Assembly: GCF_002831685.1 (NCBI RefSeq)
Contig: NZ_CP025119.1
Span: 655,001-719,000, forward strand
Reading direction: 5' to 3'
DNA: 64,000 bases
Source: Polaribacter sp. ALD11
GTDB lineage: Bacteria; Bacteroidota; Bacteroidia; Flavobacteriales; Flavobacteriaceae
Shown here: in pieces, positions 1 through 64,000 of the stretch
Layout: each line of letters opens with the position of its first letter
Numbering within the stretch: position 1 is the first letter of the stretch
Made by a program: the position numbers and the translations under genes
Notes under the pieces: generated by a model
The model's input: the letters and a program-made list of their open reading frames with translations, nothing else
Told to the model about the DNA's origin: nothing
The model's database searches: none

Positions 1-301
1 TGTTTTAATAAACACACATGAGGTTCCTGTAGGCAATAGTTATAGAAGTACATTGAAAACCTATTTAGAAAATAATAAGTTGTGATTATATTCCACTACT
101 CTCCTATCGTCGCTTGGGCCAAAAAAAATTCCATTAACATTGTAGAAGAAACGTTAAAAGTACTTTCGCTTTTCACTAAAGAAAAGTTACATAACGCAGC
201 ACATTGTAGTATAATTTATGCAGACTTACAAATAACTGTAAAAAGTTATCTTATATAGAAAAATAATAACAAAATGCAATATATTTGATTGTATAATAAT
301 T
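1..301. other. Left edge: decayed coding remnants and a conserved sequence abutting the first cassette
   Basis: There is no complete gene here. One reading frame from the left edge stops at 83-85 and another is open from about 85 to 258 without a start codon (its tail includes IYADLQ). The stretch 229-301 leads directly into the first GTT cassette boundary at 302 and is clearly related to 29,620-29,747, which leads into another boundary. The copies share a 33-bp identical core (257-289 and 29,703-29,735). It lacks the ACCGTATA and TACAAACACG boxes of the usual repeats, so it may be an attI-like site or a different repeat family. That identity is inference. Confidence 0.5.
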
Positions 302-336
302 GTTACCACATATTACTAACAAAAATCATAAGACCT

Positions 337-1404
337 ATGAAAATTTCATATTTTACAGCAATTTTAGTAATTTTAACACTTTTAACGAATTGTAAAAAAA
401 ATGAAAATGATTTTTTTATAATACAAGGAAAAATTGATGGTAATTTTAAAAAATATATCTATTTAAAATTCAATAACAAAATTGATAGTACACTGGTCAA
501 AAACAGCGAATTCTCATTTAAAGGAGAAACCGAAAATCCTATTGAAGCTACACTTTACCCTTCCTCTCCTAAATCAAAAAAAATGATGGGAATAGCATCA
601 TTTATGCTAGAAAATAATAAAATTTTTATTTCATTAAAGTATGAGCAATCTGATTTTAGAGGAGAATTAACTGATTTTTTAAAACTAGATAGTATTTCAG
701 GTTCAAAAAGTCAGGAATTAAGTATAGCGTTTAATTCAAAAATGAAAAATACTTTTTATAATGTAAAAGAAGAAAGTATTAGAAAAAAACATCTTTATAG
801 CAATCTGTTAGAGTTTATTAGAACTAATCCAAAATCAATATTAAGTGGAAAAAATCTTGCTTCTTTAAATAGCTTTTACGGATATTTAGACAGTAATCAA
901 ATGGAGAATTTATATAAATTAATTGATACAAATTATCAATCCAAAAAAGATTTAACCACTATTAAATATATTATAAAAAGAAGAAAATTATTAGACATAG
1001 GAAAAATTCCACCTACAGTTATTCTTCCAAATCAAAACAATAAATTAATTGACAACAGATCTATAAAAGCAAAATATATTTTATTTGAATTTTGGGCTTC
1101 TTGGTGCGTTCCTTGCAGACAAACTAACCCTGAATTAAAAAAAGTCTACAATGAATTTAAAAATGAAAAATTTGAAATATTAGGAATTTCCATTGATAAA
1201 GATATTAAAAAATGGAAAAAAGCAATTAATGATGATGATTTAGATTGGATTCAAGTAGTTGATTCTCTCAATACAAGTGCTGAAAAATTTCTACTTAAAG
1301 GAGTTCCTTATAATATTTTACTTGACTCAAGTGGAGTAATTATTAAGATAAATATTAAACCTAAAGAATTGAGTGAATTATTATCGGAAAAATTAAAAAA
1401 ATAA
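337..1404 (+). CDS. TlpA-like thioredoxin-fold lipoprotein
   Basis: Probably an envelope thiol-disulfide protein of the TlpA/ResA type. The start at 337 is preferred over an in-frame upstream start because it gives a proper lipoprotein signal (hydrophobic stretch ending LLTNC), so the protein is 355 residues. The N-terminal half (IIQGKIDG... onward) resembles the DUF4369 domain that often precedes thioredoxin domains in Bacteroidota. The C-terminal third carries the active site WCVPC, with cysteines 257 and 260, followed by a cis-proline region (GVPYNILLD). It is the only gene between the cassette ends GTTACCACAT (302) and ATGTGGTAAC (1406). Substrate unknown. Confidence 0.8.
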   Translation: MKISYFTAILVILTLLTNCKKNENDFFIIQGKIDGNFKKYIYLKFNNKIDSTLVKNSEFSFKGETENPIEATLYPSSPKSKKMMGIASFMLENNKIFISLKYEQSDFRGELTDFLKLDSISGSKSQELSIAFNSKMKNTFYNVKEESIRKKHLYSNLLEFIRTNPKSILSGKNLASLNSFYGYLDSNQMENLYKLIDTNYQSKKDLTTIKYIIKRRKLLDIGKIPPTVILPNQNNKLIDNRSIKAKYILFEFWASWCVPCRQTNPELKKVYNEFKNEKFEILGISIDKDIKKWKKAINDDDLDWIQVVDSLNTSAEKFLLKGVPYNILLDSSGVIIKINIKPKELSELLSEKLKK

Positions 1405-1405
1405 C

Positions 1406-1550
1406 ATGTGGTAACACCGTATATAATTTATTGCTGGCTTCTTGCTTACTTGCGAAAGTCCTCGCGGACTTTCTTTGTCCGTAATTATTTACTAAATTTA
1501 CTAAATTTACTACTAAACCACCGCAACAAACCATATACAACAACGTTGTG
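1406..1550 (+). repeat. attC-like cassette site 1
   Basis: It starts ATGTGGTAAC-ACCGTATA and ends CATATACAACAAC-GTT (1545-1547). The outer boxes are inverted relative to one another, with a central hairpin GAAAGTCC-TCGC-GGACTTTC. The first ten bases are the exact reverse complement of the start of the preceding cassette at 302-311. Confidence 0.8.
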
Positions 1551-1597
1551 TTGTAAGTTGACCCGTCCTGAAATAAGGCTACATAATTTTAAACATT

Positions 1598-1969
1598 ATG
1601 TATAGAAATGACAAAGTAATTAGACGGTATTCAGAACCTTTTAAATTAAAAATTTTAGCCGAACTTACAATCGGAAAACACACAAAGAGCGAACTTTGTA
1701 AACTCTACTCAATTGCACCTACAACAGTAAATGTGTGGATTAAAAAGTACAATCGTAAAGACTTAATGAACACCAGAGTAAAAGTGGAAACAAAAGACGA
1801 AATATCTAGAATTAAAGCGCTTCAAAAAGAGATTGAACAGCTTAAAAAACTACTACTTAAAAAGGATCTCGATGCTATGGTAGAAGAATCCTATTTAGAA
1901 GTAGCTGCAGAAGACCTCGGCTATAAATCTATTGCTGAACTAAAAAAAAAGTTAAGTATAAAGCCTTAA
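1598..1969 (+). CDS. IS3-family transposase OrfA
   Basis: A 123-residue OrfA. The first 55 residues form a helix-turn-helix (KSELCKLYSIAPTTVNVWIKKY region) that should bind the terminal repeats. Residues about 65-90 form a leucine-zipper-like helix (ISRIKALQKEIEQLKKLLLKK). The gene ends shortly after an A9 run (1942-1950), the expected site of programmed -1 frameshifting into OrfB. Its length is normal for the family. Confidence 0.85.
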   Translation: MYRNDKVIRRYSEPFKLKILAELTIGKHTKSELCKLYSIAPTTVNVWIKKYNRKDLMNTRVKVETKDEISRIKALQKEIEQLKKLLLKKDLDAMVEESYLEVAAEDLGYKSIAELKKKLSIKP

Positions 1970-2844
1970 TAAAAGCTAAAGAGAAATCTAAGAGATTTGC
2001 GTCTTTAACGACTATAACCCATTGTTTTGGACTTAAACGTGATGCGTATTATAAATACAAATCTAGAGCTGATAAACGTTTAATACTAGAACAACAGATT
2101 ATAAATATTGTTAGAAAAAGACGCAAATCTCTTCCTAGAGAAGGGGTGCGTAAGCTTACTAAATCTTTAGATATAGATTTTAATAAAGTAAATATTAAAG
2201 TTGGTAGAGATACTTTATTTAATGTCCTTAGAAAACACCAAATGCTAACACTTAGAAGGAAAACTAGTGCCAGAACAACAAACTCATATCATCGATTTTA
2301 TAAATATAATAATATTATAAAAGACTTAGAAATTACAAAACCTAATCAAGTTTGGGTAAGTGATATAACTTACATCAGAACAATTAAAGGCTTTTGTTAC
2401 TTAGCTTTAATAACTGATATGTATTCTAGAAAAATTGTTGGTTACGACCTTAGTGATAGCCTGGAATTAAAAGGATGTGTGAGAGCATTAAATAAGGCGA
2501 TTTATAAAGCTAAAAAAACTTGTACTGAGCCTAGTCGAAGTATTAATGGGCTTATTCATCATTCAGACAGAGGAATACAATATTGCAGTAATCTATACAC
2601 TCAAATATTAAAAAGAAAGAAAATAGATATCAGTATGACTGAAGAAAATCATTGTTACGAAAACGCCATGGCTGAACGTGTAAATGGTATTTTAAAAGAT
2701 GAATTTTATCTCGACCAAACCTTTGATAACGTGGCTCACGCTAAGAGAGCCGCAAAAAATGCAATTAATTTATACAACGAAATAAGATTACACTTATCTT
2801 TAGATTATAAAACACCAAATATGGTATATAAATTATCAGCTTAA
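1942..2844 (+). CDS. IS3-family transposase OrfB (rve integrase domain), reached by -1 frameshift
   Basis: The DDE catalytic part of the transposase. The frame is open from 1939 and its earliest conventional start is at 2146, but conserved coding (a YYKYKSRADKR segment, HTH_21-like) lies upstream of that start. This supports synthesis as an OrfAB fusion by -1 slippage on the A9 run at 1942-1950. Catalytic motifs are visible: VSDITYI, HHSDRGIQY and the glutamate in YENAMAERVNGILKDEFY. The frame is intact to its stop, so the element may still be active. Confidence 0.85.
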   Translation, partial: KKKVKYKALIKAKEKSKRFASLTTITHCFGLKRDAYYKYKSRADKRLILEQQIINIVRKRRKSLPREGVRKLTKSLDIDFNKVNIKVGRDTLFNVLRKHQMLTLRRKTSARTTNSYHRFYKYNNIIKDLEITKPNQVWVSDITYIRTIKGFCYLALITDMYSRKIVGYDLSDSLELKGCVRALNKAIYKAKKTCTEPSRSINGLIHHSDRGIQYCSNLYTQILKRKKIDISMTEENHCYENAMAERVNGILKDEFYLDQTFDNVAHAKRAAKNAINLYNEIRLHLSLDYKTPNMVYKLSA

Positions 2845-2897
2845 TTCAATTTTAACCTGTAGCCATATTTCAGGACAAGACAAGTAATTAAAAAAAA

Positions 2898-3557
2898 ATG
2901 ACGAAATTAATGACAAAAAACATATACCTGAACACAGGATTAGCTTCATTAATAGCATTCATTTTACTGATAATTATGAATTATTCTTGGCCTCAAACTG
3001 ATTATTCTTTGAATGATGTAATACTTGGGAATATAAAACTATCAGAAATTGACAAAGGAAATTTTATTAAATCAATAGGAATAAATTATGCTTTAGATAC
3101 AATCTTTATTTTTTCTTGGATTGGCTCTTGGATTGGATTGTTTTTGCATTTTAAATCTTTAAATATTAAGCTAATTGGAATTTGTTTTGGATTGAGTCTT
3201 TTAGGAGCATTATTAGATATTACAGAAAACTCTATAAGTTTTGGATTACTTGTTGGAAACAATAAGAGCGCTGAAAATATTTTGTTTATACATTCAATTA
3301 TAAGAGATCTGAGTTTTTGGTTTCCAATGATAGCTTCTTTTATCTTAACTATGATAATACCTAAACAAAAAGGAATTGCCATTATATTTCTGAAAATAGT
3401 TGGAATTATTGGTGTTTTATTTGCAATTCTTGGAATGTACATTCAATATTTTTCTGCAATACCTTATTATTGGTTTGGAATTTGGTTTCTTGCTTCAGCA
3501 ATATTTTTATTTAGTAATTATAAAAAAGGAGTTAACCGAATTACTTCTGAAATATGA
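2898..3557 (+). CDS. Multi-pass membrane protein of unknown function
   Basis: 219 residues with about six hydrophobic segments (near residues 14-27, 67-85, 95-112, 137-152, 160-180 and 190-206). I recognise no family. The start at 2898 fits the first methionine, though a second at codon 5 is equally possible. It is the cargo of the cassette whose left end (GTGTTGTAAGT at 1548) pairs with ACTTACAACAC at 3570. An IS3 element sits between that end and the gene, so the native promoter may have been displaced. Confidence 0.55.
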   Translation: MTKLMTKNIYLNTGLASLIAFILLIIMNYSWPQTDYSLNDVILGNIKLSEIDKGNFIKSIGINYALDTIFIFSWIGSWIGLFLHFKSLNIKLIGICFGLSLLGALLDITENSISFGLLVGNNKSAENILFIHSIIRDLSFWFPMIASFILTMIIPKQKGIAIIFLKIVGIIGVLFAILGMYIQYFSAIPYYWFGIWFLASAIFLFSNYKKGVNRITSEI

Positions 3558-3569
3558 AAAATAAAAACT

Positions 3570-3702
3570 ACTTACAACACCTTGTAAAATTAATTGCTTG
3601 TTTTAGCCTACTTACGAAAATCCTCGCGGATTTTCTATTCCGTTTTTATTTACTAAATTTAGTGCTTAAAACACGCAACTAATCTTGTACAAACACGTTA
3701 GC
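3570..3702 (+). repeat. attC-like cassette site 2
   Basis: ACTTACAACACC-TTGTA at the left and CTTGTACAAACAC-GTTAGC at the right are mutually inverted. The central hairpin is GAAAATCC-TCGC-GGATTTTC. Confidence 0.8.
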
Positions 3703-3800
3703 AAACATTGCGTACTCAAATTTTAGAAAGCAAACTGTTTGTTTATGTTTCCCTGTTTAGATTTTCAGCTTTTTAAAAAGTTACTATTTTAAAATTATTT

Positions 3801-3808
3801 TATCTTTG
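3801..3808 (+). promoter_or_regulatory. Bacteroidota -7 promoter element TATCTTTG
   Basis: An exact match to TAnnTTTG, 26 bp upstream of the small lipoprotein gene at 3835. A clear -33 TTTG is not seen at ideal spacing. It implies that this cassette carries its own promoter. Confidence 0.55.
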
Positions 3809-3834
3809 AACCTAAATTTTAAAGTATTTATTTT

Positions 3835-4011
3835 ATGAAAAAGTATTTTTTCCTATTTTTTGTTCTCAATTTATTGCTAATTTCATCCTGTACTGATGAT
3901 GAAGGAATATGTACTTGCACATATGAGTCGCAAGGATGGAATGGTGGACAGGTGGTTGATCAAACTAGATCTGTAGATTATCCTTGTAATCTAAAACCTC
4001 CTTGTGAATAA
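3835..4011 (+). CDS. Small lipoprotein, 58 residues
   Basis: An intact short frame with a convincing lipoprotein signal: MKKYFFLFFVLNLLLISSC, with the lipidated cysteine at 19. The mature peptide of about 40 residues has an acidic start and four further cysteines, including CTC. No domain is recognised. It has its own TATCTTTG promoter and lies alone in a cassette that starts GTTAGC at 3697 and ends GCTAAC at 4221. Small lipoproteins are common integron cargo. The function is unknown. Confidence 0.7.
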   Translation: MKKYFFLFFVLNLLLISSCTDDEGICTCTYESQGWNGGQVVDQTRSVDYPCNLKPPCE

Positions 4012-4169
4012 TCAAATTCTACTGATTAAGCAACAACATGAATATTAAAAACATATAGTTCTGAAAGAATTGTCCTATTTATGGACAAACCTAATCGTTA
4101 TTTACTGAAACAAATCTAACGACTTACAAAAAGAATTGGTGGAGTTTTTATTTAGTAAATAGGTCTAAT

Positions 4170-4231
4170 TTTTTTTGTTCTTTCTAATTTATATCTATAA
4201 CTTGGTTTTTTTATTAAAATGCTAACTTAAG
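4170..4231 (+). mobile_element. Right-end fragment of an IS110-type element within attC
   Basis: The stretch ending TGCTAAC-TTAAG resembles 7731-7785, the right end of a longer IS110-type element, and joins the attC remainder CCGTATAAAA at the same base. No transposase is left. Confidence 0.5.
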
Positions 4232-4336
4232 CCGTATAAAATTTATTGCTAGTTATCTTCGCAGACTTTCTATTCAGTAATTACTCAATAAATTAGGTGT
4301 ATAAACACGCCACTAAAGAGACACAAATACATTACC
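4221..4336 (+). repeat. attC-like cassette site 3, degenerate
   Basis: GCTAAC...GCCGTATAAAATTTATTGC on the left is typical. The centre and right are eroded: the usual GCAACTAATC is GCCACTAAAG, and the boundary is ATTACCG rather than GTT. It is probably poorly recombinogenic. Confidence 0.6.
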
Positions 4337-4356
4337 GCCAATTTAAAGAACAGATT

Positions 4357-4962
4357 ATGAAACCAATAAAAGCAATCTACAAAACGGTCTTACTTTTCAT
4401 ATTTGCAGCAACTATTTTAAGTTGCAACAATAAACCAAAATCTGATACAAAAAAGAATTCAGAAGTGATGTTGAAGTTATTCAACATAAAAACAACAAAT
4501 CAATTTATTATTGATATTCCTGAGACTCTTAAAGATCAATGTATCATTGATGAATTTGTACAAATTGATTCATTCAACTATGCCAAAGGAACAACAACTA
4601 ATACCAACACTGGAGAAAAAACAACTATCATTCTTGATTACAACAACATTGTTCCAGTAAATCATAATAACAGCAAGAATATTTTTCGCTTTCTTGCTCC
4701 ACTTACTGTATCAGGTTCAGGAACGGGTAAATTCAAATACCTTAGCTTATTTGAGCTAAACTTAAAAACACATAATATTAACCATAGTGACTCTAAATTT
4801 TTAGGAGATAGAATTATTTTAAAAAAAATAGAATATGATGGAGATAAAAAATTAGAAGTTATTATAAAAGCACACAGATTAGAACAATCCTTTTCAGAAA
4901 CTCCAACAGAAACAAAAAAAATAGTCTTTGATATTACGGATGTTATTTTACCCCACAAATAA
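4357..4962 (+). CDS. Hypothetical lipoprotein
   Basis: 201 residues from the start at 4357, chosen because it gives a standard lipoprotein signal (KTVLLFIFAATILSC, cysteine about 23) and excludes residues encoded by the attC-like repeat upstream. The mature part is mostly beta-rich, with the polar segment NTNTGEKTTIILDYNN and no recognisable domain. It is probably anchored in the outer membrane facing the periplasm. It is the single cargo gene between site 3 and the IS110 remnant at 5096. Confidence 0.6.
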   Translation: MKPIKAIYKTVLLFIFAATILSCNNKPKSDTKKNSEVMLKLFNIKTTNQFIIDIPETLKDQCIIDEFVQIDSFNYAKGTTTNTNTGEKTTIILDYNNIVPVNHNNSKNIFRFLAPLTVSGSGTGKFKYLSLFELNLKTHNINHSDSKFLGDRIILKKIEYDGDKKLEVIIKAHRLEQSFSETPTETKKIVFDITDVILPHK

Positions 4963-5095
4963 AGTTAATTATTGAAATAATTTACCAATAAATATATTAC
5001 TACAAAGAATTATAGAATGTTACATTTATTTAAGATAAAACAATTTCAAATGTTTAAAAATCTTAATAATATTGAATTAGAAAACGGATGCTAAC

Positions 5096-5345
5096 AAAGT
5101 ACTGTGGTAAAAACTCATTAATTTTTCACTAAAATACTTCTATAATTACAATCTACGCGAGTTTCAACGACTTAAAATCGAGGTCTAAAAGCCTCATAGA
5201 ACTGTACGAAATCTGTGTAGAAAAAAGAGGGGATTTTCAATGTTAACGAGATCTAAAGTCTCTACGTATATAATAACCTTATTCCTCTCTTTTGTGCTTT
5301 CTGTTTATTTGTCTAATTTCTAATTTAATGAAATACAAACTTAAG
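5096..5345. mobile_element. IS110-type remnant with the transposase gene entirely deleted
   Basis: About 250 bp. The left ~60 bp (AAAGTACTGTGG...CTTCTATAATTA) match the left end at 21,682-21,740, and the right ~180 bp (CTACGCGAGTTTCAACGACT onward) match 22,423-22,617 closely. All transposase sequence between them is missing. It splits an attC: GCTAAC (5090-5095) lies on the left and ACGTGTATA (5346 on) on the right. It is a MITE-like internal deletion derivative of the element at 21,682. Confidence 0.75.
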
Positions 5346-5465
5346 ACGTGTATAAATAATGGCTTGTCCTCACATACTTGAAAAATCCTGCTTGTTTTCC
5401 TCTGGCAAGTACCTGTTTACAAATGTCCTTAAAGAACCACGCACTGCTCATACACGAGACGTTGG
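5346..5465 (+). repeat. attC-like site 4, right part
   Basis: CGTGTATAAATAATGGC pairs with GCTCATACACG before GTTGGGCGCA (5461). The centre differs from the main family. The left box GCTAAC lies at 5090, on the other side of the IS110 remnant. Confidence 0.6.
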
Positions 5466-5569
5466 GCGCAATTAAAAAAATCGATGAAAGTCAATAAAAA
5501 ATACTTGATTGAATGATTATATACAAATCAAAAGATTAAATTTGTCGAATTAAAAAATATAGACATTTT

Positions 5570-6508
5570 ATGAGGCAATTCATTCAAAATAAATATTTTC
5601 TACTCATCTTTATTGCTATAATCTGGGGTTCTTCTTTTATACTCATAAAAAAAATACTACCAGTATTTGACCCATATCAAATCGGAGCTTTTAGGGCAGG
5701 ATTGTCAGGCTTGCTTTTGTCATTTATTGGATTCCCAGCTTTGAAAAGAATGTCAAAAAAGGACGTTTTTTGGATTGCTCTATCAGGATTATTTGGTAAC
5801 TTTTTAGTGGTCTTTATTTTCCCTATTGCACAACAAGGCGTAAGTAGCTCATTGGCAGGCATCATAAATGCATTAGACCCAATATTTACACTCGTTTTAG
5901 GAGCAATTCTGTTTGGAATCAGAAATAAAGTTATTCAATATACTGGAGCAATAATTGGACTTATAGGTGCTATCATTTTAGTTTACTCTTCCAATTCAGG
6001 AAATGGCGAAAATCATCTTTATTATACGGTTTTATTGGTTATAGGTTCGGCACTTTATGCCGTTGCCGCACTTATTATTGAAAAAAAATTACATCACATA
6101 AAATCGACAGATATATCAACAGGTATTTACACTATTTGGATGGTGCCATCTCTTTTAATTTTAAGTTTTTCAGGTTTTTTTACAGACATTGATTACAGCC
6201 AGAATGAAACTTTAACGGCTCTAGGTTATTTAGTCTTTCTAACCGTTATTAGCACTACTTTGGTAATGTTTTTGTTTTTCAAGCTTGTTCAAGATACATC
6301 TGCAGTTTTTGTAAGTACCATTTCACTTTTATTACCAGTCGTTGCGGTAATTTGGGGAATTTTGGACAAAGAGAAATTTACAGTTTGGTATGCAATCGGT
6401 GGATTATTAATTTTGATTAGTGTATATCTCATTAGAGAAAAGAAAAATAAATCATTGGAAAGGAATAAAAACTGCGCACAACAAAGAACTGAGTTAAAAA
6501 GCAACTAA
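5570..6508 (+). CDS. EamA/DMT-family transporter
   Basis: 312 residues with about ten membrane helices in two EamA repeats (FIAIIWGSSFILIKK at the start, and a second repeat from about residue 150). Members of the drug/metabolite transporter superfamily export metabolites or drugs from the inner membrane; the substrate cannot be told from sequence. The last residues and stop lie past the cassette boundary TGCGCACAAC (6473-6482), inside the left end of an IS110 element, so the C-terminal tail CAQQRTELKSN is not native. The cassette starts GTTGGGCGCA at 5461, which pairs 9 of 10 with that end. Confidence 0.85.
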   Translation: MRQFIQNKYFLLIFIAIIWGSSFILIKKILPVFDPYQIGAFRAGLSGLLLSFIGFPALKRMSKKDVFWIALSGLFGNFLVVFIFPIAQQGVSSSLAGIINALDPIFTLVLGAILFGIRNKVIQYTGAIIGLIGAIILVYSSNSGNGENHLYYTVLLVIGSALYAVAALIIEKKLHHIKSTDISTGIYTIWMVPSLLILSFSGFFTDIDYSQNETLTALGYLVFLTVISTTLVMFLFFKLVQDTSAVFVSTISLLLPVVAVIWGILDKEKFTVWYAIGGLLILISVYLIREKKNKSLERNKNCAQQRTELKSN

Positions 6509-7785
6509 TTTCTTCATTAATTTTGCGCATTAATATTCTAGCTTGAAAACCTTATTCTAGCTTTTTTTTATTCATTTTATGAAATATTTTTCCTATTTCG
6601 TTTTTAATACAGATACAAAACTTGCACCATAAGGATTTCCCGATTTTGCAATTGCAAAAGCTTGTTTAAGTAACTTATTAGACACTGCAATTAACGCTAA
6701 CTTTTTACTTTTTCCTTTGTTTGTGATTCGTTCGTAAATTTCTCTACAACCTTTATTTTGCTTGCATGCACTAAAAGAACATAGAAGTAATAAATTCCGT
6801 AACTTTCTGTTTCCCAATTTACTTATTCTACTTCTCCCCCTTACACTGCTTCCAGATTCTCTAATTGTTGGCGTAATTCCTACATAACTACACAATTGTT
6901 TTGCATTTTCAAACTTCTTAAAACCATCTGTTACAACAATTAAAAATAATGCTGTCTTTACACCTATTCTTGGGATAATTTGCAATAAGGTAAGTTGCAC
7001 TTGCTAATCTTCTTTCACTAAAGAAAGTAACTTTTGTTCCATCTCTAAAATCTCTTTATTCAAAATTTTTTTTATTTTGATTAAAGAACGATAAACAAAT
7101 TTTTATAGAATACCTAGCACTTCTTCTCCATGAATTTTTTCTTAGTAGCAGTACGTTTCTTTATTAAACTATCCAACTATCGAAAGAGCTGCAAACACTC
7201 ACTTTTAACGTCTGTTGAAGCACTGTATAATGGAACTTCATTAATAATTCCATAGCCACATATTGCTTTAGCATCACTTTTATCTGTTTTTACTTTGGCT
7301 AATTTCATCTGGATGAAACGCTTTACTGATTATGGATTTACAATGGATACTACTTGATCTTTCTTGTACAGAAATTGTGCTAATCTGTAGTGATAATAAC
7401 CTGCTGCCTCCATAACAACCAGTGTATTATTTTCTAAAATTTTTAGAAACTTAACGAATCCTTTTTCTGTATTTTTAAACTGTAAATGACCTTTCAGACT
7501 GCCATAACAATCAAAAACATCTTTACTAATGTCAATTCCAAAAGTTTCTATATATATATTCATAAGAAATGATTTAAGAAAGAATAACCTACTTTTACTC
7601 ACAACAACTTGAAAACGAGATCTAGGTATCACAGAACTGAACGTGATTTTTAGTAGAAAAGAAAGCCAATTATCAATGTTGTCGATGTCAAAGCTTCACC
7701 GTATATTAGAACCTTAATTCTCTCTTTTATTCTTTCTAATTTATATACTTAAATTTAGTGTTTTATTATAAAATGCTAACTTAAG
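6483..7785 (-). mobile_element. Decayed IS110-family element inserted in an attC
   Basis: About 1.3 kb between TGCGCACAAC (left attC box) and ACGTATAAATTTTATTGC (rest of the attC). The left end AAAGAACTGAG resembles AAAGTACTGTGG of the related copies, and the right end is CTTAAG. It contains a broken transposase. Insertion at the same base inside attC as the other copies resembles the attC-targeting IS1111 branch of IS110. Confidence 0.7.
6593..7632 (-). pseudogene. IS110-family transposase, frameshifted
   Basis: The N-terminal part (start 7632) holds the DEDD-type RuvC-like domain beginning GIDISKDVFDCYG, with VVMEAAGYYHYRLA. The C-terminal part (7000-6593) holds the Transposase_20 helix-hairpin-helix domain (ASYVGITPTIRESGSS-like, LRNLLLLCSFSACK). 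Between 7000 and 7330 recognisable fragments (KADKSDAKAI) appear in shifted frames. The original length was about 330 residues. It is inactive as it stands. Confidence 0.8.
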
Positions 7786-7908
7786 ACGTATAAATTTTAT
7801 TGCTGGTTTTAGCCAATTTACGAAAGTCCTTGCGGACTTTCTATCTGTGATTTATTTGCTAACTTTAGTACTTAAAACAAGCAACAAACCATATACAAAA
7901 ACGTTTCC
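7780..7908 (+). repeat. attC-like cassette site 5, right part
   Basis: ACGTATAAATTTTATTGC pairs with GCAACAAACCATATACAAAAACGTT. The central hairpin is GAAAGTCC-TTGC-GGACTTTC. The left box is at 6473-6482, beyond the IS110 element. Confidence 0.75.
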
Positions 7909-8001
7909 AGTAATTCCAAAACCAATAAAAAACTGCATAATAATAGTAATAATAATAATAACAATATATTTACACTACCAACAATAAAAAATTAACAGCT
8001 T

Positions 8002-8484
8002 ATGAAACTTAAAAAAACAATAACAAGCATTGTGTTTCTCCTATTAAGCTTAGGAGGATTACACGCACAAGAAAGCTCAACTGCCGCAGGTGGTGAGGCA
8101 ACAGGAACAGGCGGAACAGCCAGTTACTCGGTAGGACAAGTCGTTTACACTACCAATACAGGGACAAACGGCACAATAAGTCAAGGTGTGCAACAAGCCT
8201 ACGAAATTTTTACAGTAGGAATTAAAGATACCGATCTGAATGTTACGCTTTCGGTTTTTCCTAACCCAACTGCCCATAATTTAACCCTGCAAATAAGCGA
8301 GTACAACAACGAAAAGTTGTCGTATCAGCTTTTTGACATACAAGGTAAATTATTAAGCAACGGACAAGTAAACACAAAGAAAACGCAAATAAACACATCA
8401 ACTTTGTCTTCTGCAACTTACTTTATAAATGTTCTAAACCAAGAAAAAAAACAGGTTCAATCATTTAAAATAATTAAAAATTAA
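8002..8484 (+). CDS. Secreted protein with type IX secretion (Por) sorting domain
   Basis: 160 residues. The signal peptide is about residues 1-23 (IVFLLLSLGGLHAQ). A short Gly/Thr-rich middle (ASYSVGQVVYTTNTG) precedes a complete T9SS type A sorting domain of about 80 residues (VFPNPTAHNLTLQIS ... LFDIQGKLLSNGQ ... YFINV ... SFKIIKN). Such domains direct export by PorU/T9SS and surface anchoring or release. It lies 4 bp upstream of the large repeat protein and is probably co-transcribed with it. A broken second copy lies at 10,871. Confidence 0.85.
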   Translation: MKLKKTITSIVFLLLSLGGLHAQESSTAAGGEATGTGGTASYSVGQVVYTTNTGTNGTISQGVQQAYEIFTVGIKDTDLNVTLSVFPNPTAHNLTLQISEYNNEKLSYQLFDIQGKLLSNGQVNTKKTQINTSTLSSATYFINVLNQEKKQVQSFKIIKN

Positions 8485-8488
8485 GGCA

Positions 8489-10867
8489 ATGAAAAAAATA
8501 TATACTTTAATAGCAGGGATTATGCTTACAGCAAGCATATTTGCACAAGCACCCGAAAAAATGAGCTACCAAGGAGTAGTAAGAGATGCAAGCAATGCCT
8601 TAGTAACCACACAAGCCGTAGGAATGCAAATTAGCATTTTACAAGGTGGTGCTACAGGAACACCAGTTTATGTAGAGACACAAACACCTACAACCAATTC
8701 TAACGGTTTATTAAGTTTAGAAATAGGAACAGGAACTTTACTAAGCGGCGATTTCACCACCATTAACTGGGCAAACGACACTTATTTTATTAAAACCGAA
8801 ACCGACCCTACAGGCGGAACAAACTATACCATTACTGGTACAACACAACTAATGAGTGTACCTTATGCCTTGCACGCTAAAACAGCAGAAAGTATAACAG
8901 GAACAATAAACTACACCGAAACCGACCCTATTTTTAGAGCATCTATTGCTAATACTATTACTGCAATTGATACAGCTAACTGGAGAAACCATACCGTTGA
9001 TACCGATACACACATTGACTCTACAGGAGTAGCCAACTTAGGTTTTAATGCAGGAGGAATAATTACCGAAACCGACCCTGTTTTTAGAGCATCTATTGCT
9101 AATGGTATTACTGTAATTGATACAGCTAATTGGAATAACCATACCGTTGATACCGATACCCATATTGACTCTACAGGAGTAGCCAACTTAGGTTTTAATG
9201 CAGGAGCAATAATTACCGAAATCGACCCTGTTTTTAGAGCATCTATTGCTAATGGTATTACTGCAATTGATACCGTAAATTGGAACAACAAACTATCTAC
9301 CGAAATAGATGGCTCTGTTACCAACGAAATACAAGTTTTAACCATTAGCAACGACACACTTTTTTTAAGCAAAGGAGGGCTTGTAAAACTACCTGCAGCT
9401 GCTGTAGTTTTTAGTGGTAATTATGCCGATTTAACAAACATACCTGCTTACATTGCTGATGGTGATGATAATACACAACTAAACGAAACACAAGTAGATG
9501 CCTTTGTAGCCAACAATGGTTATTTAACCACAGAAGTTGATGGTTCTGTTACCAACGAAATAGAATTACCAACAGGTGGTACTAACGGACAAGTACTAAA
9601 AACTGATGGTGGTGGCAACTATGCTTGGGTAAACCAAACTACAGATACTGATACAAACACGCAGCTAAACGAAACACAAGTAGATGCCTTTGTAGCCAAC
9701 AATGGTTATTTAACCACAGAAGTTGATGGTTCTGTTACCAACGAAATAGAATTACCAACAGGTGGTACTAACGGACAAGTACTAAAAACTAATGGTAGTG
9801 GCAACTATGCTTGGGTAAACCAAACTACAGATACTGATACCGACACACAACTAAACGAAACACAAGTAGATGCCTTTGTAGCCAACAATGGTTATTTAAC
9901 CACAGAAGTTGATGGTTCTGTTACCAACGAAATAGAATTACCAACAGGTGGTACTAACGGACAAGTACTAAAAACTAATGGTAGTGGCAACTATGCTTGG
10001 GTAAACCAAACTACAGATACTGATACCGACACACAACTAAACGAAACACAAGTAGATGCCTTTGTAGCCAACAATGGTTATTTAACCACAGAAGTTGATG
10101 GTTCTGTTACCAACGAAATAGAATTACCAACGGGCGGTACTAACGAACAAGTACTAAAAACTGATGGTAGTGGCAACTATGCTTGGGTAAACCAAACTAC
10201 AGATACTGATACCCATATTGATTCTACAGGAATTGCCAACTTAGGTTATATGGCAGGAATGCATACTGTAAATACAGATGCTCAAACCCTTACCGTATCA
10301 CAAACAGGCGATACCTTAACAATAAGTGGAGGAAACTATGTATTAGTTCCTGGTATTAGTTTATTAAATCATCCTCACGCTCAAGTAATACAAATAGGTG
10401 ACTTTTATGCAGGTGGAGTTGTTTTTTGGTTAGACGGTAATGGCGGAGGTTTAGTAGTATCTGTTGCAGACCAAAGCACAAGTGCTACATGGGGATGTAA
10501 CGGAATAATTACTGGATCTGATAGTACAGCTATTGGTACGGGGGCACAAAACACAGTAGATATAGAAGCTAGTTGTGCTACAGCCGGAACAGCTGCAGAT
10601 ATTTGTGCCAACCTTACATTAAATAGTTATAACGATTGGTTTTTACCGAGCAAAGATGCCCTGCAAATTATATATGATAATAGAGTAACGATTGATGCTA
10701 CAGCAGCAAATAATTCAGGGACTAGTTTATCACTAGATAGATATTGGAGTTCTACGGAGTTCAATAGTAATAATGCTTGGACCCATAGTTTCAATAACGG
10801 CGTCTCAAAAATTTACCTTAAGCCCGATAACTATACTTGTAGAGTGAGAGCCGTCAGAGCTTTTTAA
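8489..10867 (+). CDS. Large repetitive surface protein with fibre-like repeats and a DUF1566-type C-terminus
   Basis: 792 residues. There is a signal peptide (MKKIYTLIAGIMLTASIFAQ), then an N-terminal domain (MSYQGVVRDASN) common at the start of Bacteroidota surface proteins. Three imperfect ~52-residue repeats (ETDPVFRASIANGIT...DTDTHIDSTGVANLGF) follow. Then come four near-identical 62-residue repeats (LNETQVDAFVANNGYLTTEV...GQVLKTDG) encoded by 186-bp tandem units starting near 9479, 9665, 9851 and 10,037. The last ~150 residues (GGVVFWLDGNGGGLVV ... NDWFLPSKDAL ... YWSSTEFN ... RVRAVRAF) look like the DUF1566 C-type-lectin-like fold. It resembles phage tail fibres and adhesins. A binding role is inferred. 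Confidence 0.75.
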   Translation: MKKIYTLIAGIMLTASIFAQAPEKMSYQGVVRDASNALVTTQAVGMQISILQGGATGTPVYVETQTPTTNSNGLLSLEIGTGTLLSGDFTTINWANDTYFIKTETDPTGGTNYTITGTTQLMSVPYALHAKTAESITGTINYTETDPIFRASIANTITAIDTANWRNHTVDTDTHIDSTGVANLGFNAGGIITETDPVFRASIANGITVIDTANWNNHTVDTDTHIDSTGVANLGFNAGAIITEIDPVFRASIANGITAIDTVNWNNKLSTEIDGSVTNEIQVLTISNDTLFLSKGGLVKLPAAAVVFSGNYADLTNIPAYIADGDDNTQLNETQVDAFVANNGYLTTEVDGSVTNEIELPTGGTNGQVLKTDGGGNYAWVNQTTDTDTNTQLNETQVDAFVANNGYLTTEVDGSVTNEIELPTGGTNGQVLKTNGSGNYAWVNQTTDTDTDTQLNETQVDAFVANNGYLTTEVDGSVTNEIELPTGGTNGQVLKTNGSGNYAWVNQTTDTDTDTQLNETQVDAFVANNGYLTTEVDGSVTNEIELPTGGTNEQVLKTDGSGNYAWVNQTTDTDTHIDSTGIANLGYMAGMHTVNTDAQTLTVSQTGDTLTISGGNYVLVPGISLLNHPHAQVIQIGDFYAGGVVFWLDGNGGGLVVSVADQSTSATWGCNGIITGSDSTAIGTGAQNTVDIEASCATAGTAADICANLTLNSYNDWFLPSKDALQIIYDNRVTIDATAANNSGTSLSLDRYWSSTEFNSNNAWTHSFNNGVSKIYLKPDNYTCRVRAVRAF
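9463..10212 (+). repeat. Four 186-bp in-frame tandem repeats
   Basis: The unit start CTAAACGAAACACAAGTAG recurs at 9479, 9665, 9851 and 10,037, exactly 186 bp apart. Units are nearly identical in DNA as well as protein, which suggests recent expansion or gene conversion with the copy at 12,206. Confidence 0.9.
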
Positions 10868-10870
10868 CTA

Positions 10871-11220
10871 ACAAGTCGTTTACGTTACCAATACAGGGAC
10901 AAACGGCACAGTAAGTCAAGGTGTGCTACAAGCCTACGAAATTTTTACAGGAGGAATTTAAAGATACCGATCTGAATGTTACGCTTTCGGTTTTTCCTAA
11001 CCCAACTGCCCATAATTTAACCCTGCAAATAAGCGAGTACAACAACGAAAATTTATCGTATCAGCTTTTTGACATGCAAGGTAAATTATTAAGCAACGGA
11101 CAAGTAAACACAAAGAAAACGCAAATAAACACATCATCTTCGTTTTCTTTAACTTACTTTATAAATGTTCTAAACCAAGAAAAAAAACAGGTTCAATCAT
11201 TTAAAATAATTAAAAATTAA
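10871..11220 (+). pseudogene. Truncated, frameshifted copy of the T9SS sorting-domain gene
   Basis: This matches 8138-8484 closely, starting at CAAGTCGTTTACG, but lacks the signal-peptide part. One extra base (GGAATTTAAAG against GGAATTAAAG) breaks the frame near 10,960. A frame from 10,921 would read through the sorting domain but has no signal peptide, so export is impossible. It marks the left edge of a ~2.7-kb tandem duplication. Confidence 0.8.
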
Positions 11221-11224
11221 GGCA

Positions 11225-13585
11225 ATGAAAAAAATATATACTTTAATAGCAGGGATTATGCTTACAGCAAGCATATTTGCACAAGTGCCCAAAAAAATGA
11301 GCTACCAAGCCGTAGTAAGAGATGCAAGTAATACCTTAGTAAGCACACAAGCCGTAGGAATGCAAATTAGCATTTTACAAGGCAGTACCCCTGTTTATGT
11401 AGAGGCACAAACACCTACAACCAACGCTAACGGTTTAGTAAGTTTAGAAATAGGAACAGGAACTTTACTAAGTGGCGATTTTACCACCATTAACTGGGCA
11501 AACGACGCTTATTTTATTAAAACCGAAACCGACCCTACAGGCGGAACAAACTATACCATTACCGTTACAACACAACTAATGAGTGTACCTTATGCCTTGC
11601 ACGCTAAAACAGCAGAAAGCATAACAGGAACAATAAACTACACCGAAACCGACTCTGTTTTTAGAGCTTCTATTGCTAATACTATTACTGCAATTGATAC
11701 AACTAATTGGAATAACCATACCGTTGATACAGATACACACATTGACTCTACAGGAGTAGCCAACTTAGGCTTTAATACAGGAGCAATAATTACCGAAACC
11801 GACCCTATTTTTAGAGCATCTATTGCCAATGGTATTACTGCAATTGATACAGCTAATTGGAATAACCATACCGTTGATACCGATACCCATATTGACTCTA
11901 CAGGAGTAGCAAACTTAGGTTTTAATGCAGGAGGAATAATTACCGAAACCGACCCTGTTTTTAGAGCATCTATTACTAATGGTATTACTGCAATTGATAC
12001 CGTAAATTGGAATAACAAACTATCTACCGAAATAGATGGCTCTGTTACAAACGAAATACAAGTTTTAACCATTAGCAACGATACACTTTTTTTAAGCAAA
12101 GGAGGGCTTGTAAAACTACCTGCAGCTGCTGTAGTTTTTAGTGGTAATTATGCCGATTTAACAAACATACCTGCTTACATTGCTGATGGTGATGATAATA
12201 CACAACTAAACGAAACACAAGTAGATGCCTTTGTAGCCAACAATGGTTATTTAACCACAGAAGTTGATGGTTCTGTTACCAACGAAATAGAATTACCAAC
12301 AGGTGGTACTAACGGACAAGTACTAAAAACTGATGGTGGTGGCAACTATGCTTGGGTAAACCAAACTACAGATACTGATACAAACACGCAGCTAAACGAA
12401 ACACAAGTAGATGCCTTTGTAGCCAACAATGGTTATTTAACCACAGAAGTTGATGGTTCTGTTACCAACGAAATAGAATTACCAACAGGTGGTACTAACG
12501 GACAAGTACTAAAAACTGATGGTGGTGGCAACTATGCTTGGGTAAACCAAACTACAGATACTGATACAAACACGCAGCTAAACGAAACACAAGTAGATGC
12601 CTTTGTAGCCAACAATGGTTATTTAACCACAGAAGTTGATGGTTCTGTTACCAACGAAATAGAATTACCAACGGGCGGTACTAACGGACAAGTACTAAAA
12701 ACTGATGGTAGTGGCAACTATGCTTGGGTAAACCAAACTACAGATACTGATACCGACACACAACTAAACGAAACACAAGTAGATGCCTTTGTAGCCAACA
12801 ATGGTTATTTAACCACAGAAGTTGATGGTTCTGTTACCAACGAAATAGAATTACCAACGGGCGGTACTAACGGACAAGTACTAAAAACTGATGGTAGTGG
12901 CAACTATGCTTGGGTAAACCAAACTACAGATACCGATACCGATACCCATATTGATTCTACAGGAATTGCCAACTTAGGTTATATTCCAGGAGTACATACC
13001 GTAAATACCGATGCACAAACCCTCAAAGCATCACAAACAGGCGATACATTAACTATAAACGGAGGAAACTCTGTATTAATTCCTGGTATTAGTTTATTTA
13101 ACTATCAACCACAAATACAAATAGGTGAATTTTATGCAGGTGGTGTTATTTTTTGGTTAGACGGTAATGGCGGGGGACTAGTAGTATCTATTGTAGACCA
13201 GAGCACACGTGCACAATGGGGATGTCACGGAACACACCTTGCTGGAGCAGAAGGTAAAGCTATTGGTACAGGGGCACAAAATACAGCAGATATAGAAGCT
13301 GGTTGTACTAGATACGCAACAGCGGCAGATCTTTGTGCCAACCTTACATTAAATGGTTATAACGATTGGTTTTTACCTAGTATAGACGAACTGCAAGCTA
13401 TATTTGATAATAGAGCAGCTATTAATGCTACAGCAATAAGTAATTTAGGTACTAGTCTCGGAAGTTACTATTGGAGTTCTACTGAGGACTATAATTATTG
13501 GGCTTTGTTGTACCATTTCCGTGCCGGTAGTGTATCCGAAGATAAGTTTGAAAAGCATGGTGTGCGAGCCGTCAGAGCTTTTTAA
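11225..13585 (+). CDS. Second large repetitive surface protein, paralogue of the 8489 gene
   Basis: 786 residues with the same layout as its neighbour: signal peptide, N-terminal MSYQAVVRDASN domain, three ~52-residue repeats, four 62-residue repeats (DNA units starting at 12,206, 12,392, 12,578 and 12,764), then the DUF1566-like C-terminus. The C-terminal domains differ far more than the repeats (SIDELQAIFDNR and YYWSSTEDYNYWALLYHFR here), as if the tips diversified for different ligands while the stalk was homogenised. It is followed by a strong hairpin at 13,688. Confidence 0.75.
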   Translation: MKKIYTLIAGIMLTASIFAQVPKKMSYQAVVRDASNTLVSTQAVGMQISILQGSTPVYVEAQTPTTNANGLVSLEIGTGTLLSGDFTTINWANDAYFIKTETDPTGGTNYTITVTTQLMSVPYALHAKTAESITGTINYTETDSVFRASIANTITAIDTTNWNNHTVDTDTHIDSTGVANLGFNTGAIITETDPIFRASIANGITAIDTANWNNHTVDTDTHIDSTGVANLGFNAGGIITETDPVFRASITNGITAIDTVNWNNKLSTEIDGSVTNEIQVLTISNDTLFLSKGGLVKLPAAAVVFSGNYADLTNIPAYIADGDDNTQLNETQVDAFVANNGYLTTEVDGSVTNEIELPTGGTNGQVLKTDGGGNYAWVNQTTDTDTNTQLNETQVDAFVANNGYLTTEVDGSVTNEIELPTGGTNGQVLKTDGGGNYAWVNQTTDTDTNTQLNETQVDAFVANNGYLTTEVDGSVTNEIELPTGGTNGQVLKTDGSGNYAWVNQTTDTDTDTQLNETQVDAFVANNGYLTTEVDGSVTNEIELPTGGTNGQVLKTDGSGNYAWVNQTTDTDTDTHIDSTGIANLGYIPGVHTVNTDAQTLKASQTGDTLTINGGNSVLIPGISLFNYQPQIQIGEFYAGGVIFWLDGNGGGLVVSIVDQSTRAQWGCHGTHLAGAEGKAIGTGAQNTADIEAGCTRYATAADLCANLTLNGYNDWFLPSIDELQAIFDNRAAINATAISNLGTSLGSYYWSSTEDYNYWALLYHFRAGSVSEDKFEKHGVRAVRAF
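12190..12940 (+). repeat. Four 186-bp in-frame tandem repeats, second set
   Basis: Same unit as at 9463, with spacing again exactly 186 bp and near identity to the first set. Confidence 0.9.
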
Positions 13586-13675
13586 CAAATAAGCGTAGCG
13601 ATTCACGAATACCTTATAAAATATAAAAAACAATGAGTAATTTACCCATTCAATTATTTTATAATATTGCCTAAC

Positions 13676-13792
13676 AGTCTATTTTAATTTTTTTGAGTTG
13701 AGCTAAAAGCTCAACTCAAAAAAATCTTTACACTTATGGCGTTATCACATACTTTGTCTATAGACTTATACAGTTTTCTGAGTTAGTTAAGC
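13676..13792. mobile_element. Possible MITE-like insertion in an attC, containing a 17-bp-stem hairpin
   Basis: TAACA (13,672-13,676) and GCCGTATAAAATTAATTGC (from 13,791) would be adjacent in an uninterrupted attC. About 115 bp separates them, including the perfect inverted repeat TTTTTTTGAGTTGAGCT / AGCTCAACTCAAAAAAA (13,688-13,724). The hairpin could also terminate transcription of the 11,225 gene. Assignment as a mobile element is inferred from position only. Confidence 0.4.
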
Positions 13793-13912
13793 CGTATAAA
13801 ATTAATTGCTTGTACTCGCCTACTTACGAAAATCTTTTCAGATTTTCTATTCGGTTTTTATTTGCTAAATTAGTTGCCTAAACACGCAACTAATCTTATA
13901 TAAAACGTTGCT
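13791..13912 (+). repeat. attC-like cassette site 6
   Basis: CCGTATAAAATTAATTGC pairs with GCAACTAATCTTATATAAAAC-GTTGC (13,907). The centre is GAAAATCTTTTCAGATTTTC. Confidence 0.75.
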
Positions 13913-13934
13913 AGCAATTAAAAATTGAATATAA

Positions 13935-14747
13935 ATGAAAAACTATTTACTATTAACATTTTTCCTAATAACTACAATTGTTAAGGCTGAAAATAATATA
14001 AAGATTTACTACGAAAAGACAGATAATGGATTTAATATTTACGCTGATAATAACGATTTTTGTCCTTCAAGTATAAAAATTAGTTTTTCAGTTACAAACC
14101 TAAATATAAATGGAGGCAATAATAATATTTACATAGTTAATTCTCAACAAAAAAAACAGCTACTTACTTCGCTTAAAGTTTCCAAAAAAGGTAGAGCTTA
14201 TAAGTTTTCATTTAAATATTGGACAAATTATGGCAATCATAATGACAATGAATATGATGAAAATTATGAGTACAATCTACCATTTAAAATATCAAGTAAG
14301 TTTAAACTTTATCAAGGCTACAATGGAACTTTTTCTCATAAAAATCAAAACGCTTTAGATTTCACAATGCCTATTGGTACAGAAATAACTGCAATTAGAG
14401 AAGGAATTGTTATTAGGGTTACAGATAAGAATAATAAAAACTGTGGAAAAAAAGAATGTCAAAAGTATAATAATTTCATTATAATTTATCATAAAGATGG
14501 AACTTTTGCAGAATATGCCCATATAAAACAAAATGGGTCAAAAGTTAAAGTTGGAGACAAAATTTCTAAAGGTCAATTAATTGCTTATAGCGGAAATGTT
14601 GGATGGAGCACTGGTCCACATTTACATTTAGTAGTGTTCAACCAAAAATTAAATGAAAGAAAAACTATAAAAACAAAGTTCCTAACAGAAAAAGGAAAAA
14701 AGACTGAATATTTAATAGAGAAGAACGAATATTCAAGAAATTACTAA
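13935..14747 (+). CDS. M23-family metallopeptidase (LytM-like)
   Basis: 270 residues with a signal peptide (LLLTFFLITTIVKA), so periplasmic or secreted. The C-terminal half is a peptidase M23 domain: SHKNQNALDF supplies the zinc-binding His and Asp, YAHI the catalytic-side His, and GPHLHL the last zinc ligand pair. It would cleave peptidoglycan cross-bridges or related peptides. The N-terminal ~100 residues are beta-rich and unrecognised. It is the single cargo between sites 6 and 7. Confidence 0.85.
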   Translation: MKNYLLLTFFLITTIVKAENNIKIYYEKTDNGFNIYADNNDFCPSSIKISFSVTNLNINGGNNNIYIVNSQQKKQLLTSLKVSKKGRAYKFSFKYWTNYGNHNDNEYDENYEYNLPFKISSKFKLYQGYNGTFSHKNQNALDFTMPIGTEITAIREGIVIRVTDKNNKNCGKKECQKYNNFIIIYHKDGTFAEYAHIKQNGSKVKVGDKISKGQLIAYSGNVGWSTGPHLHLVVFNQKLNERKTIKTKFLTEKGKKTEYLIEKNEYSRNY

Positions 14748-14752
14748 AAACT

Positions 14753-14875
14753 ATTGCCAACACTCTATAATGGCTTTTAGCTTATTTACAAAAGTCCTCA
14801 CAGACTTTCTATCTGTAATTTATTTGATTACTTTAGTGTTTAAAATACGCAACTAATCTTATACTAACCGTTAGC
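14753..14875 (+). repeat. attC-like cassette site 7
   Basis: ATTGCCAACACTCTATAA on the left and GCAACTAATCTTATACTAACC-GTTAGC on the right. The centre is AAAAGTCC-TCAC-AGACTTTC. Confidence 0.75.
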
Positions 14876-15081
14876 AACAAGCTATAAAATTTCGTTAATC
14901 ATTTAACAAAATATTGACAATCGAAATCACAATACATCCTATTATTTAAGATATTTTTGCTGAAAATATATCCTTTATTTTCAACATAATGTTTTGAATC
15001 GTAATGGCTATACAAACAATTATACTTATAAGTATCTAAAAATTGAATTTAGAAAACTTGATATTCATCTAAAAAAACAAA

Positions 15082-16221
15082 ATGAAAAAATTATACAGCG
15101 CAACATTATTAATTTTAACCATCCTGTTTATGAGCACCATTCAAGCCCAAAAAACCAAAATTCTTGTTTTAATTCATTCAGATAATGGAGGAACTTATAA
15201 ATTAGCACAAGAGATTGCAAAAGGAATTGAAGCCAAGGGAGAAGTTAAGGCTTATATAAAATTGGTAAAGGCTTCTAATAACCCATCTTTAAAAAATATA
15301 TCCGTAGCATCCATTGAAGAATTAACTACATATGATGGTATTGCTTTTGGTTCGCCAATATATTTTGGAAATATTAGTACAGCAATGAGTGAGTTTTTAT
15401 CAAAAACGGTAGAATTATGGAGCAATCATGCTTTAGAAGGAATGCCAGCAACGGTATTTATGTCTGCAGGTAGTGGAGCTGGAAAAGAACTTGCAATACA
15501 ATCTTTTTGGAATAGTTTAGCAGTACACGGAATGATTTTGGTTTCCAACGGAATTAGAGGTACTAAAAACATTGATAAAACCATCCCTCAAGGTAATACT
15601 GTTTTAGGAACAACTAGTTTAGCTTCATTTAAGAATGTAGAAAGACCAACAAAAAGTGAACGTTTTCTAGCGAATCTTCAAGGACAAAATTTTGCTAAAG
15701 TAGCGCATGCATTAAAAGGTACATTTCCAACAACTATAGCAATAAAAGAGAATAATAAAAAAATAGATGTTAATACAGTATTAAAAGATAAGAAAATTGA
15801 ATTGCCTAAAGTACCTAAACCTGCTGGGAGCTATGAACCTTATGTAAGGTCAGGAAATTTGGTATTTATTAATCAAGTTGCCTTTAAAGATGGAAAAGTT
15901 GTAAACCCCGGTAAATTAGGATTAGATATAAATGAAAAGCAGGTAAATGAAGCTACAAGAACTACAATGCTTAATGTTTTAGCTGTTTTAAAAGATGCTG
16001 TTGGTGGCGATTTAAATAAAGTAAAAAAATGTGTTCAACTAACAGGTATCTTTAACACTACAGATGATTACACTAAACATGCAAACTTAATGAATGTAGC
16101 ATCAAATTTAATGGTTGAAGTTTTTGGAGAAAAAGGGAAGCATGCAAGAGCTACTTATGGAGCATCATCGATTCCTGTAAATTCTTCTGTAGAAATTCAA
16201 GCTATTTTTGAAGTAGAATAA
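15082..16221 (+). CDS. Exported flavodoxin-like / RidA-family fusion protein
   Basis: 379 residues. A signal peptide (LLILTILFMSTIQAQ) precedes a flavodoxin/WrbA-type NAD(P)H:quinone reductase domain, residues about 24-205 (ILVLIHSDNGGTYKLAQEI phosphate loop, GIAFGSPIYFGNIS, MSAGSGAGKE). A RidA/YjgF domain follows from about residue 245 to the end (GNLVFINQVAF, RTTMLNVLAVLKDAVGG, HARATYGASSIP, VEIQAIFEVE). The typical RidA arginine before TYG is present. RidA proteins deaminate reactive enamines. The joint job of the two domains, and why they would be exported, is unknown. It is the single cargo between sites 7 and 8. Confidence 0.8.
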   Translation: MKKLYSATLLILTILFMSTIQAQKTKILVLIHSDNGGTYKLAQEIAKGIEAKGEVKAYIKLVKASNNPSLKNISVASIEELTTYDGIAFGSPIYFGNISTAMSEFLSKTVELWSNHALEGMPATVFMSAGSGAGKELAIQSFWNSLAVHGMILVSNGIRGTKNIDKTIPQGNTVLGTTSLASFKNVERPTKSERFLANLQGQNFAKVAHALKGTFPTTIAIKENNKKIDVNTVLKDKKIELPKVPKPAGSYEPYVRSGNLVFINQVAFKDGKVVNPGKLGLDINEKQVNEATRTTMLNVLAVLKDAVGGDLNKVKKCVQLTGIFNTTDDYTKHANLMNVASNLMVEVFGEKGKHARATYGASSIPVNSSVEIQAIFEVE

Positions 16222-16250
16222 AGACTAAATCATAAACTACTTAAAAGCCA

Positions 16251-16487
16251 ATTGCCAACAATGTATAAAAAACATAGGGCTTTTGTGCTAAGCCAATAAC
16301 CTTATTCCTCTCTTTTTTGCTTTCTGTTTATTTGTCTAATTTAATAAAATACAAACTTAAGACGTATAAACTTTATTGCTGGCTTATTGCCTACTTGCGA
16401 AAAACCTTAGGGGATTTTCTACTACGCTTTTATTTACTAAATTAGGTGCTCGAAATACGCAACTAATCATACACCAACACGTTGGCC
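16251..16487 (+). repeat. Composite attC-like site 8
   Basis: The left 16,251-16,293 (ATTGCCAAC-AATGTATAAAA, GGGCTTTTGTGCTAAGCC) is the left half of the longer second repeat family seen at 29,202 and 31,876. The middle 16,294-16,361 is the right end of an IS110-type element. The right, from ACGTATAAACTTTATTGC to GTTGGCC (16,481), is a normal first-family site. Confidence 0.7.
16294..16361. mobile_element. Right-end remnant of an IS110-type element
   Basis: AACCTTATTCCTCTC...AAACTTAAG matches 5274-5345 and 22,546-22,617. It ends at the same base relative to the attC core. The rest of the element is gone. Confidence 0.6.
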
Positions 16488-16520
16488 ATAAGATGTTAAA
16501 CCGAACAATATTTATACAGA

Positions 16521-17582
16521 ATGAGTAGAAAACACTTTCACACATTTGATGCTTTAAGATTTTTCGCTTTTCTTTTGGTTTTTTTATTACACTTACCAAA
16601 GACGGGAAACATATATATTGATTTCTTTCTTAAAAGTGGAGGAATTGGTGTAACATTCTTTTTTGTGTTAAGCGGATTTCTAATTACTTATATTTTACTC
16701 TATGAAAAAAAACACCATAATAAAATATCTCTAAAGAAATTTTTCGCCAGACGTATTCTGAGAATTTGGCCATTATTTTACCTTATGATAGCGTTTGCAT
16801 ATTTATCTCCATATATATTGAATGCCTTAAACTTGCCTTTTAACAATGAAGGATACAAACCTGATTTATTGACATCAATATTCTTTGGTGAGAATTATAA
16901 AATGATGATGACAAATACATTTCCTGATGGAGCACCTTTAAGGGTTATGTGGTCACTTTGTATTGAAGAACATTTTTATATTCTGTGGGCAGTATTACTC
17001 TATTTTATTTCTGCAAAAAAAATCCCGCATCTTATTATATCCAGCATTATTATTGCTAATATCTCTCGGCAAATTTACACTCATTTTGGAATAAGTCATA
17101 TTGATATATTTTCTCATCTTGATTACTTTGCCTTTGGAGCAATACCTGCATATATTTTGATACATAAAAAAAGTTTCATAAATTATTTAGAAAAAATTCC
17201 AAGATATTTTAAATATATCTTTTTAATTTTAAACGTTGCAATCGTTTTTATAATCCCAAATATTAACTTCGTATTTATTGAGCATTTATCACCTTTTATC
17301 TTGAGCCTTTTATTTTCAGTTACTATACTATTCACATTAGGAAATAATTCTATTCACATAAATGACAATTTATGGTTTAGCAAATTAGGTATTTATACAT
17401 ATGGATTATACTTATATCATACTATCATAGTATTATTACTAATTCAGGTTTTTAAGTATCTATCTTTTTCTAATTGGTATTTATTAGGAATAACATCTTT
17501 AATTATAACAATCGGCATTAGTATAACCTCATATCATTTATTTGAAAAACAATTTTTAAAGTTGAAAAGACATTTTTACTAA
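16521..17582 (+). CDS. Acyltransferase family 3 (OafA/YrhL-like) membrane protein
   Basis: 353 residues with about ten membrane helices. The start motif HTFDALRFFAFLLVFLLH contains the family's R/H signature, and VMWSLCIEEHFYILW is the characteristic second motif. Such proteins transfer acyl groups, usually acetyl, to sugars of lipopolysaccharide, peptidoglycan or exopolysaccharide at the inner membrane. Length is typical for a stand-alone enzyme. The cassette ends are GTTGGCCAT (16,481) and ATGGCTAAC (17,601), one mismatch from complementary. Confidence 0.85.
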   Translation: MSRKHFHTFDALRFFAFLLVFLLHLPKTGNIYIDFFLKSGGIGVTFFFVLSGFLITYILLYEKKHHNKISLKKFFARRILRIWPLFYLMIAFAYLSPYILNALNLPFNNEGYKPDLLTSIFFGENYKMMMTNTFPDGAPLRVMWSLCIEEHFYILWAVLLYFISAKKIPHLIISSIIIANISRQIYTHFGISHIDIFSHLDYFAFGAIPAYILIHKKSFINYLEKIPRYFKYIFLILNVAIVFIIPNINFVFIEHLSPFILSLLFSVTILFTLGNNSIHINDNLWFSKLGIYTYGLYLYHTIIVLLLIQVFKYLSFSNWYLLGITSLIITIGISITSYHLFEKQFLKLKRHFY

Positions 17583-17600
17583 ATGATAAAACCAAATCCT

Positions 17601-17734
17601 ATGGCTAACACCATATAAAATTAATTGCTGGTTTTATCTTATTTACGAAAGTTCTCTCAGACTTTAAATCTGTGTTTTATTTACTAACTTTAGTGCTTAA
17701 AACACGTAACTTATCTTATACAAAAACGTTACCC
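17601..17734 (+). repeat. attC-like cassette site 9
   Basis: ATGGCTAACACCATATAAAA on the left, with CTTATCTTATACAAAAAC-GTTACCC (17,728) on the right. Confidence 0.75.
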
Positions 17735-17870
17735 ACAAGCTAAAAAACCGTGAAACATTAAAAATCCGAAATAAAAAATGCCACAGCTCATTTTAGCACA
17801 TTTGGTTTTTCTCATCGCACAAGCCATTGCCCTAAAAAACCAAAAGAGCTAAAATAGCCAACGCACAACT

Positions 17871-18689
17871 ATGAATTCAAACATAAAAATAAAAGATAAA
17901 GCAAAAACAAATCCATCTATCAAAATTGAATTTTTTAGAAAAGATGTTAGAAAGACATCTCCACATAAACACAACAACTATTTTGAAATAATTTACTTGA
18001 CTAAAGGAAAAGGTTCGCATACTATTGACGCTAAACAATACGAAATAAAAACACCTGTAATATTTACCATCCGAAAAGAGCAAGTACATTTTTGGGATAT
18101 CAAATCAGAACCAGAAGGATTTGTACTCATAATTAAAAAACCCTTTATTGACGATTGTTTGGACAAAGTAATAATTCGTTTAATTTCAGAATTAAGCGCA
18201 CAAAATTGCCTTTTCCCAAAAGACAATATCGCAATTGACATATTTAAGATTTTATATAATGAACATCAAGAAAAGAAAACGTCTAAACGACCAATAATAA
18301 ATGGATTATTAAAAGCTCTTTTAGCAAAACTTCTTGAATCTGCAAAAATTACTCCTTCTAAAAATGCCAATAACACTATCTTCCATAAATTTATTAACCT
18401 TTTAAATCAAGAAAACAAACTGACCAATAAGGTAAGCCACTATGCAAATTTATTAAACACCTCACCCCAAAACTTAAATGCAATTTGCAGAAAAGAAACA
18501 GATCACTCTGCAAGTGAGACTCTCTCTGTATACATAATTAATGAAGCAAAAAGACTTTTACTTTACACCGATTTCACGGTAAGTGAAATTGCCAATAAAC
18601 TTGATTTCAACGATAATTCTCATTTCTCTAAATACTTCAAACGTCACGTTAAAAATACTCCTAATGAATTTCGTAGAGTAAACAAGTAA
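17871..18689 (+). CDS. AraC-family transcriptional regulator
   Basis: 272 residues. An N-terminal cupin-like sensing domain (SPHKHNNYFEIIYLTKGKGSHTID) is followed by a C-terminal double helix-turn-helix of about 100 residues ending FNDNSHFSKYFKRHVKNTPNEFRR, the classic AraC signature. It heads the multi-gene cassette 17,728-21,681 and is a natural candidate to control the PAP2/DoxX/ChrA genes that follow, although a 150-bp gap separates them. The effector is unknown. Confidence 0.85.
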   Translation: MNSNIKIKDKAKTNPSIKIEFFRKDVRKTSPHKHNNYFEIIYLTKGKGSHTIDAKQYEIKTPVIFTIRKEQVHFWDIKSEPEGFVLIIKKPFIDDCLDKVIIRLISELSAQNCLFPKDNIAIDIFKILYNEHQEKKTSKRPIINGLLKALLAKLLESAKITPSKNANNTIFHKFINLLNQENKLTNKVSHYANLLNTSPQNLNAICRKETDHSASETLSVYIINEAKRLLLYTDFTVSEIANKLDFNDNSHFSKYFKRHVKNTPNEFRRVNK

Positions 18690-18768
18690 GTACCATCAAT
18701 TTTTCAAATAGACCATTTTTTTATCATTGTATTGTATATTTTTACACAATCAATTTAGAATAGGAAAT

Positions 18769-18834
18769 ATGAAATGGATAATTTTTAATATCAGTTTATT
18801 TTTACTTTATTCTTGCCAGAACAATCACCAATAA
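18769..18834 (+). CDS. Possible 21-residue lipoprotein-signal micro-ORF
   Basis: The frame reads MKWIIFNISLFLLYSCQNNHQ then stop: a complete lipoprotein signal and lipobox with almost no mature part. It is either the stump of a truncated lipoprotein gene or a short leader for the PAP2 gene, which starts 7 bp after its stop. Evidence is composition and position only. Confidence 0.35.
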   Translation: MKWIIFNISLFLLYSCQNNHQ

Positions 18835-18841
18835 GAAAAAA

Positions 18842-19432
18842 ATGATAGAAAGAATCAAAAAAATAGATACTGATATTCTGTTGTGGATAAATGGTAATCA
18901 CAATGAATTTTGGGATCATATAATGTGGATTGTTTCTGGAAAATGGACTTGGCTACCTTTTTATTTGATATTAGCTTCGTTCTTAATATGGAAATATAAA
19001 AAAAACTCTATCTTAATGATTTTACTGATAGGCATACTTATAACAATGAGTGACCAATTGGCTTCAGGATTTTTTAAACCATTTTTTGAGAGATTACGAC
19101 CAAGTCAGAATCCTGATTTAGAAGGAAAACTTCATTTTGTTAATAATTATAAGAGTGGTAAATTCGGTTTTATATCTTCTCACGCAGCCAATGTTTTTTC
19201 ATTAGCATTCTATCTAACATTAGTAGCTCGTAAAAAACTAAAATGGATACCTTTCGTCCTTATTCCTTGGGCAATTTTTGTTAGCATTAGCAGAATTTAC
19301 CTTGGCGTTCACTATCCAACGGATATACTCGTTCCTATAATTTTAAGTATTCCTATAGCTTTAATAGTTTCTAAACTTTACAAAGTTTTTAATCCTATTT
19401 TTATTAAAAAAACAATTACAAATGTTACATAG
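18842..19432 (+). CDS. PAP2-family phosphatase, membrane bound
   Basis: 196 residues with five or six membrane helices. The PAP2 phosphatase motifs are present: KPFFERLRPS (the KxxxxxxRP box), GFISSHAAN (the SGH box, here SSH) and SRIYLGVHYPTD (SRxxxxxHxxxD). These enzymes remove phosphate from undecaprenyl pyrophosphate, phosphatidate or lipid A at the membrane outer face. The 3' end overlaps the next gene by 11 bp, which suggests translational coupling. A second PAP2 gene lies two genes downstream. Confidence 0.85.
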   Translation: MIERIKKIDTDILLWINGNHNEFWDHIMWIVSGKWTWLPFYLILASFLIWKYKKNSILMILLIGILITMSDQLASGFFKPFFERLRPSQNPDLEGKLHFVNNYKSGKFGFISSHAANVFSLAFYLTLVARKKLKWIPFVLIPWAIFVSISRIYLGVHYPTDILVPIILSIPIALIVSKLYKVFNPIFIKKTITNVT

Positions 19433-19886
19433 ATTAATTAAAACAGACCATTCCAAAACAACGATTATTATTCGCCTAATGGTGGGTTCTGTTTTCCTTT
19501 CAGAAGGTATTCAAAAATTTTTATATCCAATAGCAAGAGGAACAGGAAGGTTTGAAAAAATGGGTTTCACTAATCCTGACTTTTTAGCACATTTTGTTGG
19601 TGTATTCGAGATTCTATGCGGCTTATTATTACTCGTAGGTCTTTTAACTCGTGCTGCAGCTTTTGCAATGCTCATCAATATGACGGTAGCCATAATTGTA
19701 ACCAAAATTCCGATTGCTTTTGATGAAAGTTTTGGTTCATTCGTGCTACGCGAGCTTAAAACTTATGGCTTTTGGAGTATGGCACACGAAATGCGAACTG
19801 ACTTTGCAATGTGGTTGGGTGGTTTATTTCTATTTATAAAAGGTGGTGGATTCTGGTCAATTGACCGCAAAAATTCACATCACTAA
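19422..19886 (+). CDS. DoxX-family membrane protein
   Basis: 154 residues with four membrane helices. IIRLMVGSVFLSEGIQKF at the start and the VGLLTRAAAFAMLINM segment are typical of DoxX. Members are linked to redox and thiol-stress functions in other bacteria, but no reaction is assigned here. It overlaps the upstream PAP2 gene and its stop abuts the next start (19,887), so it is clearly in one operon. Confidence 0.8.
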   Translation: MLHRLIKTDHSKTTIIIRLMVGSVFLSEGIQKFLYPIARGTGRFEKMGFTNPDFLAHFVGVFEILCGLLLLVGLLTRAAAFAMLINMTVAIIVTKIPIAFDESFGSFVLRELKTYGFWSMAHEMRTDFAMWLGGLFLFIKGGGFWSIDRKNSHH

Positions 19887-20432
19887 ATGAGTGCCTTTCC
19901 AAAATACGACTATGAGCTTTTAAAATGGGTTCAAATTAATAGAATAGATTTTCTAGACGTATTCTTTTATTGGATTTCTTCATCTACATTCATTGTTTCC
20001 ATTATAACTTTAGGAATTATTGGTTGGTTGTATATTACAAAGAAACCAAAGCCTTTCAATATAAAATATTATAGTCTATTGCTCATAATTATAGCTTCCT
20101 CTTTTATTAGCTTATTCTTGAAATACACTGTTAAGAGACCACGACCATTTATTACAAATCCTGACATCATTCAATTATCTGAAACAAGCAATTTTTCATT
20201 TCCATCTGGTCATACAACAATTGCCTTCACTTTGGCATTCGGAATGCTATTCATTTCTTTTAAAAAAATATACTTACTTCCTGTTTTTTGTTGGGCTTTT
20301 CTCGTTGCCTATTCAAGAATGATATTGGGAGCTCACTACTTAACAGATATATTAACCGCTATTATAATCAGTTTTATGTTAAGCCTTTTAATTAAACCAA
20401 TTTCTACAAAATGGACAGTAAAAAAAACTTAA
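19887..20432 (+). CDS. PAP2-family phosphatase, second copy in operon
   Basis: 181 residues. Motifs are KYTVKRPRPF, SFPSGHTTIAF and SRMILGAHYLTD, a complete PAP2 active site with the canonical SGH that the first copy lacks. About five membrane helices place it in the inner membrane with a periplasmic active site. The end overlaps the start of the ChrA-like gene by 22 bp. Having two different PAP2 enzymes on either side of DoxX is unusual. Confidence 0.85.
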   Translation: MSAFPKYDYELLKWVQINRIDFLDVFFYWISSSTFIVSIITLGIIGWLYITKKPKPFNIKYYSLLLIIIASSFISLFLKYTVKRPRPFITNPDIIQLSETSNFSFPSGHTTIAFTLAFGMLFISFKKIYLLPVFCWAFLVAYSRMILGAHYLTDILTAIIISFMLSLLIKPISTKWTVKKT

Positions 20433-21526
20433 AAGAAGTCGCAAAACTTTTTTTTAAATTAGGAAGCATTGCATTTGGAGGTCCTGCAGCTCATATAGCA
20501 ATGATGGAAAATGAAGTTGTAAAAAAAAGAAAGTGGATGACATCTCAACATTTTCTCGATTTAGTAGGTGCTACTAATTTAATCCCAGGCCCAAATTCCA
20601 CCGAAATGACAATGCATTGCGGACACGAAAGAGCAGGTTGGAAAGGATTAATAGTGGCTGGTGCTTGTTTTGTTTTTCCTGCTGTAGTTATTACAATGGT
20701 TTTTGCTTGGCTGTATCAACAATACGGACAATTACCTAAAGTTGAACCTTTTATTTACGGAATAAAGCCAGCTGTAATTGCTATTATTCTTGGTGCGGTT
20801 TACAGACTTGGTAAAAAAGCACTAAAAAATGTAGAACTTGGGGTTTTAGGTGCGTTAACTTTGATTGCCTGTTTACTTGGAGTAAATGAAATTTTAGCAT
20901 TGTTTGCCTGTGGATTGATGGGGTTAATTTTATATTTCACCCTAAACTCCAAGAACAATCTAAACAGTTTTACTCCGCTCGTTTTACTGCAAGTTATACT
21001 AACACCAAGTACCCTGAAAATCCTCTGGACTTTCTTTAAAGTAGGTGCACTACTTTATGGAAGTGGCTATGTATTATTTGCTTTTTTAGATGCGGAATTA
21101 GTTACAACAGGTTTACTAACCAGACAAGAATTGATAGATGCTGTAGCAGTAGGACAATTTACACCAGGACCTGTTTTATCTACCGCTACATTTATTGGAT
21201 GGCAATTAGGTGGGTTTTGGGGAGCGATTGCTGCAACAATTGGAATTTTTCTTCCTTCATTTATCTTTGTTTCTATTCTAAATCCATTTGTTCCTAAAAT
21301 GCGGAAATCTAAAATATTTTCTGCATTTTTAGATGCCGTAAATATTGCAGCTGTTGCTGTTATTATAGCAGTTTGTGTAGAAATGGGAAAAGAAACGTTA
21401 ACTGATTGGAGGACAATTCTCATTGCGACTATAAGCCTAATATGTGTTTTTATTTTTAAGAAAATGAATAGTGCATTTATAGTAATTGGCGGAGCATTAT
21501 TTGGATACATATTGACATTGATATAA
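20411..21526 (+). CDS. chrA: Chromate transporter family protein (ChrA-like)
   Basis: 371 residues, long-chain type with two CHR domains. The first starts FKLGSIAFGGPAAHIAMME and contains LVGATNLIPGPNSTEM. The second starts at about residue 205 (FFKVGALLYGSGYVLFAFLD) and contains VAVGQFTPGPVLSTATF. About ten membrane helices. The family exports chromate, perhaps by proton antiport, but many homologues have no proven substrate. It is the last gene of the 17,728-21,681 cassette. Confidence 0.8.
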   Translation: MDSKKNLKEVAKLFFKLGSIAFGGPAAHIAMMENEVVKKRKWMTSQHFLDLVGATNLIPGPNSTEMTMHCGHERAGWKGLIVAGACFVFPAVVITMVFAWLYQQYGQLPKVEPFIYGIKPAVIAIILGAVYRLGKKALKNVELGVLGALTLIACLLGVNEILALFACGLMGLILYFTLNSKNNLNSFTPLVLLQVILTPSTLKILWTFFKVGALLYGSGYVLFAFLDAELVTTGLLTRQELIDAVAVGQFTPGPVLSTATFIGWQLGGFWGAIAATIGIFLPSFIFVSILNPFVPKMRKSKIFSAFLDAVNIAAVAVIIAVCVEMGKETLTDWRTILIATISLICVFIFKKMNSAFIVIGGALFGYILTLI

Positions 21527-21672
21527 AAGCCAACGCTAAAAGTCGTACACATTTTCAATTCGCATCAGCCGACACACGAGCCAAAAATTGCAAAAGAGTA
21601 TGCCTTTGCCTGCAAATAAATACGTTCTAATATTAAACTTCCGATTAATAAGCAGAACGAAAAATAAAGCCA

Positions 21673-21681
21673 GTGGATAAC
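21673..21681 (+). repeat. Left box of attC-like site 10, split by an IS110-type element
   Basis: GTGGATAAC is one mismatch from the complement of the cassette start GTTACCCAC (17,728). The rest of the site continues at 22,618. About 145 bp before the box (21,527-21,672) hold no gene. Confidence 0.65.
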
Positions 21682-22617
21682 AAAGTACTGTGGCAAAAAA
21701 CAAGTAAAAACTCATTAATTTTTCACTAAAGCACTTCTATAATTATTATCATAAGTTAATCTTGATTTAGCGATAGCAAAAGCCTGTTTTAATAGCTTAT
21801 TACAAACTGCTATTAAGGCTAGTTTTTTGCTCTTTCCCTTAGCGACTATTCTATCATAAATTGCTTTGCAGGCATGGTTATATTTACAGGCATTAAAACT
21901 GCACATAAATAGTAAATTTCGAAGCTTTTGATTTCCTATTTTACTGATTCGAGGACGTCCTTTTACACTACTTCCACTCTGTCGTATTACGGGAGTTAAA
22001 CCAACATAACTACAAAGTTCACTTCCACTTGTAAAGCGATCAAAACCATCCGTTAAAACAAGTTTTAATTCAACTTGTTTGGCATACTCACAAATTAACT
22101 TCGAATCGCTTTTATCTGTCTTAATTTTAGACAGCTTCATCTGAATAAACCGTTTTACAGACAAAGGATTCTCTACTGAAACTTTAACACCTTGTTCTTG
22201 TAAATAATAGGCTAACTGGTAATGATAATAACTCGTAGCCTCCAGCACACAATGACTATTAATATCTAACAATTTTACGAACTTCTTAAAGCCCGAAATA
22301 CTATTTTTAAATTGGTAATAATTCCCAATGGAATCGGTAACATCAAAAACTAAATGACTGATGTCAAGTCCAAAATATTTTATACCTTTATTCATAAGAA
22401 AATATTTTTTGAAAGGACAAGCTACGCGAGTTTCAACGACTTAAAATCGAGGTCTAAAAGCCTCATAGAACTGTACGAAATCTGTGTAGAAAAAATAGGG
22501 GATTTTCAATGTTAACGAGATCTAAAGTCTCTACGTATATAATAACCTTATTCCTCTCTTTTGTGCTTTCTGTTTATTTGTCTAATTTAATGAAATACAA
22601 ACTTAAGCCGTATAAAA
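21682..22617 (-). mobile_element. Internally deleted IS110-family element in attC
   Basis: About 935 bp from AAAGTACTGTGG to CTTAAG. The left and right ends match those of the 5096-5345 remnant. It carries a shortened transposase on the - strand and a ~200-bp non-coding right end (22,400-22,617). In related IS110 elements such an end may encode a guide RNA. Insertion is exactly between GTGGATAAC and CCGTATAAAA of an attC. Confidence 0.75.
21715..22395 (-). pseudogene. IS110-family transposase with in-frame internal deletion
   Basis: 226 residues against roughly 320-350 for the family. The N-terminal DEDD domain (FGLDISHLVFDV, VLEATSYYHYQLA, KTDKSDSKLICEYA) joins at about residue 110-115 to the C-terminal Transposase_20 domain (ELCSYVGLTPVIRQSGSS, LRNLLFMCSFNACK). 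About 100 residues of the linking coiled-coil region are missing. The frame stays open, but the last catalytic Asp of the RuvC-like domain probably falls in the lost part. It is probably inactive. Confidence 0.75.
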
Positions 22618-22732
22618 TTAATTGCTAGTCCTCGCCTACTTACGAAAACCCTCGCGGATTTTCTATTCGGTTTTTATTTACTAAATTAGATGCCTAAAAC
22701 ACGCAAAAAACCATATACATCAACGTTAGCAA
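22618..22732 (+). repeat. attC-like site 10, right part
   Basis: CCGTATAAAATTAATTGC pairs with GCAAAAAACCATATACATCAAC-GTTAGC (22,725). Confidence 0.75.
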
Positions 22733-22749
22733 CAAGCTGAAAAAAAAGA

Positions 22750-23550
22750 ATGAATAAACTAAAAACAGGAGAGTTTTACGGAACACATTACCAAAAATCA
22801 GCTTTTGAAAATCTAATAATTACCGATACAGAATATACACACAGTAAAGTTGATTGGCACTATCACGAAAATCCATATTTTACTTATTTACTTCAAGGGA
22901 AGTTATTTGAATCTAACAAAAAAGAATCCTACTATTTAGAACCAGGAAACCTACTATTTCATAATTGGCAAGACTCACATTATAATATAAAACCACCTGA
23001 ATTTACAAGAGGTTTTCACATTGAATTGAATAAGAATTGGTTTTCAAACTTTGATATTCAGATAACAAATTTTGAAGGAAGCATCAATTTAAAGAATCCT
23101 ATAATAAAGAACTTGATGAACCATATATTTGTTGAAACTAAAATTAACGACCAGTATTCAAACTTAAGTATTGAAAGTGATTTGATTGAAATTTTCAATA
23201 CAATTAAGGAAAGTAAAGAAAGAAATTTAAGAAAACCAGATTGGGCAAATAAACTAAAAGAATTGTTGAATGAGGAACAAATAGACTATTCTTTAAATAG
23301 TTTAAGTTCAAAATTAGAAATACACCCTGTTCATTTGTCTAGAGAATTTAACCGGTATTTCGGAACAAGTCTTGGTAATTATATTCGATTAATAAAACTT
23401 AATAAAGCATTTTGCTTACTAACTTCAAACAAATTTTCTATGAGTGAAATCTGCTATCTATGTGATTTTTACGACCAAAGTCATTTCATTTCAAATTTTA
23501 AGAAAATATATAAGACAACACCATCAAAATTTTTAAAGGATATTTCCTAA
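22750..23550 (+). CDS. AraC-family transcriptional regulator
   Basis: 266 residues. The N-terminal cupin-type domain (DWHYHENPYFTYLLQGKLFE, SYYLEPGNLLFHNWQ) resembles regulators that sense small molecules through a His-rich cupin. The C-terminal double HTH runs from about residue 175 to the end and contains CDFYDQSHFISNFKKIYKTTPSKF. It is the first of two genes in its cassette and probably regulates the serine hydrolase at 23,620, which has its own promoter 70 bp away. Confidence 0.85.
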   Translation: MNKLKTGEFYGTHYQKSAFENLIITDTEYTHSKVDWHYHENPYFTYLLQGKLFESNKKESYYLEPGNLLFHNWQDSHYNIKPPEFTRGFHIELNKNWFSNFDIQITNFEGSINLKNPIIKNLMNHIFVETKINDQYSNLSIESDLIEIFNTIKESKERNLRKPDWANKLKELLNEEQIDYSLNSLSSKLEIHPVHLSREFNRYFGTSLGNYIRLIKLNKAFCLLTSNKFSMSEICYLCDFYDQSHFISNFKKIYKTTPSKFLKDIS

Positions 23551-23587
23551 TGTTAATTATATACAATTTTGAGATATAAGATAACAC

Positions 23588-23595
23588 TATTTTTG
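23588..23595 (+). promoter_or_regulatory. Bacteroidota -7 element TATTTTTG for the serine hydrolase gene
   Basis: Matches TAnnTTTG, with a TTTG upstream at about 23,569. It lies 25 bp before the start at 23,620. Confidence 0.5.
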
Positions 23596-23619
23596 CAGTT
23601 CATCAAAATCAATTAAAAA

Positions 23620-25290
23620 ATGAAGCTACAAAGTATTTTAATTCTCTTATTTACATTTCTTACCAATTGTATTTATGGTCAGAATATGCAAGATTACACA
23701 AGCAATTGGGAAGGCAAAATTGAAAATTTAAAATCATTCAATCTAAAAGTTGAAATAGAAAATCTAGGACTTGAAAAAACTAGATTCAAAATTTCTAACG
23801 ATAAAAGCATTATTGACTATTCGTTTGAATCCATAAGTAAATCAATAATTACAATACCTTTTGCAGAAAATTATTCTTTTGAAGGTGTACTTTCTGAAAA
23901 TGGAAAAGAGATTAACGGTTTTATTAAATCGGGTTTATTACTCTATCATTTGAAATTGACACTATCAAACCGCAATTCGTTTGTAGGTGTTTGGAATATA
24001 TTAATGGTAGATAAATTAAAATCTGAAAAATTCTATTTAAGTCTAGAAAATGGATCAGGAAACGACTATGAGGCTTATCCTTTTTTTGGCGATAATACAT
24101 TTACAGGAACTTGGTGTACTAATTTTCAAAAAGAAAATGATAATTTATTTTTTGAAGATTTTAAAACAGGATTAAAGTTTAAAGGAAAATTACTACCTCA
24201 AAAAATTAGTTTAGGAATTTATATAGACGATGGTTTAGTTTCTCAAATTGATTTAAAAAAATCTAACACAGATTGGAAGATAGGCTTGTTTGACACCAAT
24301 AAAATTGATAAAAAGACTAATAACCTTGAACTTAAAGAAATGGAAAAGCTTATCGCAAAAGACAGCTTTCCTAATACACATTCAGTTTTAATTTCAAGAA
24401 AAGGTAAAGTTGTATACGAAAACTATTTTGATGGTTATAACTCAAATATTCCTCATCAGATGAAATCAGCTTCAAAAAGTATATCGTCTGCCATAGTTGG
24501 AATAGCAAAAGACAAATCCTTATTTAAAAATGTTAAGCAATCAATTTTCGAGTTTTTACCTAAAAAATATCAAAGTCATAAAGACAGTTTAAAACTGAAA
24601 ATAAATATAGAGAGCCTTTTAACAATGAGTTCTGGAATAGATGCTATTGATTATGGTATTAACGCCAATCCAAAATCACCTGCTGTAGAAGATAATTTTC
24701 AAATGACAAAAGACTGGACAGAAACAATATTAAACTCTAAAATGATTAATAGTCCAAATACGAAAGCCAATTATGGTTCTGCAAATCCATATCTTCTTGG
24801 TGTGGCAATGGACTCAATAGTTTCAGAATCATTAGCATTATTTATGGATAAAAATTTATTTCAACCACTTAAAATTTCAAATTACGTAATTCAATCAGAT
24901 TTAAAAGGAAACCCATACTTTGGTGGTGGAATGTATCTCACGCCAAAAGATATGCTCAAATTTGGGGAATTATATCTTAATAGAGGGAAATGGAAATCAA
25001 AACGAATTCTATCAAAAAAATGGGTTAAAAATTCCTTTAAAAATTATAGAAATTTAGAAAACGTGCCAGAAAAAAATGGATATGGTTATTTATGGTGGCA
25101 CAATACATACGAAACTAAAGGAAAATGCATAAAATCTATTGAAGCAAGAGGTAATGGAGGACAGTATATTTTTGTTCTTCCTTCTTTAAAAACAGTTCTA
25201 GTTATAACTGCTGGAAATTACAGAAATGGAAAAACACAACAACCTGAAATGATTTTTGAAAAATATATTTTACCTTACCTTAAAAATTGA
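23620..25290 (+). CDS. Secreted serine hydrolase of the beta-lactamase class C / esterase fold
   Basis: 556 residues with a signal peptide (ILILLFTFLTNCIYGQ). Residues 22-220 are a beta-rich N-terminal region without a recognised domain. The C-terminal 330 residues form a Beta-lactamase (PF00144) fold with catalytic motif S283-A-S-K286 inside MKSASKSISSA, a tyrosine motif NYGSAN, and a late glycine-rich GNGGQY in place of KTG. Family members are esterases, D-aminopeptidases or beta-lactamases. The sequence does not say which. Confidence 0.8.
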   Translation: MKLQSILILLFTFLTNCIYGQNMQDYTSNWEGKIENLKSFNLKVEIENLGLEKTRFKISNDKSIIDYSFESISKSIITIPFAENYSFEGVLSENGKEINGFIKSGLLLYHLKLTLSNRNSFVGVWNILMVDKLKSEKFYLSLENGSGNDYEAYPFFGDNTFTGTWCTNFQKENDNLFFEDFKTGLKFKGKLLPQKISLGIYIDDGLVSQIDLKKSNTDWKIGLFDTNKIDKKTNNLELKEMEKLIAKDSFPNTHSVLISRKGKVVYENYFDGYNSNIPHQMKSASKSISSAIVGIAKDKSLFKNVKQSIFEFLPKKYQSHKDSLKLKINIESLLTMSSGIDAIDYGINANPKSPAVEDNFQMTKDWTETILNSKMINSPNTKANYGSANPYLLGVAMDSIVSESLALFMDKNLFQPLKISNYVIQSDLKGNPYFGGGMYLTPKDMLKFGELYLNRGKWKSKRILSKKWVKNSFKNYRNLENVPEKNGYGYLWWHNTYETKGKCIKSIEARGNGGQYIFVLPSLKTVLVITAGNYRNGKTQQPEMIFEKYILPYLKN

Positions 25291-25299
25291 ATAAAGCCA

Positions 25300-25420
25300 G
25301 TTGCCAACACCGTGTATGACTAATTCTTTTATCGTCTACTTACAAAAATACTCGCAGATTTTCTATTCAGTTTTTATTTATTAAATTCGGTATTCAATCT
25401 GAATGATGAGCAATATTCTT
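25300..25420 (+). repeat. attC-like cassette site 11, right end eroded
   Basis: GTTGCCAACACCGTGTAT on the left is typical and the centre has AAATACTCGCAGATTTTC. No clear TACAAACACGTT box follows. GAGCAATATTCTTGGTAAAC at about 25,409 may be its relic. Confidence 0.6.
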
Positions 25421-25484
25421 GGTAAACAATCTATAGAGAAATTATTCTTTACTTTTGAATCTGACAAAAAAGAACTTCTAATTT

Positions 25485-26321
25485 ATGAGTACTACACAAC
25501 CAACCAAGAATACAGTAAAAACAGTATGGCATATATTTACCGATAGTGCTACATGGCGTTGGTTTCAGAAAGCAATTGTATTATCCATTTTATTTTTAGT
25601 AGCAAATCACTTAACTAAGCGCGAAAGTTTTCCTGGTGGTGAAACCTATAGATTTCCTATAGAAGGTTTTCTGTCGTCTATTGTTTTATGTGTTTTTATT
25701 GGAATCATAGCGCATCTTAATTTTAAATATTACAAGAAAAAGTATTTCTCTAAAAAAGTAGAAATTGTTACTATTATATGGTATCTGATTTCTACTCTAG
25801 GATATATTACAATCATGTATATTCCTGTAAATATTATTTTAAATATAGTTGTAGGTGCACAGACAGAGTTCTATTATTTATTAATAGGATTGCTAATTAC
25901 TTTATTATTAAGTTTTATTCTCATAGGTTTATGGTATGCACAAGACACATACAATTTATATCAGTTATCTATAAAAGGTGCTGAAATTACTATTGAAAGC
26001 GGCGCGAAAATGACGAAACTTACTTATGAAAATATTGCGTGCTTTTACATCGAAAACAAAATTGTGTATACTGTGCAAAATAACGGCACAACAATTAGCA
26101 CCGACTTTACATTGAATGAGCTTGAAGAAAAAATAAACGATCAATTGTTTTTTAGAGCCAATCGGCAAATTATCTTTCACAAAGATGCTATCGACCAAAT
26201 TGAAAAGATTGAAAATGGCAAGTTACGTATTCGGTTAAAAACTTCCATTGAAAACAATGCGATTCCAGAAATCAATATTAGTCGATACAAGCGAAAAGCA
26301 TTTATGAGTTGGTTTCAATAA
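25485..26321 (+). CDS. Membrane-anchored LytTR-family DNA-binding regulator
   Basis: 278 residues. Four membrane helices lie at about residues 27-42, 62-79, 94-118 and 126-147. A C-terminal LytTR DNA-binding domain runs from about residue 165 (GAEITIESGAKMTKLTYENIACFY ... FFRANRQIIFHKDAI ... ISRYKRKAFMSWFQ). The arrangement with N-terminal membrane helices and no receiver domain is common in Bacteroidota one-component regulators. It precedes a CPBP protease gene by 125 bp. The signal it senses is unknown. Confidence 0.85.
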   Translation: MSTTQPTKNTVKTVWHIFTDSATWRWFQKAIVLSILFLVANHLTKRESFPGGETYRFPIEGFLSSIVLCVFIGIIAHLNFKYYKKKYFSKKVEIVTIIWYLISTLGYITIMYIPVNIILNIVVGAQTEFYYLLIGLLITLLLSFILIGLWYAQDTYNLYQLSIKGAEITIESGAKMTKLTYENIACFYIENKIVYTVQNNGTTISTDFTLNELEEKINDQLFFRANRQIIFHKDAIDQIEKIENGKLRIRLKTSIENNAIPEINISRYKRKAFMSWFQ

Positions 26322-26445
26322 AAGAAACCAAAAACTATCGACTATTCAGTTATAAATTTACGACCATTCAGTAAAAACACACCTATTTAAAGGGATTTTT
26401 AGAGAATTTGTTCATTATTTCGCTTAGAATTTAAAATCTAAAAGA

Positions 26446-27108
26446 ATGAATAAAATTACCTTAAGACAAACATTAATTCCATTAATTACCTTTGCAATCA
26501 TTTGCTTTTTATGGTTTGGACCAATCCGTATAAGTTACATCGAAAATATCATTATTTCTATAGTAATCATTATAGCGAATTATATAGAATACAAAGGAAA
26601 ACCATTTTCAGCACTTGGTTTTCAACGTGAAAAATTCACATTTAAAAACATCTTTGTACTTGCTCCGTTAGTTGCACTAGGGCTCTTTGTTTTTTATGTC
26701 TTTGCATTGGTTCCTGGAATTACAAAACTTACAGGAGTTGCTATCGACTATTCTAATTTTGAACAATTGAGAGGGAATCTTTCAGCCTGTTTAACTGCTT
26801 TATTAGTAGTGTGGGCTACTGCGGGGTTTGGAGAAGAAATTATCTTTCGCGGTTATTTTATGCGACAGTTTGTAAAATTCTTTGGAGAAAGTAAAGTCAG
26901 CATTGTACTTAATATTGTCTTATTTGCTTGTTTTTTTGGCTTTATGCATAGTTATCAAGGAATTACAGGCCAACTTGTAACAGGGTTTGTTGGAGCGTTG
27001 TTAGCTCTAATATTCTACTTGCGTAAATACGATTTGTGGTTTATTATTGCTGTACACGGTTTTTTTGATACCATTGCTTTAATTTGTATTTACTTTGGTT
27101 TGGCGTAA
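26446..27108 (+). CDS. CPBP-family intramembrane glutamic/metallo-protease
   Basis: 220 residues with about seven helices. The three motifs of the Abi/CAAX protease family are present: EEIIFRGYFMRQF with E130, E131 and R135; FGFMHS with H168; and VHGFFDT with H204. Homologues cleave prenylated proteins or act in bacteriocin immunity, so a protective role is possible. It shares a cassette with the LytTR regulator. About 180 bp follow (27,109-27,292) without a gene. Confidence 0.85.
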   Translation: MNKITLRQTLIPLITFAIICFLWFGPIRISYIENIIISIVIIIANYIEYKGKPFSALGFQREKFTFKNIFVLAPLVALGLFVFYVFALVPGITKLTGVAIDYSNFEQLRGNLSACLTALLVVWATAGFGEEIIFRGYFMRQFVKFFGESKVSIVLNIVLFACFFGFMHSYQGITGQLVTGFVGALLALIFYLRKYDLWFIIAVHGFFDTIALICIYFGLA

Positions 27109-27292
27109 CAATACCAAGGAATAGCACTTACAACTTAAAATCACCTTGTAAAATAGGTATTTATACACTATTTTTTATTGTAAGATAGAACTAGTATTAT
27201 GCTTGATGGTTTTTTGAGGTTTAGAAGAAATTACCATGCTGAATCTGATTTGAAAAAATAATTGAGATAATTACAGTTGGTGTGTTTCGTTT

Positions 27293-27424
27293 TTTAAAAC
27301 ACCGTATATAATTTATTACTGGCTCCTTGCCTATTTGCGGAAATCCTAGCGGACTTTCTTTGTCGGTAATTATTTACTAACTTTACTACTAAACTAACGT
27401 CACAAAACTTATAGAACAACGTTA
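27293..27424 (+). repeat. attC-like cassette site 12
   Basis: TTTTAAAACACCGTATATAA on the left, CACAAAACTTATAGAACAAC-GTTAGCC (27,421) on the right, centre GAAATCCTAGCGGACTTTC. Confidence 0.75.
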
Positions 27425-27440
27425 GCCATAATTAAAATAA

Positions 27441-28016
27441 ATGAAGGAACTAAATAAAATACTGAAAGAATTAATTGGGTTAACAGAAAGTGAATGTGAA
27501 GAATTTTCTAAACAACTAAAAAGACAAGAGTATAAAGCGAAAACCATATTAATTGAGGAAGGAAATACGGCAGAGTCCTTGTACTTTATTGAATCTGGAC
27601 TATTTAGAACATATAAAAATTTAGATGAAAAAGATATTACTACTTACTTCGCTTGTGATAATCAATTTATAACGGTTTTTAACAGCTTTATAAATCAAAC
27701 AACTTCATCAGAAAACTTAGAAGTTATTGAAGATAGCATCGTTTATAAAATATCTTCAGATAGCTTAATTCAGCTTTATAAAGAATCTTCAAAATTTGAA
27801 AAATTCGGTAGAATTTTAGCCGAAAAAAATCATCTTTGTGCTTTAGAAAGAACCTTAACAATGCAGACAAAATCTGCTAAAAAAAGATACCTAGATTTTT
27901 TAAAAAATTACAACAAAAAAATTGTAAGTAGAGTTCCTCAATATCAAATTGCGAGTTTTCTTGGTATAGCTTCCGAATCGTTAAGTCGAGTTAGAAGAGA
28001 AATTTTCATTTCATAA
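27441..28016 (+). CDS. Crp/Fnr-family transcriptional regulator
   Basis: 191 residues. The N-terminal cyclic-nucleotide-binding fold (AKTILIEEGNTAESLYFIESGLFRTY) leads into a short C-terminal winged helix (VSRVPQYQIASFLGIASESLSRVRREI). The typical cAMP-contact residues are not obvious, as is usual in this family in Bacteroidota. It heads the cassette from GTTAGCC (27,421) to GGCTAAC (29,202) and is followed 68 bp later by a lactonase-like gene it may control. Confidence 0.85.
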   Translation: MKELNKILKELIGLTESECEEFSKQLKRQEYKAKTILIEEGNTAESLYFIESGLFRTYKNLDEKDITTYFACDNQFITVFNSFINQTTSSENLEVIEDSIVYKISSDSLIQLYKESSKFEKFGRILAEKNHLCALERTLTMQTKSAKKRYLDFLKNYNKKIVSRVPQYQIASFLGIASESLSRVRREIFIS

Positions 28017-28084
28017 CAAATGTCAAGATATAAATATTAAAACCTGTCGTTTCTTTGTGCTTTATAAATCGAAAAATAAACACA

Positions 28085-29197
28085 ATGAAAATACCAAAAA
28101 AATTAAAAATATCAATTGTTTCAATACTTGTATTATTTGCTTTATTTATTATTAATGTAGCATATAATTCTTGGTCAATTAGTCCTTTAGCTTGGTCGCC
28201 ACCAACAATTCCAAAACTAGAGGGCGTACTTGCAGAAAATGAATTATTAAGCACAATAGAGCAGATTGATTTAAATGGTTGGTTTGGTCCAGAAGACATA
28301 GCAATAGATAATCAAGGAAATTTATATTGTGGAGTACATATTTCTAAAACAGATTTCACAGATGGTCGCGTTTTAAAAATCGATACGTCTGGAAAAGTTA
28401 GCGTATTTGCAAATTCAGAATCTTGGGTTACAGGAATGCATTTTGATAGTAATCAAAATCTAATCGCTGGCGACTTAGAAAGAGGTTTAATAAGTATAGA
28501 CCAAAATGGTCATATTAAAACTTTGGCAAGTGAAGATGAAAACGGTAACAAGTTCTTAATACCTAACGATGTGGATATTGCTAGTGACGGAATGATCTAT
28601 TTTACAAATACATCATCAAAAGTGAGTTTTAGTAGTAAACATATCTGGAAGTTATTAATGGAAGCTAGACCAGATGGCGGGCTTTACAGTTACAACCCAA
28701 AAACCAAACGAGTAAAAACGCTAATTAACGGAACATATTTTGGAAACGGAGTTGCTGTTTCTCAAAATGATGATTTTGTATTAATGGTAGATTTAGGAAA
28801 ATACAGAATACGTAGATATTGGCTTAAAGGCGATAAAAAAGGAACTACAGATATATTTTTAGATAATTTAACAGGTTTTCCAAATGGAATTTCTAGAAGT
28901 AAAGATGGTAGTTTTTGGCTTGGGTTTTCGACTAAGAGAGATAAATCTTTAGATGAAATACATTCAAAACCACTAGTTAAAAAAATCGTTTACGGCCTAC
29001 CATCTTTTATGCAACCCAAGGCAGTACCTTACGGAATGTTAATGCATTTAAGTAGCAATGGAGAAATTATAAAAACATATTACGATACAACCGGAGAGTT
29101 TGTGGCAGAAGCAACCTCTGTTGAAGAGCATAATGGATATCTTTACCTTGGTGGAGATGTGTCTGGTCATATTTCGAAATACAAATTAGAAAAATAA
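28085..29197 (+). CDS. SMP-30/gluconolactonase/strictosidine-synthase-like beta-propeller protein
   Basis: 370 residues from the start at 28,085, chosen over an upstream in-frame start because it begins the membrane anchor (KISIVSILVLFALFIINVAYN). The rest is a six-bladed propeller: WFGPEDIAIDNQGNLYCG, LIPNDVDIASDGMIYFTNTSS, YFGNGVAVSQNDDFVLMVD, GFPNGISRSKDGSFWLGF. Homologues hydrolyse lactones or organophosphates with a bound calcium. The substrate is unknown. It probably faces the periplasm. Confidence 0.8.
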   Translation: MKIPKKLKISIVSILVLFALFIINVAYNSWSISPLAWSPPTIPKLEGVLAENELLSTIEQIDLNGWFGPEDIAIDNQGNLYCGVHISKTDFTDGRVLKIDTSGKVSVFANSESWVTGMHFDSNQNLIAGDLERGLISIDQNGHIKTLASEDENGNKFLIPNDVDIASDGMIYFTNTSSKVSFSSKHIWKLLMEARPDGGLYSYNPKTKRVKTLINGTYFGNGVAVSQNDDFVLMVDLGKYRIRRYWLKGDKKGTTDIFLDNLTGFPNGISRSKDGSFWLGFSTKRDKSLDEIHSKPLVKKIVYGLPSFMQPKAVPYGMLMHLSSNGEIIKTYYDTTGEFVAEATSVEEHNGYLYLGGDVSGHISKYKLEK

Positions 29198-29201
29198 CAG
29201 T

Positions 29202-29388
29202 GGCTAACAATGTGTAAAAATAATAAGGGTTTTAGTGCTTAACCCAAAGTTTAGTGTTTTTAACAAAGTCCGCAGAAATTACAATTTTGCGGGCTATTTT
29301 TTAAAATAAAAATTGTAAATTTCACTAAGCAATAAACTGAATATTAACTGCTTTTTTAATACCTTACTATTCTTACACAAAACCGTTA
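29202..29388 (+). repeat. attC-like site 13, second (long) repeat family
   Basis: 187 bp. GGCTAACAATGTGTAAAAAT pairs with ACTATTCTTACACAAAACC-GTTACC (29,385). The interior holds AATTTACAATTTTTGC-type inverted repeats. It is closely related to 31,876-32,064 and differs in its centre from the commoner family. GGCTAAC is the exact complement of the cassette start GTTAGCC at 27,421. Confidence 0.8.
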
Positions 29389-29747
29389 CCAACATTCTGC
29401 CCCTTGTACTTTCCTGAAATAGGTTGACTAAAAATTAAACACTTAATTATAGTCACTTATGAAAACACAAAAAGAACCCTGGCGAAAATAAACGCACAAA
29501 ATGGAATTATAATAATTTAAGAACCTAGTTTTAAGACAACCTGCTGAAGTACATTTAAATCCTTCTGTTCTTCAATTTGTAAACGTCTAATCTCTTTCAA
29601 TAAAGTACTATAGTACAGTTTATGCAGACATACAAACAATATCTATTTTATGTAAATAGTAACCTAAAAAACTAAATAAACTATAAAAAAGTTGTCTTAT
29701 TAAGAAAAATAATAACAAAATGCAATATATTTGATGGTATAATAAAC
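29389..29747. mobile_element. IS3-family debris plus conserved sequence abutting a cassette boundary
   Basis: 29,405-29,460 (TTTCCTGAAATAGGTTGAC, then a start codon and MKTQKEPWRK) looks like the left end and first codons of an IS3-family element. 29,520-29,605 on the - strand reads as an OrfA-like zipper (LLKEIRRLQIEEQKDLNVLQQ). Neither is complete. 29,620-29,747 is related to 180-301 and runs directly into GTTGCCAAC at 29,748. Confidence 0.5.
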
Positions 29748-29775
29748 GTTGCCAACAAGCTAAAAAACGAACATA

Positions 29776-30330
29776 TTGATACCAGACTTCGACCATAATA
29801 ATGTAATCCCACCACACTTGGGAAATCCAGCAGTAATGACTGATTTAAGTCCTTACCCTTGCAATACATTGGAAATTTGCCAAAAATTAGGAACTACAAA
29901 AGAACGTGTAGAAATACTAAAAGGTTTAATAGTTTTTAGGCAACGAATGATAGAAAATGGAATCATTGATGGATTTCAATGGCTTGATGGAAGTTTTATT
30001 GAAAATATAGAAATTACAGAAAACCGTCCGCCAAATGATTTAGATTTAGTAACTTTCTTTGGAGGTTTAACAATAGAAGAACAGCAAGTTAAAAGAGGAG
30101 AATTTGTTGAGTTTTTTAATCCTTCTTTAGCTAAAAACAATTACAAATTAGACCATTATGCAGTTGACTATTGCTATAGACCCGAAGTTACAGTAGAAAT
30201 GACTAGATATTGGATTCAACTTTTTACACATAATAGACTTGGTGTGTGGAAAGGGATACTAAGATTAGAATTAAATACAGCTGAAATTGACCAAGAAGCT
30301 TTAACCTATTTAAACAATATAGAGTTATGA
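29776..30330 (+). CDS. DUF6932-like, putative nucleotidyltransferase-fold protein
   Basis: 184 residues, with a TTG start followed by IPDFDHNN; the usual N-terminus of this family is MIPxF, which supports the start. Central segment FQWLDGSFIENIEITENRPP, then NDLDLVTFF, fits the GS...DxDxV pattern of nucleotidyltransferase folds, and the last third has a HYAVDYCYR strand. The family match is from memory. It overlaps the next gene (30,327) by 4 bp, so the two are coupled. They form the whole cargo of a cassette with perfectly complementary ends (GTTGCCAAC and GTTGGCAAC). Confidence 0.6.
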   Translation: MIPDFDHNNVIPPHLGNPAVMTDLSPYPCNTLEICQKLGTTKERVEILKGLIVFRQRMIENGIIDGFQWLDGSFIENIEITENRPPNDLDLVTFFGGLTIEEQQVKRGEFVEFFNPSLAKNNYKLDHYAVDYCYRPEVTVEMTRYWIQLFTHNRLGVWKGILRLELNTAEIDQEALTYLNNIEL

Positions 30331-31238
30331 GCATATTTTCAGAAATAGAAAGAATTAAATCCCAAATTTTGGATACTGAACGTATGCTTAAATTAGTTGG
30401 CGAACATCCAATAATGTCAGATAGTTTAAAAGACAAATTAAACTCGCTAAAAGAAAGGCTTGCTAATTTCCCAAAAGATTTAATTGAACCAAAAATTAGA
30501 TTGCTTTTTAGCGGAAATGCTGTCAAAGGTTCAATCGGAATAAAATCGAGATTTGTAAGTAAAACGATGAAACCAATTCAAGAATTAATTAAAACGCAAA
30601 CAGCATTAGTTAGATTTGGTGGAGTTGGTAAACGTGGACAAGCAAAAAAATCAGCAAATTCAGAATTATATCTAACAGCTTTACCAACAGGTTCTTTTGG
30701 TGTAGAATTATCCCAACTTGAACATAATGATTTATTTGACGAAGAAGATGTTTCTAATGCAATAAAACAAGTTGTAGAATTAATTGAGGCTTCGACTGAA
30801 AGTGATGAAGAATTTGAAAAAGCAATTGAAAATACACCAAAAAGGAATCTAGCAAATTTAAAGTCATTACTTAAAACAATATCTGATGCTAATTCTATTT
30901 TAAAATTAGAAACTGGTAGTTTTGGTGTAAGTATTTCAGAAAAAGAAGTAAAAGAAGGTTTTGAAAGAGTCAATGCAACAAATAATGCAGAAGACGAAAT
31001 TTTTATAAATGGTATTTTAAGAGGTATTTTATTAGATTCTGGAAAGTTCGAAATGGTAACTGATGAAGGAAACTTAATAAATGGAATTATTAATCCAGAA
31101 TTAACAGAAGAACAACTGATTGAATATGATAGAAACTTTTTAAATAAAGAATGTCGAATTCATCTGTCTGTCAATAAAACAACATTTGTTACTGGAAGAG
31201 AAAAGATAAGTTACGAATTAATAGAAATTATAGGATAA
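30327..31238 (+). CDS. Unknown partner of the nucleotidyltransferase-like protein
   Basis: 303 residues, soluble, no signal. Residues 1-55 are helical and charged (ERIKSQILDTERMLKLVG). The middle has two related segments (ALPTGSFGVELSQLEHND and LETGSFGVSISEKEVKEG), and a beta-rich C-terminus follows. I do not recognise the family. The 4-bp overlap with the upstream gene and the shared two-gene cassette argue that the products act together. Toxin-antitoxin or phage defence is possible but inferred from arrangement only. Confidence 0.5.
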   Translation: MSIFSEIERIKSQILDTERMLKLVGEHPIMSDSLKDKLNSLKERLANFPKDLIEPKIRLLFSGNAVKGSIGIKSRFVSKTMKPIQELIKTQTALVRFGGVGKRGQAKKSANSELYLTALPTGSFGVELSQLEHNDLFDEEDVSNAIKQVVELIEASTESDEEFEKAIENTPKRNLANLKSLLKTISDANSILKLETGSFGVSISEKEVKEGFERVNATNNAEDEIFINGILRGILLDSGKFEMVTDEGNLINGIINPELTEEQLIEYDRNFLNKECRIHLSVNKTTFVTGREKISYELIEIIG

Positions 31239-31243
31239 AGCCA

Positions 31244-31376
31244 GTTGGCAACACCGTATATAATTTATTGCTGGCTTATTGCCTACTTACGAAAGTCCTC
31301 GCGGACTTTCTTGGTGGGTAATTATTTACTAAATTAGTTGCTTAAACCACGCAACAAACCATATACAAACACGTTG
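31244..31376 (+). repeat. attC-like cassette site 14
   Basis: GTTGGCAACACCGTATATAA on the left, GCAACAAACCATATACAAAC then AC-GTTGTGTG (31,373) on the right, with a clean central hairpin GAAAGTCC-TCGC-GGACTTTC. The best-preserved example of the main family. Confidence 0.85.
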
Positions 31377-31377
31377 T

Positions 31378-31869
31378 GTGTCATTAAAAAACAATCATAA
31401 AGTGAATAAAAAGACCCTAGAAACAAACAAAAAACCAGTTGTAAAAAAATGGAATTCTAATGAAAATGAAAAATTCTGGATGACTGAAAGAGAATTTACG
31501 AGTATAGTGGTCGGAAAAGAAGCCACAAATTCTGAATACGCAATTACTGACGGAATAATTGAACCGAATGGTTTTGTTCCCGACCATTATCATAAATGGG
31601 AAGATCAAACATTTCACGTAATCGAAGGGAAATTAGAAGCGAAAATTGGAAATGAAACTTTCGTAATTGAGTCTGGAGATTCAATACATTGCCCAAGAGG
31701 AATATCTCACTATATGAAAAACATAGGAAATGAAAATGCTAAACTTATTAGTTACATAATTCCTGGAGATTGGGCGAAAGATTTTATGGCTGAAACAAGT
31801 AGACAAGTGAAAAGTGGTAAAATGGATTTGAAATTAATAGAAGAAAAATACGGAGTAGTCTATTTATAA
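31378..31869 (+). CDS. Cupin-domain protein
   Basis: Up to 163 residues. The first possible start is a GTG inside the recombination boundary; another GTG at 31,402 is equally plausible, so the N-terminus is uncertain. A single cupin fold is clear: PDHYHKWEDQTFHVIEGKLEAKIGNE supplies the first motif (H, H, E) and GDSIHCPRGISHYMKNIG the second. Such proteins are metal-dependent dioxygenases, isomerases or ligand sensors. It is the sole gene of a very compact cassette (about 510 bp) with ends GTTGTGTG and CACACAAC. Confidence 0.8.
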   Translation: MSLKNNHKVNKKTLETNKKPVVKKWNSNENEKFWMTEREFTSIVVGKEATNSEYAITDGIIEPNGFVPDHYHKWEDQTFHVIEGKLEAKIGNETFVIESGDSIHCPRGISHYMKNIGNENAKLISYIIPGDWAKDFMAETSRQVKSGKMDLKLIEEKYGVVYL

Positions 31870-31875
31870 AAACGC

Positions 31876-32064
31876 CACACAACAAGGTGTAAAAATAATA
31901 AGGGTTAAGTATTATGCTCAAAGTTGGTGCATATTAACAAAGTCCGCCAAATTTACAATTTGACGGTTAAAAGAAAAATAACGGTAAAAATTGTAAATTT
32001 GGCTAAGTGCTAAACCAAAAAGTAAATACATTTTAATCCCTTACTATTCTTACACAAATCGTTG
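31876..32064 (+). repeat. attC-like site 15, second (long) repeat family
   Basis: 189 bp. CACACAACAAGGTGTAAAAA pairs with TACTATTCTTACACAAATC-GTTGTAG (32,061). The centre has an inverted repeat around CCAAATTTACAATTT and AAATTGTAAATTTGG. Same family as 29,202. Confidence 0.8.
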
Positions 32065-32086
32065 TAGTGCATTAAAACCAAACTTT

Positions 32087-32653
32087 ATGGAAATAGGAAA
32101 TAAATTGATAAAACTTAATTGGAAATTTAGAATTGTGTCAGCAATTTTAACTGGACTTTTATTTATTGGAATTATGTGTCTTATGGATTATTTCTTAGAT
32201 GGAGAATTTCAAAGTCTGAATAGTTACTTGTTTCAAGGAATATTTTTCGGGATTTTTATGGGAATTGGATTTCCGTATGTAACGCAAAAATTCGGAACAA
32301 AATTCACTTCTAAAATCGGAAAAAACATTAAACCTGAATTGGCACAAGACGAAAATATTGAAATTGAAGGTCCCGCAAACTTATTCCGTGGAATGGAAGG
32401 TGTTGGTGGAAAATTGTTTTTAACTGATAAAAAAGTAGTTTTTAAATCTCATAAAATAAATATCCAAAAAGGACAAACTGATATTCTTTACGAGAATATT
32501 ACGGAAATAATAAAAAGAAAGACAGCTAAAATAATTGACAACGGAATTCGAATAAAAACCAATGGAGGAAATGAATTTGATTTTGTTGTTAATGAACGAG
32601 AAAAGTGGATTGAAAAGCTGAACGAAAAAATAACGCACTACAACACCGTATAA
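32087..32653 (+). CDS. Membrane protein with C-terminal GRAM-like domain
   Basis: 188 residues. Two membrane helices (about 16-33 and 48-66) precede a soluble C-terminal PH/GRAM-like domain (EGPANLFRGMEGVGGKLFLTDKKVVFKSH ... ILYENITEIIKR ... GNEFDFVVNEREKWI). GRAM domains bind lipids or proteins at membranes. The stop codon lies in the attC: the last residues THYNTV come from GCACTACAACACCGTATAA. Cassette ends GTTGTAGTGC and GCACTACAAC are exact 10-bp complements. Confidence 0.7.
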   Translation: MEIGNKLIKLNWKFRIVSAILTGLLFIGIMCLMDYFLDGEFQSLNSYLFQGIFFGIFMGIGFPYVTQKFGTKFTSKIGKNIKPELAQDENIEIEGPANLFRGMEGVGGKLFLTDKKVVFKSHKINIQKGQTDILYENITEIIKRKTAKIIDNGIRIKTNGGNEFDFVVNEREKWIEKLNEKITHYNTV

Positions 32654-32767
32654 AATTAATTGCTTGCTTTTTGCTCACTTACGAAAATCCTCGCGGATTT
32701 TCTTTGTCAGTAATTATTTATTAACTTTATTGCTAAACCACGCAACTAACCTTGTACAAACACGTTG
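32635..32767 (+). repeat. attC-like cassette site 16
   Basis: GCACTACAACACCGTATAAA on the left, GCAACTAACCTTGTACAAAC then AC-GTTGTAAAA (32,764) on the right, central hairpin GAAAATCC-TCGC-GGATTTTC. It overlaps the 3' end of the preceding gene. Confidence 0.85.
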
Positions 32768-32880
32768 TAAAAAACTACGGAATTGAGCCAGAAATAAATA
32801 AGTTATTAAAGTTAACTTTTGGTTTTTTCTAATTTATAAAACTAAATACTGAAATAAAAGTGAATTTTAAAACGCATAAG

Positions 32881-33558
32881 ATGATTAAGTATAATGTTAT
32901 AATTTCATTAATTTTTTTATTTGGTATTAAAACTTTTTCTCAAATAAGAATAGAAGGAGAATATTGTAATTATGATAAATATGCAGATTTAAGCACTTGT
33001 TATAATTTCATTAATGGAATATTTAGTTATGAATCTTCTGGACATATAAGTTCCACATATTATGGAGAAGGTACCTATCAAATAAGTAAAGATTCTTTGT
33101 TAACTTTAGATTTTAATAAAACTAAAAACAGAAATAAATATAGGTACAAAATAATAAGTAGTAGCAAAAACTGTAAGGATTCTATACAATTAAAGTTTAT
33201 TGTTAAAGATAGTGAAGGTATTCTACCTTATCCTTATAATGGAAATATTGAAATTAAAAAAAAAGTTTACCTAAATTTAAATAAAGATGGAATAGTCTAT
33301 TTAAAAAAAGAAAATCAAGATTCTATAAAAATTAAATTACGGAATTTAGGTTTCAATTCTGTTGAAATTAAATTAAAATCACATAGAGATTATGCTATTG
33401 ATGTTTTTTTAAGCGACATACCTTCTGGAATTCCAATAAAAAACAAAAAAATATTTTATAAAATAGAACGGATTAATGATAGTATATTAATTTTAAATGA
33501 GAATGGAATAAAAAGTTTTTGGAAAAATAGAAACTACAACACAGTATATAAAAAGTAG
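32881..33558 (+). CDS. Secreted protein of unknown function
   Basis: 225 residues from the ATG at 32,881; an in-frame GTG at 32,860 is less likely because the signal peptide (IKYNVIISLIFLFGIKTFSQ) begins right after the ATG. The mature part is basic and beta-rich, with SYESSGHISSTYYGEGTYQIS and no recognised domain. The C-terminal NYNTVYKK is encoded by ACTACAACACAGTATATAAA, which looks like a decayed attC left box, so the gene may once have ended a separate cassette. Confidence 0.6.
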   Translation: MIKYNVIISLIFLFGIKTFSQIRIEGEYCNYDKYADLSTCYNFINGIFSYESSGHISSTYYGEGTYQISKDSLLTLDFNKTKNRNKYRYKIISSSKNCKDSIQLKFIVKDSEGILPYPYNGNIEIKKKVYLNLNKDGIVYLKKENQDSIKIKLRNLGFNSVEIKLKSHRDYAIDVFLSDIPSGIPIKNKKIFYKIERINDSILILNENGIKSFWKNRNYNTVYKK

Positions 33559-33593
33559 CTTTCAAGTGCAAACTACAAAGTCTATGCTTTTCT

Positions 33594-33762
33594 GTTAACA
33601 TTTGGTTTTTAAAGTTAGTAAAACTAAATTCTAAAAAAGGTGTGAATTTACTCAAACTCTGAAAATCAAATTGCGGAATTCTTACTCAAATCTGAATTTT
33701 GAAAATATAAAAAATGGAAAATATAAATTATCGAAAATTGAAAAGGAAAAATTAAATACGCA
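33594..33762 (+). other. Duplicate of the upstream leader plus gene debris, probably a fused decayed cassette
   Basis: 33,594-33,655 resembles 32,811-32,872 (GTTAACATTTGG against GTTAACTTTTGG, then TTTTT...AAAACTAAAT...GTGAATTT). No intact gene follows before the attC at 33,763. This suggests that two similar cassettes became fused and the second lost its gene. Confidence 0.45.
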
Positions 33763-33895
33763 TTTTACAACACCGTGTATTAAAAATTGCTATATTAATA
33801 CTTAACCAAAAGTAGTTGCATTTTTACTCACTTCAATTTTCCTACGGAAAATAGCCGTTCATTAAAAACGCAACTTTCAATACACAAACACGTTA
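33763..33895 (+). repeat. attC-like site 17, third centre type
   Basis: TTTTACAACACCGTGTATTA on the left and GCAACTTTCAATACACAAACACGTTAAC (33,892) on the right pair well. The centre CAATTTTCCTACGGAAAATAG differs from both other families. TTTTACAAC is the exact complement of the cassette start at 32,764. Confidence 0.8.
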
Positions 33896-34154
33896 ACTTT
33901 CATTGTCGCTAATTTTTCTCAAAAACTAAAAAGAGAATAAAATACTGAATCTATTATTGGAAAAAATATTGCTTTTAGCCAAAAAGAAAGTTCTGAATCA
34001 ATTACAAAGTAATTTATTTCTTTACTTTACTGTTTAGAAAATAGTTGCTATAAAACGAGAACTTCTCTCCTATTTATTTAATTTATTTTTGAAATGCAAA
34101 ATAAATATTGTAAATAAAAATAAATAATTAAAATACGATAAATAAGAAAACATT
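33896..34154. other. Gene-free leader of the small membrane protein cassette
   Basis: AT-rich with no plausible reading frame. I see no firm promoter match and no repeat. Confidence 0.4.
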
Positions 34155-34451
34155 ATGAAAAACAAAAGTAGAAAATTAAATATCATAGCTATAATAACTT
34201 TATTAATTCTACTATTTATTTGTGCATTAATTATTCAAGATAGTCCTTTGAGTTGGGCACTTTTACCAGGAGATTCAGTAATATTATTTCCTTTATTATT
34301 TTTTATCCCTTTAATATTGTCTGTATTATCTTTAATGAACAAGAAAAATATATTTGCTAAAATAATACTTAGTATTTCAATAATATTACTAATTATAACA
34401 GGCATATTCGCTCTTTATGCATTGGCTTTAGGAGCAGCTTGGAAAAATTAA
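34155..34451 (+). CDS. Small membrane protein, three helices
   Basis: 98 residues with three hydrophobic segments (about 9-27, 34-57 and 70-93) and a short basic N-terminus, so an inner-membrane protein with few exposed residues. No family recognised. It lies between site 17 and a degenerate site 18. Small hydrophobic proteins are frequent integron cargo and could be immunity or toxin components, but nothing here proves it. Confidence 0.6.
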   Translation: MKNKSRKLNIIAIITLLILLFICALIIQDSPLSWALLPGDSVILFPLLFFIPLILSVLSLMNKKNIFAKIILSISIILLIITGIFALYALALGAAWKN

Positions 34452-34454
34452 AAA

Positions 34455-34553
34455 GGTAACAAGTCGCTAAGAATAGCTATATCTAAGAAATATTTGTCAT
34501 AATTTTAATTAAGTGCTTAAAACACCTAACAAACCATACATAAAACCATTAGC
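34455..34553 (+). repeat. attC-like site 18, degenerate; last recognisable site
   Basis: GGTAAC on the left, GTGCTTAAAACACCTAACAA and CCATACATAAAACC-ATTAGC (34,548) on the right. The central hairpin is gone and the final GTT is ATT. Confidence 0.55.
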
Positions 34554-34598
34554 TTCACCCCTATCAGAATCTTGAAAAAAAAGAGAAATAATTAAAAA

Positions 34599-35138
34599 AT
34601 GGAAGGCTTTAAAACAGAACACACCGAGTGGAATAAATTCAAATACCTTTTTAAAAAACAAGAAATTCCTGCAAAGACAATTTTATTAAATGAAGGAGAA
34701 ATTGCTAAACAAGCATTCTTTATTGAGAAAGGTTGTTTAAGAGTGTGTTTTAATAATGATGAAAAAGATATTACTTTTCAGTTTTTCTTTGAAGGAGAAA
34801 GCGTTTCTTCAATTGAAAGTTTTCGAACGCACCAGCCAAGTTTATTTACAATTCAGAGTGTAGAACAGTGTATTATACATTCAATTTCTAAAAGAGATTT
34901 ACAGACAATTATTAACACATCAACAAAAATTAAACAGCAAATAGAAGAACACACTTTTAAGCGGCTCATTATTTATCAAAAACTATTTCTTTCAAGAATC
35001 AAAGACAATCCAGAAAAAAGATATTTAGAACTTTTAAAAAAGAACCCTGAAATTCTATTGAGAGTTCCACAGCATTATATTGCTTCTTTTTTAGGAATTA
35101 CACCTGTTTCATTAAGTCGTATACGAAACCGAAAGTAA
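34599..35138 (+). CDS. Crp/Fnr-family transcriptional regulator
   Basis: 179 residues. Cyclic-nucleotide-binding-like barrel (AKTILLNEGEIAKQAFFIEKGCLRVCF, EGESVSSIESF) followed by a short winged helix (LRVPQHYIASFLGITPVSLSRIRNRK). Probably regulates the oxidoreductase gene starting 78 bp downstream. No attC follows, so these two genes may be the chromosome-side end of the array or ordinary chromosome. Confidence 0.85.
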   Translation: MEGFKTEHTEWNKFKYLFKKQEIPAKTILLNEGEIAKQAFFIEKGCLRVCFNNDEKDITFQFFFEGESVSSIESFRTHQPSLFTIQSVEQCIIHSISKRDLQTIINTSTKIKQQIEEHTFKRLIIYQKLFLSRIKDNPEKRYLELLKKNPEILLRVPQHYIASFLGITPVSLSRIRNRK

Positions 35139-35216
35139 ACGCATTTCTTTACAATTGTTATCGTTTACTTATTTAGACCTGCCCACTTTTGTAATATAAA
35201 TTTAAAACATTATAAA

Positions 35217-35807
35217 ATGAAAGTAGTAATCGTATTTAATCACCCTTATAAGGGTAGTTTTTGTAATGCCATTTTGCAATCGGTAACAAACGGACTTACA
35301 AAAGGGAATCACCTAATTGACCTTATTCATTTAGACAAAGACAACTTTAATCCTGTAATGACAGCAGAAGATTTAAGAGCTTTTCGTGATAAAAAACCAA
35401 TTGACCCAAAAGTAATTGATTATAGCAATAGAATAAAAAATGCAGACCATTTAGTGTTTATCTTCCCTATTTGGTGGGAATTAATGCCTGCAATAACAAA
35501 AGGTTTTGTAGACAAAGTAATTTTTCCTGGTACTGCTTACGACTATACAAATGCAAAGAATACAAGAATGATGCCTTTATGGAACAAGTTAAAAGGAGTT
35601 ACAATGATAACGACAATGAATACGCCAAATTATTTATATCGATTTTTATTTGGGAACGCCATAAAAAAAGCAATGCTTTTAGGTACTTTTTGGAAAATAG
35701 GTTTTAAGAATAGAAAATGGATAAGTTATAATCAAGTAAAGCAAGTTAGTAAAGAGAAAAGAGAAAAATGGTTAATTGAACTTGAAAATAAATTCTCTTT
35801 TTTGTAA
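35217..35807 (+). CDS. NAD(P)H oxidoreductase, flavodoxin-2 fold (MdaB/KefF/YwrO-like)
   Basis: 196 residues. The Flavodoxin_2 family shows VVIVFNHPYKGSFCNAI at the start (FMN phosphate loop), HLVFIFPIWWELMPAITKGFVDKV in the middle and a GVTMITTMNTPNYLY strand. These FMN enzymes reduce quinones with NAD(P)H in the cytoplasm and protect against electrophiles. Adjacent to a Crp-type regulator in the same direction, a common regulator-target pairing in Flavobacteriaceae. Length is typical. Confidence 0.85.
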   Translation: MKVVIVFNHPYKGSFCNAILQSVTNGLTKGNHLIDLIHLDKDNFNPVMTAEDLRAFRDKKPIDPKVIDYSNRIKNADHLVFIFPIWWELMPAITKGFVDKVIFPGTAYDYTNAKNTRMMPLWNKLKGVTMITTMNTPNYLYRFLFGNAIKKAMLLGTFWKIGFKNRKWISYNQVKQVSKEKREKWLIELENKFSFL

Positions 35808-35956
35808 CGAAAAGAAAAGGCAATAGCACCCAAGCAAAGTAATCCCTCAATAAAAATCAGCAAAATAGTACTTTTAGTCGATAATTAATAAGAGTATTAG
35901 TTCCTTAGCATTAAGAAGAAATTTAATTCCTTTTAGAGTGCAGAACAGCTAAATTG

Positions 35957-36038
35957 TGGGGAGAGCAGGATTCGAACCTGCGAAGACGTAGTCAACGGAG
36001 TTACAGTCCGTCCTCGTTGGCCGCTTGAGTATCTCCCC
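35957..36038 (-). tRNA. tRNA-Tyr (anticodon GTA)
   Basis: Reading the - strand, a GGGGAGA acceptor stem starts at 36,038 and pairs with TCTCCCC. The anticodon loop contains CTGTAAC (GTA). A long variable arm and the T arm GGTTCGAATCC are present. 82 nt with discriminator A and no encoded CCA, usual for a class II tyrosine tRNA. Confidence 0.95.
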
Positions 36039-36191
36039 TATCATTTATTGTTTCAATGAACGTGCAAATTACTCTCGTAATGCATTGTTTTTTTTAAAGA
36101 TTGCGAATATACAAAGTTTTCATACATGTCCTAAAAAAAGCGTGTTTTTTTTCAACTTTATTTTTTAGGTAAGTAGTAGGTTTTAAGAATC

Positions 36192-37105
36192 TGTCATTGC
36201 GAGGCACAGCTTGTTGCGAGGTACGAAGCAAAAGCAATCTCTTTATTATTGCATTCTATTTATTGTGTACGCACTCTTACCTTCCATTCTTTATGTGAGA
36301 TTGCCACGTCGTTCCTCCTCGCAATGACACTCGAATCTGTTATTGCGAAGCCGAAGCAAAAGCAATCTGTTTATTATTGCATTCTATTTATTGTGTACGC
36401 ACTCTTAACTGCCATTCTTTATGTGAGATTGCCACGTCGTTCCTCCTTGCAATGACACTCGAATCTGTCATTGCGAGGCACAGCTTGTTGCGAGGTACGA
36501 AGCAAAAGCAATCTGTTTACTATTACATCTATTTTTTGTATACGCACTTTTAACCGCCATTCTTTACGTGAGATTGCCATGTCGTTTCTCTTCGCAATGA
36601 CACTCGAATCTGTCATTGCGAGGCACGAAGCAATCTGTTTACTATTACATCTTATTTATTGTGTACGCATTCTTATCTTCCATTCTTTATGTGAGATTAC
36701 CACGTCGTTCCTCCTCGTAATGACACTCGAATCTGTCATTGCGAGGCACGAAGCAATCTGTTTACTATTACATTCTATTTATTGTGTACGCACTCTTAAC
36801 TGCCATTCTTTACGTGAGATTGCCATGTCGTTTCTCTTCGCAATGACACTCGAATCGTCATTGCGAAGCCGAAGCAAAAGCAATCTCTTTATTTTTGCAT
36901 TCTATTTATTGTGTACGCACTCTTACCTTCCATTCTTTATGTGAGATTGCCACGTCGTAGCTACTCGCAATGACACTCGAATCTGTCATTGCGAGGCACG
37001 AAGCAATCTGTTTATTATTGCATTTTATTTATTGTGTGCACTCTTAACTGCCATTCTTTATGTGAGATTGCCACGTCGTTCCCCCTCGAAATGACACTCG
37101 AATCC
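36192..37105. repeat. REP-like palindromic repeat block A, about seven units
   Basis: Each 120-140-bp unit pairs TGTCATTGCGAGGCACGAAG...CAATCT with GTGAGATTGCCACGTCGTTC...CGCAATGACAC, mutually inverted, so every unit can form a long hairpin. Some units carry an extra AGCTTGTTGCGAGGTAC insertion. Reading frames across this stretch are by-products of the repeat. Confidence 0.9.
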
Positions 37106-37411
37106 ATTTAACCTACCTCGAATCTGCCTCGGGTTTGCTCCCTAAAAAGTCCATTTTTAAAAAATAAGGACTTCCAGTCTTCGAACCAAGCCCGAACCAA
37201 ACCCGAACAAAACCCTCTAAAAAGGTTGTTTTTGTGTCATTACGTGTCAGCAGCGGTCATTATGTTTTATACCGTGTCTAAATGTGTCAGTAGCGGTCAG
37301 TACCGTTTACAAACCGTCAGTTTGTGTCAATACATGTCAGCAAGTGTCAAGTGTTTGTAAGTGTGAGTTTTAGGTTTTAGATTTGACATCTATTAATCAT
37401 AAAAAAAAATT
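37106..37411. other. Leader region with short TGTCA motifs and CCCGAACCAA repeats
   Basis: No gene. 37,180-37,205 has three spaced copies of an AGCCCGAACC/ACCCGAAC motif. 37,230-37,365 has about ten copies of GTCA, many as GTGTCAG or GCGGTCA, at irregular spacing, directly upstream of the DUF6266 gene. Function unknown. Confidence 0.5.
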
Positions 37412-38053
37412 ATGGCAACATTTGAAAAAGGAATACTTGGCGGATTTTCTGGCAAAGTAGGCAACGTAGTAGGCGCTAGATGGCGAGGTAAAAATGTAAT
37501 GCGAAGTTTACCACAGCGTGGTAATTATACAGCTACCGCAAAACAGGAAGAACAACGTCAAAAATTTAAAACCGTTATTGGTTTTTTAAGTCCGATTGTA
37601 GCGATATTAAATCGTTATTTTGGGAATACACAGGGCGATAAATCGCGTTCTAACTTGGCAACTTCTTATCATCTTAAAAATGCAGTAGTAAGCAGCCCAT
37701 TGGGCATGGTAATGGATTATGCCAAAGTATTGGTAAGCAAAGGAGATTTAAGAGGAATTGATGGTGGTACTATGACTGCAGCAGCCGGACGCATTCTAAA
37801 TTTTGGATGGCAAGACAATAGCGGCCAAGGGAAAGCCACAACTACCGATGCTTTTATGGTGGTGGTCTATGCACCCGACCTAAATTTGTTTTATAGCAAT
37901 TTGGCAGTTGCCACCAGAGATGCCACAACGGCAACCGTAACATTACCCGATTTTATGGCAAGTTTTGAGGTGGAAGTTTGGGCATCTTTTACCAAGCCAG
38001 AAACCAATTTTGCGGCAATAAGCACCTATATGGGTACTGTTACCGTACTGTAA
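37412..38053 (+). CDS. DUF6266 family protein
   Basis: 213 residues. The N-terminus MATFEKGILGGFSGKVGNVV, then GARWRGKNVMRSLP, is the hallmark of this Bacteroidota-restricted family. The rest holds TARQ-like alternating strands ending in an immunoglobulin-like half (DAFMVVVYAPDLN ... VTLPDFMASFEVEVWASF). There is no signal peptide. The family has no established function; genes of this kind often vary in copy number between related genomes. It stands alone between repeat block A and a small HTH gene. Confidence 0.75.
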   Translation: MATFEKGILGGFSGKVGNVVGARWRGKNVMRSLPQRGNYTATAKQEEQRQKFKTVIGFLSPIVAILNRYFGNTQGDKSRSNLATSYHLKNAVVSSPLGMVMDYAKVLVSKGDLRGIDGGTMTAAAGRILNFGWQDNSGQGKATTTDAFMVVVYAPDLNLFYSNLAVATRDATTATVTLPDFMASFEVEVWASFTKPETNFAAISTYMGTVTVL

Positions 38054-38188
38054 AAACAGCATTCATACACAGGTTATTTAGAACGTGTTTGCGTATAACA
38101 ACAAAATGTTATGCGTACACACGTTTTTTTTCAATCCTTATTTTTGTTGTACAATTTCTAAAAAGACTGCGAACCGTTTGCTAATTGT

Positions 38189-38446
38189 TTACGAATTATT
38201 TACATTTCTAAGCGCCTTGTGTATAAACAACTTATTTAATAAGTGTTTGGGGTACATGGGGCTATGACCTAATTTAAAACTAGGTATGTTGTGGTGTTTT
38301 CGCAACCTGTACATGGTGCTGCGGCTTACATTTAAATGTGCCATGGCTTCTTCTGTAGTAAGCCATACTTCATTTTCGAATAAATGGGCATCGAATTCTA
38401 AATGCCTGTTTTGTAAAACGGGTTGGTCTTTTTTTTCTTTTTTCAT
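38189..38446 (-). CDS. Small excisionase-like helix-turn-helix protein
   Basis: 85 residues. EVWLTTEEAMAHLNVSRSTMYRLRKHHNIPSFKLGHSPMY is a MerR/excisionase-type winged HTH (HTH_17). Such proteins act as excisionases or small regulators of mobile elements, but no integrase lies nearby. It converges with the DUF6266 gene, 135 bp apart. Intact length and normal start. Confidence 0.7.
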   Translation of the reverse strand: MKKEKKDQPVLQNRHLEFDAHLFENEVWLTTEEAMAHLNVSRSTMYRLRKHHNIPSFKLGHSPMYPKHLLNKLFIHKALRNVNNS

Positions 38447-38784
38447 AAGTATTTTTTCTTAGCAATGTACCCTGTTGAAATTGAGTGTTTTATGCGCTAA
38501 TATAAATAAAATTTTATAGGTATAAATACGCGATTGTTGCTTTTTAATAAAAGTGGCCTTTTTTCTAAAAGTTACCATGTGTTGCTTTTAAAAGAAATTG
38601 AGTAATTTCTTTTAATTTTACTACAATTCAATTCGGATAATTATAGGTATCTATAAAAAGTGAAATTTCTTCAATAGATTTTTCTATCAGTTCTTTTTTA
38701 CTTCTCGCTGTTTTTATTTTAGATCATAATTGTAAAATATAAATAATGTTAATTTCATCTCTATGAATAACTCTAACTCAAAAT
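38447..38784. other. Intergenic, no gene seen
   Basis: AT-rich, without a convincing frame or hairpin. A single worn REP-like copy follows at about 38,785-38,830, just past the GIY-YIG stop. Confidence 0.4.
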
Positions 38785-38839
38785 CTACTCTTTGTGTGAG
38801 ATTGCTTCATTCTTCGAAATAACACACTGCTTGCAATAA

Positions 38840-39118
38840 CTATAACAGATGCTTCCAATTAGGATTCATACTTTCTATTAATGCTACTTTATTTGCTCTA
38901 TTACCCGCTTTTAATTGTTTTTCTCTTGCAATAGCATCACCAATCATTTGAAACGATTCAAAATACACCAGTTTATCTAAATTATACCGAGCCGTAAACG
39001 ATTTTTGATCAACCTTATTGCGGTGTTGTTTTATTCGCTGTTCTAAATTAGATGTTACACCAACATATAGTGTGGTGTTATTTTTATTGGTTAGTATGTA
39101 TATAAAGCCTGGTTTCAT
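38840..39118 (-). CDS. Single-domain GIY-YIG nuclease
   Basis: 92 residues from the ATG at 39,118. A longer in-frame start at 39,193 lies inside the REP-like repeat and adds repeat-encoded residues (MQQAVPRNDE), so it was rejected. The GIY-YIG core is GFIYILTNKNNTTLYVGVTSNL (the YIL and YVG tyrosines), with catalytic Arg in EQRIKQHRN and Glu in IAREKQLKAGNR. UvrC/YhbQ-like. Such proteins are common in Bacteroidota and usually unassigned. It is bracketed by REP-like repeats on both sides, the nearest only about 20 bp upstream of its start. Confidence 0.85.
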   Translation of the reverse strand: MKPGFIYILTNKNNTTLYVGVTSNLEQRIKQHRNKVDQKSFTARYNLDKLVYFESFQMIGDAIAREKQLKAGNRANKVALIESMNPNWKHLL

Positions 39119-39139
39119 CTTTTCAATTATATTCGTATC

Positions 39140-40487
39140 TGTTATTGCGAGGTTTTTTTTACACTCGTCATTGCGAGGTACAGCCTGTTGCAAGGTACGA
39201 AGCTAAAGCAATCTGTTAATTAGAATGTTCTATGCTTCCTGTTCTTACTGTTGCGTTCTACTCTTTACGTGAGATTGCTTCATGCTTCGCAATGACACTC
39301 AGAACCTGTTCTTACTGTTGCGTCCTCCTCTTTATGTGAGATTGCTTCATACTTCGCAATGACACTCAGAATTTGTTCTTTACACTCGTCATTGCGAGGC
39401 ACGAAGCAATCTGTTAATTAGAACGTTCTATGCCTTCTGTTATTACTGTTGCGTTCTACTCTTTACGTGAGATTGCTTCATGCTTCGCAATGACACTCGT
39501 ACCCTGTTCTTACTGTTATGCTCTCCTCGTTACGTGAGATTGCTTCATACTTCGCAATGACACTCGTACCCTGTTCTTACTGTTACGTTCTCCTCTTTAC
39601 GTGAGATTGCTTCATACTTCGCAATGACACTCAAACCCTGTTCTTACTGTTACGTTCTCCTCTTTACGTGAGATTGCTTCATACTTCGCAATGACACTCA
39701 TACCCTGCTCTTTACACTCGTCATTGCGAGGTACGAAGCAATCTGTTAATTAGAACGTTCTATGCTTTCTGTTCTTACTGTTACGTTCTCCTCTTTACGT
39801 GAGATTGCTTCATGCTTCGCAATGACACTCAGAACCTGTTCTTTACACTCGTCATTGCGAGGTACGAAGCAATCCGTTAATTAGAACGTTCTATGCTTCC
39901 TGTTATTACTGTTGAGTTCTCCTCTTTACGTGAGATTGCTTCATACTTCGCAATGACACTCGTACCCTGTTCTTACTGTTATGCTCTCCTCGTTACGTGA
40001 GATTGCTTCATACTTCGCAATGACACTCGTACCCTGTTCTTACTGTTGCGTTCTCCTCTTTATGTGAGATTGCTTCATACTTCGCAATGACACTCAGAAT
40101 TTGTTCTTTACACTCGTCATTGCGAGGCACGAAGCAATCTGTTAATTAGAACGTTCTATTCTTTCTGTTATTACTGTTGCGTTCTCCTCTTTACGTGAGA
40201 TTGCTTCATACTTCGCAATGACACTCAAACCCTGTTCTTACTGTTGCGTCCTCCTCTTTACGTGAGATTGCTTCATACTTCGCAATGACACTCATACCCT
40301 TTCTTACTGTTACGTTCTCCTCTTTACGTGAGATTGCTTCATACTTCGCAATGACACTCGTGCCCTGTTCTTACTGTTGCGTTCTCCTCTTTACGTGAGA
40401 TTGCTTCATGCTTCGCAATGACACTCGTACCCTATTCTTACTGTTGCGTTCTCCTCTTTACGTGAGATTGCTTCATGCTTCGCAATG
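39140..40487. repeat. REP-like palindromic repeat block B, about 15 short and 5 inverse units
   Basis: The main unit is about 66 bp and contains GTGAGATTGCTTCATACTTC then GCAATGACACTC, followed by a CTGTTCTTACTGTTRCGTTC spacer. About five inverse units (CATTGCGAGGTACGAAGCAA then TCTGTTAATTAGAACGTTCT) interrupt it near 39,168, 39,390, 39,720, 39,853 and 40,118. Inverse and main units are complementary and can form long hairpins. The block ends about 20 bp from the stop of the ABC permease gene. Confidence 0.9.
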
Positions 40488-40507
40488 ACTATTATAAATG
40501 AAAAACT

Positions 40508-43045
40508 TTACACCTCTTTTCTCAACACCTCTAAAGGCGGACTTCTTAAAACCGATTTTAAATTACTGATACCAATAAGTACCACTAAAAAAGTAACTCC
40601 AGGTAAAAAGACTAGAAAAGGAATTACGGAGGGTATAAAAGGTTCTTTAAATAAAAAGGTGGCCAATAACTGACTCCCAATTAAAGACAATAAAATACCT
40701 GTTAAACTTCCTAAGATTCCTAAATAGACATATTCTAAGGCTGTAATTTGTAAAATTTGTTTGCTTTTTGCTCCTAAAGTTCTTAGCAAAACACTTTCTT
40801 TAATTCGCTGGTATTTGCTGTTTCTAACAGCACCTATGAGCACAATAAAACCTGTTAAAATGCTAAAAAATGCCATAAAATTAATAATCCATGAGATTTT
40901 ATCTAAAATACCTTCTACAAGCGTAAATACTTGTCTTAAATCTAAAATAGTTACATTGGGGAATTGTTGTACCAAGTCTCTTTGTAAGGCTGCGGAATCT
41001 TCTTTGTTAGAGACATGTGTGGTCATCACATTAAATTTCGGTGCATTTTCTAATACTCCGGTTGGAAATAAAATTGAAAAATTGACCTTCATACTACTCC
41101 AATCTACTTTTCGAATACTCCCTACAATCGTTTCCATCAATACTCCTTGAATATTAAAAACAACGGCATCTCCTACCTCTAAATTTGCATCTCTGGCAAT
41201 ATTGTCTGCAATAGATATATAAATAGGCGTTCCTGGTGTTCTTTTTCTTGTAAAATCGCCCGCTACAATCTCTTCTGTTGCAGATAAAGCATCTCTGTAG
41301 GTAACTCTAAATTCTCTATTTAAAATCCACTTACGCATTTTAACCGTACTGTCTTTGCGAATCTCATTTACAGATGTACCTCGAATGCTTTGCATGCGCA
41401 TGGTAATGATGGGTATGTTATCGATTACTTCTAAGCCTTTGCTTTTAAAGGTTTCTAAAAGTGCCGTTTCTTGAGTACTTTGCACGTCCATTAAAATGAT
41501 ATTGGCATCACTTTTTTTATTTTCAATAGCCGTTTTAACAAGTAAAATATCTTTGGTAAAATACAACGTACTTATTAAAAAAGTACCAAAACCAATAGCC
41601 AAAACAAGCACCATGGTTTGGTTGTTGGGGCGAAATAAGTTTAACAAACTTTGGCGATTGGTATAGCCCCAAGAACTTGGAAAGTATTTTTTAATTAGCT
41701 TAATAAAGATATTCGCTACACCTGTCATAATAGCAAATGTGATAGAAATACCAAGTGTAAAAAACAAACCATTTAGGGCATCTTTTAGAATCCAAAAAGA
41801 AAACAAAAAGATAAAAAGTAGTATTAAAAACCCTACTGCAATTCGTGCTATTTTAGGCTTTTGTAAATTGTCTTCAGCACCTCTTAAAACTTCTAATGGC
41901 GATACATACCAAGTGCCTAATAATGGTAATAATGCAAATAAAACAGACATTACAACACCCAAAGCAACCCCCATAATTATAGGCCAAATAGAAATTGATA
42001 CGGCTACATTAAAGGGTAAAAAATCTTGTAAAATATAAGGGAATGCATATTGTAAAGCTGTTCCTATGGCAGACCCAATTACACCACCAATAAACCCGAT
42101 ACTTATAATTTGAAGCAAATACATTAAAAATGTTTGCTTTCTAGAGGCTCCTAAACATTTTAAAACAGCTACATTTTTTAGTTTTTCTTTGATATAAATA
42201 TGTACAGAACTCGCAATACCAATACACCCTAATAAAAGGGCAATAAAAGCAACTAGATTTAAAAACCGACTCACATTATCATACCTTCTTCCCAAACGTT
42301 CGCTTGTACTTGTATGGGTGTCTAAATCAGCATTTTCAGCTTTAAGAATTGGATTTATTTTTTCATCCAATCTTTCTAAATCCGTTGTTGGAGCTTCAAA
42401 AAAGTATTGGTATTCTTTTCTACTACCTACTTGCAACAATGCGGTTTCTTCTAAAAAACGATAAGGAATTAAAACGGTTGGTGCTATAGAAGATGAAATC
42501 GCTGTACTACCCGGAATTGATTTTAAAGCACCTAAAATGGGAATTGTAAGTTTGCCTAATTTTATTGAATCGCCCGGATTTAGATTGTATTGCAATAGCA
42601 ACGTAGCATCTACCAATGCACCGCCTATTTCTTGATAATTTTTACCAGCAGCTACAGGATCTGTTGCTAAATCTCCGTAAAAAGGGAACGCACCTTCAAT
42701 AGCCCTTACTTTTACTAATTTGGTGCCATTATTTTTAGGGAAAGCAGCCATAGAAACAAAGTTCACTTCAGAAGCAGTTGCTCCTAAAGAATCTATAATT
42801 GCCTGTACTTTTTTAGAAGGAATTTGTTTGCTATCAATAATAAAATCGGCACCCATTAAGGCTTTCGATTGTAGTTGTATGTTTTGTTTTAAATTATCAC
42901 TAAATAATTGAATGGAAACCACTGCTGCAATGCCTAATATAATAGATGCCATAAAGAGCATTAATCTAGAAAGGCTTGCTTTACCGTCTCTCCAAGCCAT
43001 TTTTAAAAGCCATTTAAAATTTGCTTTAGAATTGATCTTGCTCAT
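40508..43045 (-). CDS. ABC transporter permease, YbbP-like (FtsX/MacB superfamily)
   Basis: 845 residues. An N-terminal helix (AMRDG-type start, LMLFMASIILGIAAVVSIQLF) is followed by a large extracytoplasmic domain and two FtsX-type three- or four-helix blocks (about residues 255-380 and 715-840), as in E. coli YbbP. ECLG-like coupling motif KNVAVLKCLGASRKQ is present, and RIKESVLLRTLGAKSKQ in the second block. It abuts the ATPase gene upstream (shared base at 43,045). Predicted to move lipids or envelope molecules. Substrate unknown. Confidence 0.85.
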   Translation of the reverse strand: MSKINSKANFKWLLKMAWRDGKASLSRLMLFMASIILGIAAVVSIQLFSDNLKQNIQLQSKALMGADFIIDSKQIPSKKVQAIIDSLGATASEVNFVSMAAFPKNNGTKLVKVRAIEGAFPFYGDLATDPVAAGKNYQEIGGALVDATLLLQYNLNPGDSIKLGKLTIPILGALKSIPGSTAISSSIAPTVLIPYRFLEETALLQVGSRKEYQYFFEAPTTDLERLDEKINPILKAENADLDTHTSTSERLGRRYDNVSRFLNLVAFIALLLGCIGIASSVHIYIKEKLKNVAVLKCLGASRKQTFLMYLLQIISIGFIGGVIGSAIGTALQYAFPYILQDFLPFNVAVSISIWPIIMGVALGVVMSVLFALLPLLGTWYVSPLEVLRGAEDNLQKPKIARIAVGFLILLFIFLFSFWILKDALNGLFFTLGISITFAIMTGVANIFIKLIKKYFPSSWGYTNRQSLLNLFRPNNQTMVLVLAIGFGTFLISTLYFTKDILLVKTAIENKKSDANIILMDVQSTQETALLETFKSKGLEVIDNIPIITMRMQSIRGTSVNEIRKDSTVKMRKWILNREFRVTYRDALSATEEIVAGDFTRKRTPGTPIYISIADNIARDANLEVGDAVVFNIQGVLMETIVGSIRKVDWSSMKVNFSILFPTGVLENAPKFNVMTTHVSNKEDSAALQRDLVQQFPNVTILDLRQVFTLVEGILDKISWIINFMAFFSILTGFIVLIGAVRNSKYQRIKESVLLRTLGAKSKQILQITALEYVYLGILGSLTGILLSLIGSQLLATFLFKEPFIPSVIPFLVFLPGVTFLVVLIGISNLKSVLRSPPLEVLRKEV

Positions 43046-43734
43046 TAAATAGTGTTGGTTTTTTCGTTTGAAGTAATCTTCCCTCCTTTTAAGCGTAAAA
43101 TTTGTTGTGTTCTGTTTGCCAAATCTAAATCGTGTGTAATAATTACCAAAGTAGTGCCGGCTTCTTTGTTCAATTCAAAAAGTAATTGAATTACCTTTTC
43201 GCCTGTTTCTTCGTCTAAATTTCCGGTGGGTTCATCGGCAAATAAAATAGACGGTTTGTTAGAAAAAGCTCTTGCCAATGCCACGCGTTGTTGTTCTCCG
43301 CCAGATAATTGAGACGGATAATGGTGCAAACGATCTGCTAACCCTACCTTTTCTAATAAAGCGATACCAAATTTAGTTGCATTTTTTTCGCCTTGCAATT
43401 CTAAAGGTACAATGACGTTTTCTAAAGCGGTTAATGTAGGAAGCAGTTGAAAGTTCTGAAAAATAAAGCCTACTTCTTTGTTTCTTAATGCCGCACGTTC
43501 ATCTTCATTTAAATTCTGTAGAGGGATGCCGCATAGTTCAACGGTTCCTGAACTTGGGTAATCTAAACCTGCACACAAGCCTAATAACGTAGTTTTACCA
43601 CTTCCAGATGGACCTACAATTGAAAAAACACTTCCTTTTGCTACTTCAAAAAAAATATGACTAATTACTGTTAATTTTTTAGATCCACTGCTATACGTTT
43701 TCTCTAAATCATTAATCTTTAATATATTTGACAT
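43045..43734 (-). CDS. ABC transporter ATP-binding protein, YbbA/LolD-like
   Basis: 229 residues. Walker [18 protein letters not shown]-loop [10 protein letters not shown], signature [14 protein letters not shown], Walker [13 protein letters not shown] and the H-loop ITHD are all intact. MacB/LolD-type subfamily. It forms the ATPase of the permease it abuts. Divergent from the TesA-like gene 27 bp away, the same three-gene neighbourhood as tesA-ybbA-ybbP in E. coli. Confidence 0.9.
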
Positions 43735-43761
43735 TATTTTTATTTAATTTTTATCTAAAAT

Positions 43762-44505
43762 ATGCTGATGTTGAAAAATAAACAATTACTGAAACATACC
43801 AACAATAGAATACCAAATGTTTTCTTAAAATTTTGTTGTTTTTCTTTGTTGGTATTTCTTTGCGCTTGTAAATCGGATGTTCCTAAAAAAGCAACAACTA
43901 TAGAAACCACGACTCCTAAAACTCAAATTAAGCAACCTGAAAAAAATGCTGTTAAAAGAATTGTTTTTTTTGGTGATAGTTTAACTGCTGGTTACGGTTT
44001 AACAGATGTTACCGATGCTTTTCCTGGAATTATTCAACATAAAATAGATTCTTTACAATTAGATTACAGTATTGTAAATTCTGGTGTAAGTGGAGAAACT
44101 ACTTCGGGTGGAAAAAATAGAATCGATTGGGTTTTAAATGAAAAACCAAGCATTTTTGTTTTAGAATTGGGCGCAAATGATGGTTTAAGAGGTGTTCCTT
44201 TAAAACAAACAAAAGAAAATCTACAAGCCATTATAACTGCAGTTAAAAACAAGTATCCTACTACAAAAATTGTTTTAGCAGGCATGCAAATTCCGCCTAA
44301 TATGGGACAAGATTATACTTCTGAATTTAAAAATATATTTCCTGCATTGGCAAAAAAAAATGAGGTGTATTTAATTCCTTTTTTATTAGAAAATGTTGGT
44401 GGTACTGCCGCTTTAAATCAGTCAGACGGTATTCATCCAACAAAAGAAGGACATCAAATATTGGCTAAAAATGTTTGGGCTGTTTTAGCGCCTTTACTTA
44501 AATAA
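43762..44505 (+). CDS. tesA: SGNH/GDSL arylesterase, TesA-like lipoprotein
   Basis: 247 residues. The N-terminus (FCCFSLLVFLCAC) is a lipoprotein signal, so the enzyme is periplasmic and membrane-tethered, unlike soluble E. coli TesA. SGNH blocks are seen: VFFGDSLTAGYGL (Ser), SGVSGETTSGG (Gly), LELGANDGLRG (Asn) and SDGIHPTKEGHQI (Asp, His). It hydrolyses acyl esters or thioesters, perhaps of lysophospholipids. Divergent linkage to the YbbAP-type transporter suggests a shared role in envelope lipid handling. Confidence 0.85.
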   Translation: MLMLKNKQLLKHTNNRIPNVFLKFCCFSLLVFLCACKSDVPKKATTIETTTPKTQIKQPEKNAVKRIVFFGDSLTAGYGLTDVTDAFPGIIQHKIDSLQLDYSIVNSGVSGETTSGGKNRIDWVLNEKPSIFVLELGANDGLRGVPLKQTKENLQAIITAVKNKYPTTKIVLAGMQIPPNMGQDYTSEFKNIFPALAKKNEVYLIPFLLENVGGTAALNQSDGIHPTKEGHQILAKNVWAVLAPLLK

Positions 44506-44549
44506 AGCCATTAAGATGCTTTACGTATCGAACCTATATGTAGCTAAAA

Positions 44550-44726
44550 TTATTTTTTATTCTTTCGCTTCTTTCTCCAAAGAATATAAAATAAAAAAGC
44601 TAAAATAGGCATAATGATAATTACAATCACTTCAAATGGATCTGTAAAATCTAACGGTTGGTTATCGTCTGGATTTGGCGTACCTATTGGTAATTGTAAG
44701 ATTAAGGTGTTATATATTGCGAGCAT
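44550..44726 (-). CDS. Small single-helix membrane protein, 58 residues
   Basis: The frame reads MLAIYNTLILQLPIGTPNPD, then a DDNQPLDFTDP segment, one transmembrane helix (VIVIIIMPILAFLFYILW) and a very basic tail (RKKRKNKK). Small proteins of this layout recur in flavobacteria; the function is unknown. The intact frame and positive-inside tail support a real gene. Confidence 0.6.
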   Translation of the reverse strand: MLAIYNTLILQLPIGTPNPDDNQPLDFTDPFEVIVIIIMPILAFLFYILWRKKRKNKK

Positions 44727-45509
44727 ATTTTTTAATGATTTAGATTCAAATTTATGAAATTAAAAATACACGACAAATTTAAAATCAGGTTACATTTTTC
44801 AATACACTTTATGTTTCCTTAAGTTTCACCTTAATTAGTGGCTTTAATTCTCTTTGTAAAAGTTTTATATTAGAAAACCATTTTTTTAGCATAATCCTAT
44901 TTAATAGTAATTTATGGTCGGATGCTTAAAACGCCATAAATTCAATTAACACTCTAAGACCTATTGTTTTAAACGTCTTACATCTGAAGTGATTAAACTT
45001 CTAGTAGGTATATTAGAAAAACGAGGTGTAAATAATATTTAGATTGGTACTCTTGAAACCTACTTTATTTTAATAATATTTCAAGCAGATATAACCACTT
45101 AACTTCTATTATTATTTCGAGCAAATCAATTCAATTATCTTTTATTTTAAAATTTGGGCCACCCAATGGATAATTTATAGTTTAAGGCTTTCTAATAAAC
45201 CAATAATTATGATTTTAAAATAGTGTGATTGCTAAGTTTTAATAATGGTACCTATTACTCTTTCTTGCAATTTCTCTAGCTACCAATACATTAAGTGAAA
45301 AAGGCCTTTTTTTAACAACACAAAAGGAATTGTCTTAAAAAAAAGCTACAGTTCAGTAGTACAATTTGTTAGAGAAATTACTGATAATATTTTCAAATAA
45401 ATAGCACATTTCTATGCGAAAATATTTACATTTATACACTCTAAGCATCTTTTATTAGAGAAAAGTATTTTAACCTTTTTATTTAAAAAAAATTCAAATT
45501 TATTACATT
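44727..45509. other. Long gene-poor region before an outer-membrane protein gene
   Basis: About 780 bp without a convincing gene. A short open stretch around 44,965-45,050 (SEVIKLLVGILEKRGVNNI) ends in a stop and may be a relic of a lost gene. I see no clear hairpin or repeat. Confidence 0.4.
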
Positions 45510-46394
45510 ATGAAACATTTAATCACAGTATTTACAGCCCTTTTAATAAGCACAATGTCTTACGGGCAATATCAAGTTTCTGTTAGCTCTGGGTATGCTT
45601 TTGGTAGTGCCGGAATGAAGTTAGGAGAAGAAATTAATATCTCTGAAACAGAAAATAGCTATGGTAGTTATGGTGAAGGAGCCAATATTCAAATAAGAGG
45701 AAGTTATTTTTTTAATGAATCTTTTGGTGTAGATCTAGCTGTTGGGTATTTAAGAGGTGCAGATCAAACTATATCTAAAGGTTATGAGTTTTACGAAAAT
45801 GGTGATCTTAACACAAATGTAGATATAGATGCTGTTGCTAGAGCACGTGCTTTTGGTGCATCTGCTTCTATAGTGTATCGATTTACTAATAATTTATATG
45901 GCCGTTTTGGTGCTTTAATAAAAGTAGGTGGTAAAACAGAGGCAGTTGTGTATAAAAAATCTGTTTTTTCGCAAGCAGAAGCAAACGCTTTAAAGCTACC
46001 GTTAGGTTCTTATTCTGAAACAAATTATGTAGAAGATTACCACGGACATTTTCCTTTAGGTTTTGTTGGTGCACTTGGGTATAAGTTTGACTTAAATACT
46101 CATTTTTCTCTTTTTGCTGAAGCAGAATATTACGGAATTAGTTTGAAAAGAAAAGATTCTGAAATTACAGCATTTAATACAGATATTGTTTTACCAGATG
46201 GTACTGTTGCAGTAGCTGGTTATAAGTCTTTAGATAATTTACCTCCAGGTTTTGTAAAGAAAACTACATACGTAGATAATTTACCGAATGGCAATAGAGA
46301 TGCTTCTAAAAAATTATCACAAAAAGTACCTTATTCTTCTTTCGGAATTAATTTTGGTGTTACTTACCAGTTTAACAATGCTAGTAAGAAATAA
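45510..46394 (+). CDS. Outer-membrane beta-barrel protein
   Basis: 294 residues. Signal peptide ITVFTALLISTMSYGQ, then alternating strands of an OMP_b-brl-type barrel (VSSGYAFGSAGMKLG, IQIRGSYFFNESFGVDLAVGYLRG, GRFGALIKVGGK, HFSLFAEAEYYGISLK), closing with SFGINFGVTYQFNNASKK. The substrate or role is unknown. A strong hairpin terminator follows 20 bp after the stop. Confidence 0.8.
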   Translation: MKHLITVFTALLISTMSYGQYQVSVSSGYAFGSAGMKLGEEINISETENSYGSYGEGANIQIRGSYFFNESFGVDLAVGYLRGADQTISKGYEFYENGDLNTNVDIDAVARARAFGASASIVYRFTNNLYGRFGALIKVGGKTEAVVYKKSVFSQAEANALKLPLGSYSETNYVEDYHGHFPLGFVGALGYKFDLNTHFSLFAEAEYYGISLKRKDSEITAFNTDIVLPDGTVAVAGYKSLDNLPPGFVKKTTYVDNLPNGNRDASKKLSQKVPYSSFGINFGVTYQFNNASKK

Positions 46395-46411
46395 TAATTT
46401 ATTTACTTCAT

Positions 46412-46450
46412 AAAAAAAAGCCCTGATTTATATCAGGGCTTTTTTATTTT
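46412..46450 (+). terminator. Intrinsic terminator, possibly bidirectional
   Basis: AAGCCCTGA-TTTATA-TCAGGGCTT with A-rich and T-rich flanks. It lies between the convergent outer-membrane protein and MarC genes. Confidence 0.85.
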
Positions 46451-46466
46451 ATATTAAATACTAGAT

Positions 46467-47090
46467 TTATTTAGAAATTAAATCGAAAGAAATTTTAATT
46501 CCTTGTATAATCATACCGGTACCAATAATTGCAATAATTAATCCCATTATTTTTCCAATTACAGAAATTACGTTATTACCTACTATTTTAACAACAAGAT
46601 CACTTAATCTAAAGGTAAAAAAGGTAATTAAACTCATGAGTCCGAAAATAGCGATTACCAAGAAAATTTGCAAATTACCAGCATTAGAAACAAAGTTCAT
46701 GGCAGTAACAATTGTACCTGGACCCGCTAAAATAGGAATGGCAAGCGGCGATACCGCTATATCTTCATCTTCATCTACACTCTCTAGACTTTTTACATTA
46801 GATTGTTTAGATTGTAGCATATCGAACCCAATAAAGAAGATTAAAATACCACCTGTTATCTTAAATGCAGGAATACTAATGTTGAATAATTCAAAAATAT
46901 ATTTACCCAAAAGAATAAAAACAGTAACAATTATAAACGCTATTATATTTGCTCTTTTATTAATGTCTGCCTTTGTTTTTTTATCTTCACCTCTGGTTAA
47001 AGACAAAAAAACAGTCATGTTAGATATTGGGTTTGTAATCGCAAAAAAACCTGTAAAAACGGTAATTGAAAATGTAATTAAATTTTCCAT
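46467..47090 (-). CDS. MarC-family integral membrane protein
   Basis: 207 residues with six membrane helices. ITNPISNMTVFLSLT at the start and AIPILAGPGTIVTAM in the middle are the paired NP and AGPG motifs of the MarC/UPF0056 family. The family was once linked to multiple antibiotic resistance, but no transport substrate is established. Monocistronic, converging with the outer-membrane protein gene. Confidence 0.85.
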   Translation of the reverse strand: MENLITFSITVFTGFFAITNPISNMTVFLSLTRGEDKKTKADINKRANIIAFIIVTVFILLGKYIFELFNISIPAFKITGGILIFFIGFDMLQSKQSNVKSLESVDEDEDIAVSPLAIPILAGPGTIVTAMNFVSNAGNLQIFLVIAIFGLMSLITFFTFRLSDLVVKIVGNNVISVIGKIMGLIIAIIGTGMIIQGIKISFDLISK

Positions 47091-47466
47091 TTATTGTAAA
47101 ATTATTTCTCTTAAAAAAAAAGCAAAATTACTTCTTTATATTCAAAGTAATTTTAATTTTATAAGATAGCTAAAAATAATAAATTTTAAGACGAATATTA
47201 AGTTATGTGTAAAAAAAATGAAATTAATCTATGAATGCAATAACATTTTTAAGTTTTTTATAAATAATCTACTTTAAAATAGCTGGTATTATTTCTTTAA
47301 ATTTCTTTAAAAATGTTATTTTGATGGAGAATTTAACTGTTTTTAGCTTTAATTTTCTGTTAGTGTTATTTGCCGCTAAAAACCATAAAATTTGTTTTAA
47401 CGAATAACAGCATCGTTCTTAAATTCAAACAATAAAAAACCTCTTAAAAAAGAACTTTATACTACA
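47091..47466. other. Intergenic, no gene seen
   Basis: AT-rich spacer upstream of MarC and downstream of the efflux operon. No frame of note. Confidence 0.4.
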
Positions 47467-47497
47467 AAAATCTCATTTAAAAAATAAATGAGATTTT
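47467..47497 (-). terminator. Hairpin downstream of the metal-efflux operon
   Basis: AAAATCTCATTT-AAAAAAT-AAATGAGATTTT, a perfect 12-bp stem about 55 bp past the ATPase stop. Confidence 0.65.
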
Positions 47498-47552
47498 CAG
47501 TTTTAATAGTAAAAAAATAACTTTTTAGAGCATCTTAGAATTCGCTTTAAAG

Positions 47553-49505
47553 CTAGTTCCATTTCATTCTTTGCAATCTCACCGCATTTAATATGGCCAA
47601 CAAAGCCACACCAACATCTGCAAACACTGCTTCCCACATAGTTGCCAAACCTCCTGCGCTTAAAATTAGAACAATTACTTTAACTCCGAAAGCCAACGTT
47701 ATGTTCTGCCAAACAATTTTTCTAGTAGAACGACTAATTTTTATCGCTTTTACCACTTTAGATGGTTGATCTGTTTGAATAATAACGTCTGCTGTTTCGA
47801 TAGCAACATCACTACCCAACCCCCCCATGGCAATACCAACATCACTTGCTGCTAAAACAGGGGCATCGTTGATTCCATCACCTATAAAAGCAATTTTATT
47901 TTTCGGATGCTGTTTTAAAATTTCTACTTCATTTAACTTGTCTTCTGGCAACAAGCCGCCTTTTGCTATTTTAATATTCAATTCGGCAGCTACTTTTTGA
48001 GTAATAGTATCTTTATCACCAGAAAGCATTATAATAGTATCAATACCCACCTTTTGTAAGTTGATAATGGTTTCTTTAGCATCTTCTTTCAATTCATCTG
48101 CAAGTACTACATAGCCCGCAAACTTACCGTTAATAGCTACCAAAACAATAGACTCTACAATAGATGCTGTTTCTGGCAGCACTTCAATATTATTCGCTGT
48201 CATTAAAGCTTTGTTTCCTACCAAAACCGTTTTACCATTGATAACTCCTTTTAAACCTTTTCCTGCAATTTCAGAGACGTCAGTAGCCTTAAAAGGAACT
48301 CCTTCTGCTTTGTATTCTAAAATAGCTTTGGCAATAGGATGTGTAGATTGTGTTTCCATTGCCATGAGGTATTTCATAAACTCAGTTTCATCAAAACCAA
48401 CTGCCTTTACTGCTGTTATTTTAAATACACCTTTGGTAACGGTACCTGTTTTGTCTAGCACCAACGTATTTATTTTGGTCATTGCCTCTAGATAAGAAGC
48501 CCCTTTAAATAAAATTCCGTTTTTAGACGCTGCACCTAGTCCGCCAAAATACCCCAACGGAATAGAAATAACCAAAGCACAAGGACAAGAAACTACTAAG
48601 AAGATTAAAGCACGATACAACCAATCTCTAAAGACATAATCTTCTACAAAAAAGTAAGGAAATAAGGTTACGCCAATCGCTAAAAAGACAACAATTGGTG
48701 TATAAATACGTGCGAATTTTCTAATAAATAATTCGGTTTTAGATTTTCTAGCGGTTGCATTTTGCACTAAATCTAAAATTCTAGCAATAGAACTGTCCTT
48801 AAATTCTTTGGTTACCTCAACCACTATAACACTCTCTAAATTAATGCTTCCCGCAAATACATTTGCTCCTTCTCTAATACGATCTGGCTTGCTTTCTCCT
48901 GTTAAAGCCGCCGTATTTAAAGATGCTTTTTCTGAAATTAAGATACCATCTAGTGGAATCTTTTCTCCTACTCTAATTTGGATTTTCTCTCCGATTTTAA
49001 CAGTTTCTGGAGGAACGCTCTTTGTGTTTCCGTTTCTAAAAACATTGGCTTCTTTGGGTCTTACATCTAACAAGGCTTTAATGTTTCCTTTTGCTTTGTT
49101 TACCGCAGCACTTTGAAACAATTCACCTACTGCATAAAATAACATCACTGCAACACCTTCTGGGTATTCTCCAATAACAAATGCACCAATGGTTGCAATA
49201 GACATTAAGAAGAATTCGGTAAAAACATCTCCTTTTAAAATGCTTTTCCACCCTTCTTTAACTACCGGAAGTCCGACAGGTATGTATGCGATTCCGTACC
49301 AAACAATACGAATCCAGTCTTTAAAAAAAGCAATATCAAAAGAATCGAACCCAATACCAATCATCAACATTGTAAAACTTACAATTGCTGGAATGTAGGC
49401 TTTAAATCCACCTGAATCTCCATCATGATTGTGCCCATCATCATGGTTGTGTTCTTCTTTAGCGTTCGGTTTTATGTCTCTTAAATTGAGTTGCTCTTTT
49501 TTCAT
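47553..49505 (-). CDS. Heavy-metal translocating P-type ATPase, Zn/Cd/Pb type (P1B-2)
   Basis: 650 residues. The N-terminus has a His/Asp-rich metal-binding tail (EEHNHDDGHNHDGD) instead of an HMA domain. Motifs: TGES loop, membrane CPC in SCPCALVIS, phosphorylation DKTGTVTKG, STHPIAKA and GDGINDAPVLAASD. A lysine in the seventh helix (FGVKVIVLIL) and Asp in the eighth (ADVGVALL) fit the Zn2+/Cd2+/Pb2+ class. It exports these ions from cytoplasm to periplasm, where the RND pump upstream can pass them out. Last gene of the operon. Confidence 0.9.
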   Translation of the reverse strand: MKKEQLNLRDIKPNAKEEHNHDDGHNHDGDSGGFKAYIPAIVSFTMLMIGIGFDSFDIAFFKDWIRIVWYGIAYIPVGLPVVKEGWKSILKGDVFTEFFLMSIATIGAFVIGEYPEGVAVMLFYAVGELFQSAAVNKAKGNIKALLDVRPKEANVFRNGNTKSVPPETVKIGEKIQIRVGEKIPLDGILISEKASLNTAALTGESKPDRIREGANVFAGSINLESVIVVEVTKEFKDSSIARILDLVQNATARKSKTELFIRKFARIYTPIVVFLAIGVTLFPYFFVEDYVFRDWLYRALIFLVVSCPCALVISIPLGYFGGLGAASKNGILFKGASYLEAMTKINTLVLDKTGTVTKGVFKITAVKAVGFDETEFMKYLMAMETQSTHPIAKAILEYKAEGVPFKATDVSEIAGKGLKGVINGKTVLVGNKALMTANNIEVLPETASIVESIVLVAINGKFAGYVVLADELKEDAKETIINLQKVGIDTIIMLSGDKDTITQKVAAELNIKIAKGGLLPEDKLNEVEILKQHPKNKIAFIGDGINDAPVLAASDVGIAMGGLGSDVAIETADVIIQTDQPSKVVKAIKISRSTRKIVWQNITLAFGVKVIVLILSAGGLATMWEAVFADVGVALLAILNAVRLQRMKWN

Positions 49506-49508
49506 TCG

Positions 49509-49877
49509 TTATTCTTTATTGTATTTGAATACTAATTTTAGATCATCTGGTAACTCCATTTTCTTTAATGGATGAACATTTGCCCCACCTGAGTTTCCTG
49601 TAGGAATCTGGTTTATAAAAGATTTCCAACCACCTACTAATAATCTAATAACTTGACCAAAAACTTCTTTTACATTTTTCTGACGAAACCCAAATTTTAA
49701 CATTAACCAATGAGAATAGGAATGCTCTAAAGGGTAAGACTGCCCAATAATGTGTAGCCTTTCTAAATGATACCAGGCCAATTCTAAATTTTGGGTATGC
49801 ATAGCCTTTTCATACAATACGTACTCCACCTTAAAAATTGATTTTAAGTGTTTCGTTATTTTAAAATTAAAAGTCAT
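49509..49877 (-). CDS. DUF3703 family protein
   Basis: 122 residues, soluble. AWYHLERLHIIGQSYPLEHSYSHWLMLKFGFRQKN fits the DUF3703 family, typically found beside cation-efflux genes. H/E-rich helices suggest metal binding, but no activity is known. It lies 3 bp upstream of the ATPase gene and so is surely co-transcribed with it. Confidence 0.75.
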   Translation of the reverse strand: MTFNFKITKHLKSIFKVEYVLYEKAMHTQNLELAWYHLERLHIIGQSYPLEHSYSHWLMLKFGFRQKNVKEVFGQVIRLLVGGWKSFINQIPTGNSGGANVHPLKKMELPDDLKLVFKYNKE

Positions 49878-49941
49878 AGTATCATGTATTTCTTGTTAGA
49901 TACTTCAAATTTACCTTAAAAGACTATGCAATGGAAGTGCA

Positions 49942-50358
49942 TTAATTTTTACTACACTTATCACAAATACCTTTTACAACCAAGTTTACATTTTCAGATA
50001 CAAAACCCTCTGGTACTTTTATTTGTGGAATTTTATGATCTGTTAAACAAATGGTTGTATTGCAATTATTGCAATGAAAATGCAGGTGTAAATCTGTTTC
50101 AATTGTACAACTACAACCCTGTTCGCAAAGTGCATATTTTGTAATACCTGTACCATCATCTACTTGATGTACAATACCTTTTTCTTCAAACGTTTTTACG
50201 GTTCTGTACAACGTGGTTCTGTCTGCTTTGTCAAAAGCATTTTCAATGTCACTTAAAGTTACGGTTACTTGTTTTTGTGCAAGAAACTTATAAATTAATA
50301 AACGCATTGCTGTAATACGAATATTTTTTGACGCGAATAGTTCTTCTATTGTTTTCAT
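49942..50358 (-). CDS. Fur-family metalloregulator (Zur-like)
   Basis: 138 residues. The N-terminal winged helix (ITAMRLLIYKFLAQ ... ADRTTLYRTVKTFEEKGIVHQ) is followed by a dimer/metal domain with HLHFHCNNCNTTICL and a closing CDKC, which form the structural zinc site. An unusual CEQGCSC segment precedes HLHFH. Position within the efflux operon, 3 bp after the adaptor gene, suggests control of this operon by zinc or a related ion. The candidate operator is at 56,360. Confidence 0.85.
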   Translation of the reverse strand: MKTIEELFASKNIRITAMRLLIYKFLAQKQVTVTLSDIENAFDKADRTTLYRTVKTFEEKGIVHQVDDGTGITKYALCEQGCSCTIETDLHLHFHCNNCNTTICLTDHKIPQIKVPEGFVSENVNLVVKGICDKCSKN

Positions 50359-50361
50359 ATA

Positions 50362-51561
50362 CTAGTGTTCGTGTGCTGTGTCTCCTTTTTTCATTTCTGC
50401 AATTAGGTAATACGCATTGTTGTATGCAAATTTTGTGCTTTCTGAAATCTCTTTGAGAAACTTAACAGCGATCCATTCTCCATCTTTCTGACCTAAAATT
50501 ACTTCAATGGGTTTAAAACTCCAATCTTCATTTTCCTTTTCTACTGAAAACACATAAAAACGATCTCCTTCTTTTGTAATTGCACTTTCTGGCAATGCCA
50601 ATGTTTTTGTATTCTCAACCTGAATTCGACCTTTAATATACATACCCGGAATTAAATGTCCTTGTTTATTTTCAATTTCTGCATGTACATGAACTGCTTT
50701 CGGATTGTCTTCAAAAGTTTTACTAACGGAATAAATTTCTGCTGATAATTCTTTATTCGGAATAGACTGAACATCAAATGTTACTTTCTGTCCTTTTTTC
50801 ACCTTATAAACGTCTTTTTCGAAAACCATTAAATCTGCATGCACATGGTGTGTATTTACAATTTCGAATAATTCTGTTTGTGGTTCTACGTATTGCCCTG
50901 TTTTTACAGCCACTTTTTGCACAAAACCTTCAATAGGACTTCTTAAAGCAATGCGTTGCAAAATTTTACCACTACGAACAGCGGTTGCATTTATATTTAA
51001 TAGTTTTAACTGTGCTCCCATTCCGTTTACTAACGCTTTTGAAGCGTTATATGCTGCTTCCGATTCTTGAAAATTTGCACCAGAACCCACACCTGCATCA
51101 TATAATTTTTGCTGACGCTCATACCCTTTTTGTAAGAAATTACGATTGCTAAATGCATTTAAATAATCGGTTTGCATTTTTATAATAGTAGGATGCGATA
51201 AATACGCCACAACTTGATTCTTATGTACTTTATCACCTTCAATAACTTCTATAGAAACCACATTTGCACCAACAACCGAAGTTATTGCTGCTTCACTTTG
51301 TGGTGGCACTTCTAAGGTTCCGTTTGCTTCCACATAACCACTCATTTGTCTAGAAGCAACAGTACTTACTTTCATTTGTAAAGCTTCAAATTGTTTTGCA
51401 GAAAGCATCGCTTCTTCCACTTTTACTTCTTTTTTTTCTTGTTTCCCCTCTGTTTTAAGGACTTCTTCATGTGAATGATCGTCGTCCTTTTTATGACCAC
51501 ATGCTGTTAATAACATTGAAAATACTGCAATTGCTAAAATAGTATATATTTTGAATTTCAT
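50362..51561 (-). CDS. RND efflux periplasmic adaptor lipoprotein (CzcB/CusB-like)
   Basis: 399 residues. Lipoprotein signal IYTILAIAVFSMLLTAC, then a His-rich stretch (GHKKDDDHSHEE) that may bind the metal. Membrane-fusion core: barrel-sandwich halves (TSVVGANVVSIEVIEGDKVHKNQVVAYL and SPIEGFVQKVAVKTGQYVEP) around an alpha hairpin. The C-terminus ends MKKGDTAHEH, again with histidines. Joins the inner-membrane pump to the outer-membrane channel. Five bases separate it from the pump gene. Confidence 0.9.
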   Translation of the reverse strand: MKFKIYTILAIAVFSMLLTACGHKKDDDHSHEEVLKTEGKQEKKEVKVEEAMLSAKQFEALQMKVSTVASRQMSGYVEANGTLEVPPQSEAAITSVVGANVVSIEVIEGDKVHKNQVVAYLSHPTIIKMQTDYLNAFSNRNFLQKGYERQQKLYDAGVGSGANFQESEAAYNASKALVNGMGAQLKLLNINATAVRSGKILQRIALRSPIEGFVQKVAVKTGQYVEPQTELFEIVNTHHVHADLMVFEKDVYKVKKGQKVTFDVQSIPNKELSAEIYSVSKTFEDNPKAVHVHAEIENKQGHLIPGMYIKGRIQVENTKTLALPESAITKEGDRFYVFSVEKENEDWSFKPIEVILGQKDGEWIAVKFLKEISESTKFAYNNAYYLIAEMKKGDTAHEH

Positions 51562-51566
51562 TTTTC

Positions 51567-54500
51567 TTAATTTTTAAAATATTGTAATTCGAAAGTACTT
51601 TCGATATAATTTATGAATGCTTTTTGTGCTTCTAATTCAGATTGAATGGCTTCTTTTATAAGCTGTGTAAAGGTTGTATAATCAATCTCTCCTTCTTTGT
51701 AAGCAAATAAAGCACCTTTTCTCTGTTCTTTGGTAAGCGGCAACACTTTCTCTTTATAAAAGGTCCAAGAAGTTTTCCATTTTTTATACTTCTCTTTGGT
51801 TTGCAGTAATTGAGACTCTACTTCCTTTTGCTTAAACAGAACATTTGTCTTCGCTATTTCAGTATCAATCTTTGCCGTTTTAATTTGTGCTTTTGTACTA
51901 CCAGATAAAAACGGAATAGAAATACCAACTTGATACGTATAAAACCCTGAGTTGCCATTTACTTTTTGCAAACCTCCTTGCAAATTAAACTTTGGTAAAT
52001 TGGCTGCTTTTGCTACTTTATAATTGGCTGCTGCTTCCGTTACTTTTAGTTTAGAAAGACGATATAACGGATGTGATATGGCTTTAAAAATATTTAAGTC
52101 TATTTCATTCACAACATCAAACGCATCTGAAACGGTATAAAATGCATCTGTACCAAACCACAAATTTAACTGTTGTAGCGCAATAATGTATTCGCTATAA
52201 GCTTCTTTTGTTTTATTTTGAATTTGTAGTGCTTGGTTTTTTGCTGCTAAATATTCCAATTTAGAAATAGCCTCCACTTCATAATTTAATGCTACATATT
52301 TTTCAAAATTAATGTAAATAGCATCCAATTCTTTATACAAATTATAATTCCTTTTCGTCTGAAGGGTTTTTACCCAAGCTTTTTTAACTTGCAATTCTAA
52401 ATCTAATTCTGTGAGTAAAAACGCTTTTTCTGCAAGTTGAATCCGTTGTTCTTGTAGTTTTAGTTTTGATGAAATTCCAAAAACATCAATATTAGATTGA
52501 CCAACACCAATGGTTGTATAAATTCCTGTTCCATTATTTAATTCTTCTCCTCCAGTAAAAACTTGTGTAGTTCCAAAATCGAAAGCAGTACTTTTTAATA
52601 GTTGTTGCTTCTTTATTTCTAACTGACTTTCTTTTAAACTCGGATAGTTTTCTTTTGATAATTTCACGGCATCTTCTAGAGAAATCACTTGCAATCCATC
52701 CGTAGCTTGTTGTGCATTTGAAGAAATTGGCAAAAAGAATATAAATACGAAAACTGCTGTAACTGTAATTGCTTTTTTATTCATTTTAAAATGGAACGTT
52801 TTATTTTCTACCCAATGGTATAATATTGGTAAAACAAACAAGGTTAATAATGTTGATGTTAATAAACCACCAATAACAACCGTTGCTAAAGGACGTTGTA
52901 CCTCTGCACCTGCTGATGCTGAAATTGCCATGGGTAAAAAACCTAAAACATCTGTAAAAGCGGTTAACATAATTGGTCTGATTCTACGTTTTGTACCTTC
53001 GATAATTCGATCTTTTAAATTGGTAACACCTTCTTCTTTTAATTCATTTAAGCCGCTAACCATTACCAATCCGTTTAAAACAGCAACACCAAACAGCACA
53101 ATAAAACCAACACCTGCAGAAATACTAAAAGGCATGTCTCTAAGCCATAATGCCACAACACCCCCAATGGTTGCCATTGGAATTGCGATGTAGATCATTA
53201 ACGTTTGTGGCAACGATTTTAAGGCAAAATAAATCAATACAAAAATAAGAAGTAACGCAATTGGTACCACGGTTTGTAAACGATTACTAGCACGTTCTAA
53301 ATTCTCAAAAGCGCCTCCGTAACGAATAAAATAACCAGAAGGCAACTCTAGTTGTGCATCTAATTTTAATTTTATTTCTTCTACTAACGATTTTACATCG
53401 CGACCTCTTACATTAATACCCACATAGGTTCTTCTGTTGGTATTGTCTCTACTAATTTGCATCGGCCCCGACTTGTAACTCACAGTTGCAACTTCACGAA
53501 GCGGAATTTGTGCCCCAGATGGCAAATTGATATACAAATTTTCTATATCTGAAATGTCTTTACGATTTGCTGAATTTAAACGCACTACTAAATCGAAACG
53601 TTTTTCACCTTCAAAAATAATACCTGCGGTTCCTCCTGCAAATGCAGATTGCACCATTTGATTCAGTGTATTTATTTGCAAACCATATTGTGCCAATTTA
53701 TTTCTATTGTAGGTAATTGTCATTTGTGGTAAGCCTGTGGTAGCTTCTGCCTTCATATCTCCAATACCTGGTGTTCCTGCTATTATTTTTGAAATTTCTT
53801 GTGCCTTTTGAGAGAGCACATTAATGTCTTCTCCATAAATTTTAATAGCAATGTCTTCTCTTACACCTTCTAATAATTCATTAAAACGCATTTCAATAGG
53901 CTGACTAAATTCATAATTTACACCAGGAATAATTTCTACAGCTTTCTTAATTTTATCGATCAGCTCATCTTTAGAAGTAGCAGAAGTCCACTCGCTTTTG
54001 GGTTTCAGAATTACAAAAACATCTGCAATATCCATTGGCATTGGGTCTGTTGGTATTTCTGCAACACCAATACGACTTACTATTTTTTTAACCTCTGGAA
54101 ATTCCGCTTTTACAATTTGCTCTATTTTGGTGGTTGTTTCAATAGTTTCTGTAAGAGAACTTCCTGGTTTTAAAATGGCATGAAATGCAATATCACCTTC
54201 GTCTAATTGTGGAATAAACTCACCTCCCATTTTAGAAAACATAAACACTGTAATTCCGAATAAAACAACCGCAACACCCACAATCCATTTGCCTTTTTTT
54301 AAAGCTTTTTCTAATAATGGTTGGTATTTGCGTTCTACCCAATGTACAAATTTATCACCGTACGATTTTTTGTCAGATTTTGGAGCTCTTAAAATTAAGG
54401 CAGACATCATTGGTACATACGTTAAACAAAGAATCATGGCACCAATCATAGCAAAAATGAAAGTCAACGCCATAGGTTTAAACATTTTTCCTTCAATGCC

Positions 54501-55901
54501 CTCTAATGCTAGAATTGGTAAGAAAACAATTAGAATAATAAGTTGCCCAAAGAAGGCCGCATTCATCATCTTTTTTGATGCTTTTGAAGCAACACCATCG
54601 CGCTCTTTACTCGTTAATTTCTTCTTTTTTAATATTTGTGAAGCTATTAGAAAAACGGTGCTTTCTACAATAATTACAGCACCATCTACAATAATTCCGA
54701 AATCGATAGCACCTAAACTCATTAAGTTTGCCCAAACACCGAAGGCATTCATTAAAATAAAAGCAAACAATAAAGACAACGGAATAGTTGAAGCGACAAT
54801 TAAACCACCACGCCAATTTCCTAATAGAAAAATCAGCACAAAAATAACGATTAATGCGCCTTCCATAAGATTTCTAGAAACCGTAGTAGTTGTTTCGGCT
54901 ATTAATTTACTTCGATCTAATAAGGGCTCGATAGTAACACCCTCTGGCAAAGAACTTTCAATTTCTAGCATTCTTTGCTTTACATTAGCTATTACATCGT
55001 TAGAATTTGCACCTTTAAGCATCATTACCATGCCGCCAACAACTTCGCCAGTACCATCTTGGGTCATTGCACCATATCGGATGGCAGCACCAAATTGAAC
55101 CGTTGCAATGTCTCCAATAGTAATCGGAATGTTATTCGTGTTTTTAACCGCAATCTTTCTGATATCATCTAAGCTTCTTGCCAATCCTTCTCCACGAATA
55201 AAATTAGCTTGATGATTTTTTTCAATATACGCACCACCCGTATTTTGGTTGTTCGCTTCTAATGCCTCAAAAACATCCGTAATGGTTACCCCGATAGCTT
55301 TTAATTCATCAGGATCTACTGCTACTTCATATTGCTTAATTTTTCCGCCAATGGCGTTTACTTCAACCACACCTTTAACCATCGCCATTTGACGTTGTAC
55401 AATCCAATCTTGCATGGTTCGTAAATCGGTTATTGAATACGTGTCTTTAAATGCTGGGGCTACTTCAAGTGTGTATTGATAAATTTCTCCCAAACCAGAA
55501 GAAATAGGCCCCATGGAAGGTTCTCCAAATCCGGATGGAATTTCTCCTTGCACTTCGTTTAATTTTTCGGCTACTAATTGACGCGGTAAATAAGTACCCA
55601 TATCGTCGTTAAAAACAATGGTAACGACTGATAAGCCAAAACGAGAAACAGAACGAATTTCTTGAACACCTGGTAAATTGCTCATCGCAACTTCTACCGG
55701 ATAGGTAACTATTTGTTCAATGTCTTCTGTACCTAAATTAGGTGCTTGGGTAATTACTTGTACTTGGTTGTTTGTAATATCTGGCACAGCATCTATAGGA
55801 ACTTTGGTCATGCTCCAAATTCCTGCTGCTGCAATGGTAAGCGTTAGCAAACCAATTATAAATTTGTTATTGATTGAAAAATCAATGATTTTATTAATCA
55901 T
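51567..55901 (-). CDS. CzcA-type RND metal efflux pump fused to a TolC-family outer-membrane channel domain
   Basis: 1,444 residues. Residues 1 to about 1,035 form a complete heavy-metal RND pump with twelve helices. The signature DFGIIVDGAVIIVE in the fourth helix matches the HME1 (Zn/Co/Cd) pattern, with Ser where Asn is usual after VE. From about 1,065 a signal-like segment (AITVTAVFVFIFFLPISSNAQ) leads into an OEP/TolC domain to the end (LEDAVKLSKENYPSLKESQLEIKKQQ). The fusion is known in Bacteroidota. How the TolC part reaches the outer membrane is open: cleavage after SNAQ is plausible. Confidence 0.9.
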   Translation of the reverse strand: MINKIIDFSINNKFIIGLLTLTIAAAGIWSMTKVPIDAVPDITNNQVQVITQAPNLGTEDIEQIVTYPVEVAMSNLPGVQEIRSVSRFGLSVVTIVFNDDMGTYLPRQLVAEKLNEVQGEIPSGFGEPSMGPISSGLGEIYQYTLEVAPAFKDTYSITDLRTMQDWIVQRQMAMVKGVVEVNAIGGKIKQYEVAVDPDELKAIGVTITDVFEALEANNQNTGGAYIEKNHQANFIRGEGLARSLDDIRKIAVKNTNNIPITIGDIATVQFGAAIRYGAMTQDGTGEVVGGMVMMLKGANSNDVIANVKQRMLEIESSLPEGVTIEPLLDRSKLIAETTTTVSRNLMEGALIVIFVLIFLLGNWRGGLIVASTIPLSLLFAFILMNAFGVWANLMSLGAIDFGIIVDGAVIIVESTVFLIASQILKKKKLTSKERDGVASKASKKMMNAAFFGQLIILIVFLPILALEGIEGKMFKPMALTFIFAMIGAMILCLTYVPMMSALILRAPKSDKKSYGDKFVHWVERKYQPLLEKALKKGKWIVGVAVVLFGITVFMFSKMGGEFIPQLDEGDIAFHAILKPGSSLTETIETTTKIEQIVKAEFPEVKKIVSRIGVAEIPTDPMPMDIADVFVILKPKSEWTSATSKDELIDKIKKAVEIIPGVNYEFSQPIEMRFNELLEGVREDIAIKIYGEDINVLSQKAQEISKIIAGTPGIGDMKAEATTGLPQMTITYNRNKLAQYGLQINTLNQMVQSAFAGGTAGIIFEGEKRFDLVVRLNSANRKDISDIENLYINLPSGAQIPLREVATVSYKSGPMQISRDNTNRRTYVGINVRGRDVKSLVEEIKLKLDAQLELPSGYFIRYGGAFENLERASNRLQTVVPIALLLIFVLIYFALKSLPQTLMIYIAIPMATIGGVVALWLRDMPFSISAGVGFIVLFGVAVLNGLVMVSGLNELKEEGVTNLKDRIIEGTKRRIRPIMLTAFTDVLGFLPMAISASAGAEVQRPLATVVIGGLLTSTLLTLFVLPILYHWVENKTFHFKMNKKAITVTAVFVFIFFLPISSNAQQATDGLQVISLEDAVKLSKENYPSLKESQLEIKKQQLLKSTAFDFGTTQVFTGGEELNNGTGIYTTIGVGQSNIDVFGISSKLKLQEQRIQLAEKAFLLTELDLELQVKKAWVKTLQTKRNYNLYKELDAIYINFEKYVALNYEVEAISKLEYLAAKNQALQIQNKTKEAYSEYIIALQQLNLWFGTDAFYTVSDAFDVVNEIDLNIFKAISHPLYRLSKLKVTEAAANYKVAKAANLPKFNLQGGLQKVNGNSGFYTYQVGISIPFLSGSTKAQIKTAKIDTEIAKTNVLFKQKEVESQLLQTKEKYKKWKTSWTFYKEKVLPLTKEQRKGALFAYKEGEIDYTTFTQLIKEAIQSELEAQKAFINYIESTFELQYFKN

Positions 55902-56023
55902 AGAAAATGTTTAATTCAGTGTTCGTTTTCAAAGTAATTCTGATATAAAAATTAGAACACTTCGAAATGAATAGAACCAACGATGGTTCGAAATTGGATA
56001 TAAGTATCCTCTAAAAAACTGAA

Positions 56024-56335
56024 TTATACGCGTGGTGGTTGTAATAGTGAGTTTTGATACCCTTTGTTTCTACCATCAAAGTATTTGGTATGTAGCTGAG
56101 GCATCAAAAGCTTTATAGGCTTAAACTTTAAAATATCAAAAGCAATTGTATGAACATGACAGCAGTTACAATGGCAGAAAGGAGAACAGGTATCAATTGT
56201 AGAATGCCCGTGATCTGAATCTATTAATTGTGAAATTTCTGAATTGATATCGCTTTTATTTACAGCCGTATCTCCACAAGGTGCAAAGTTGAGCCCTAGT
56301 AAATAAAAAGACAATATGATTGTAAGTATTTTCAC
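56024..56335 (-). CDS. DUF6660-type Cys/His-rich exported protein
   Basis: 103 residues with a GTG start. Signal-like N-terminus (ILTIILSFYLLGLNFAPC), then DHGHSTIDTCSPFCHCNCCHVH, a dense Cys/His cluster that probably binds metal, and a conserved-looking C-terminus (YFDGRNKGYQNSLLQPPRV). Such proteins commonly stand first in Bacteroidota RND metal-efflux operons. A -7 box ends only 4 bp before the GTG, so the mRNA may be nearly leaderless. It may deliver or sense periplasmic metal. Confidence 0.75.
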   Translation of the reverse strand: MKILTIILSFYLLGLNFAPCGDTAVNKSDINSEISQLIDSDHGHSTIDTCSPFCHCNCCHVHTIAFDILKFKPIKLLMPQLHTKYFDGRNKGYQNSLLQPPRV

Positions 56336-56339
56336 TTTA

Positions 56340-56374
56340 CAAAGATAAAATAATTTTAGTGCAACTCGGTTGCA
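56340..56374 (-). promoter_or_regulatory. Promoter and palindromic operator of the metal-efflux operon
   Basis: On the - strand, a TATCTTTG -7 box (56,347-56,340) lies 12 bp downstream of the perfect 6-3-6 palindrome TGCAACCGAGTTGCA (56,374-56,360), which sits where the -33 to -7 spacer would be. A repressor bound there would block polymerase. The Fur-family gene in the operon is the obvious candidate. Confidence 0.6.
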
Positions 56375-56603
56375 AAAGGATTGTGATTTTATCTTTTGAT
56401 AAGTTTTATGCTAAAACTGAGTGAATTTCATCAATAAAAAGCGCTGTTTTGAGGAGGGTTTATGGCAACAAATTCATCATTTCATAAGGTATAATTGGGT
56501 ATGAATTTTATACTGCTTTTTTACTAAAAGAAAAATGATAAATACATTTAACTAAGTACATTCTAAGTAGCTATTTGTAGTAATAAATACGTCAATTTAA
56601 TTG

Positions 56604-56611
56604 TATCTTTG
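56604..56611 (+). promoter_or_regulatory. -7 element TATCTTTG for the DEAD-like gene
   Basis: An exact TAnnTTTG match 48 bp upstream of the start at 56,660. No well-spaced -33 box seen. Confidence 0.5.
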
Positions 56612-56659
56612 CCTCTTTTAATATCGTTATATCATTAAATAATTATCGCTATAATTCTT

Positions 56660-57271
56660 ATGCCTTTTAAAAAATTACATTTAGATATAAAAGAGAAGTT
56701 AGAAACTCTAGAAATAAGTACACCTACGCCATTTCAAAAGGCGAGTATTCCTGTTATAAAAAGTGGTGCTAATTTGTACTGTATTGCGCCAAAAGATAGT
56801 GGTAAAACTACAGCGCTTATTCTTACAACCATGCAAAAGTTAAAGTGTGAAGAAGTTGGCGTTGCGCCAAGAGCCATCGTTTTAGTTGAAAACAGAGAAA
56901 AAGTTTTAGAATTAAATGAAATCTTTTTAAAGTACACCAGACATTCTTCTCTTCGTGTATATGCTTGTGATGATAAGTTACATATTGAAGTACTTACCTC
57001 AGAAATTTTTGAAGGAGTAGATATTCTTATCGCGACTCCTAAAACGGTTTGTAAGTTGCTTTTATTAGAAGGCCTAAATATGACACAGCTAAAGATTTTT
57101 AATATTGATGATGCTGAGTTTTTAGTCCAAAAAAAGGCATATACAGATCTTATGGCAATTACACAGAGTATTTACAAATGCCAGTATGTAATTTATTCTG
57201 AAAAAATAAATCCAATGTTAAAACGCTTGGAAACTCAATTTATGGAGTATTCTAAAACAGTAGCAATTTAG
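56660..57271 (+). CDS. Short, degenerate DEAD-box-like protein
   Basis: 203 residues, only the first RecA-like domain. Q-motif (TPTPFQKASIPVIKSG), Walker A-like APKDSGKTTAL, VLVENREKV (Ia), and LIATPKTVCKLL (GG/TPGR region). Motif II is IDDAE rather than DEAD, and there is no SAT or second domain. It may be an RNA-binding or regulatory derivative rather than a helicase. Its frame is intact and has a good promoter, so it seems to be a real gene and not decay. Confidence 0.7.
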   Translation: MPFKKLHLDIKEKLETLEISTPTPFQKASIPVIKSGANLYCIAPKDSGKTTALILTTMQKLKCEEVGVAPRAIVLVENREKVLELNEIFLKYTRHSSLRVYACDDKLHIEVLTSEIFEGVDILIATPKTVCKLLLLEGLNMTQLKIFNIDDAEFLVQKKAYTDLMAITQSIYKCQYVIYSEKINPMLKRLETQFMEYSKTVAI

Positions 57272-57330
57272 GCTTCTGCAAATTTATACTTTTATAGTAC
57301 TCTAAATTTCTAATAAAAAACGAATACTTT

Positions 57331-57969
57331 ATGATACCTAAACTACATTATATTTCTCAAGGAAACTCTCCAAAAGAACATCTAGAAAACATTCAAAAAG
57401 CATGTTCATCTGGTGCAGAATTAGTACAGTTGCGGTTGAATACTGTTTCAGAAAAAAAATATTTAAAAATTGCAACTGAAGCTCGAGAAATTACTTCTCA
57501 TTTTCAAACAAGATTAATTTTAACCAATAATTACAAAATAGCAAAAGAAGTAAAGGCAGATGGTGTTCATATAGAAAATACAGATTTCTGTGCTACAACT
57601 GCACTAGAGCACTTATTTACTTGGCAAATTATTGGTGGAACCGCAAATACTTTGCAAGATTGTAAGACTTTAATTAGTAAAAAAGTAGATTATATTAGTT
57701 TAAGTCCGTTTAGAAGAGCAGAAACCAAAGAAGAAGTACCTACCGTTTTAGGTTTGCATGGCTTTACTGCAATTATGGACGCTTTAAAAACAGAAACTCC
57801 AATTATTGGTGCTGGTGGTATTGCTACTGCAGATGTAACTGCTATTTTAGAAACTGGTATTTCTGGAGTTGCAGTATCTGAAGAAATTACCAAAAATTTT
57901 GACAGCATTAAAGAGTTTAATCAACTATTAAGCGCATCAGCTATAGATGAACAACGTCATACTTTTTAA
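57331..57969 (+). CDS. Thiamine-phosphate synthase family protein (ThiE/TenI-like)
   Basis: 212 residues, TIM barrel. SSGAELVQLRLNTVSEKKY, TRLILTNNYKIAKEVKADGVHI, IIGGTANTLQDC, ISLSPFRRAETK and IIGAGGIATADVTAIL fit ThiE/TenI. ThiE joins the pyrimidine and thiazole parts of thiamine; TenI isomerises the thiazole. Key ThiE residues are partly altered (QLRLN for QLRxK), and no other thi gene is close, so the activity is uncertain. Stand-alone copies like this are common in the family. Confidence 0.75.
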   Translation: MIPKLHYISQGNSPKEHLENIQKACSSGAELVQLRLNTVSEKKYLKIATEAREITSHFQTRLILTNNYKIAKEVKADGVHIENTDFCATTALEHLFTWQIIGGTANTLQDCKTLISKKVDYISLSPFRRAETKEEVPTVLGLHGFTAIMDALKTETPIIGAGGIATADVTAILETGISGVAVSEEITKNFDSIKEFNQLLSASAIDEQRHTF

Positions 57970-58024
57970 GTAGTAGAAAAATCTATTTTAAAACGAAGAA
58001 AGTTTCTTCGAAAATTGCATACCC

Positions 58025-59287
58025 ATGAAAATTGCTCACCTATTATACGATTATTTAGTATCAACAGGAATTTCAGAGGCATCTGCCACATATCTAAATA
58101 TGTTTGCTTTACTAATAGCTGTATTAATAATTTCATTTTTAATCGATTTTATCATTAAAAAAATTATTCTACAATTATTTTCGCAGTTTGCTCTTAGAAG
58201 TAAAACTAATTTCGATGATTTATTAATAAAAAATAAAGTGCCACGGAATATAGCGCATATCATGCCTTTAATTTTTGCTTTAGAGTGCGTACCCTTCGTG
58301 TTTATAGATTATCCGTATATTGAAAATATAGTTCAAAAAGGATTGGAAGTTTTTACAATTGTACTTATACTTTGGATTGTAAGAAGCCTATTAAGTTCTC
58401 TTAAAGATTACTTAAAAACAGTACCTCGTTTAAAAGACAAACCTATAGATAGCTACATTCAGGTATTTATGATTTTTTCTTGGACCTTCGGAATTTTATC
58501 TGCCTTTGCGATTATTACAGGCATAGAATTTATCAAATTTATTACCACTATTGGAGCTGCTTCGGCAGTAATTATTTTGATTTTTAAGGATACCATATTA
58601 GGTTTTGTTGCTAGTATTCAGGTCTCTATTAATGACATGGTAAGAATTGGAGATTGGATTACGTTTGAAAAATATGGTGCAGATGGTGATGTTACCGAAA
58701 TTAATCTATCTACCGTAAAAGTTCAAAATTTTGATAAAACCATTACTACAATTCCTACATACGCTTTAATTTCTGATTCCTTTAAAAACTGGAGAGGAAT
58801 GGAAGATTCTGATGGAAGGCGTATTAAAAGATCTTTAAATATTAATTTAGATAGTATTCATTATTTATCTAAAGAGGAAGTAGATAATTTTAAGAAAATT
58901 CAATCGATTACCACTTACTTAGAAACTCGTCAGGCAAATATTGACGATTATAACAAGAAAAATAACATCAATAAAGAATTACTTTTAAATGGTAGAAACC
59001 TTACCAATATTGGTGTTTTTAGAAAATATATTGAAACTTATATAGAAAATCATTCTGGTACAAATAAAGAAATGATGATTATGGTACGTCAACTAGAACC
59101 AGGAAGCCAAGGAATTCCTTTAGAGATTTATACTTTTAGTAATGATAAACGTTGGAAAAATTACGAATACATTATGTCTGATATCTTCGATCATATCATT
59201 GCAGCTGTTCCTTATTTTAATTTAGAAATTTTTGAATTGCCTAGTAATTCTAGTTTTTCAATTCAAAAGAATAATTCACCTTCTTAA
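58025..59287 (+). CDS. MscS-family mechanosensitive channel (YbdG-like)
   Basis: 420 residues with about five membrane helices. The MscS core begins near residue 170 with the pore helix IKFITTIGAASAVIILIFKDTILGFVASIQV, then the beta domain (VRIGDWITFEKYGADGDVTEINLSTVKVQNFD). A longer C-terminal cytoplasmic part ends VPYFNLEIFELPSN. Releases solutes on membrane tension during osmotic downshock. The length and N-terminal helices fit the YbdG/YnaI branch better than short MscS. Confidence 0.85.
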   Translation: MKIAHLLYDYLVSTGISEASATYLNMFALLIAVLIISFLIDFIIKKIILQLFSQFALRSKTNFDDLLIKNKVPRNIAHIMPLIFALECVPFVFIDYPYIENIVQKGLEVFTIVLILWIVRSLLSSLKDYLKTVPRLKDKPIDSYIQVFMIFSWTFGILSAFAIITGIEFIKFITTIGAASAVIILIFKDTILGFVASIQVSINDMVRIGDWITFEKYGADGDVTEINLSTVKVQNFDKTITTIPTYALISDSFKNWRGMEDSDGRRIKRSLNINLDSIHYLSKEEVDNFKKIQSITTYLETRQANIDDYNKKNNINKELLLNGRNLTNIGVFRKYIETYIENHSGTNKEMMIMVRQLEPGSQGIPLEIYTFSNDKRWKNYEYIMSDIFDHIIAAVPYFNLEIFELPSNSSFSIQKNNSPS

Positions 59288-59297
59288 AATAGAAAAA

Positions 59298-59340
59298 ATG
59301 GCACAAGAACTTTATCAAACATCTAAAGTTCTTGTGCCAT
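59298..59340. terminator. Strong bidirectional hairpin
   Basis: ATGGCACAAGAACTTTA and TAAAGTTCTTGTGCCAT form a perfect 17-bp stem with a 9-base loop between the convergent MscS and LLM genes. Confidence 0.85.
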
Positions 59341-59346
59341 TGTTGT

Positions 59347-60351
59347 TTATGAGAACTCTTTCATAATTTCAGAAAATAATTCATAAGACCTAATTCTGTC
59401 TTCTATATCATAAATATTTGTAACCGCAATAATCTCATCTGCTTTCGTTTGCTCTATAAAAGCTGCTATCTGAGGTTTTACAGTGGCTTTGCTTCCCACA
59501 AAAGAATATTTTAACATCTGGTGAATTTGAGGGTTTTGTAACAATGCTCTAAATTCATCTGTCATGTCTGTTGGTGGTTGTACAAAATCTCGTTTTCCTG
59601 TTAATATCCCCACAATCATTTTTATTAAAGAAGTTGATAAACGTTCGGCTTCTTCATCTGAATTTGAAATTATTGTATTTACACCTGCAATTACATACGG
59701 TTCTTTTAAGTCTTTTGAGGGTTGAAACTCATTTCTGTAAATAGCCAAAGCTTCCAGTAAATGTGTTGTTGCAAAGTGACTTGCAAAAGCGTAAGGCAAT
59801 CCTTTTTTGGCCGCCAAATGTGCGCTGTCTGTGCTAGAACCTAAAACATAAATTGGTACTTCTACTCCTTCTGCTACTGTTGCACGTACCTTTGAAGTTG
59901 CGTTCTCTTTAGAAAAATATTTTTGTATTTTGTCTAATTCCTGTGGAAAAGAATGTGCCGCTTCCATAAAGTCTGAACGTATTGCTTGTGCCGTTTGTCT
60001 GTCTGTTCCTGGTGCTCTTCCTAAACCCAAATCTATCCGATTAGGATACAAAGAAGCTAAGGTTCCAAATTGTTCTGCAATAATTAATGGAGAATGATTC
60101 GGTAACATAATACCACCAGAACCAATATGAAGCGTACTTGTACCTTGCGCAACATATCCTATTAAGATAGAAGTTGCACTACTACCAATATTAGGCGAAT
60201 TATGGTGTTCTGCCAACCAATAACGTGTGTACCCAAATGCTTCTGCATGTTGTGCCAATTTTAGGGCATTATTAAAGGTTTCTTTTAGTGTATGACCATC
60301 AGAAACTAAAGCAAGATCTAAGATGGAATAAGCTGTGTTTTTAGTTTTCAT
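59347..60351 (-). CDS. LLM-class flavin-dependent oxidoreductase
   Basis: 334 residues from the ATG at 60,351; a start three codons upstream is also possible. Luciferase-like TIM barrel: AEAFGYTRYWLAEHHNSPNIGSSATSILIGYVAQ, RIDLGLGRAPGTDRQTAQAIR, YVLGSSTDSAHLAAKKGLPYAFASHF. This is the MsnO8 subgroup, which uses FMN or F420, usually with unknown substrate. Separated from the ADH operon by the hairpin at 60,419. Confidence 0.85.
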   Translation of the reverse strand: MKTKNTAYSILDLALVSDGHTLKETFNNALKLAQHAEAFGYTRYWLAEHHNSPNIGSSATSILIGYVAQGTSTLHIGSGGIMLPNHSPLIIAEQFGTLASLYPNRIDLGLGRAPGTDRQTAQAIRSDFMEAAHSFPQELDKIQKYFSKENATSKVRATVAEGVEVPIYVLGSSTDSAHLAAKKGLPYAFASHFATTHLLEALAIYRNEFQPSKDLKEPYVIAGVNTIISNSDEEAERLSTSLIKMIVGILTGKRDFVQPPTDMTDEFRALLQNPQIHQMLKYSFVGSKATVKPQIAAFIEQTKADEIIAVTNIYDIEDRIRSYELFSEIMKEFS

Positions 60352-60418
60352 AAAATGCATTTAATCGATTATAAGCTTCCTACTTTAAAATAACTATTTT
60401 AGTTTTCAATCAACTTAA

Positions 60419-60477
60419 TATTTCGTTAAAAAACAGCACCTAAAATTACTTTAAATGCTGCTTCTTAAAACGAAATA
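60419..60477 (-). terminator. Imperfect long hairpin after the alcohol dehydrogenase gene
   Basis: TATTTCGTT / AACGAAATA outer arms (9 of 9) with CAGCA / TGCTG inner arms. Located just downstream of the ADH stop. A terminator role is inferred. Confidence 0.5.
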
Positions 60478-60486
60478 AAAAACTTT

Positions 60487-61542
60487 TTATTTAAGTGATT
60501 TCATATCAATTACAAATCGATACTTCACATCATTTGCTGTAACACGTTTAAAAGCAGTGTTAATATCTTGCATATCTATCAATTCGATATCGCTTGTAAT
60601 ATTATGTTTTCCACAGAAATCTAACATTTCTTGCGTTTCTTTAATACCACCAATTAATGAACCCGCAATGCGCTTACGACCTCCAATTAAACTTCCTCCA
60701 TGAAATGGTTTCAAAGGCTCAACTGCCCCCACTAAAACCATCGTTGCATCAATTTTAAGTAACCCTAAGTAAGGATCCATTTCATGACCAACAGGAATGG
60801 TGTTTAAGATGAAGTCAAAACTTCCTTGATGCTTTTTCATGTCGTCTGCATCTTTAGAGACTAACACTTCATGAGCTCCTAATCTTTTTGCATCTTTTCC
60901 TTTTTCTGGAGACGTAGTAATCATAACCACATGTGCGCCTAATGCGTTTGCAAACTTTACGCCCATGTGCCCTAAACCTCCTAAACCAATTACACCAACT
61001 TTATCTCCTTCTTTCACTTTCCAGTGACTTAATGGAGACCATGTAGTAATTCCTGCACATAATAAAGGTGCAGTGGCTGCTTCGTCTAAATTTTCTGGAA
61101 TGCGTAATACAAATTTTTCATCAACAACTACAGACGTAGCATAACCTCCATAAGTTTGAGCACCTTCGTTATGTTTATCTGGACTGTTGTAAGTAAATGT
61201 TGCTCCTTTCTCACAGAATTGTTCTAAATCTTGCTCGCAAGAAGAACAGGTTTGGCAAGAATCTACCAGACAACCTACACCTACTAAATCGCCTACTTTA
61301 TAATTGTTTACACCGTTACCGACTTCTGTTACACGACCAATAATTTCGTGTCCTGGTACTACAGGATATGTAGATCCTTTCCAATCATTTCTTACGGTAT
61401 GAATGTCACTATGACAAACACCACAATACGTAATATCAATTTTAACGTCTTCTGCTCCCACAGCTCTTCGTTGAATTGCTAAAGGTTTTAAATCTTCTGT
61501 TGCGGCTGTTGCGCCGTATGCTTTTATTGTTGTAGTTGCCAT
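60487..61542 (-). CDS. NAD(P)-dependent zinc alcohol dehydrogenase (YahK/CAD-like)
   Basis: 351 residues from the ATG at 61,542, chosen because the in-frame upstream start (61,608) would overlap the OsmC gene. Zinc site CGVCHSDIHTVRNDW and GHEIIGRVTEVG; structural zinc CxxCxxCxxxxxxxC in CLVDSCQTCSSCEQDLEQFC; Rossmann VGVIGLGGLGHMGVKFA. Broad-range aldehyde reductase using NADPH. Two bases separate it from the OsmC gene, so it is the last gene of a three-gene operon. Confidence 0.9.
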   Translation of the reverse strand: MATTTIKAYGATAATEDLKPLAIQRRAVGAEDVKIDITYCGVCHSDIHTVRNDWKGSTYPVVPGHEIIGRVTEVGNGVNNYKVGDLVGVGCLVDSCQTCSSCEQDLEQFCEKGATFTYNSPDKHNEGAQTYGGYATSVVVDEKFVLRIPENLDEAATAPLLCAGITTWSPLSHWKVKEGDKVGVIGLGGLGHMGVKFANALGAHVVMITTSPEKGKDAKRLGAHEVLVSKDADDMKKHQGSFDFILNTIPVGHEMDPYLGLLKIDATMVLVGAVEPLKPFHGGSLIGGRKRIAGSLIGGIKETQEMLDFCGKHNITSDIELIDMQDINTAFKRVTANDVKYRFVIDMKSLK

Positions 61543-61544
61543 TG

Positions 61545-61970
61545 TTATGCGTTTTTTAAAGTGACTTTTAATTCGATTTCTGTGTTTAATAATTTTGAAA
61601 TAGGACACACCTCTTTCGCTTTGTGTGCTATTTGCTGAAATTCTTCAGCATCAATTTCTGGCACATCTCCTTCTAAATTTAAAGTAATTTTGGTAATCGC
61701 TCCATCTTCAAAAGCAACTGTAGCAGCTACATCTAAAGTTGTTGCTGTATATTTAGCTTCGTTTAATAAGAAGCTTAATTGCATTGCAAAACAACCTGCA
61801 TGTGCTGCTCCTATTAATTCTTCTGGATTGGTTCCTTTCTTTTCATCTTCAAAACGTGTATGAAACGAATATTGTGTTTTATCTAAAACTTTGCTTCCTG
61901 TAGTAATACTTCCTTTTCCTTCTTTTCCACTACCTTTCCACGCTGCACTTGCTTTTCTTGTAAATTTCAT
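61545..61970 (-). CDS. OsmC/Ohr-family peroxidase
   Basis: 141 residues. GTNPEELIGAAHAGCFAMQLSFLL carries the first catalytic cysteine and EVCPISKLLNTEIELKV the second. Reduces organic hydroperoxides with thiols in the cytoplasm; the OsmC rather than Ohr branch fits. Middle gene of the operon with Old Yellow Enzyme and the alcohol dehydrogenase, all electrophile- or peroxide-detoxifying. Confidence 0.88.
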   Translation of the reverse strand: MKFTRKASAAWKGSGKEGKGSITTGSKVLDKTQYSFHTRFEDEKKGTNPEELIGAAHAGCFAMQLSFLLNEAKYTATTLDVAATVAFEDGAITKITLNLEGDVPEIDAEEFQQIAHKAKEVCPISKLLNTEIELKVTLKNA

Positions 61971-61996
61971 AATCTGTGTATTTTAAGTTAAACTGT

Positions 61997-63091
61997 TTAT
62001 TTTGAAGCATTCGGGTAATCTGTGTATCCTTTAGCTCCTGTGGTGTAGAACGTATCTTCATCCCATGATGCTAATTCCAAATTATTTTCAAAACGTTCTA
62101 CTAAATCTGGATTCGAGATATAAGGTTTTCCGTAAGCAACTAAATCGGCAAAACCTTCTTCAATTACTTTATTTCCTTTTTCTTGATCGAATGCGGTATT
62201 AATCATTAAGGTTCCGTTGTATAAAGGTCGGAAATGTTTAGCAATTTCTGTTACAGCAAACGGAACTTCAGAAACATCTGTAAACGGTTCCGAAAGGTGC
62301 ACATACGCCAAGTTATAATCATTTAATTTCTTAATAATATACTCAAAAGTAGGAATCGTTTCTTCATCCATCGTCATTCCGAATAAACCATTTAAAGACG
62401 GATTAAAACGTGCGCCTATTTTCTCTTGCGGAATTACTTCTTTCATCGCATCTAAAACTTCAAAAAAGAAACGGGTTTTATTTTCTATGCTTCCGCCATA
62501 TTCATCGGTTCTTTTATTAGAAGTATTGTTGAAGAATTGATGAAACAAATACCCGTTAGAAGAATGTATCTCTACACCATCAAAACCTGCTTTAACTGCA
62601 TTTGCTGCAGCATTCTTAAAATCTTTAACGGTAGTTTTAATATCTTCAAGAGTCATTTCTTTTGGCGTAACCGTATCTTTAAAGCCTTCTGGAGTATAAG
62701 ATTGTGCGTTGGGGTTGATTGCTGAAGCTGAAAAGGGCAATTCGCCATTATGAAAATCGGGATGCGACATTCTACCTACATGCCATAACTGAATAAATAT
62801 TTTCCCTCCTTTATCGTGTACACGTTTTGTTATTTTTTTCCAACCTTCAACTTGCTCGTCAGAATAAATACCAGCAGTATGAATATAACCAACCGCTTTT
62901 TTAGAAACCTGCGAACCTTCTGTAATAATTAAACCTGCCGATGCACGTTGCTCGTAATACAAACCATGTAAACTGTCTGTTGGTACGTTGCCTTCGTTGT
63001 CTGCCCTACTACGCGTCATAGGTGCCATGACAATTCTGTTTGCTAAATTAATATTTTTATGATATGGTGTTAATAGGTGTTGCTTGCTCAT
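61997..63091 (-). CDS. Old Yellow Enzyme family alkene reductase (NemA-like)
   Basis: 364 residues, FMN TIM barrel. LANRIVMAPMTRSRADNEGNVP (FMN contacts), FIQLWHVGRMSHP, GVEIHSSNGYLFHQFFNNTSNKRTDEYGGS (the substrate-binding His with Asn in the NemA pattern). Reduces activated double bonds and nitro compounds with NADPH. First gene of the operon. A Crp/Fnr-type palindrome and -7 box lie upstream. Confidence 0.9.
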   Translation of the reverse strand: MSKQHLLTPYHKNINLANRIVMAPMTRSRADNEGNVPTDSLHGLYYEQRASAGLIITEGSQVSKKAVGYIHTAGIYSDEQVEGWKKITKRVHDKGGKIFIQLWHVGRMSHPDFHNGELPFSASAINPNAQSYTPEGFKDTVTPKEMTLEDIKTTVKDFKNAAANAVKAGFDGVEIHSSNGYLFHQFFNNTSNKRTDEYGGSIENKTRFFFEVLDAMKEVIPQEKIGARFNPSLNGLFGMTMDEETIPTFEYIIKKLNDYNLAYVHLSEPFTDVSEVPFAVTEIAKHFRPLYNGTLMINTAFDQEKGNKVIEEGFADLVAYGKPYISNPDLVERFENNLELASWDEDTFYTTGAKGYTDYPNASK

Positions 63092-63120
63092 GTAATTTTT
63101 TTTTATAAAGTGAATAAGAA

Positions 63121-63164
63121 CAAAAATACATTACATCACAATCAATCTCATTGACCTATATCAA
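63121..63164 (-). promoter_or_regulatory. Promoter with Crp/Fnr-type operator for the alkene reductase operon
   Basis: On the - strand, TTGATATAGGTCAA (63,164-63,151) is one base from a symmetric TTGAN6TCAA/FNR-like half-site pair. A TATTTTTG -7 box follows at 63,128-63,121. The operator centre lies about 33 bp upstream of the -7 centre, which puts it near -41, the class II activator position. Confidence 0.6.
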
Positions 63165-63175
63165 TTAAGAGATCT

Positions 63176-63766
63176 TTAACTTTTCATTTGTCGTCTTACA
63201 CGACTCAAATTTTCCGGCGAAACACCTAAATAATTTGCAATGTCATAATTAGCAACTCGTTCTTCTATCTTAGGGTATGAAGTACAAAATTCGAGATACC
63301 GCTCTTGTGTATTTTTTTCGAGTGTAGACAAAATTCTTTTACGCTGAGAGATAAATGCTTGTGTTGTTAAAATTCTAAAATAACGTTCAAAAATTGGAGC
63401 TTCTTCATAAATTTTTTGAAGACTATTATACGTAATTGATAATAATTGAGAATCTTCGATGGCTTCTATGTATAATTTTGAAGGTATTTGGTTGTAAAAA
63501 GCATCAAAATCGCCAACCCACCAATTTTCTACCGCAAATTGAATGATATGCTTACTCCCTTTATCATCCATATAATATGCTTTTAAGCATCCTTTAATAA
63601 CAAAATATTCGTGCTTAACATTTGTTCCTGGTTTTAATAAAAATTGCCCCTTAGATACAGATATTTCATTTAAAACAGCATTCAATTTATCTACATCTAA
63701 ACTTGTTAAATGTATATGATTTTGTATGTGTTTTGTTATTGACTGATGCATTATACAAAGATGCAT
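63176..63766 (-). CDS. Crp/Fnr-family transcriptional regulator
   Basis: 196 residues; an ATG at codon 6 (63,751) is an alternative start. A nucleotide-binding-like barrel (SKGQFLLKPGTNVKHEYFVIKGCLKAYYM, VENWWVGDFDAFY) is followed by a winged helix (ERVANYDIANYLGVSPENLSRVRRQMK). No FNR-type cysteine cluster. Its stop is 12 bp before a Crp/Fnr-like site in the promoter of the detoxification operon, which it probably activates. Confidence 0.85.
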   Translation of the reverse strand: MHLCIMHQSITKHIQNHIHLTSLDVDKLNAVLNEISVSKGQFLLKPGTNVKHEYFVIKGCLKAYYMDDKGSKHIIQFAVENWWVGDFDAFYNQIPSKLYIEAIEDSQLLSITYNSLQKIYEEAPIFERYFRILTTQAFISQRKRILSTLEKNTQERYLEFCTSYPKIEERVANYDIANYLGVSPENLSRVRRQMKS

Positions 63767-63852
63767 ATTTTTTAAACTTGATAATAATATTTCTTATTAG
63801 TTGCATATTTATTCATCTATTATACGATAAATAAATATGATACCTAAAAAAT

Positions 63853-63880
63853 GAATGTTCATTCTTTTTTTATACCTTTG
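63853..63880 (+). promoter_or_regulatory. Palindromic operator and -7 box upstream of the DoxX gene
   Basis: The palindrome GAATGTTCATTC (63,853-63,864) is followed by TACCTTTG, an exact TAnnTTTG match (63,873-63,880). The gene starts at 63,899. The palindrome style suits a TetR-type repressor; none is visible in the window. Confidence 0.55.
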
Positions 63881-63898
63881 TAATCTAAAAACAAATAG

Positions 63899-64000
63899 AT
63901 GAAACTTTTTTGGAATATTTTACGAGTAATATTAGCAATTTTTATATTGTATGCAGGAATGCAACATTTTATGAAACCAGATTTTTTTAATGCATTTGTT
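63899..64000 (+). CDS. DoxX-family membrane protein, partial
   Basis: 34 residues to the window end. LRVILAIFILYAGMQHFMKP fits the first helix and the loop of DoxX/DoxD-like small membrane proteins, with the common QHFxxP motif. The rest lies outside the window. A promoter with a palindromic operator precedes it. Confidence 0.65.
   Translation, partial: MKLFWNILRVILAIFILYAGMQHFMKPDFFNAFV

Follow-up and report, generated by a model that had tools for sequence, protein, structure and literature searches.

Surveys of integrons take a patch in the integrase IntI as a defining trait (PMC2426708, PMC9668308), and Bacteroidota are listed among the integron-bearing phyla (PMC2426708, PMC9668308, PMC8618304). 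For Bacteroidetes, IntegronFinder 2.0 is reported to have yielded only empty loci (In0) when first surveyed and, later, a single complete integron, that of Salinibacter ruber (PMC9024848), and a Tenacibaculum genome screened with the same program was reported to contain none (PMC10013915). The patch, also called I2, has been described together with single-strand recombination as exclusive to integron integrases, with no intermediates known (PMC7790495). Elsewhere, the insertion of the integrase is described as 'not fully conserved' within an integron-like subgroup (PMC8138268), so patchless relatives had already been seen, as proteins. Our literature search, mostly outside subscription papers and preprints, found no published description of patchless cassette arrays in Bacteroidia, and the patchless Bacteroidota integron is widespread but apparently not previously described.

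The window analysed here is a stretch of 64,000 nucleotides from Polaribacter sp. ALD11. Judging from its sequence, it very probably holds a cassette array that is a satellite of a chromosomal integron of Bacteroidota type with a patchless recombinase, a system that appears integron-like in its working and yet lacks the patch by which IntI-type integrons are defined. The Bacteroidota system resembles sedentary chromosomal integrons, such as those of Vibrio, in having a tyrosine recombinase with attI alongside, co-oriented and mostly one-gene cassettes, sites that fold as bottom strands and have AAC/GTT ends, a CGTT and an asymmetric central spacer, repeated cassettes and some defence-related cargo. 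Unlike the Vibrio type, its enzyme lacks the IntI patch and carries an extra N-terminal domain, the recombinase gene is directed towards its array, the stems are mostly bulge-free over their first 16-17 bp and contain conserved bottom-strand G.T pairs, and the complementary ends, specific to each cassette, reach about 10 nt past AAC/GTT.

About 18 related attC-like sites, all co-oriented, occur in the window at 302-34553, as the original prediction had noted. A covariance model, R1, was made from 12 of these sites, the remainder of the genome providing the independent check. At E<=1, it gave 16 plus-strand matches within the window, 15 with E<3e-4 (12 of them training rows) and one weak (34460-34550); two sites of a longer type (29206-29387 and 31881-32063, 74% mutual identity) lie outside R1 and complete the count. 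The single minus-strand match (3469-3583, E 0.37) is at chance level. Simple box motifs were rejected as evidence since they barely exceed chance, the 11-mer box alone being found 28 times against 18.9 expected, a marginal excess; thus, the case rests on the long site and not on the box. RNAalifold recovered only 6 pairs for the first covariance model, probably because the stem is partly built of A.C (bottom-strand G.T) pairs; the model is chiefly a sequence profile.

Across the genome, R1 gave 130 matches at E<=1, divided by hand count from the match table into 103 in one 110-kb array, 15 in the window and 12 scattered, and those in the two arrays were on the plus strand in 118/118 cases. The main, or head, array lies 500 kb from the window, at 1192965-1303035, with all of its sites on the plus strand, immediately downstream of an attI-like site and of the gene for a tyrosine recombinase of 385 aa. 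The architecture is that of a patchless IntI-like recombinase gene, an attI-like site within tens of bases and co-oriented cassettes, each closed by a hairpin site some 125 nt long. The array in the window is a satellite, decayed and without an integrase. The outcome that would have spoken against the original prediction, repeats spread evenly between housekeeping genes and folding that fails to bring the boxes together, was not observed, 118/130 sites lying in two arrays. A non-autonomous mobile element or REP-like family, lying between genes by chance, would accommodate the IS elements that adjoin several window sites and the 12 scattered sites. It is nevertheless exceedingly improbable and is already contradicted by the concentration of sites in two co-oriented arrays, by a conserved linkage to one recombinase family and by a complementarity that joins both flanks of a gene, not both ends of a repeat.

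This complementarity is the mark of the cassette. In 95 of the 102 neighbouring pairs of the main array, the six bases after the starting GTT are the reverse complement of the six before the cassette's own terminal AAC, the 102 including the 7 imperfect pairs (large inserts, missed sites or single mismatches). The mean match was 5.84/6 for own pairing versus 2.67/6 when shuffled, and the two ends of one site matched at just 2.75/6; beyond AAC/GTT, pairing extended over a median of 10 nt for own-cassette ends versus 1 for same-site ends. Position 8 after GTT is A in 102/102 cassettes and its partner is C in 93/102; a cassette thus opens with GTT N7 A and closes with C N7' AAC, a mutually complementary pair. 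The perfect 7-base end match, found in only 62/102 cassettes, counts against our explanation. A strict form of this mark, the strict signature, occurred 71 times forward and once in reverse in the main array, and 149 times forward and twice in reverse in 20 relative loci, with at least one in every locus; the background is not zero, with 1 forward and 3 reverse in 120 kb of the same genome beyond the arrays or at their margins. When A/C is dropped, the k=7 test becomes symmetric by design and uninformative on strand. The longest ORF lies on the plus strand in 57/58 coding cassettes, and near-identical cassettes recur 22 and 9 times. Cargo scans covered 53 of 54 listed representative proteins (one more, spanning two loci, was omitted) and 20 window genes. 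The end match, the repeated cassettes and cassettes common to other species suggest that cassettes are swapped as units.

In the window, cassette ends matched at 4.63/7 versus 2.48 when shuffled (0/10,000 shuffles reached this value; 16 pairs, picked by eye), and the strict signature gave 3 matches, one probably due to chance, which is weak taken alone. All window features listed here are on the plus strand. The array is headed by an attI-like motif, CAATATATTTGATTGTATAATAATTGTT (277..304), with no recombinase gene alongside; over 56 nt it shares 75% identity with the attI region that follows the recombinase stop of the main array. The cassette beginning at its GTT ends with a matching N7 and is the best kept of the window (GTTACCACAT ... 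ATGTGGTAAC, 302..1547), with a 7/7 end match and the strict signature; its gene (289-1404) has DUF4369 and thioredoxin-like Pfam domains. This cassette is closed by site 1 (1413..1547, R1 126.2 bits), and site 2 follows at 3576..3699 (142.9 bits), both training rows. The other training rows are those at 7782..7905 (132.8 bits, IS end at its 5' side), 13788..13909 (120.8 bits), 14759..14872 (102.7 bits, 5' arm shortened by a 10-nt deletion), 16358..16483 (119.8 bits, 5' half displaced to 16257), 17607..17730 (124.3 bits), 22604..22727 (129.1 bits, split by an IS110-type element, with its 5' half near 21678), 27298..27423 (122.1 bits), 31250..31375 (143.9 bits), 32642-32766 (135.6 bits) and 33769..33894 (84.6 bits). 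Non-training matches are found at 4228..4333 (60 bits, an IS end in place of the 5' end), 5342..5463 (37.7 bits, divergent, IS end at the 5' side) and 25306..25423 (51.4 bits, degraded 3' half), and the last, weak site (34460..34550, 21.3 bits, E 0.3) is, alone, not above chance. The two long type B sites are those at 29206..29387, which has a 17-bp uninterrupted stem, and 31881..32063, recognised by its similarity to the former and by stem analysis. Between them lies a second attI-like motif, CAATATATTTGATGGTATAATAAACGTT (29723..29750), whose region shares 72.6% identity over 84 nt with the attI region of the main array and, over 81 nt, 87.7% with that of the first motif, and whose cassette matches its own end at 6/7. 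An intact cassette with the strict signature (GTTGTAGTGC...GCACTACAAC, 32061..32766) carries a GRAM-domain gene (Pfam, 32087-32653) ahead of its site at 32642-32766, and 111 bp of it recur at 96% identity in a Subsaximicrobium locus (L103).

With 15-18 sites, the window array corresponds to a CALIN (at least 2 attC sites and no integrase nearby), consisting of sites and cassettes with no recombinase gene of the patchless family in the vicinity; it differs in keeping two attI-like motifs, in having a recombinase-bearing head elsewhere in the genome and in its Bacteroidota-type sites. No remnant of a patchless recombinase was detected by tblastn across 164 kb (window and flanks), and the closest gene with PF00589 lies 28 kb beyond the right end of the window and encodes a 432-aa recombinase without a TIGR02249 match. 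The original prediction had proposed to look near the array for an integrase with the intI-specific insertion; the window array has no recombinase, and the head-array enzyme lacks this insertion.

When folded, the bottom strand was the better one in 83/85 main-array sites (85 unique of 103; shuffle control on 40 of the 85). This is explained by G.T wobbles fixed on the bottom strand, 242 versus 7 on the top. CGTT is present in 84/85 sites and asymmetric 3/6 spacers in 78/93. Classical attC sites are described as having 2-3 extrahelical L-stem bases, among them the conserved G of L'' and, 6-8 nt further along, a T (PMC2727003); such bases were not seen within the uninterrupted stem of the sites studied here (median 17 bp, at least 16 in 59/85 unique sites). 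Folding had been proposed for the window sites as well, and held for 5 of the 8 bottom strands examined, whose folds clearly exceeded those of shuffles in stability (z below -2), but not for the other 3 (z -0.7 to -1.7); the main-array sites are less decayed and give clearer folds. It is conceivable, if rather unlikely, that recombination is Xer-like and double-stranded, the palindrome representing two inverted binding sites with no folded single strand, given that the closest solved relatives of the enzyme include archaeal Xer proteins as well as IntI, and that I2 is absent. However, double-stranded recognition needs no uninterrupted stem of such length with wobbles nearly confined to one strand, and complementary cassette ends would be superfluous for it. 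The features of sites and ends together uphold the original reading of a non-classical integron-like array, in which bottom-strand-biased hairpins and cassette-end complementarity go with a linked recombinase and attI-like site.

The recombinase of the main array scores 130 bits against PF00589, and R, K, HxLR and H are invariant in alignment A6. The spacing from KDR to HxLRHS is 64-66 aa in all 110 patchless proteins measured (of 111 loci), versus 106-107 in 14 of 16 IntI proteins (those among 33 with a recognisable motif) and 67-77 in 24/24 Xer proteins; the other two IntI values, of 71, probably reflect a motif within the patch. By spacing and alignment A6, I2 is absent from all 110 measured members. 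The C-terminal (N/S)PLD is shared with IntI1, and archaeal Xer proteins (4a8e, 5hxy), as well as IntI, rank among the top matches of the catalytic part by fold and by sequence. XerA and archaeal XerC-like recombinases thus have a similar catalytic part and no patch; the patchless enzyme differs in its tie to cassette arrays, its extra N-terminal domain and its (N/S)PLD C-terminus. In a tree with 46 patchless sequences, random among those above 330 aa, plus two chosen, patchless, IntI and Xer proteins each fell on one side of a branch (SH-aLRT 83, 100 and 100), the three groups having no further outgroup, so that the sister pair among them is not given. Could a canonical, patch-bearing IntI elsewhere in the genome, or formerly present, move these cassettes? 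Classical attC and these sites have AAC/GTT ends, CGTT, asymmetric spacers and bottom-strand folding in common, and a Polaribacter-phage attC has been reported to be recombined by IntI1 (PMC9892861). R1 matches on Polaribacter phage P12002L are weak (best E 1e-6) and may or may not be the published attC1/attC2, so the IntI1 assay was not counted as support. Moreover, none of the six PF00589 proteins of the genome reaches the integron-integrase cut-off of TIGR02249 (265 bits), the best being the patchless one (202.5 bits); canonical IntI occurs in 2/396 Bacteroidia genomes; and the strict signature shows no orientation bias (4 forward, 4 reverse) near 10 canonical IntI genes from sister classes (198 kb scanned). 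We regard this possibility as quite improbable.

The patchless family is present in 205/396 Bacteroidia genomes, a count of the recombinase itself. In 80 named loci, the strict signature was found 82 times forward and once in reverse downstream of the recombinase, and 4 and 8 times upstream. Of the 45 named loci that extend 1.2 kb or more downstream, 13 lack it, which counts against our explanation. Contigs stop less than 4 kb downstream of the recombinase in 53/80 loci versus upstream in 12/80. In 41/102 loci examined, a first cassette begins no more than 600 bp past the stop of the recombinase gene, at 23-108 bp in 35 of these, and TATAAC directly precedes GTT in 18/41 (10/13 in the genome studied here and relatives L079-L098); this position and motif point to an attI site adjoining the recombinase gene. 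Two weak matches (L044:1943 and L044:2419, E 0.59) were left out of site counts. The host XerC/XerD as movers of cassettes are a very improbable alternative: Xer proteins are encoded in the genome, but the main array begins at the patchless gene, and the strict signature occurred 0 times in either orientation in 85 kb around 22 Xer loci (1.5-kb flanks), a weak null as Xer genes need not adjoin their sites. R1 missed the sites of a Chryseobacterium plasmid (best E 1), and for this reason the sequence-independent signature was used. Within the genus, genomes with the recombinase had more sites than those without (24 versus 11 genomes, p=6.5e-5; the highest values stand for at least 59 sites a genome), and 9/11 of the latter still carry sites, in lower number.

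In the mechanism that we propose, the patchless recombinase would cut inside GTT of the folded bottom strand and insert circular cassettes at attI or at another site. The strand may be marked by the fixed G.T wobbles, which are A.C mismatches on the top strand and replace the extrahelical bases of classical attC, and the N-terminal domain, possibly HARP-like, might read the branched hairpin in place of the I2 helix that is absent. The extended R stem, with about 10 more pairs, would close solely in the free circle and should thereby favour integration over excision. The window array either lost its own recombinase gene or never possessed one, and is decaying by IS insertions. On balance, we lean towards the view that about half of the Bacteroidia have a second kind of integron, in which folded single-stranded sites are recombined without I2, a HARP-like domain and strand-marking wobbles stand in for I2 and the extrahelical bases, and free circles, through their long cassette-specific complementary ends, serve better as substrates than cassettes within an array. 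The reported loss of IntI1 function on deletion of I2 (PMC7790495) counts against the explanation as a patchless integron. The patchless family would make integron-type gene capture a major feature of the class, and a natural I2-less family tied to hairpin arrays makes the origin of single-strand recombination, a question on which it bears, directly testable.

The likeness of the N-terminal domain to HARP is weak. Pfam matches occur in 2/10 and 2/15 members (best E 4e-4), and PF07443 scored L002 at 14.1 bits (E 0.035), below the gathering score of 25. For the N-terminus of relative L102, a confident 77-aa predicted model (pLDDT 92.2) gave as top PDB fold match the HARP domain of SMARCAL1 (4o66; prob 0.93, E 0.035, rmsd 7.3), below ordinary significance; a search of PDB sequences found no relative (best E 0.085).

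Certain IS110/IS1111 elements target attC, and IS110-type transposases are likewise located at the sites described here, several of those in the window being interrupted by IS elements. The genes between the window sites had been taken to lie all on the plus strand; this orientation holds for the sites but not for pieces of IS110-type transposases (6593-7632 and 21715-22395), which lie on the minus strand. The IS elements here are passengers.

Judged from its sequence, the cassette system of Polaribacter sp. ALD11 appears to work like an integron, although its recombinase lacks the IntI patch that serves as a defining trait in the cited passages of PMC9668308 and PMC2426708; by the patch test, it is not an IntI integron. 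According to PMC9024848, IntegronFinder surveys leave Bacteroidetes almost without complete integrons, and no description of these arrays was found in the open papers searched.

The original prediction of about 18 related attC-like sites, all on the plus strand in 302-34553 of the window, is borne out. R1, a covariance model built from 12 window sites, gives 16 plus-strand matches there at E≤1, these 12 training rows included (15 matches at E<3e-4), to which two long-type sites are added (29206-29387 and 31881-32063, plus strand, 74% identical to each other). Measured from AAC to GTT, complete sites are about 114-135 nt long and those of the long type 182-183 nt. The genes between the repeats had been described as unrelated, and a scan of 20 window proteins agrees, with Pfam matches at 1e-5 in 17: thioredoxin-like, EamA transporter, M23 peptidase, flavodoxin/YjgF, acyltransferase, AraC regulators, PAP2, chromate transporter, serine hydrolase (beta-lactamase fold family), LytTR, CPBP protease, Crp-like regulators, cupin and GRAM. 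Copies of the attI-like motif that heads the main array described below are present (277-304 and 29723-29750), with no patchless recombinase gene or remnant found, and the window thus holds a satellite, CALIN-like array, a cluster of sites without an integrase.

Searched with R1 at E≤1, the whole genome (3.57 Mb, one contig) gave 130 matches, of which 103 fall in contig positions 1192965-1303035 (the main array), 15 belong to the window and 12 are scattered; all 118 array matches are on the plus strand. The main array starts directly after the gene of a 385-aa tyrosine recombinase (contig 1191207-1192364, plus strand), whose closest named relatives are mostly from Polaribacter; 33 bp separate its stop codon from the GTT of the first cassette, and this GTT is preceded by TCAATATATTTGATTTTATATAACCC, the attI-like motif of which the window has copies. 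Within the array, 14.5 kb without counted sites (contig 1213995-1228498) encodes a different, 446-aa tyrosine recombinase (L004) and is probably an inserted mobile element.

If cassettes insert as units through a crossover in GTT, the bases after the starting GTT and before the ending AAC should stem from one molecule. Of 102 main-array cassettes, 95 show a perfect match over the first six end bases; the mean is 5.84 of 6, against 2.67 for randomly re-paired ends (sd 0.13; largest of 10,000, 3.19) and 2.75 of 6 when the sequences on either side of a single site are compared. Over seven bases, 62 of the 102 match fully. Every one of the 102 has A at position 8 after GTT, and in 93 of them the partner preceding AAC is C, a pair that forms an A.C mismatch on the top strand and G.T on the bottom strand. 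The decayed window array, with 16 cassettes picked by eye, has an end match of 4.63 of 7 against 2.48 when shuffled (0 of 10,000), and A at position 8 in all 16.

The strict form of this signature (GTT N7 A ... C rc(N7) AAC, 120-4000 bp apart) occurs 71 times forward and once in reverse in the main array, and 0 and 1 times in its flanks. In relatives, 20 loci together have it 149 times forward and 2 in reverse downstream of the recombinase. Around 80 named loci, the counts are 82 and 1 downstream (286 kb) against 4 and 8 upstream (644 kb); 32 of the 45 loci having at least 1.2 kb downstream carry it there, and 4 of 78 upstream. As controls, 120 kb of the ALD11 genome gave 1 forward and 3 reverse, and 198 kb surrounding 10 canonical IntI genes gave 4 of each, with none in either orientation around 22 Xer loci or next to 32 canonical IntI loci, where short flanks were scanned.

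Folding is also asymmetric. Of 85 unique sites from the main array, 83 fold more stably as the bottom strand than as the top strand (mean -16.9 versus -13.9 kcal/mol), and five of eight window sites folded clearly better than shuffles, three not. When 16 stem pairs were counted in 93 unique sites, with spacers set to maximise Watson-Crick pairs, 1190 were Watson-Crick, 242 bottom-strand G.T, 7 top-strand G.T and 49 other; wobbles occupy stem positions 7, 8 and 12 in 86, 58 and 86 sites. Classical attC has conserved extrahelical bases, according to the cited part of PMC2727003; since the stem here runs without interruption for a median of 17 bp (at least 16 bp in 59 of 85 sites), that stretch has no counterpart of them. 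The C directly 5' of GTT in 84 of 85 sites corresponds to the conserved G that most classical sites have after AAC on their bottom strand, described in that part of the same source. Beyond AAC/GTT, a cassette's own ends pair over a median of 10 nt and the sequences on either side of an arrayed site over 1 nt, so the full stem is predicted to form in the free circle only, which would favour integration.

Among related genomes the recombinase is patchily distributed, with 28 of 59 having it at 1e-60. Within the genus, the median site count is 30.5 in 24 genomes with it versus 6 in 11 without (p=6.5e-5), 59 being the maximum counted and thus standing for at least 59. In Bacteroidia, 205 of 396 genomes have the patchless recombinase at 1e-50 and 2 of 396 canonical IntI; in a whole-phylum draw, canonical IntI passed the cut-off in 107 of 392 genomes, 106 of them in non-Bacteroidia classes. 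A relative with 40.6% identity is encoded on a Chryseobacterium plasmid, together with a site type of its own and a matching cassette, GTTATACGAT...ATCGTATAAC. Contigs end within 4 kb downstream of the recombinase in 53 of 80 loci and upstream in 12, an excess such as repeats would cause. Three relatives of the recombinase (L164, L174 and L176) come from MAGs labelled Nitrospirae, WOR-3 and Undinarchaeales, reflecting either misbinning or transfer. Polaribacter phage P12002L (L101), reported to have attC sites, gives several weak site-model matches (E 1e-6 to 7e-4), some near methyltransferase genes.

The 103 main-array cassettes have a median of 705 bp, and their longest ORF (≥50 aa) is on the plus strand in 57, on the minus strand in one and absent in 45, much of the latter being near-identical non-coding cassettes. 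One, of about 578 bp, has 22 copies in 21 distinct sequences (contig 1193654 onward, L042-L047), and another, of about 525 bp, has nine; they may be promoter carriers or spacers. Among 53 representative cargo proteins, several hit PADLOC models, namely type IIG restriction-modification, KwaB and those called MkoA and PD-Lambda-2, as single-gene matches that are no proof of a working system. Two cassettes recur at 92-93% identity in L086, a different species of the genus, and one window cassette has 111 bp at 96% in common with Subsaximicrobium.

IS110- and IS3-type insertions lie inside the window array. IS110-type transposase copies or ends adjoin or split sites at 4165-7800, 16295-16360 and 21678-22600, with the left end TAACAAAGTACTGTGG at 5092 and 21678 and the right end at 5297, 16320 and 22566, as if the cassette site were the target of the element. 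Between two sites lies a tandem pair of paralogous ORFs (8489-10867 and 11225-13585), each about 790 aa long, with internal repeats of 186 bp and 150 bp. Outside the array, intergenic sequence resembling attgcgaggcacagcttgttgcgaggtacg is found in repeated copies at 36180-36600.
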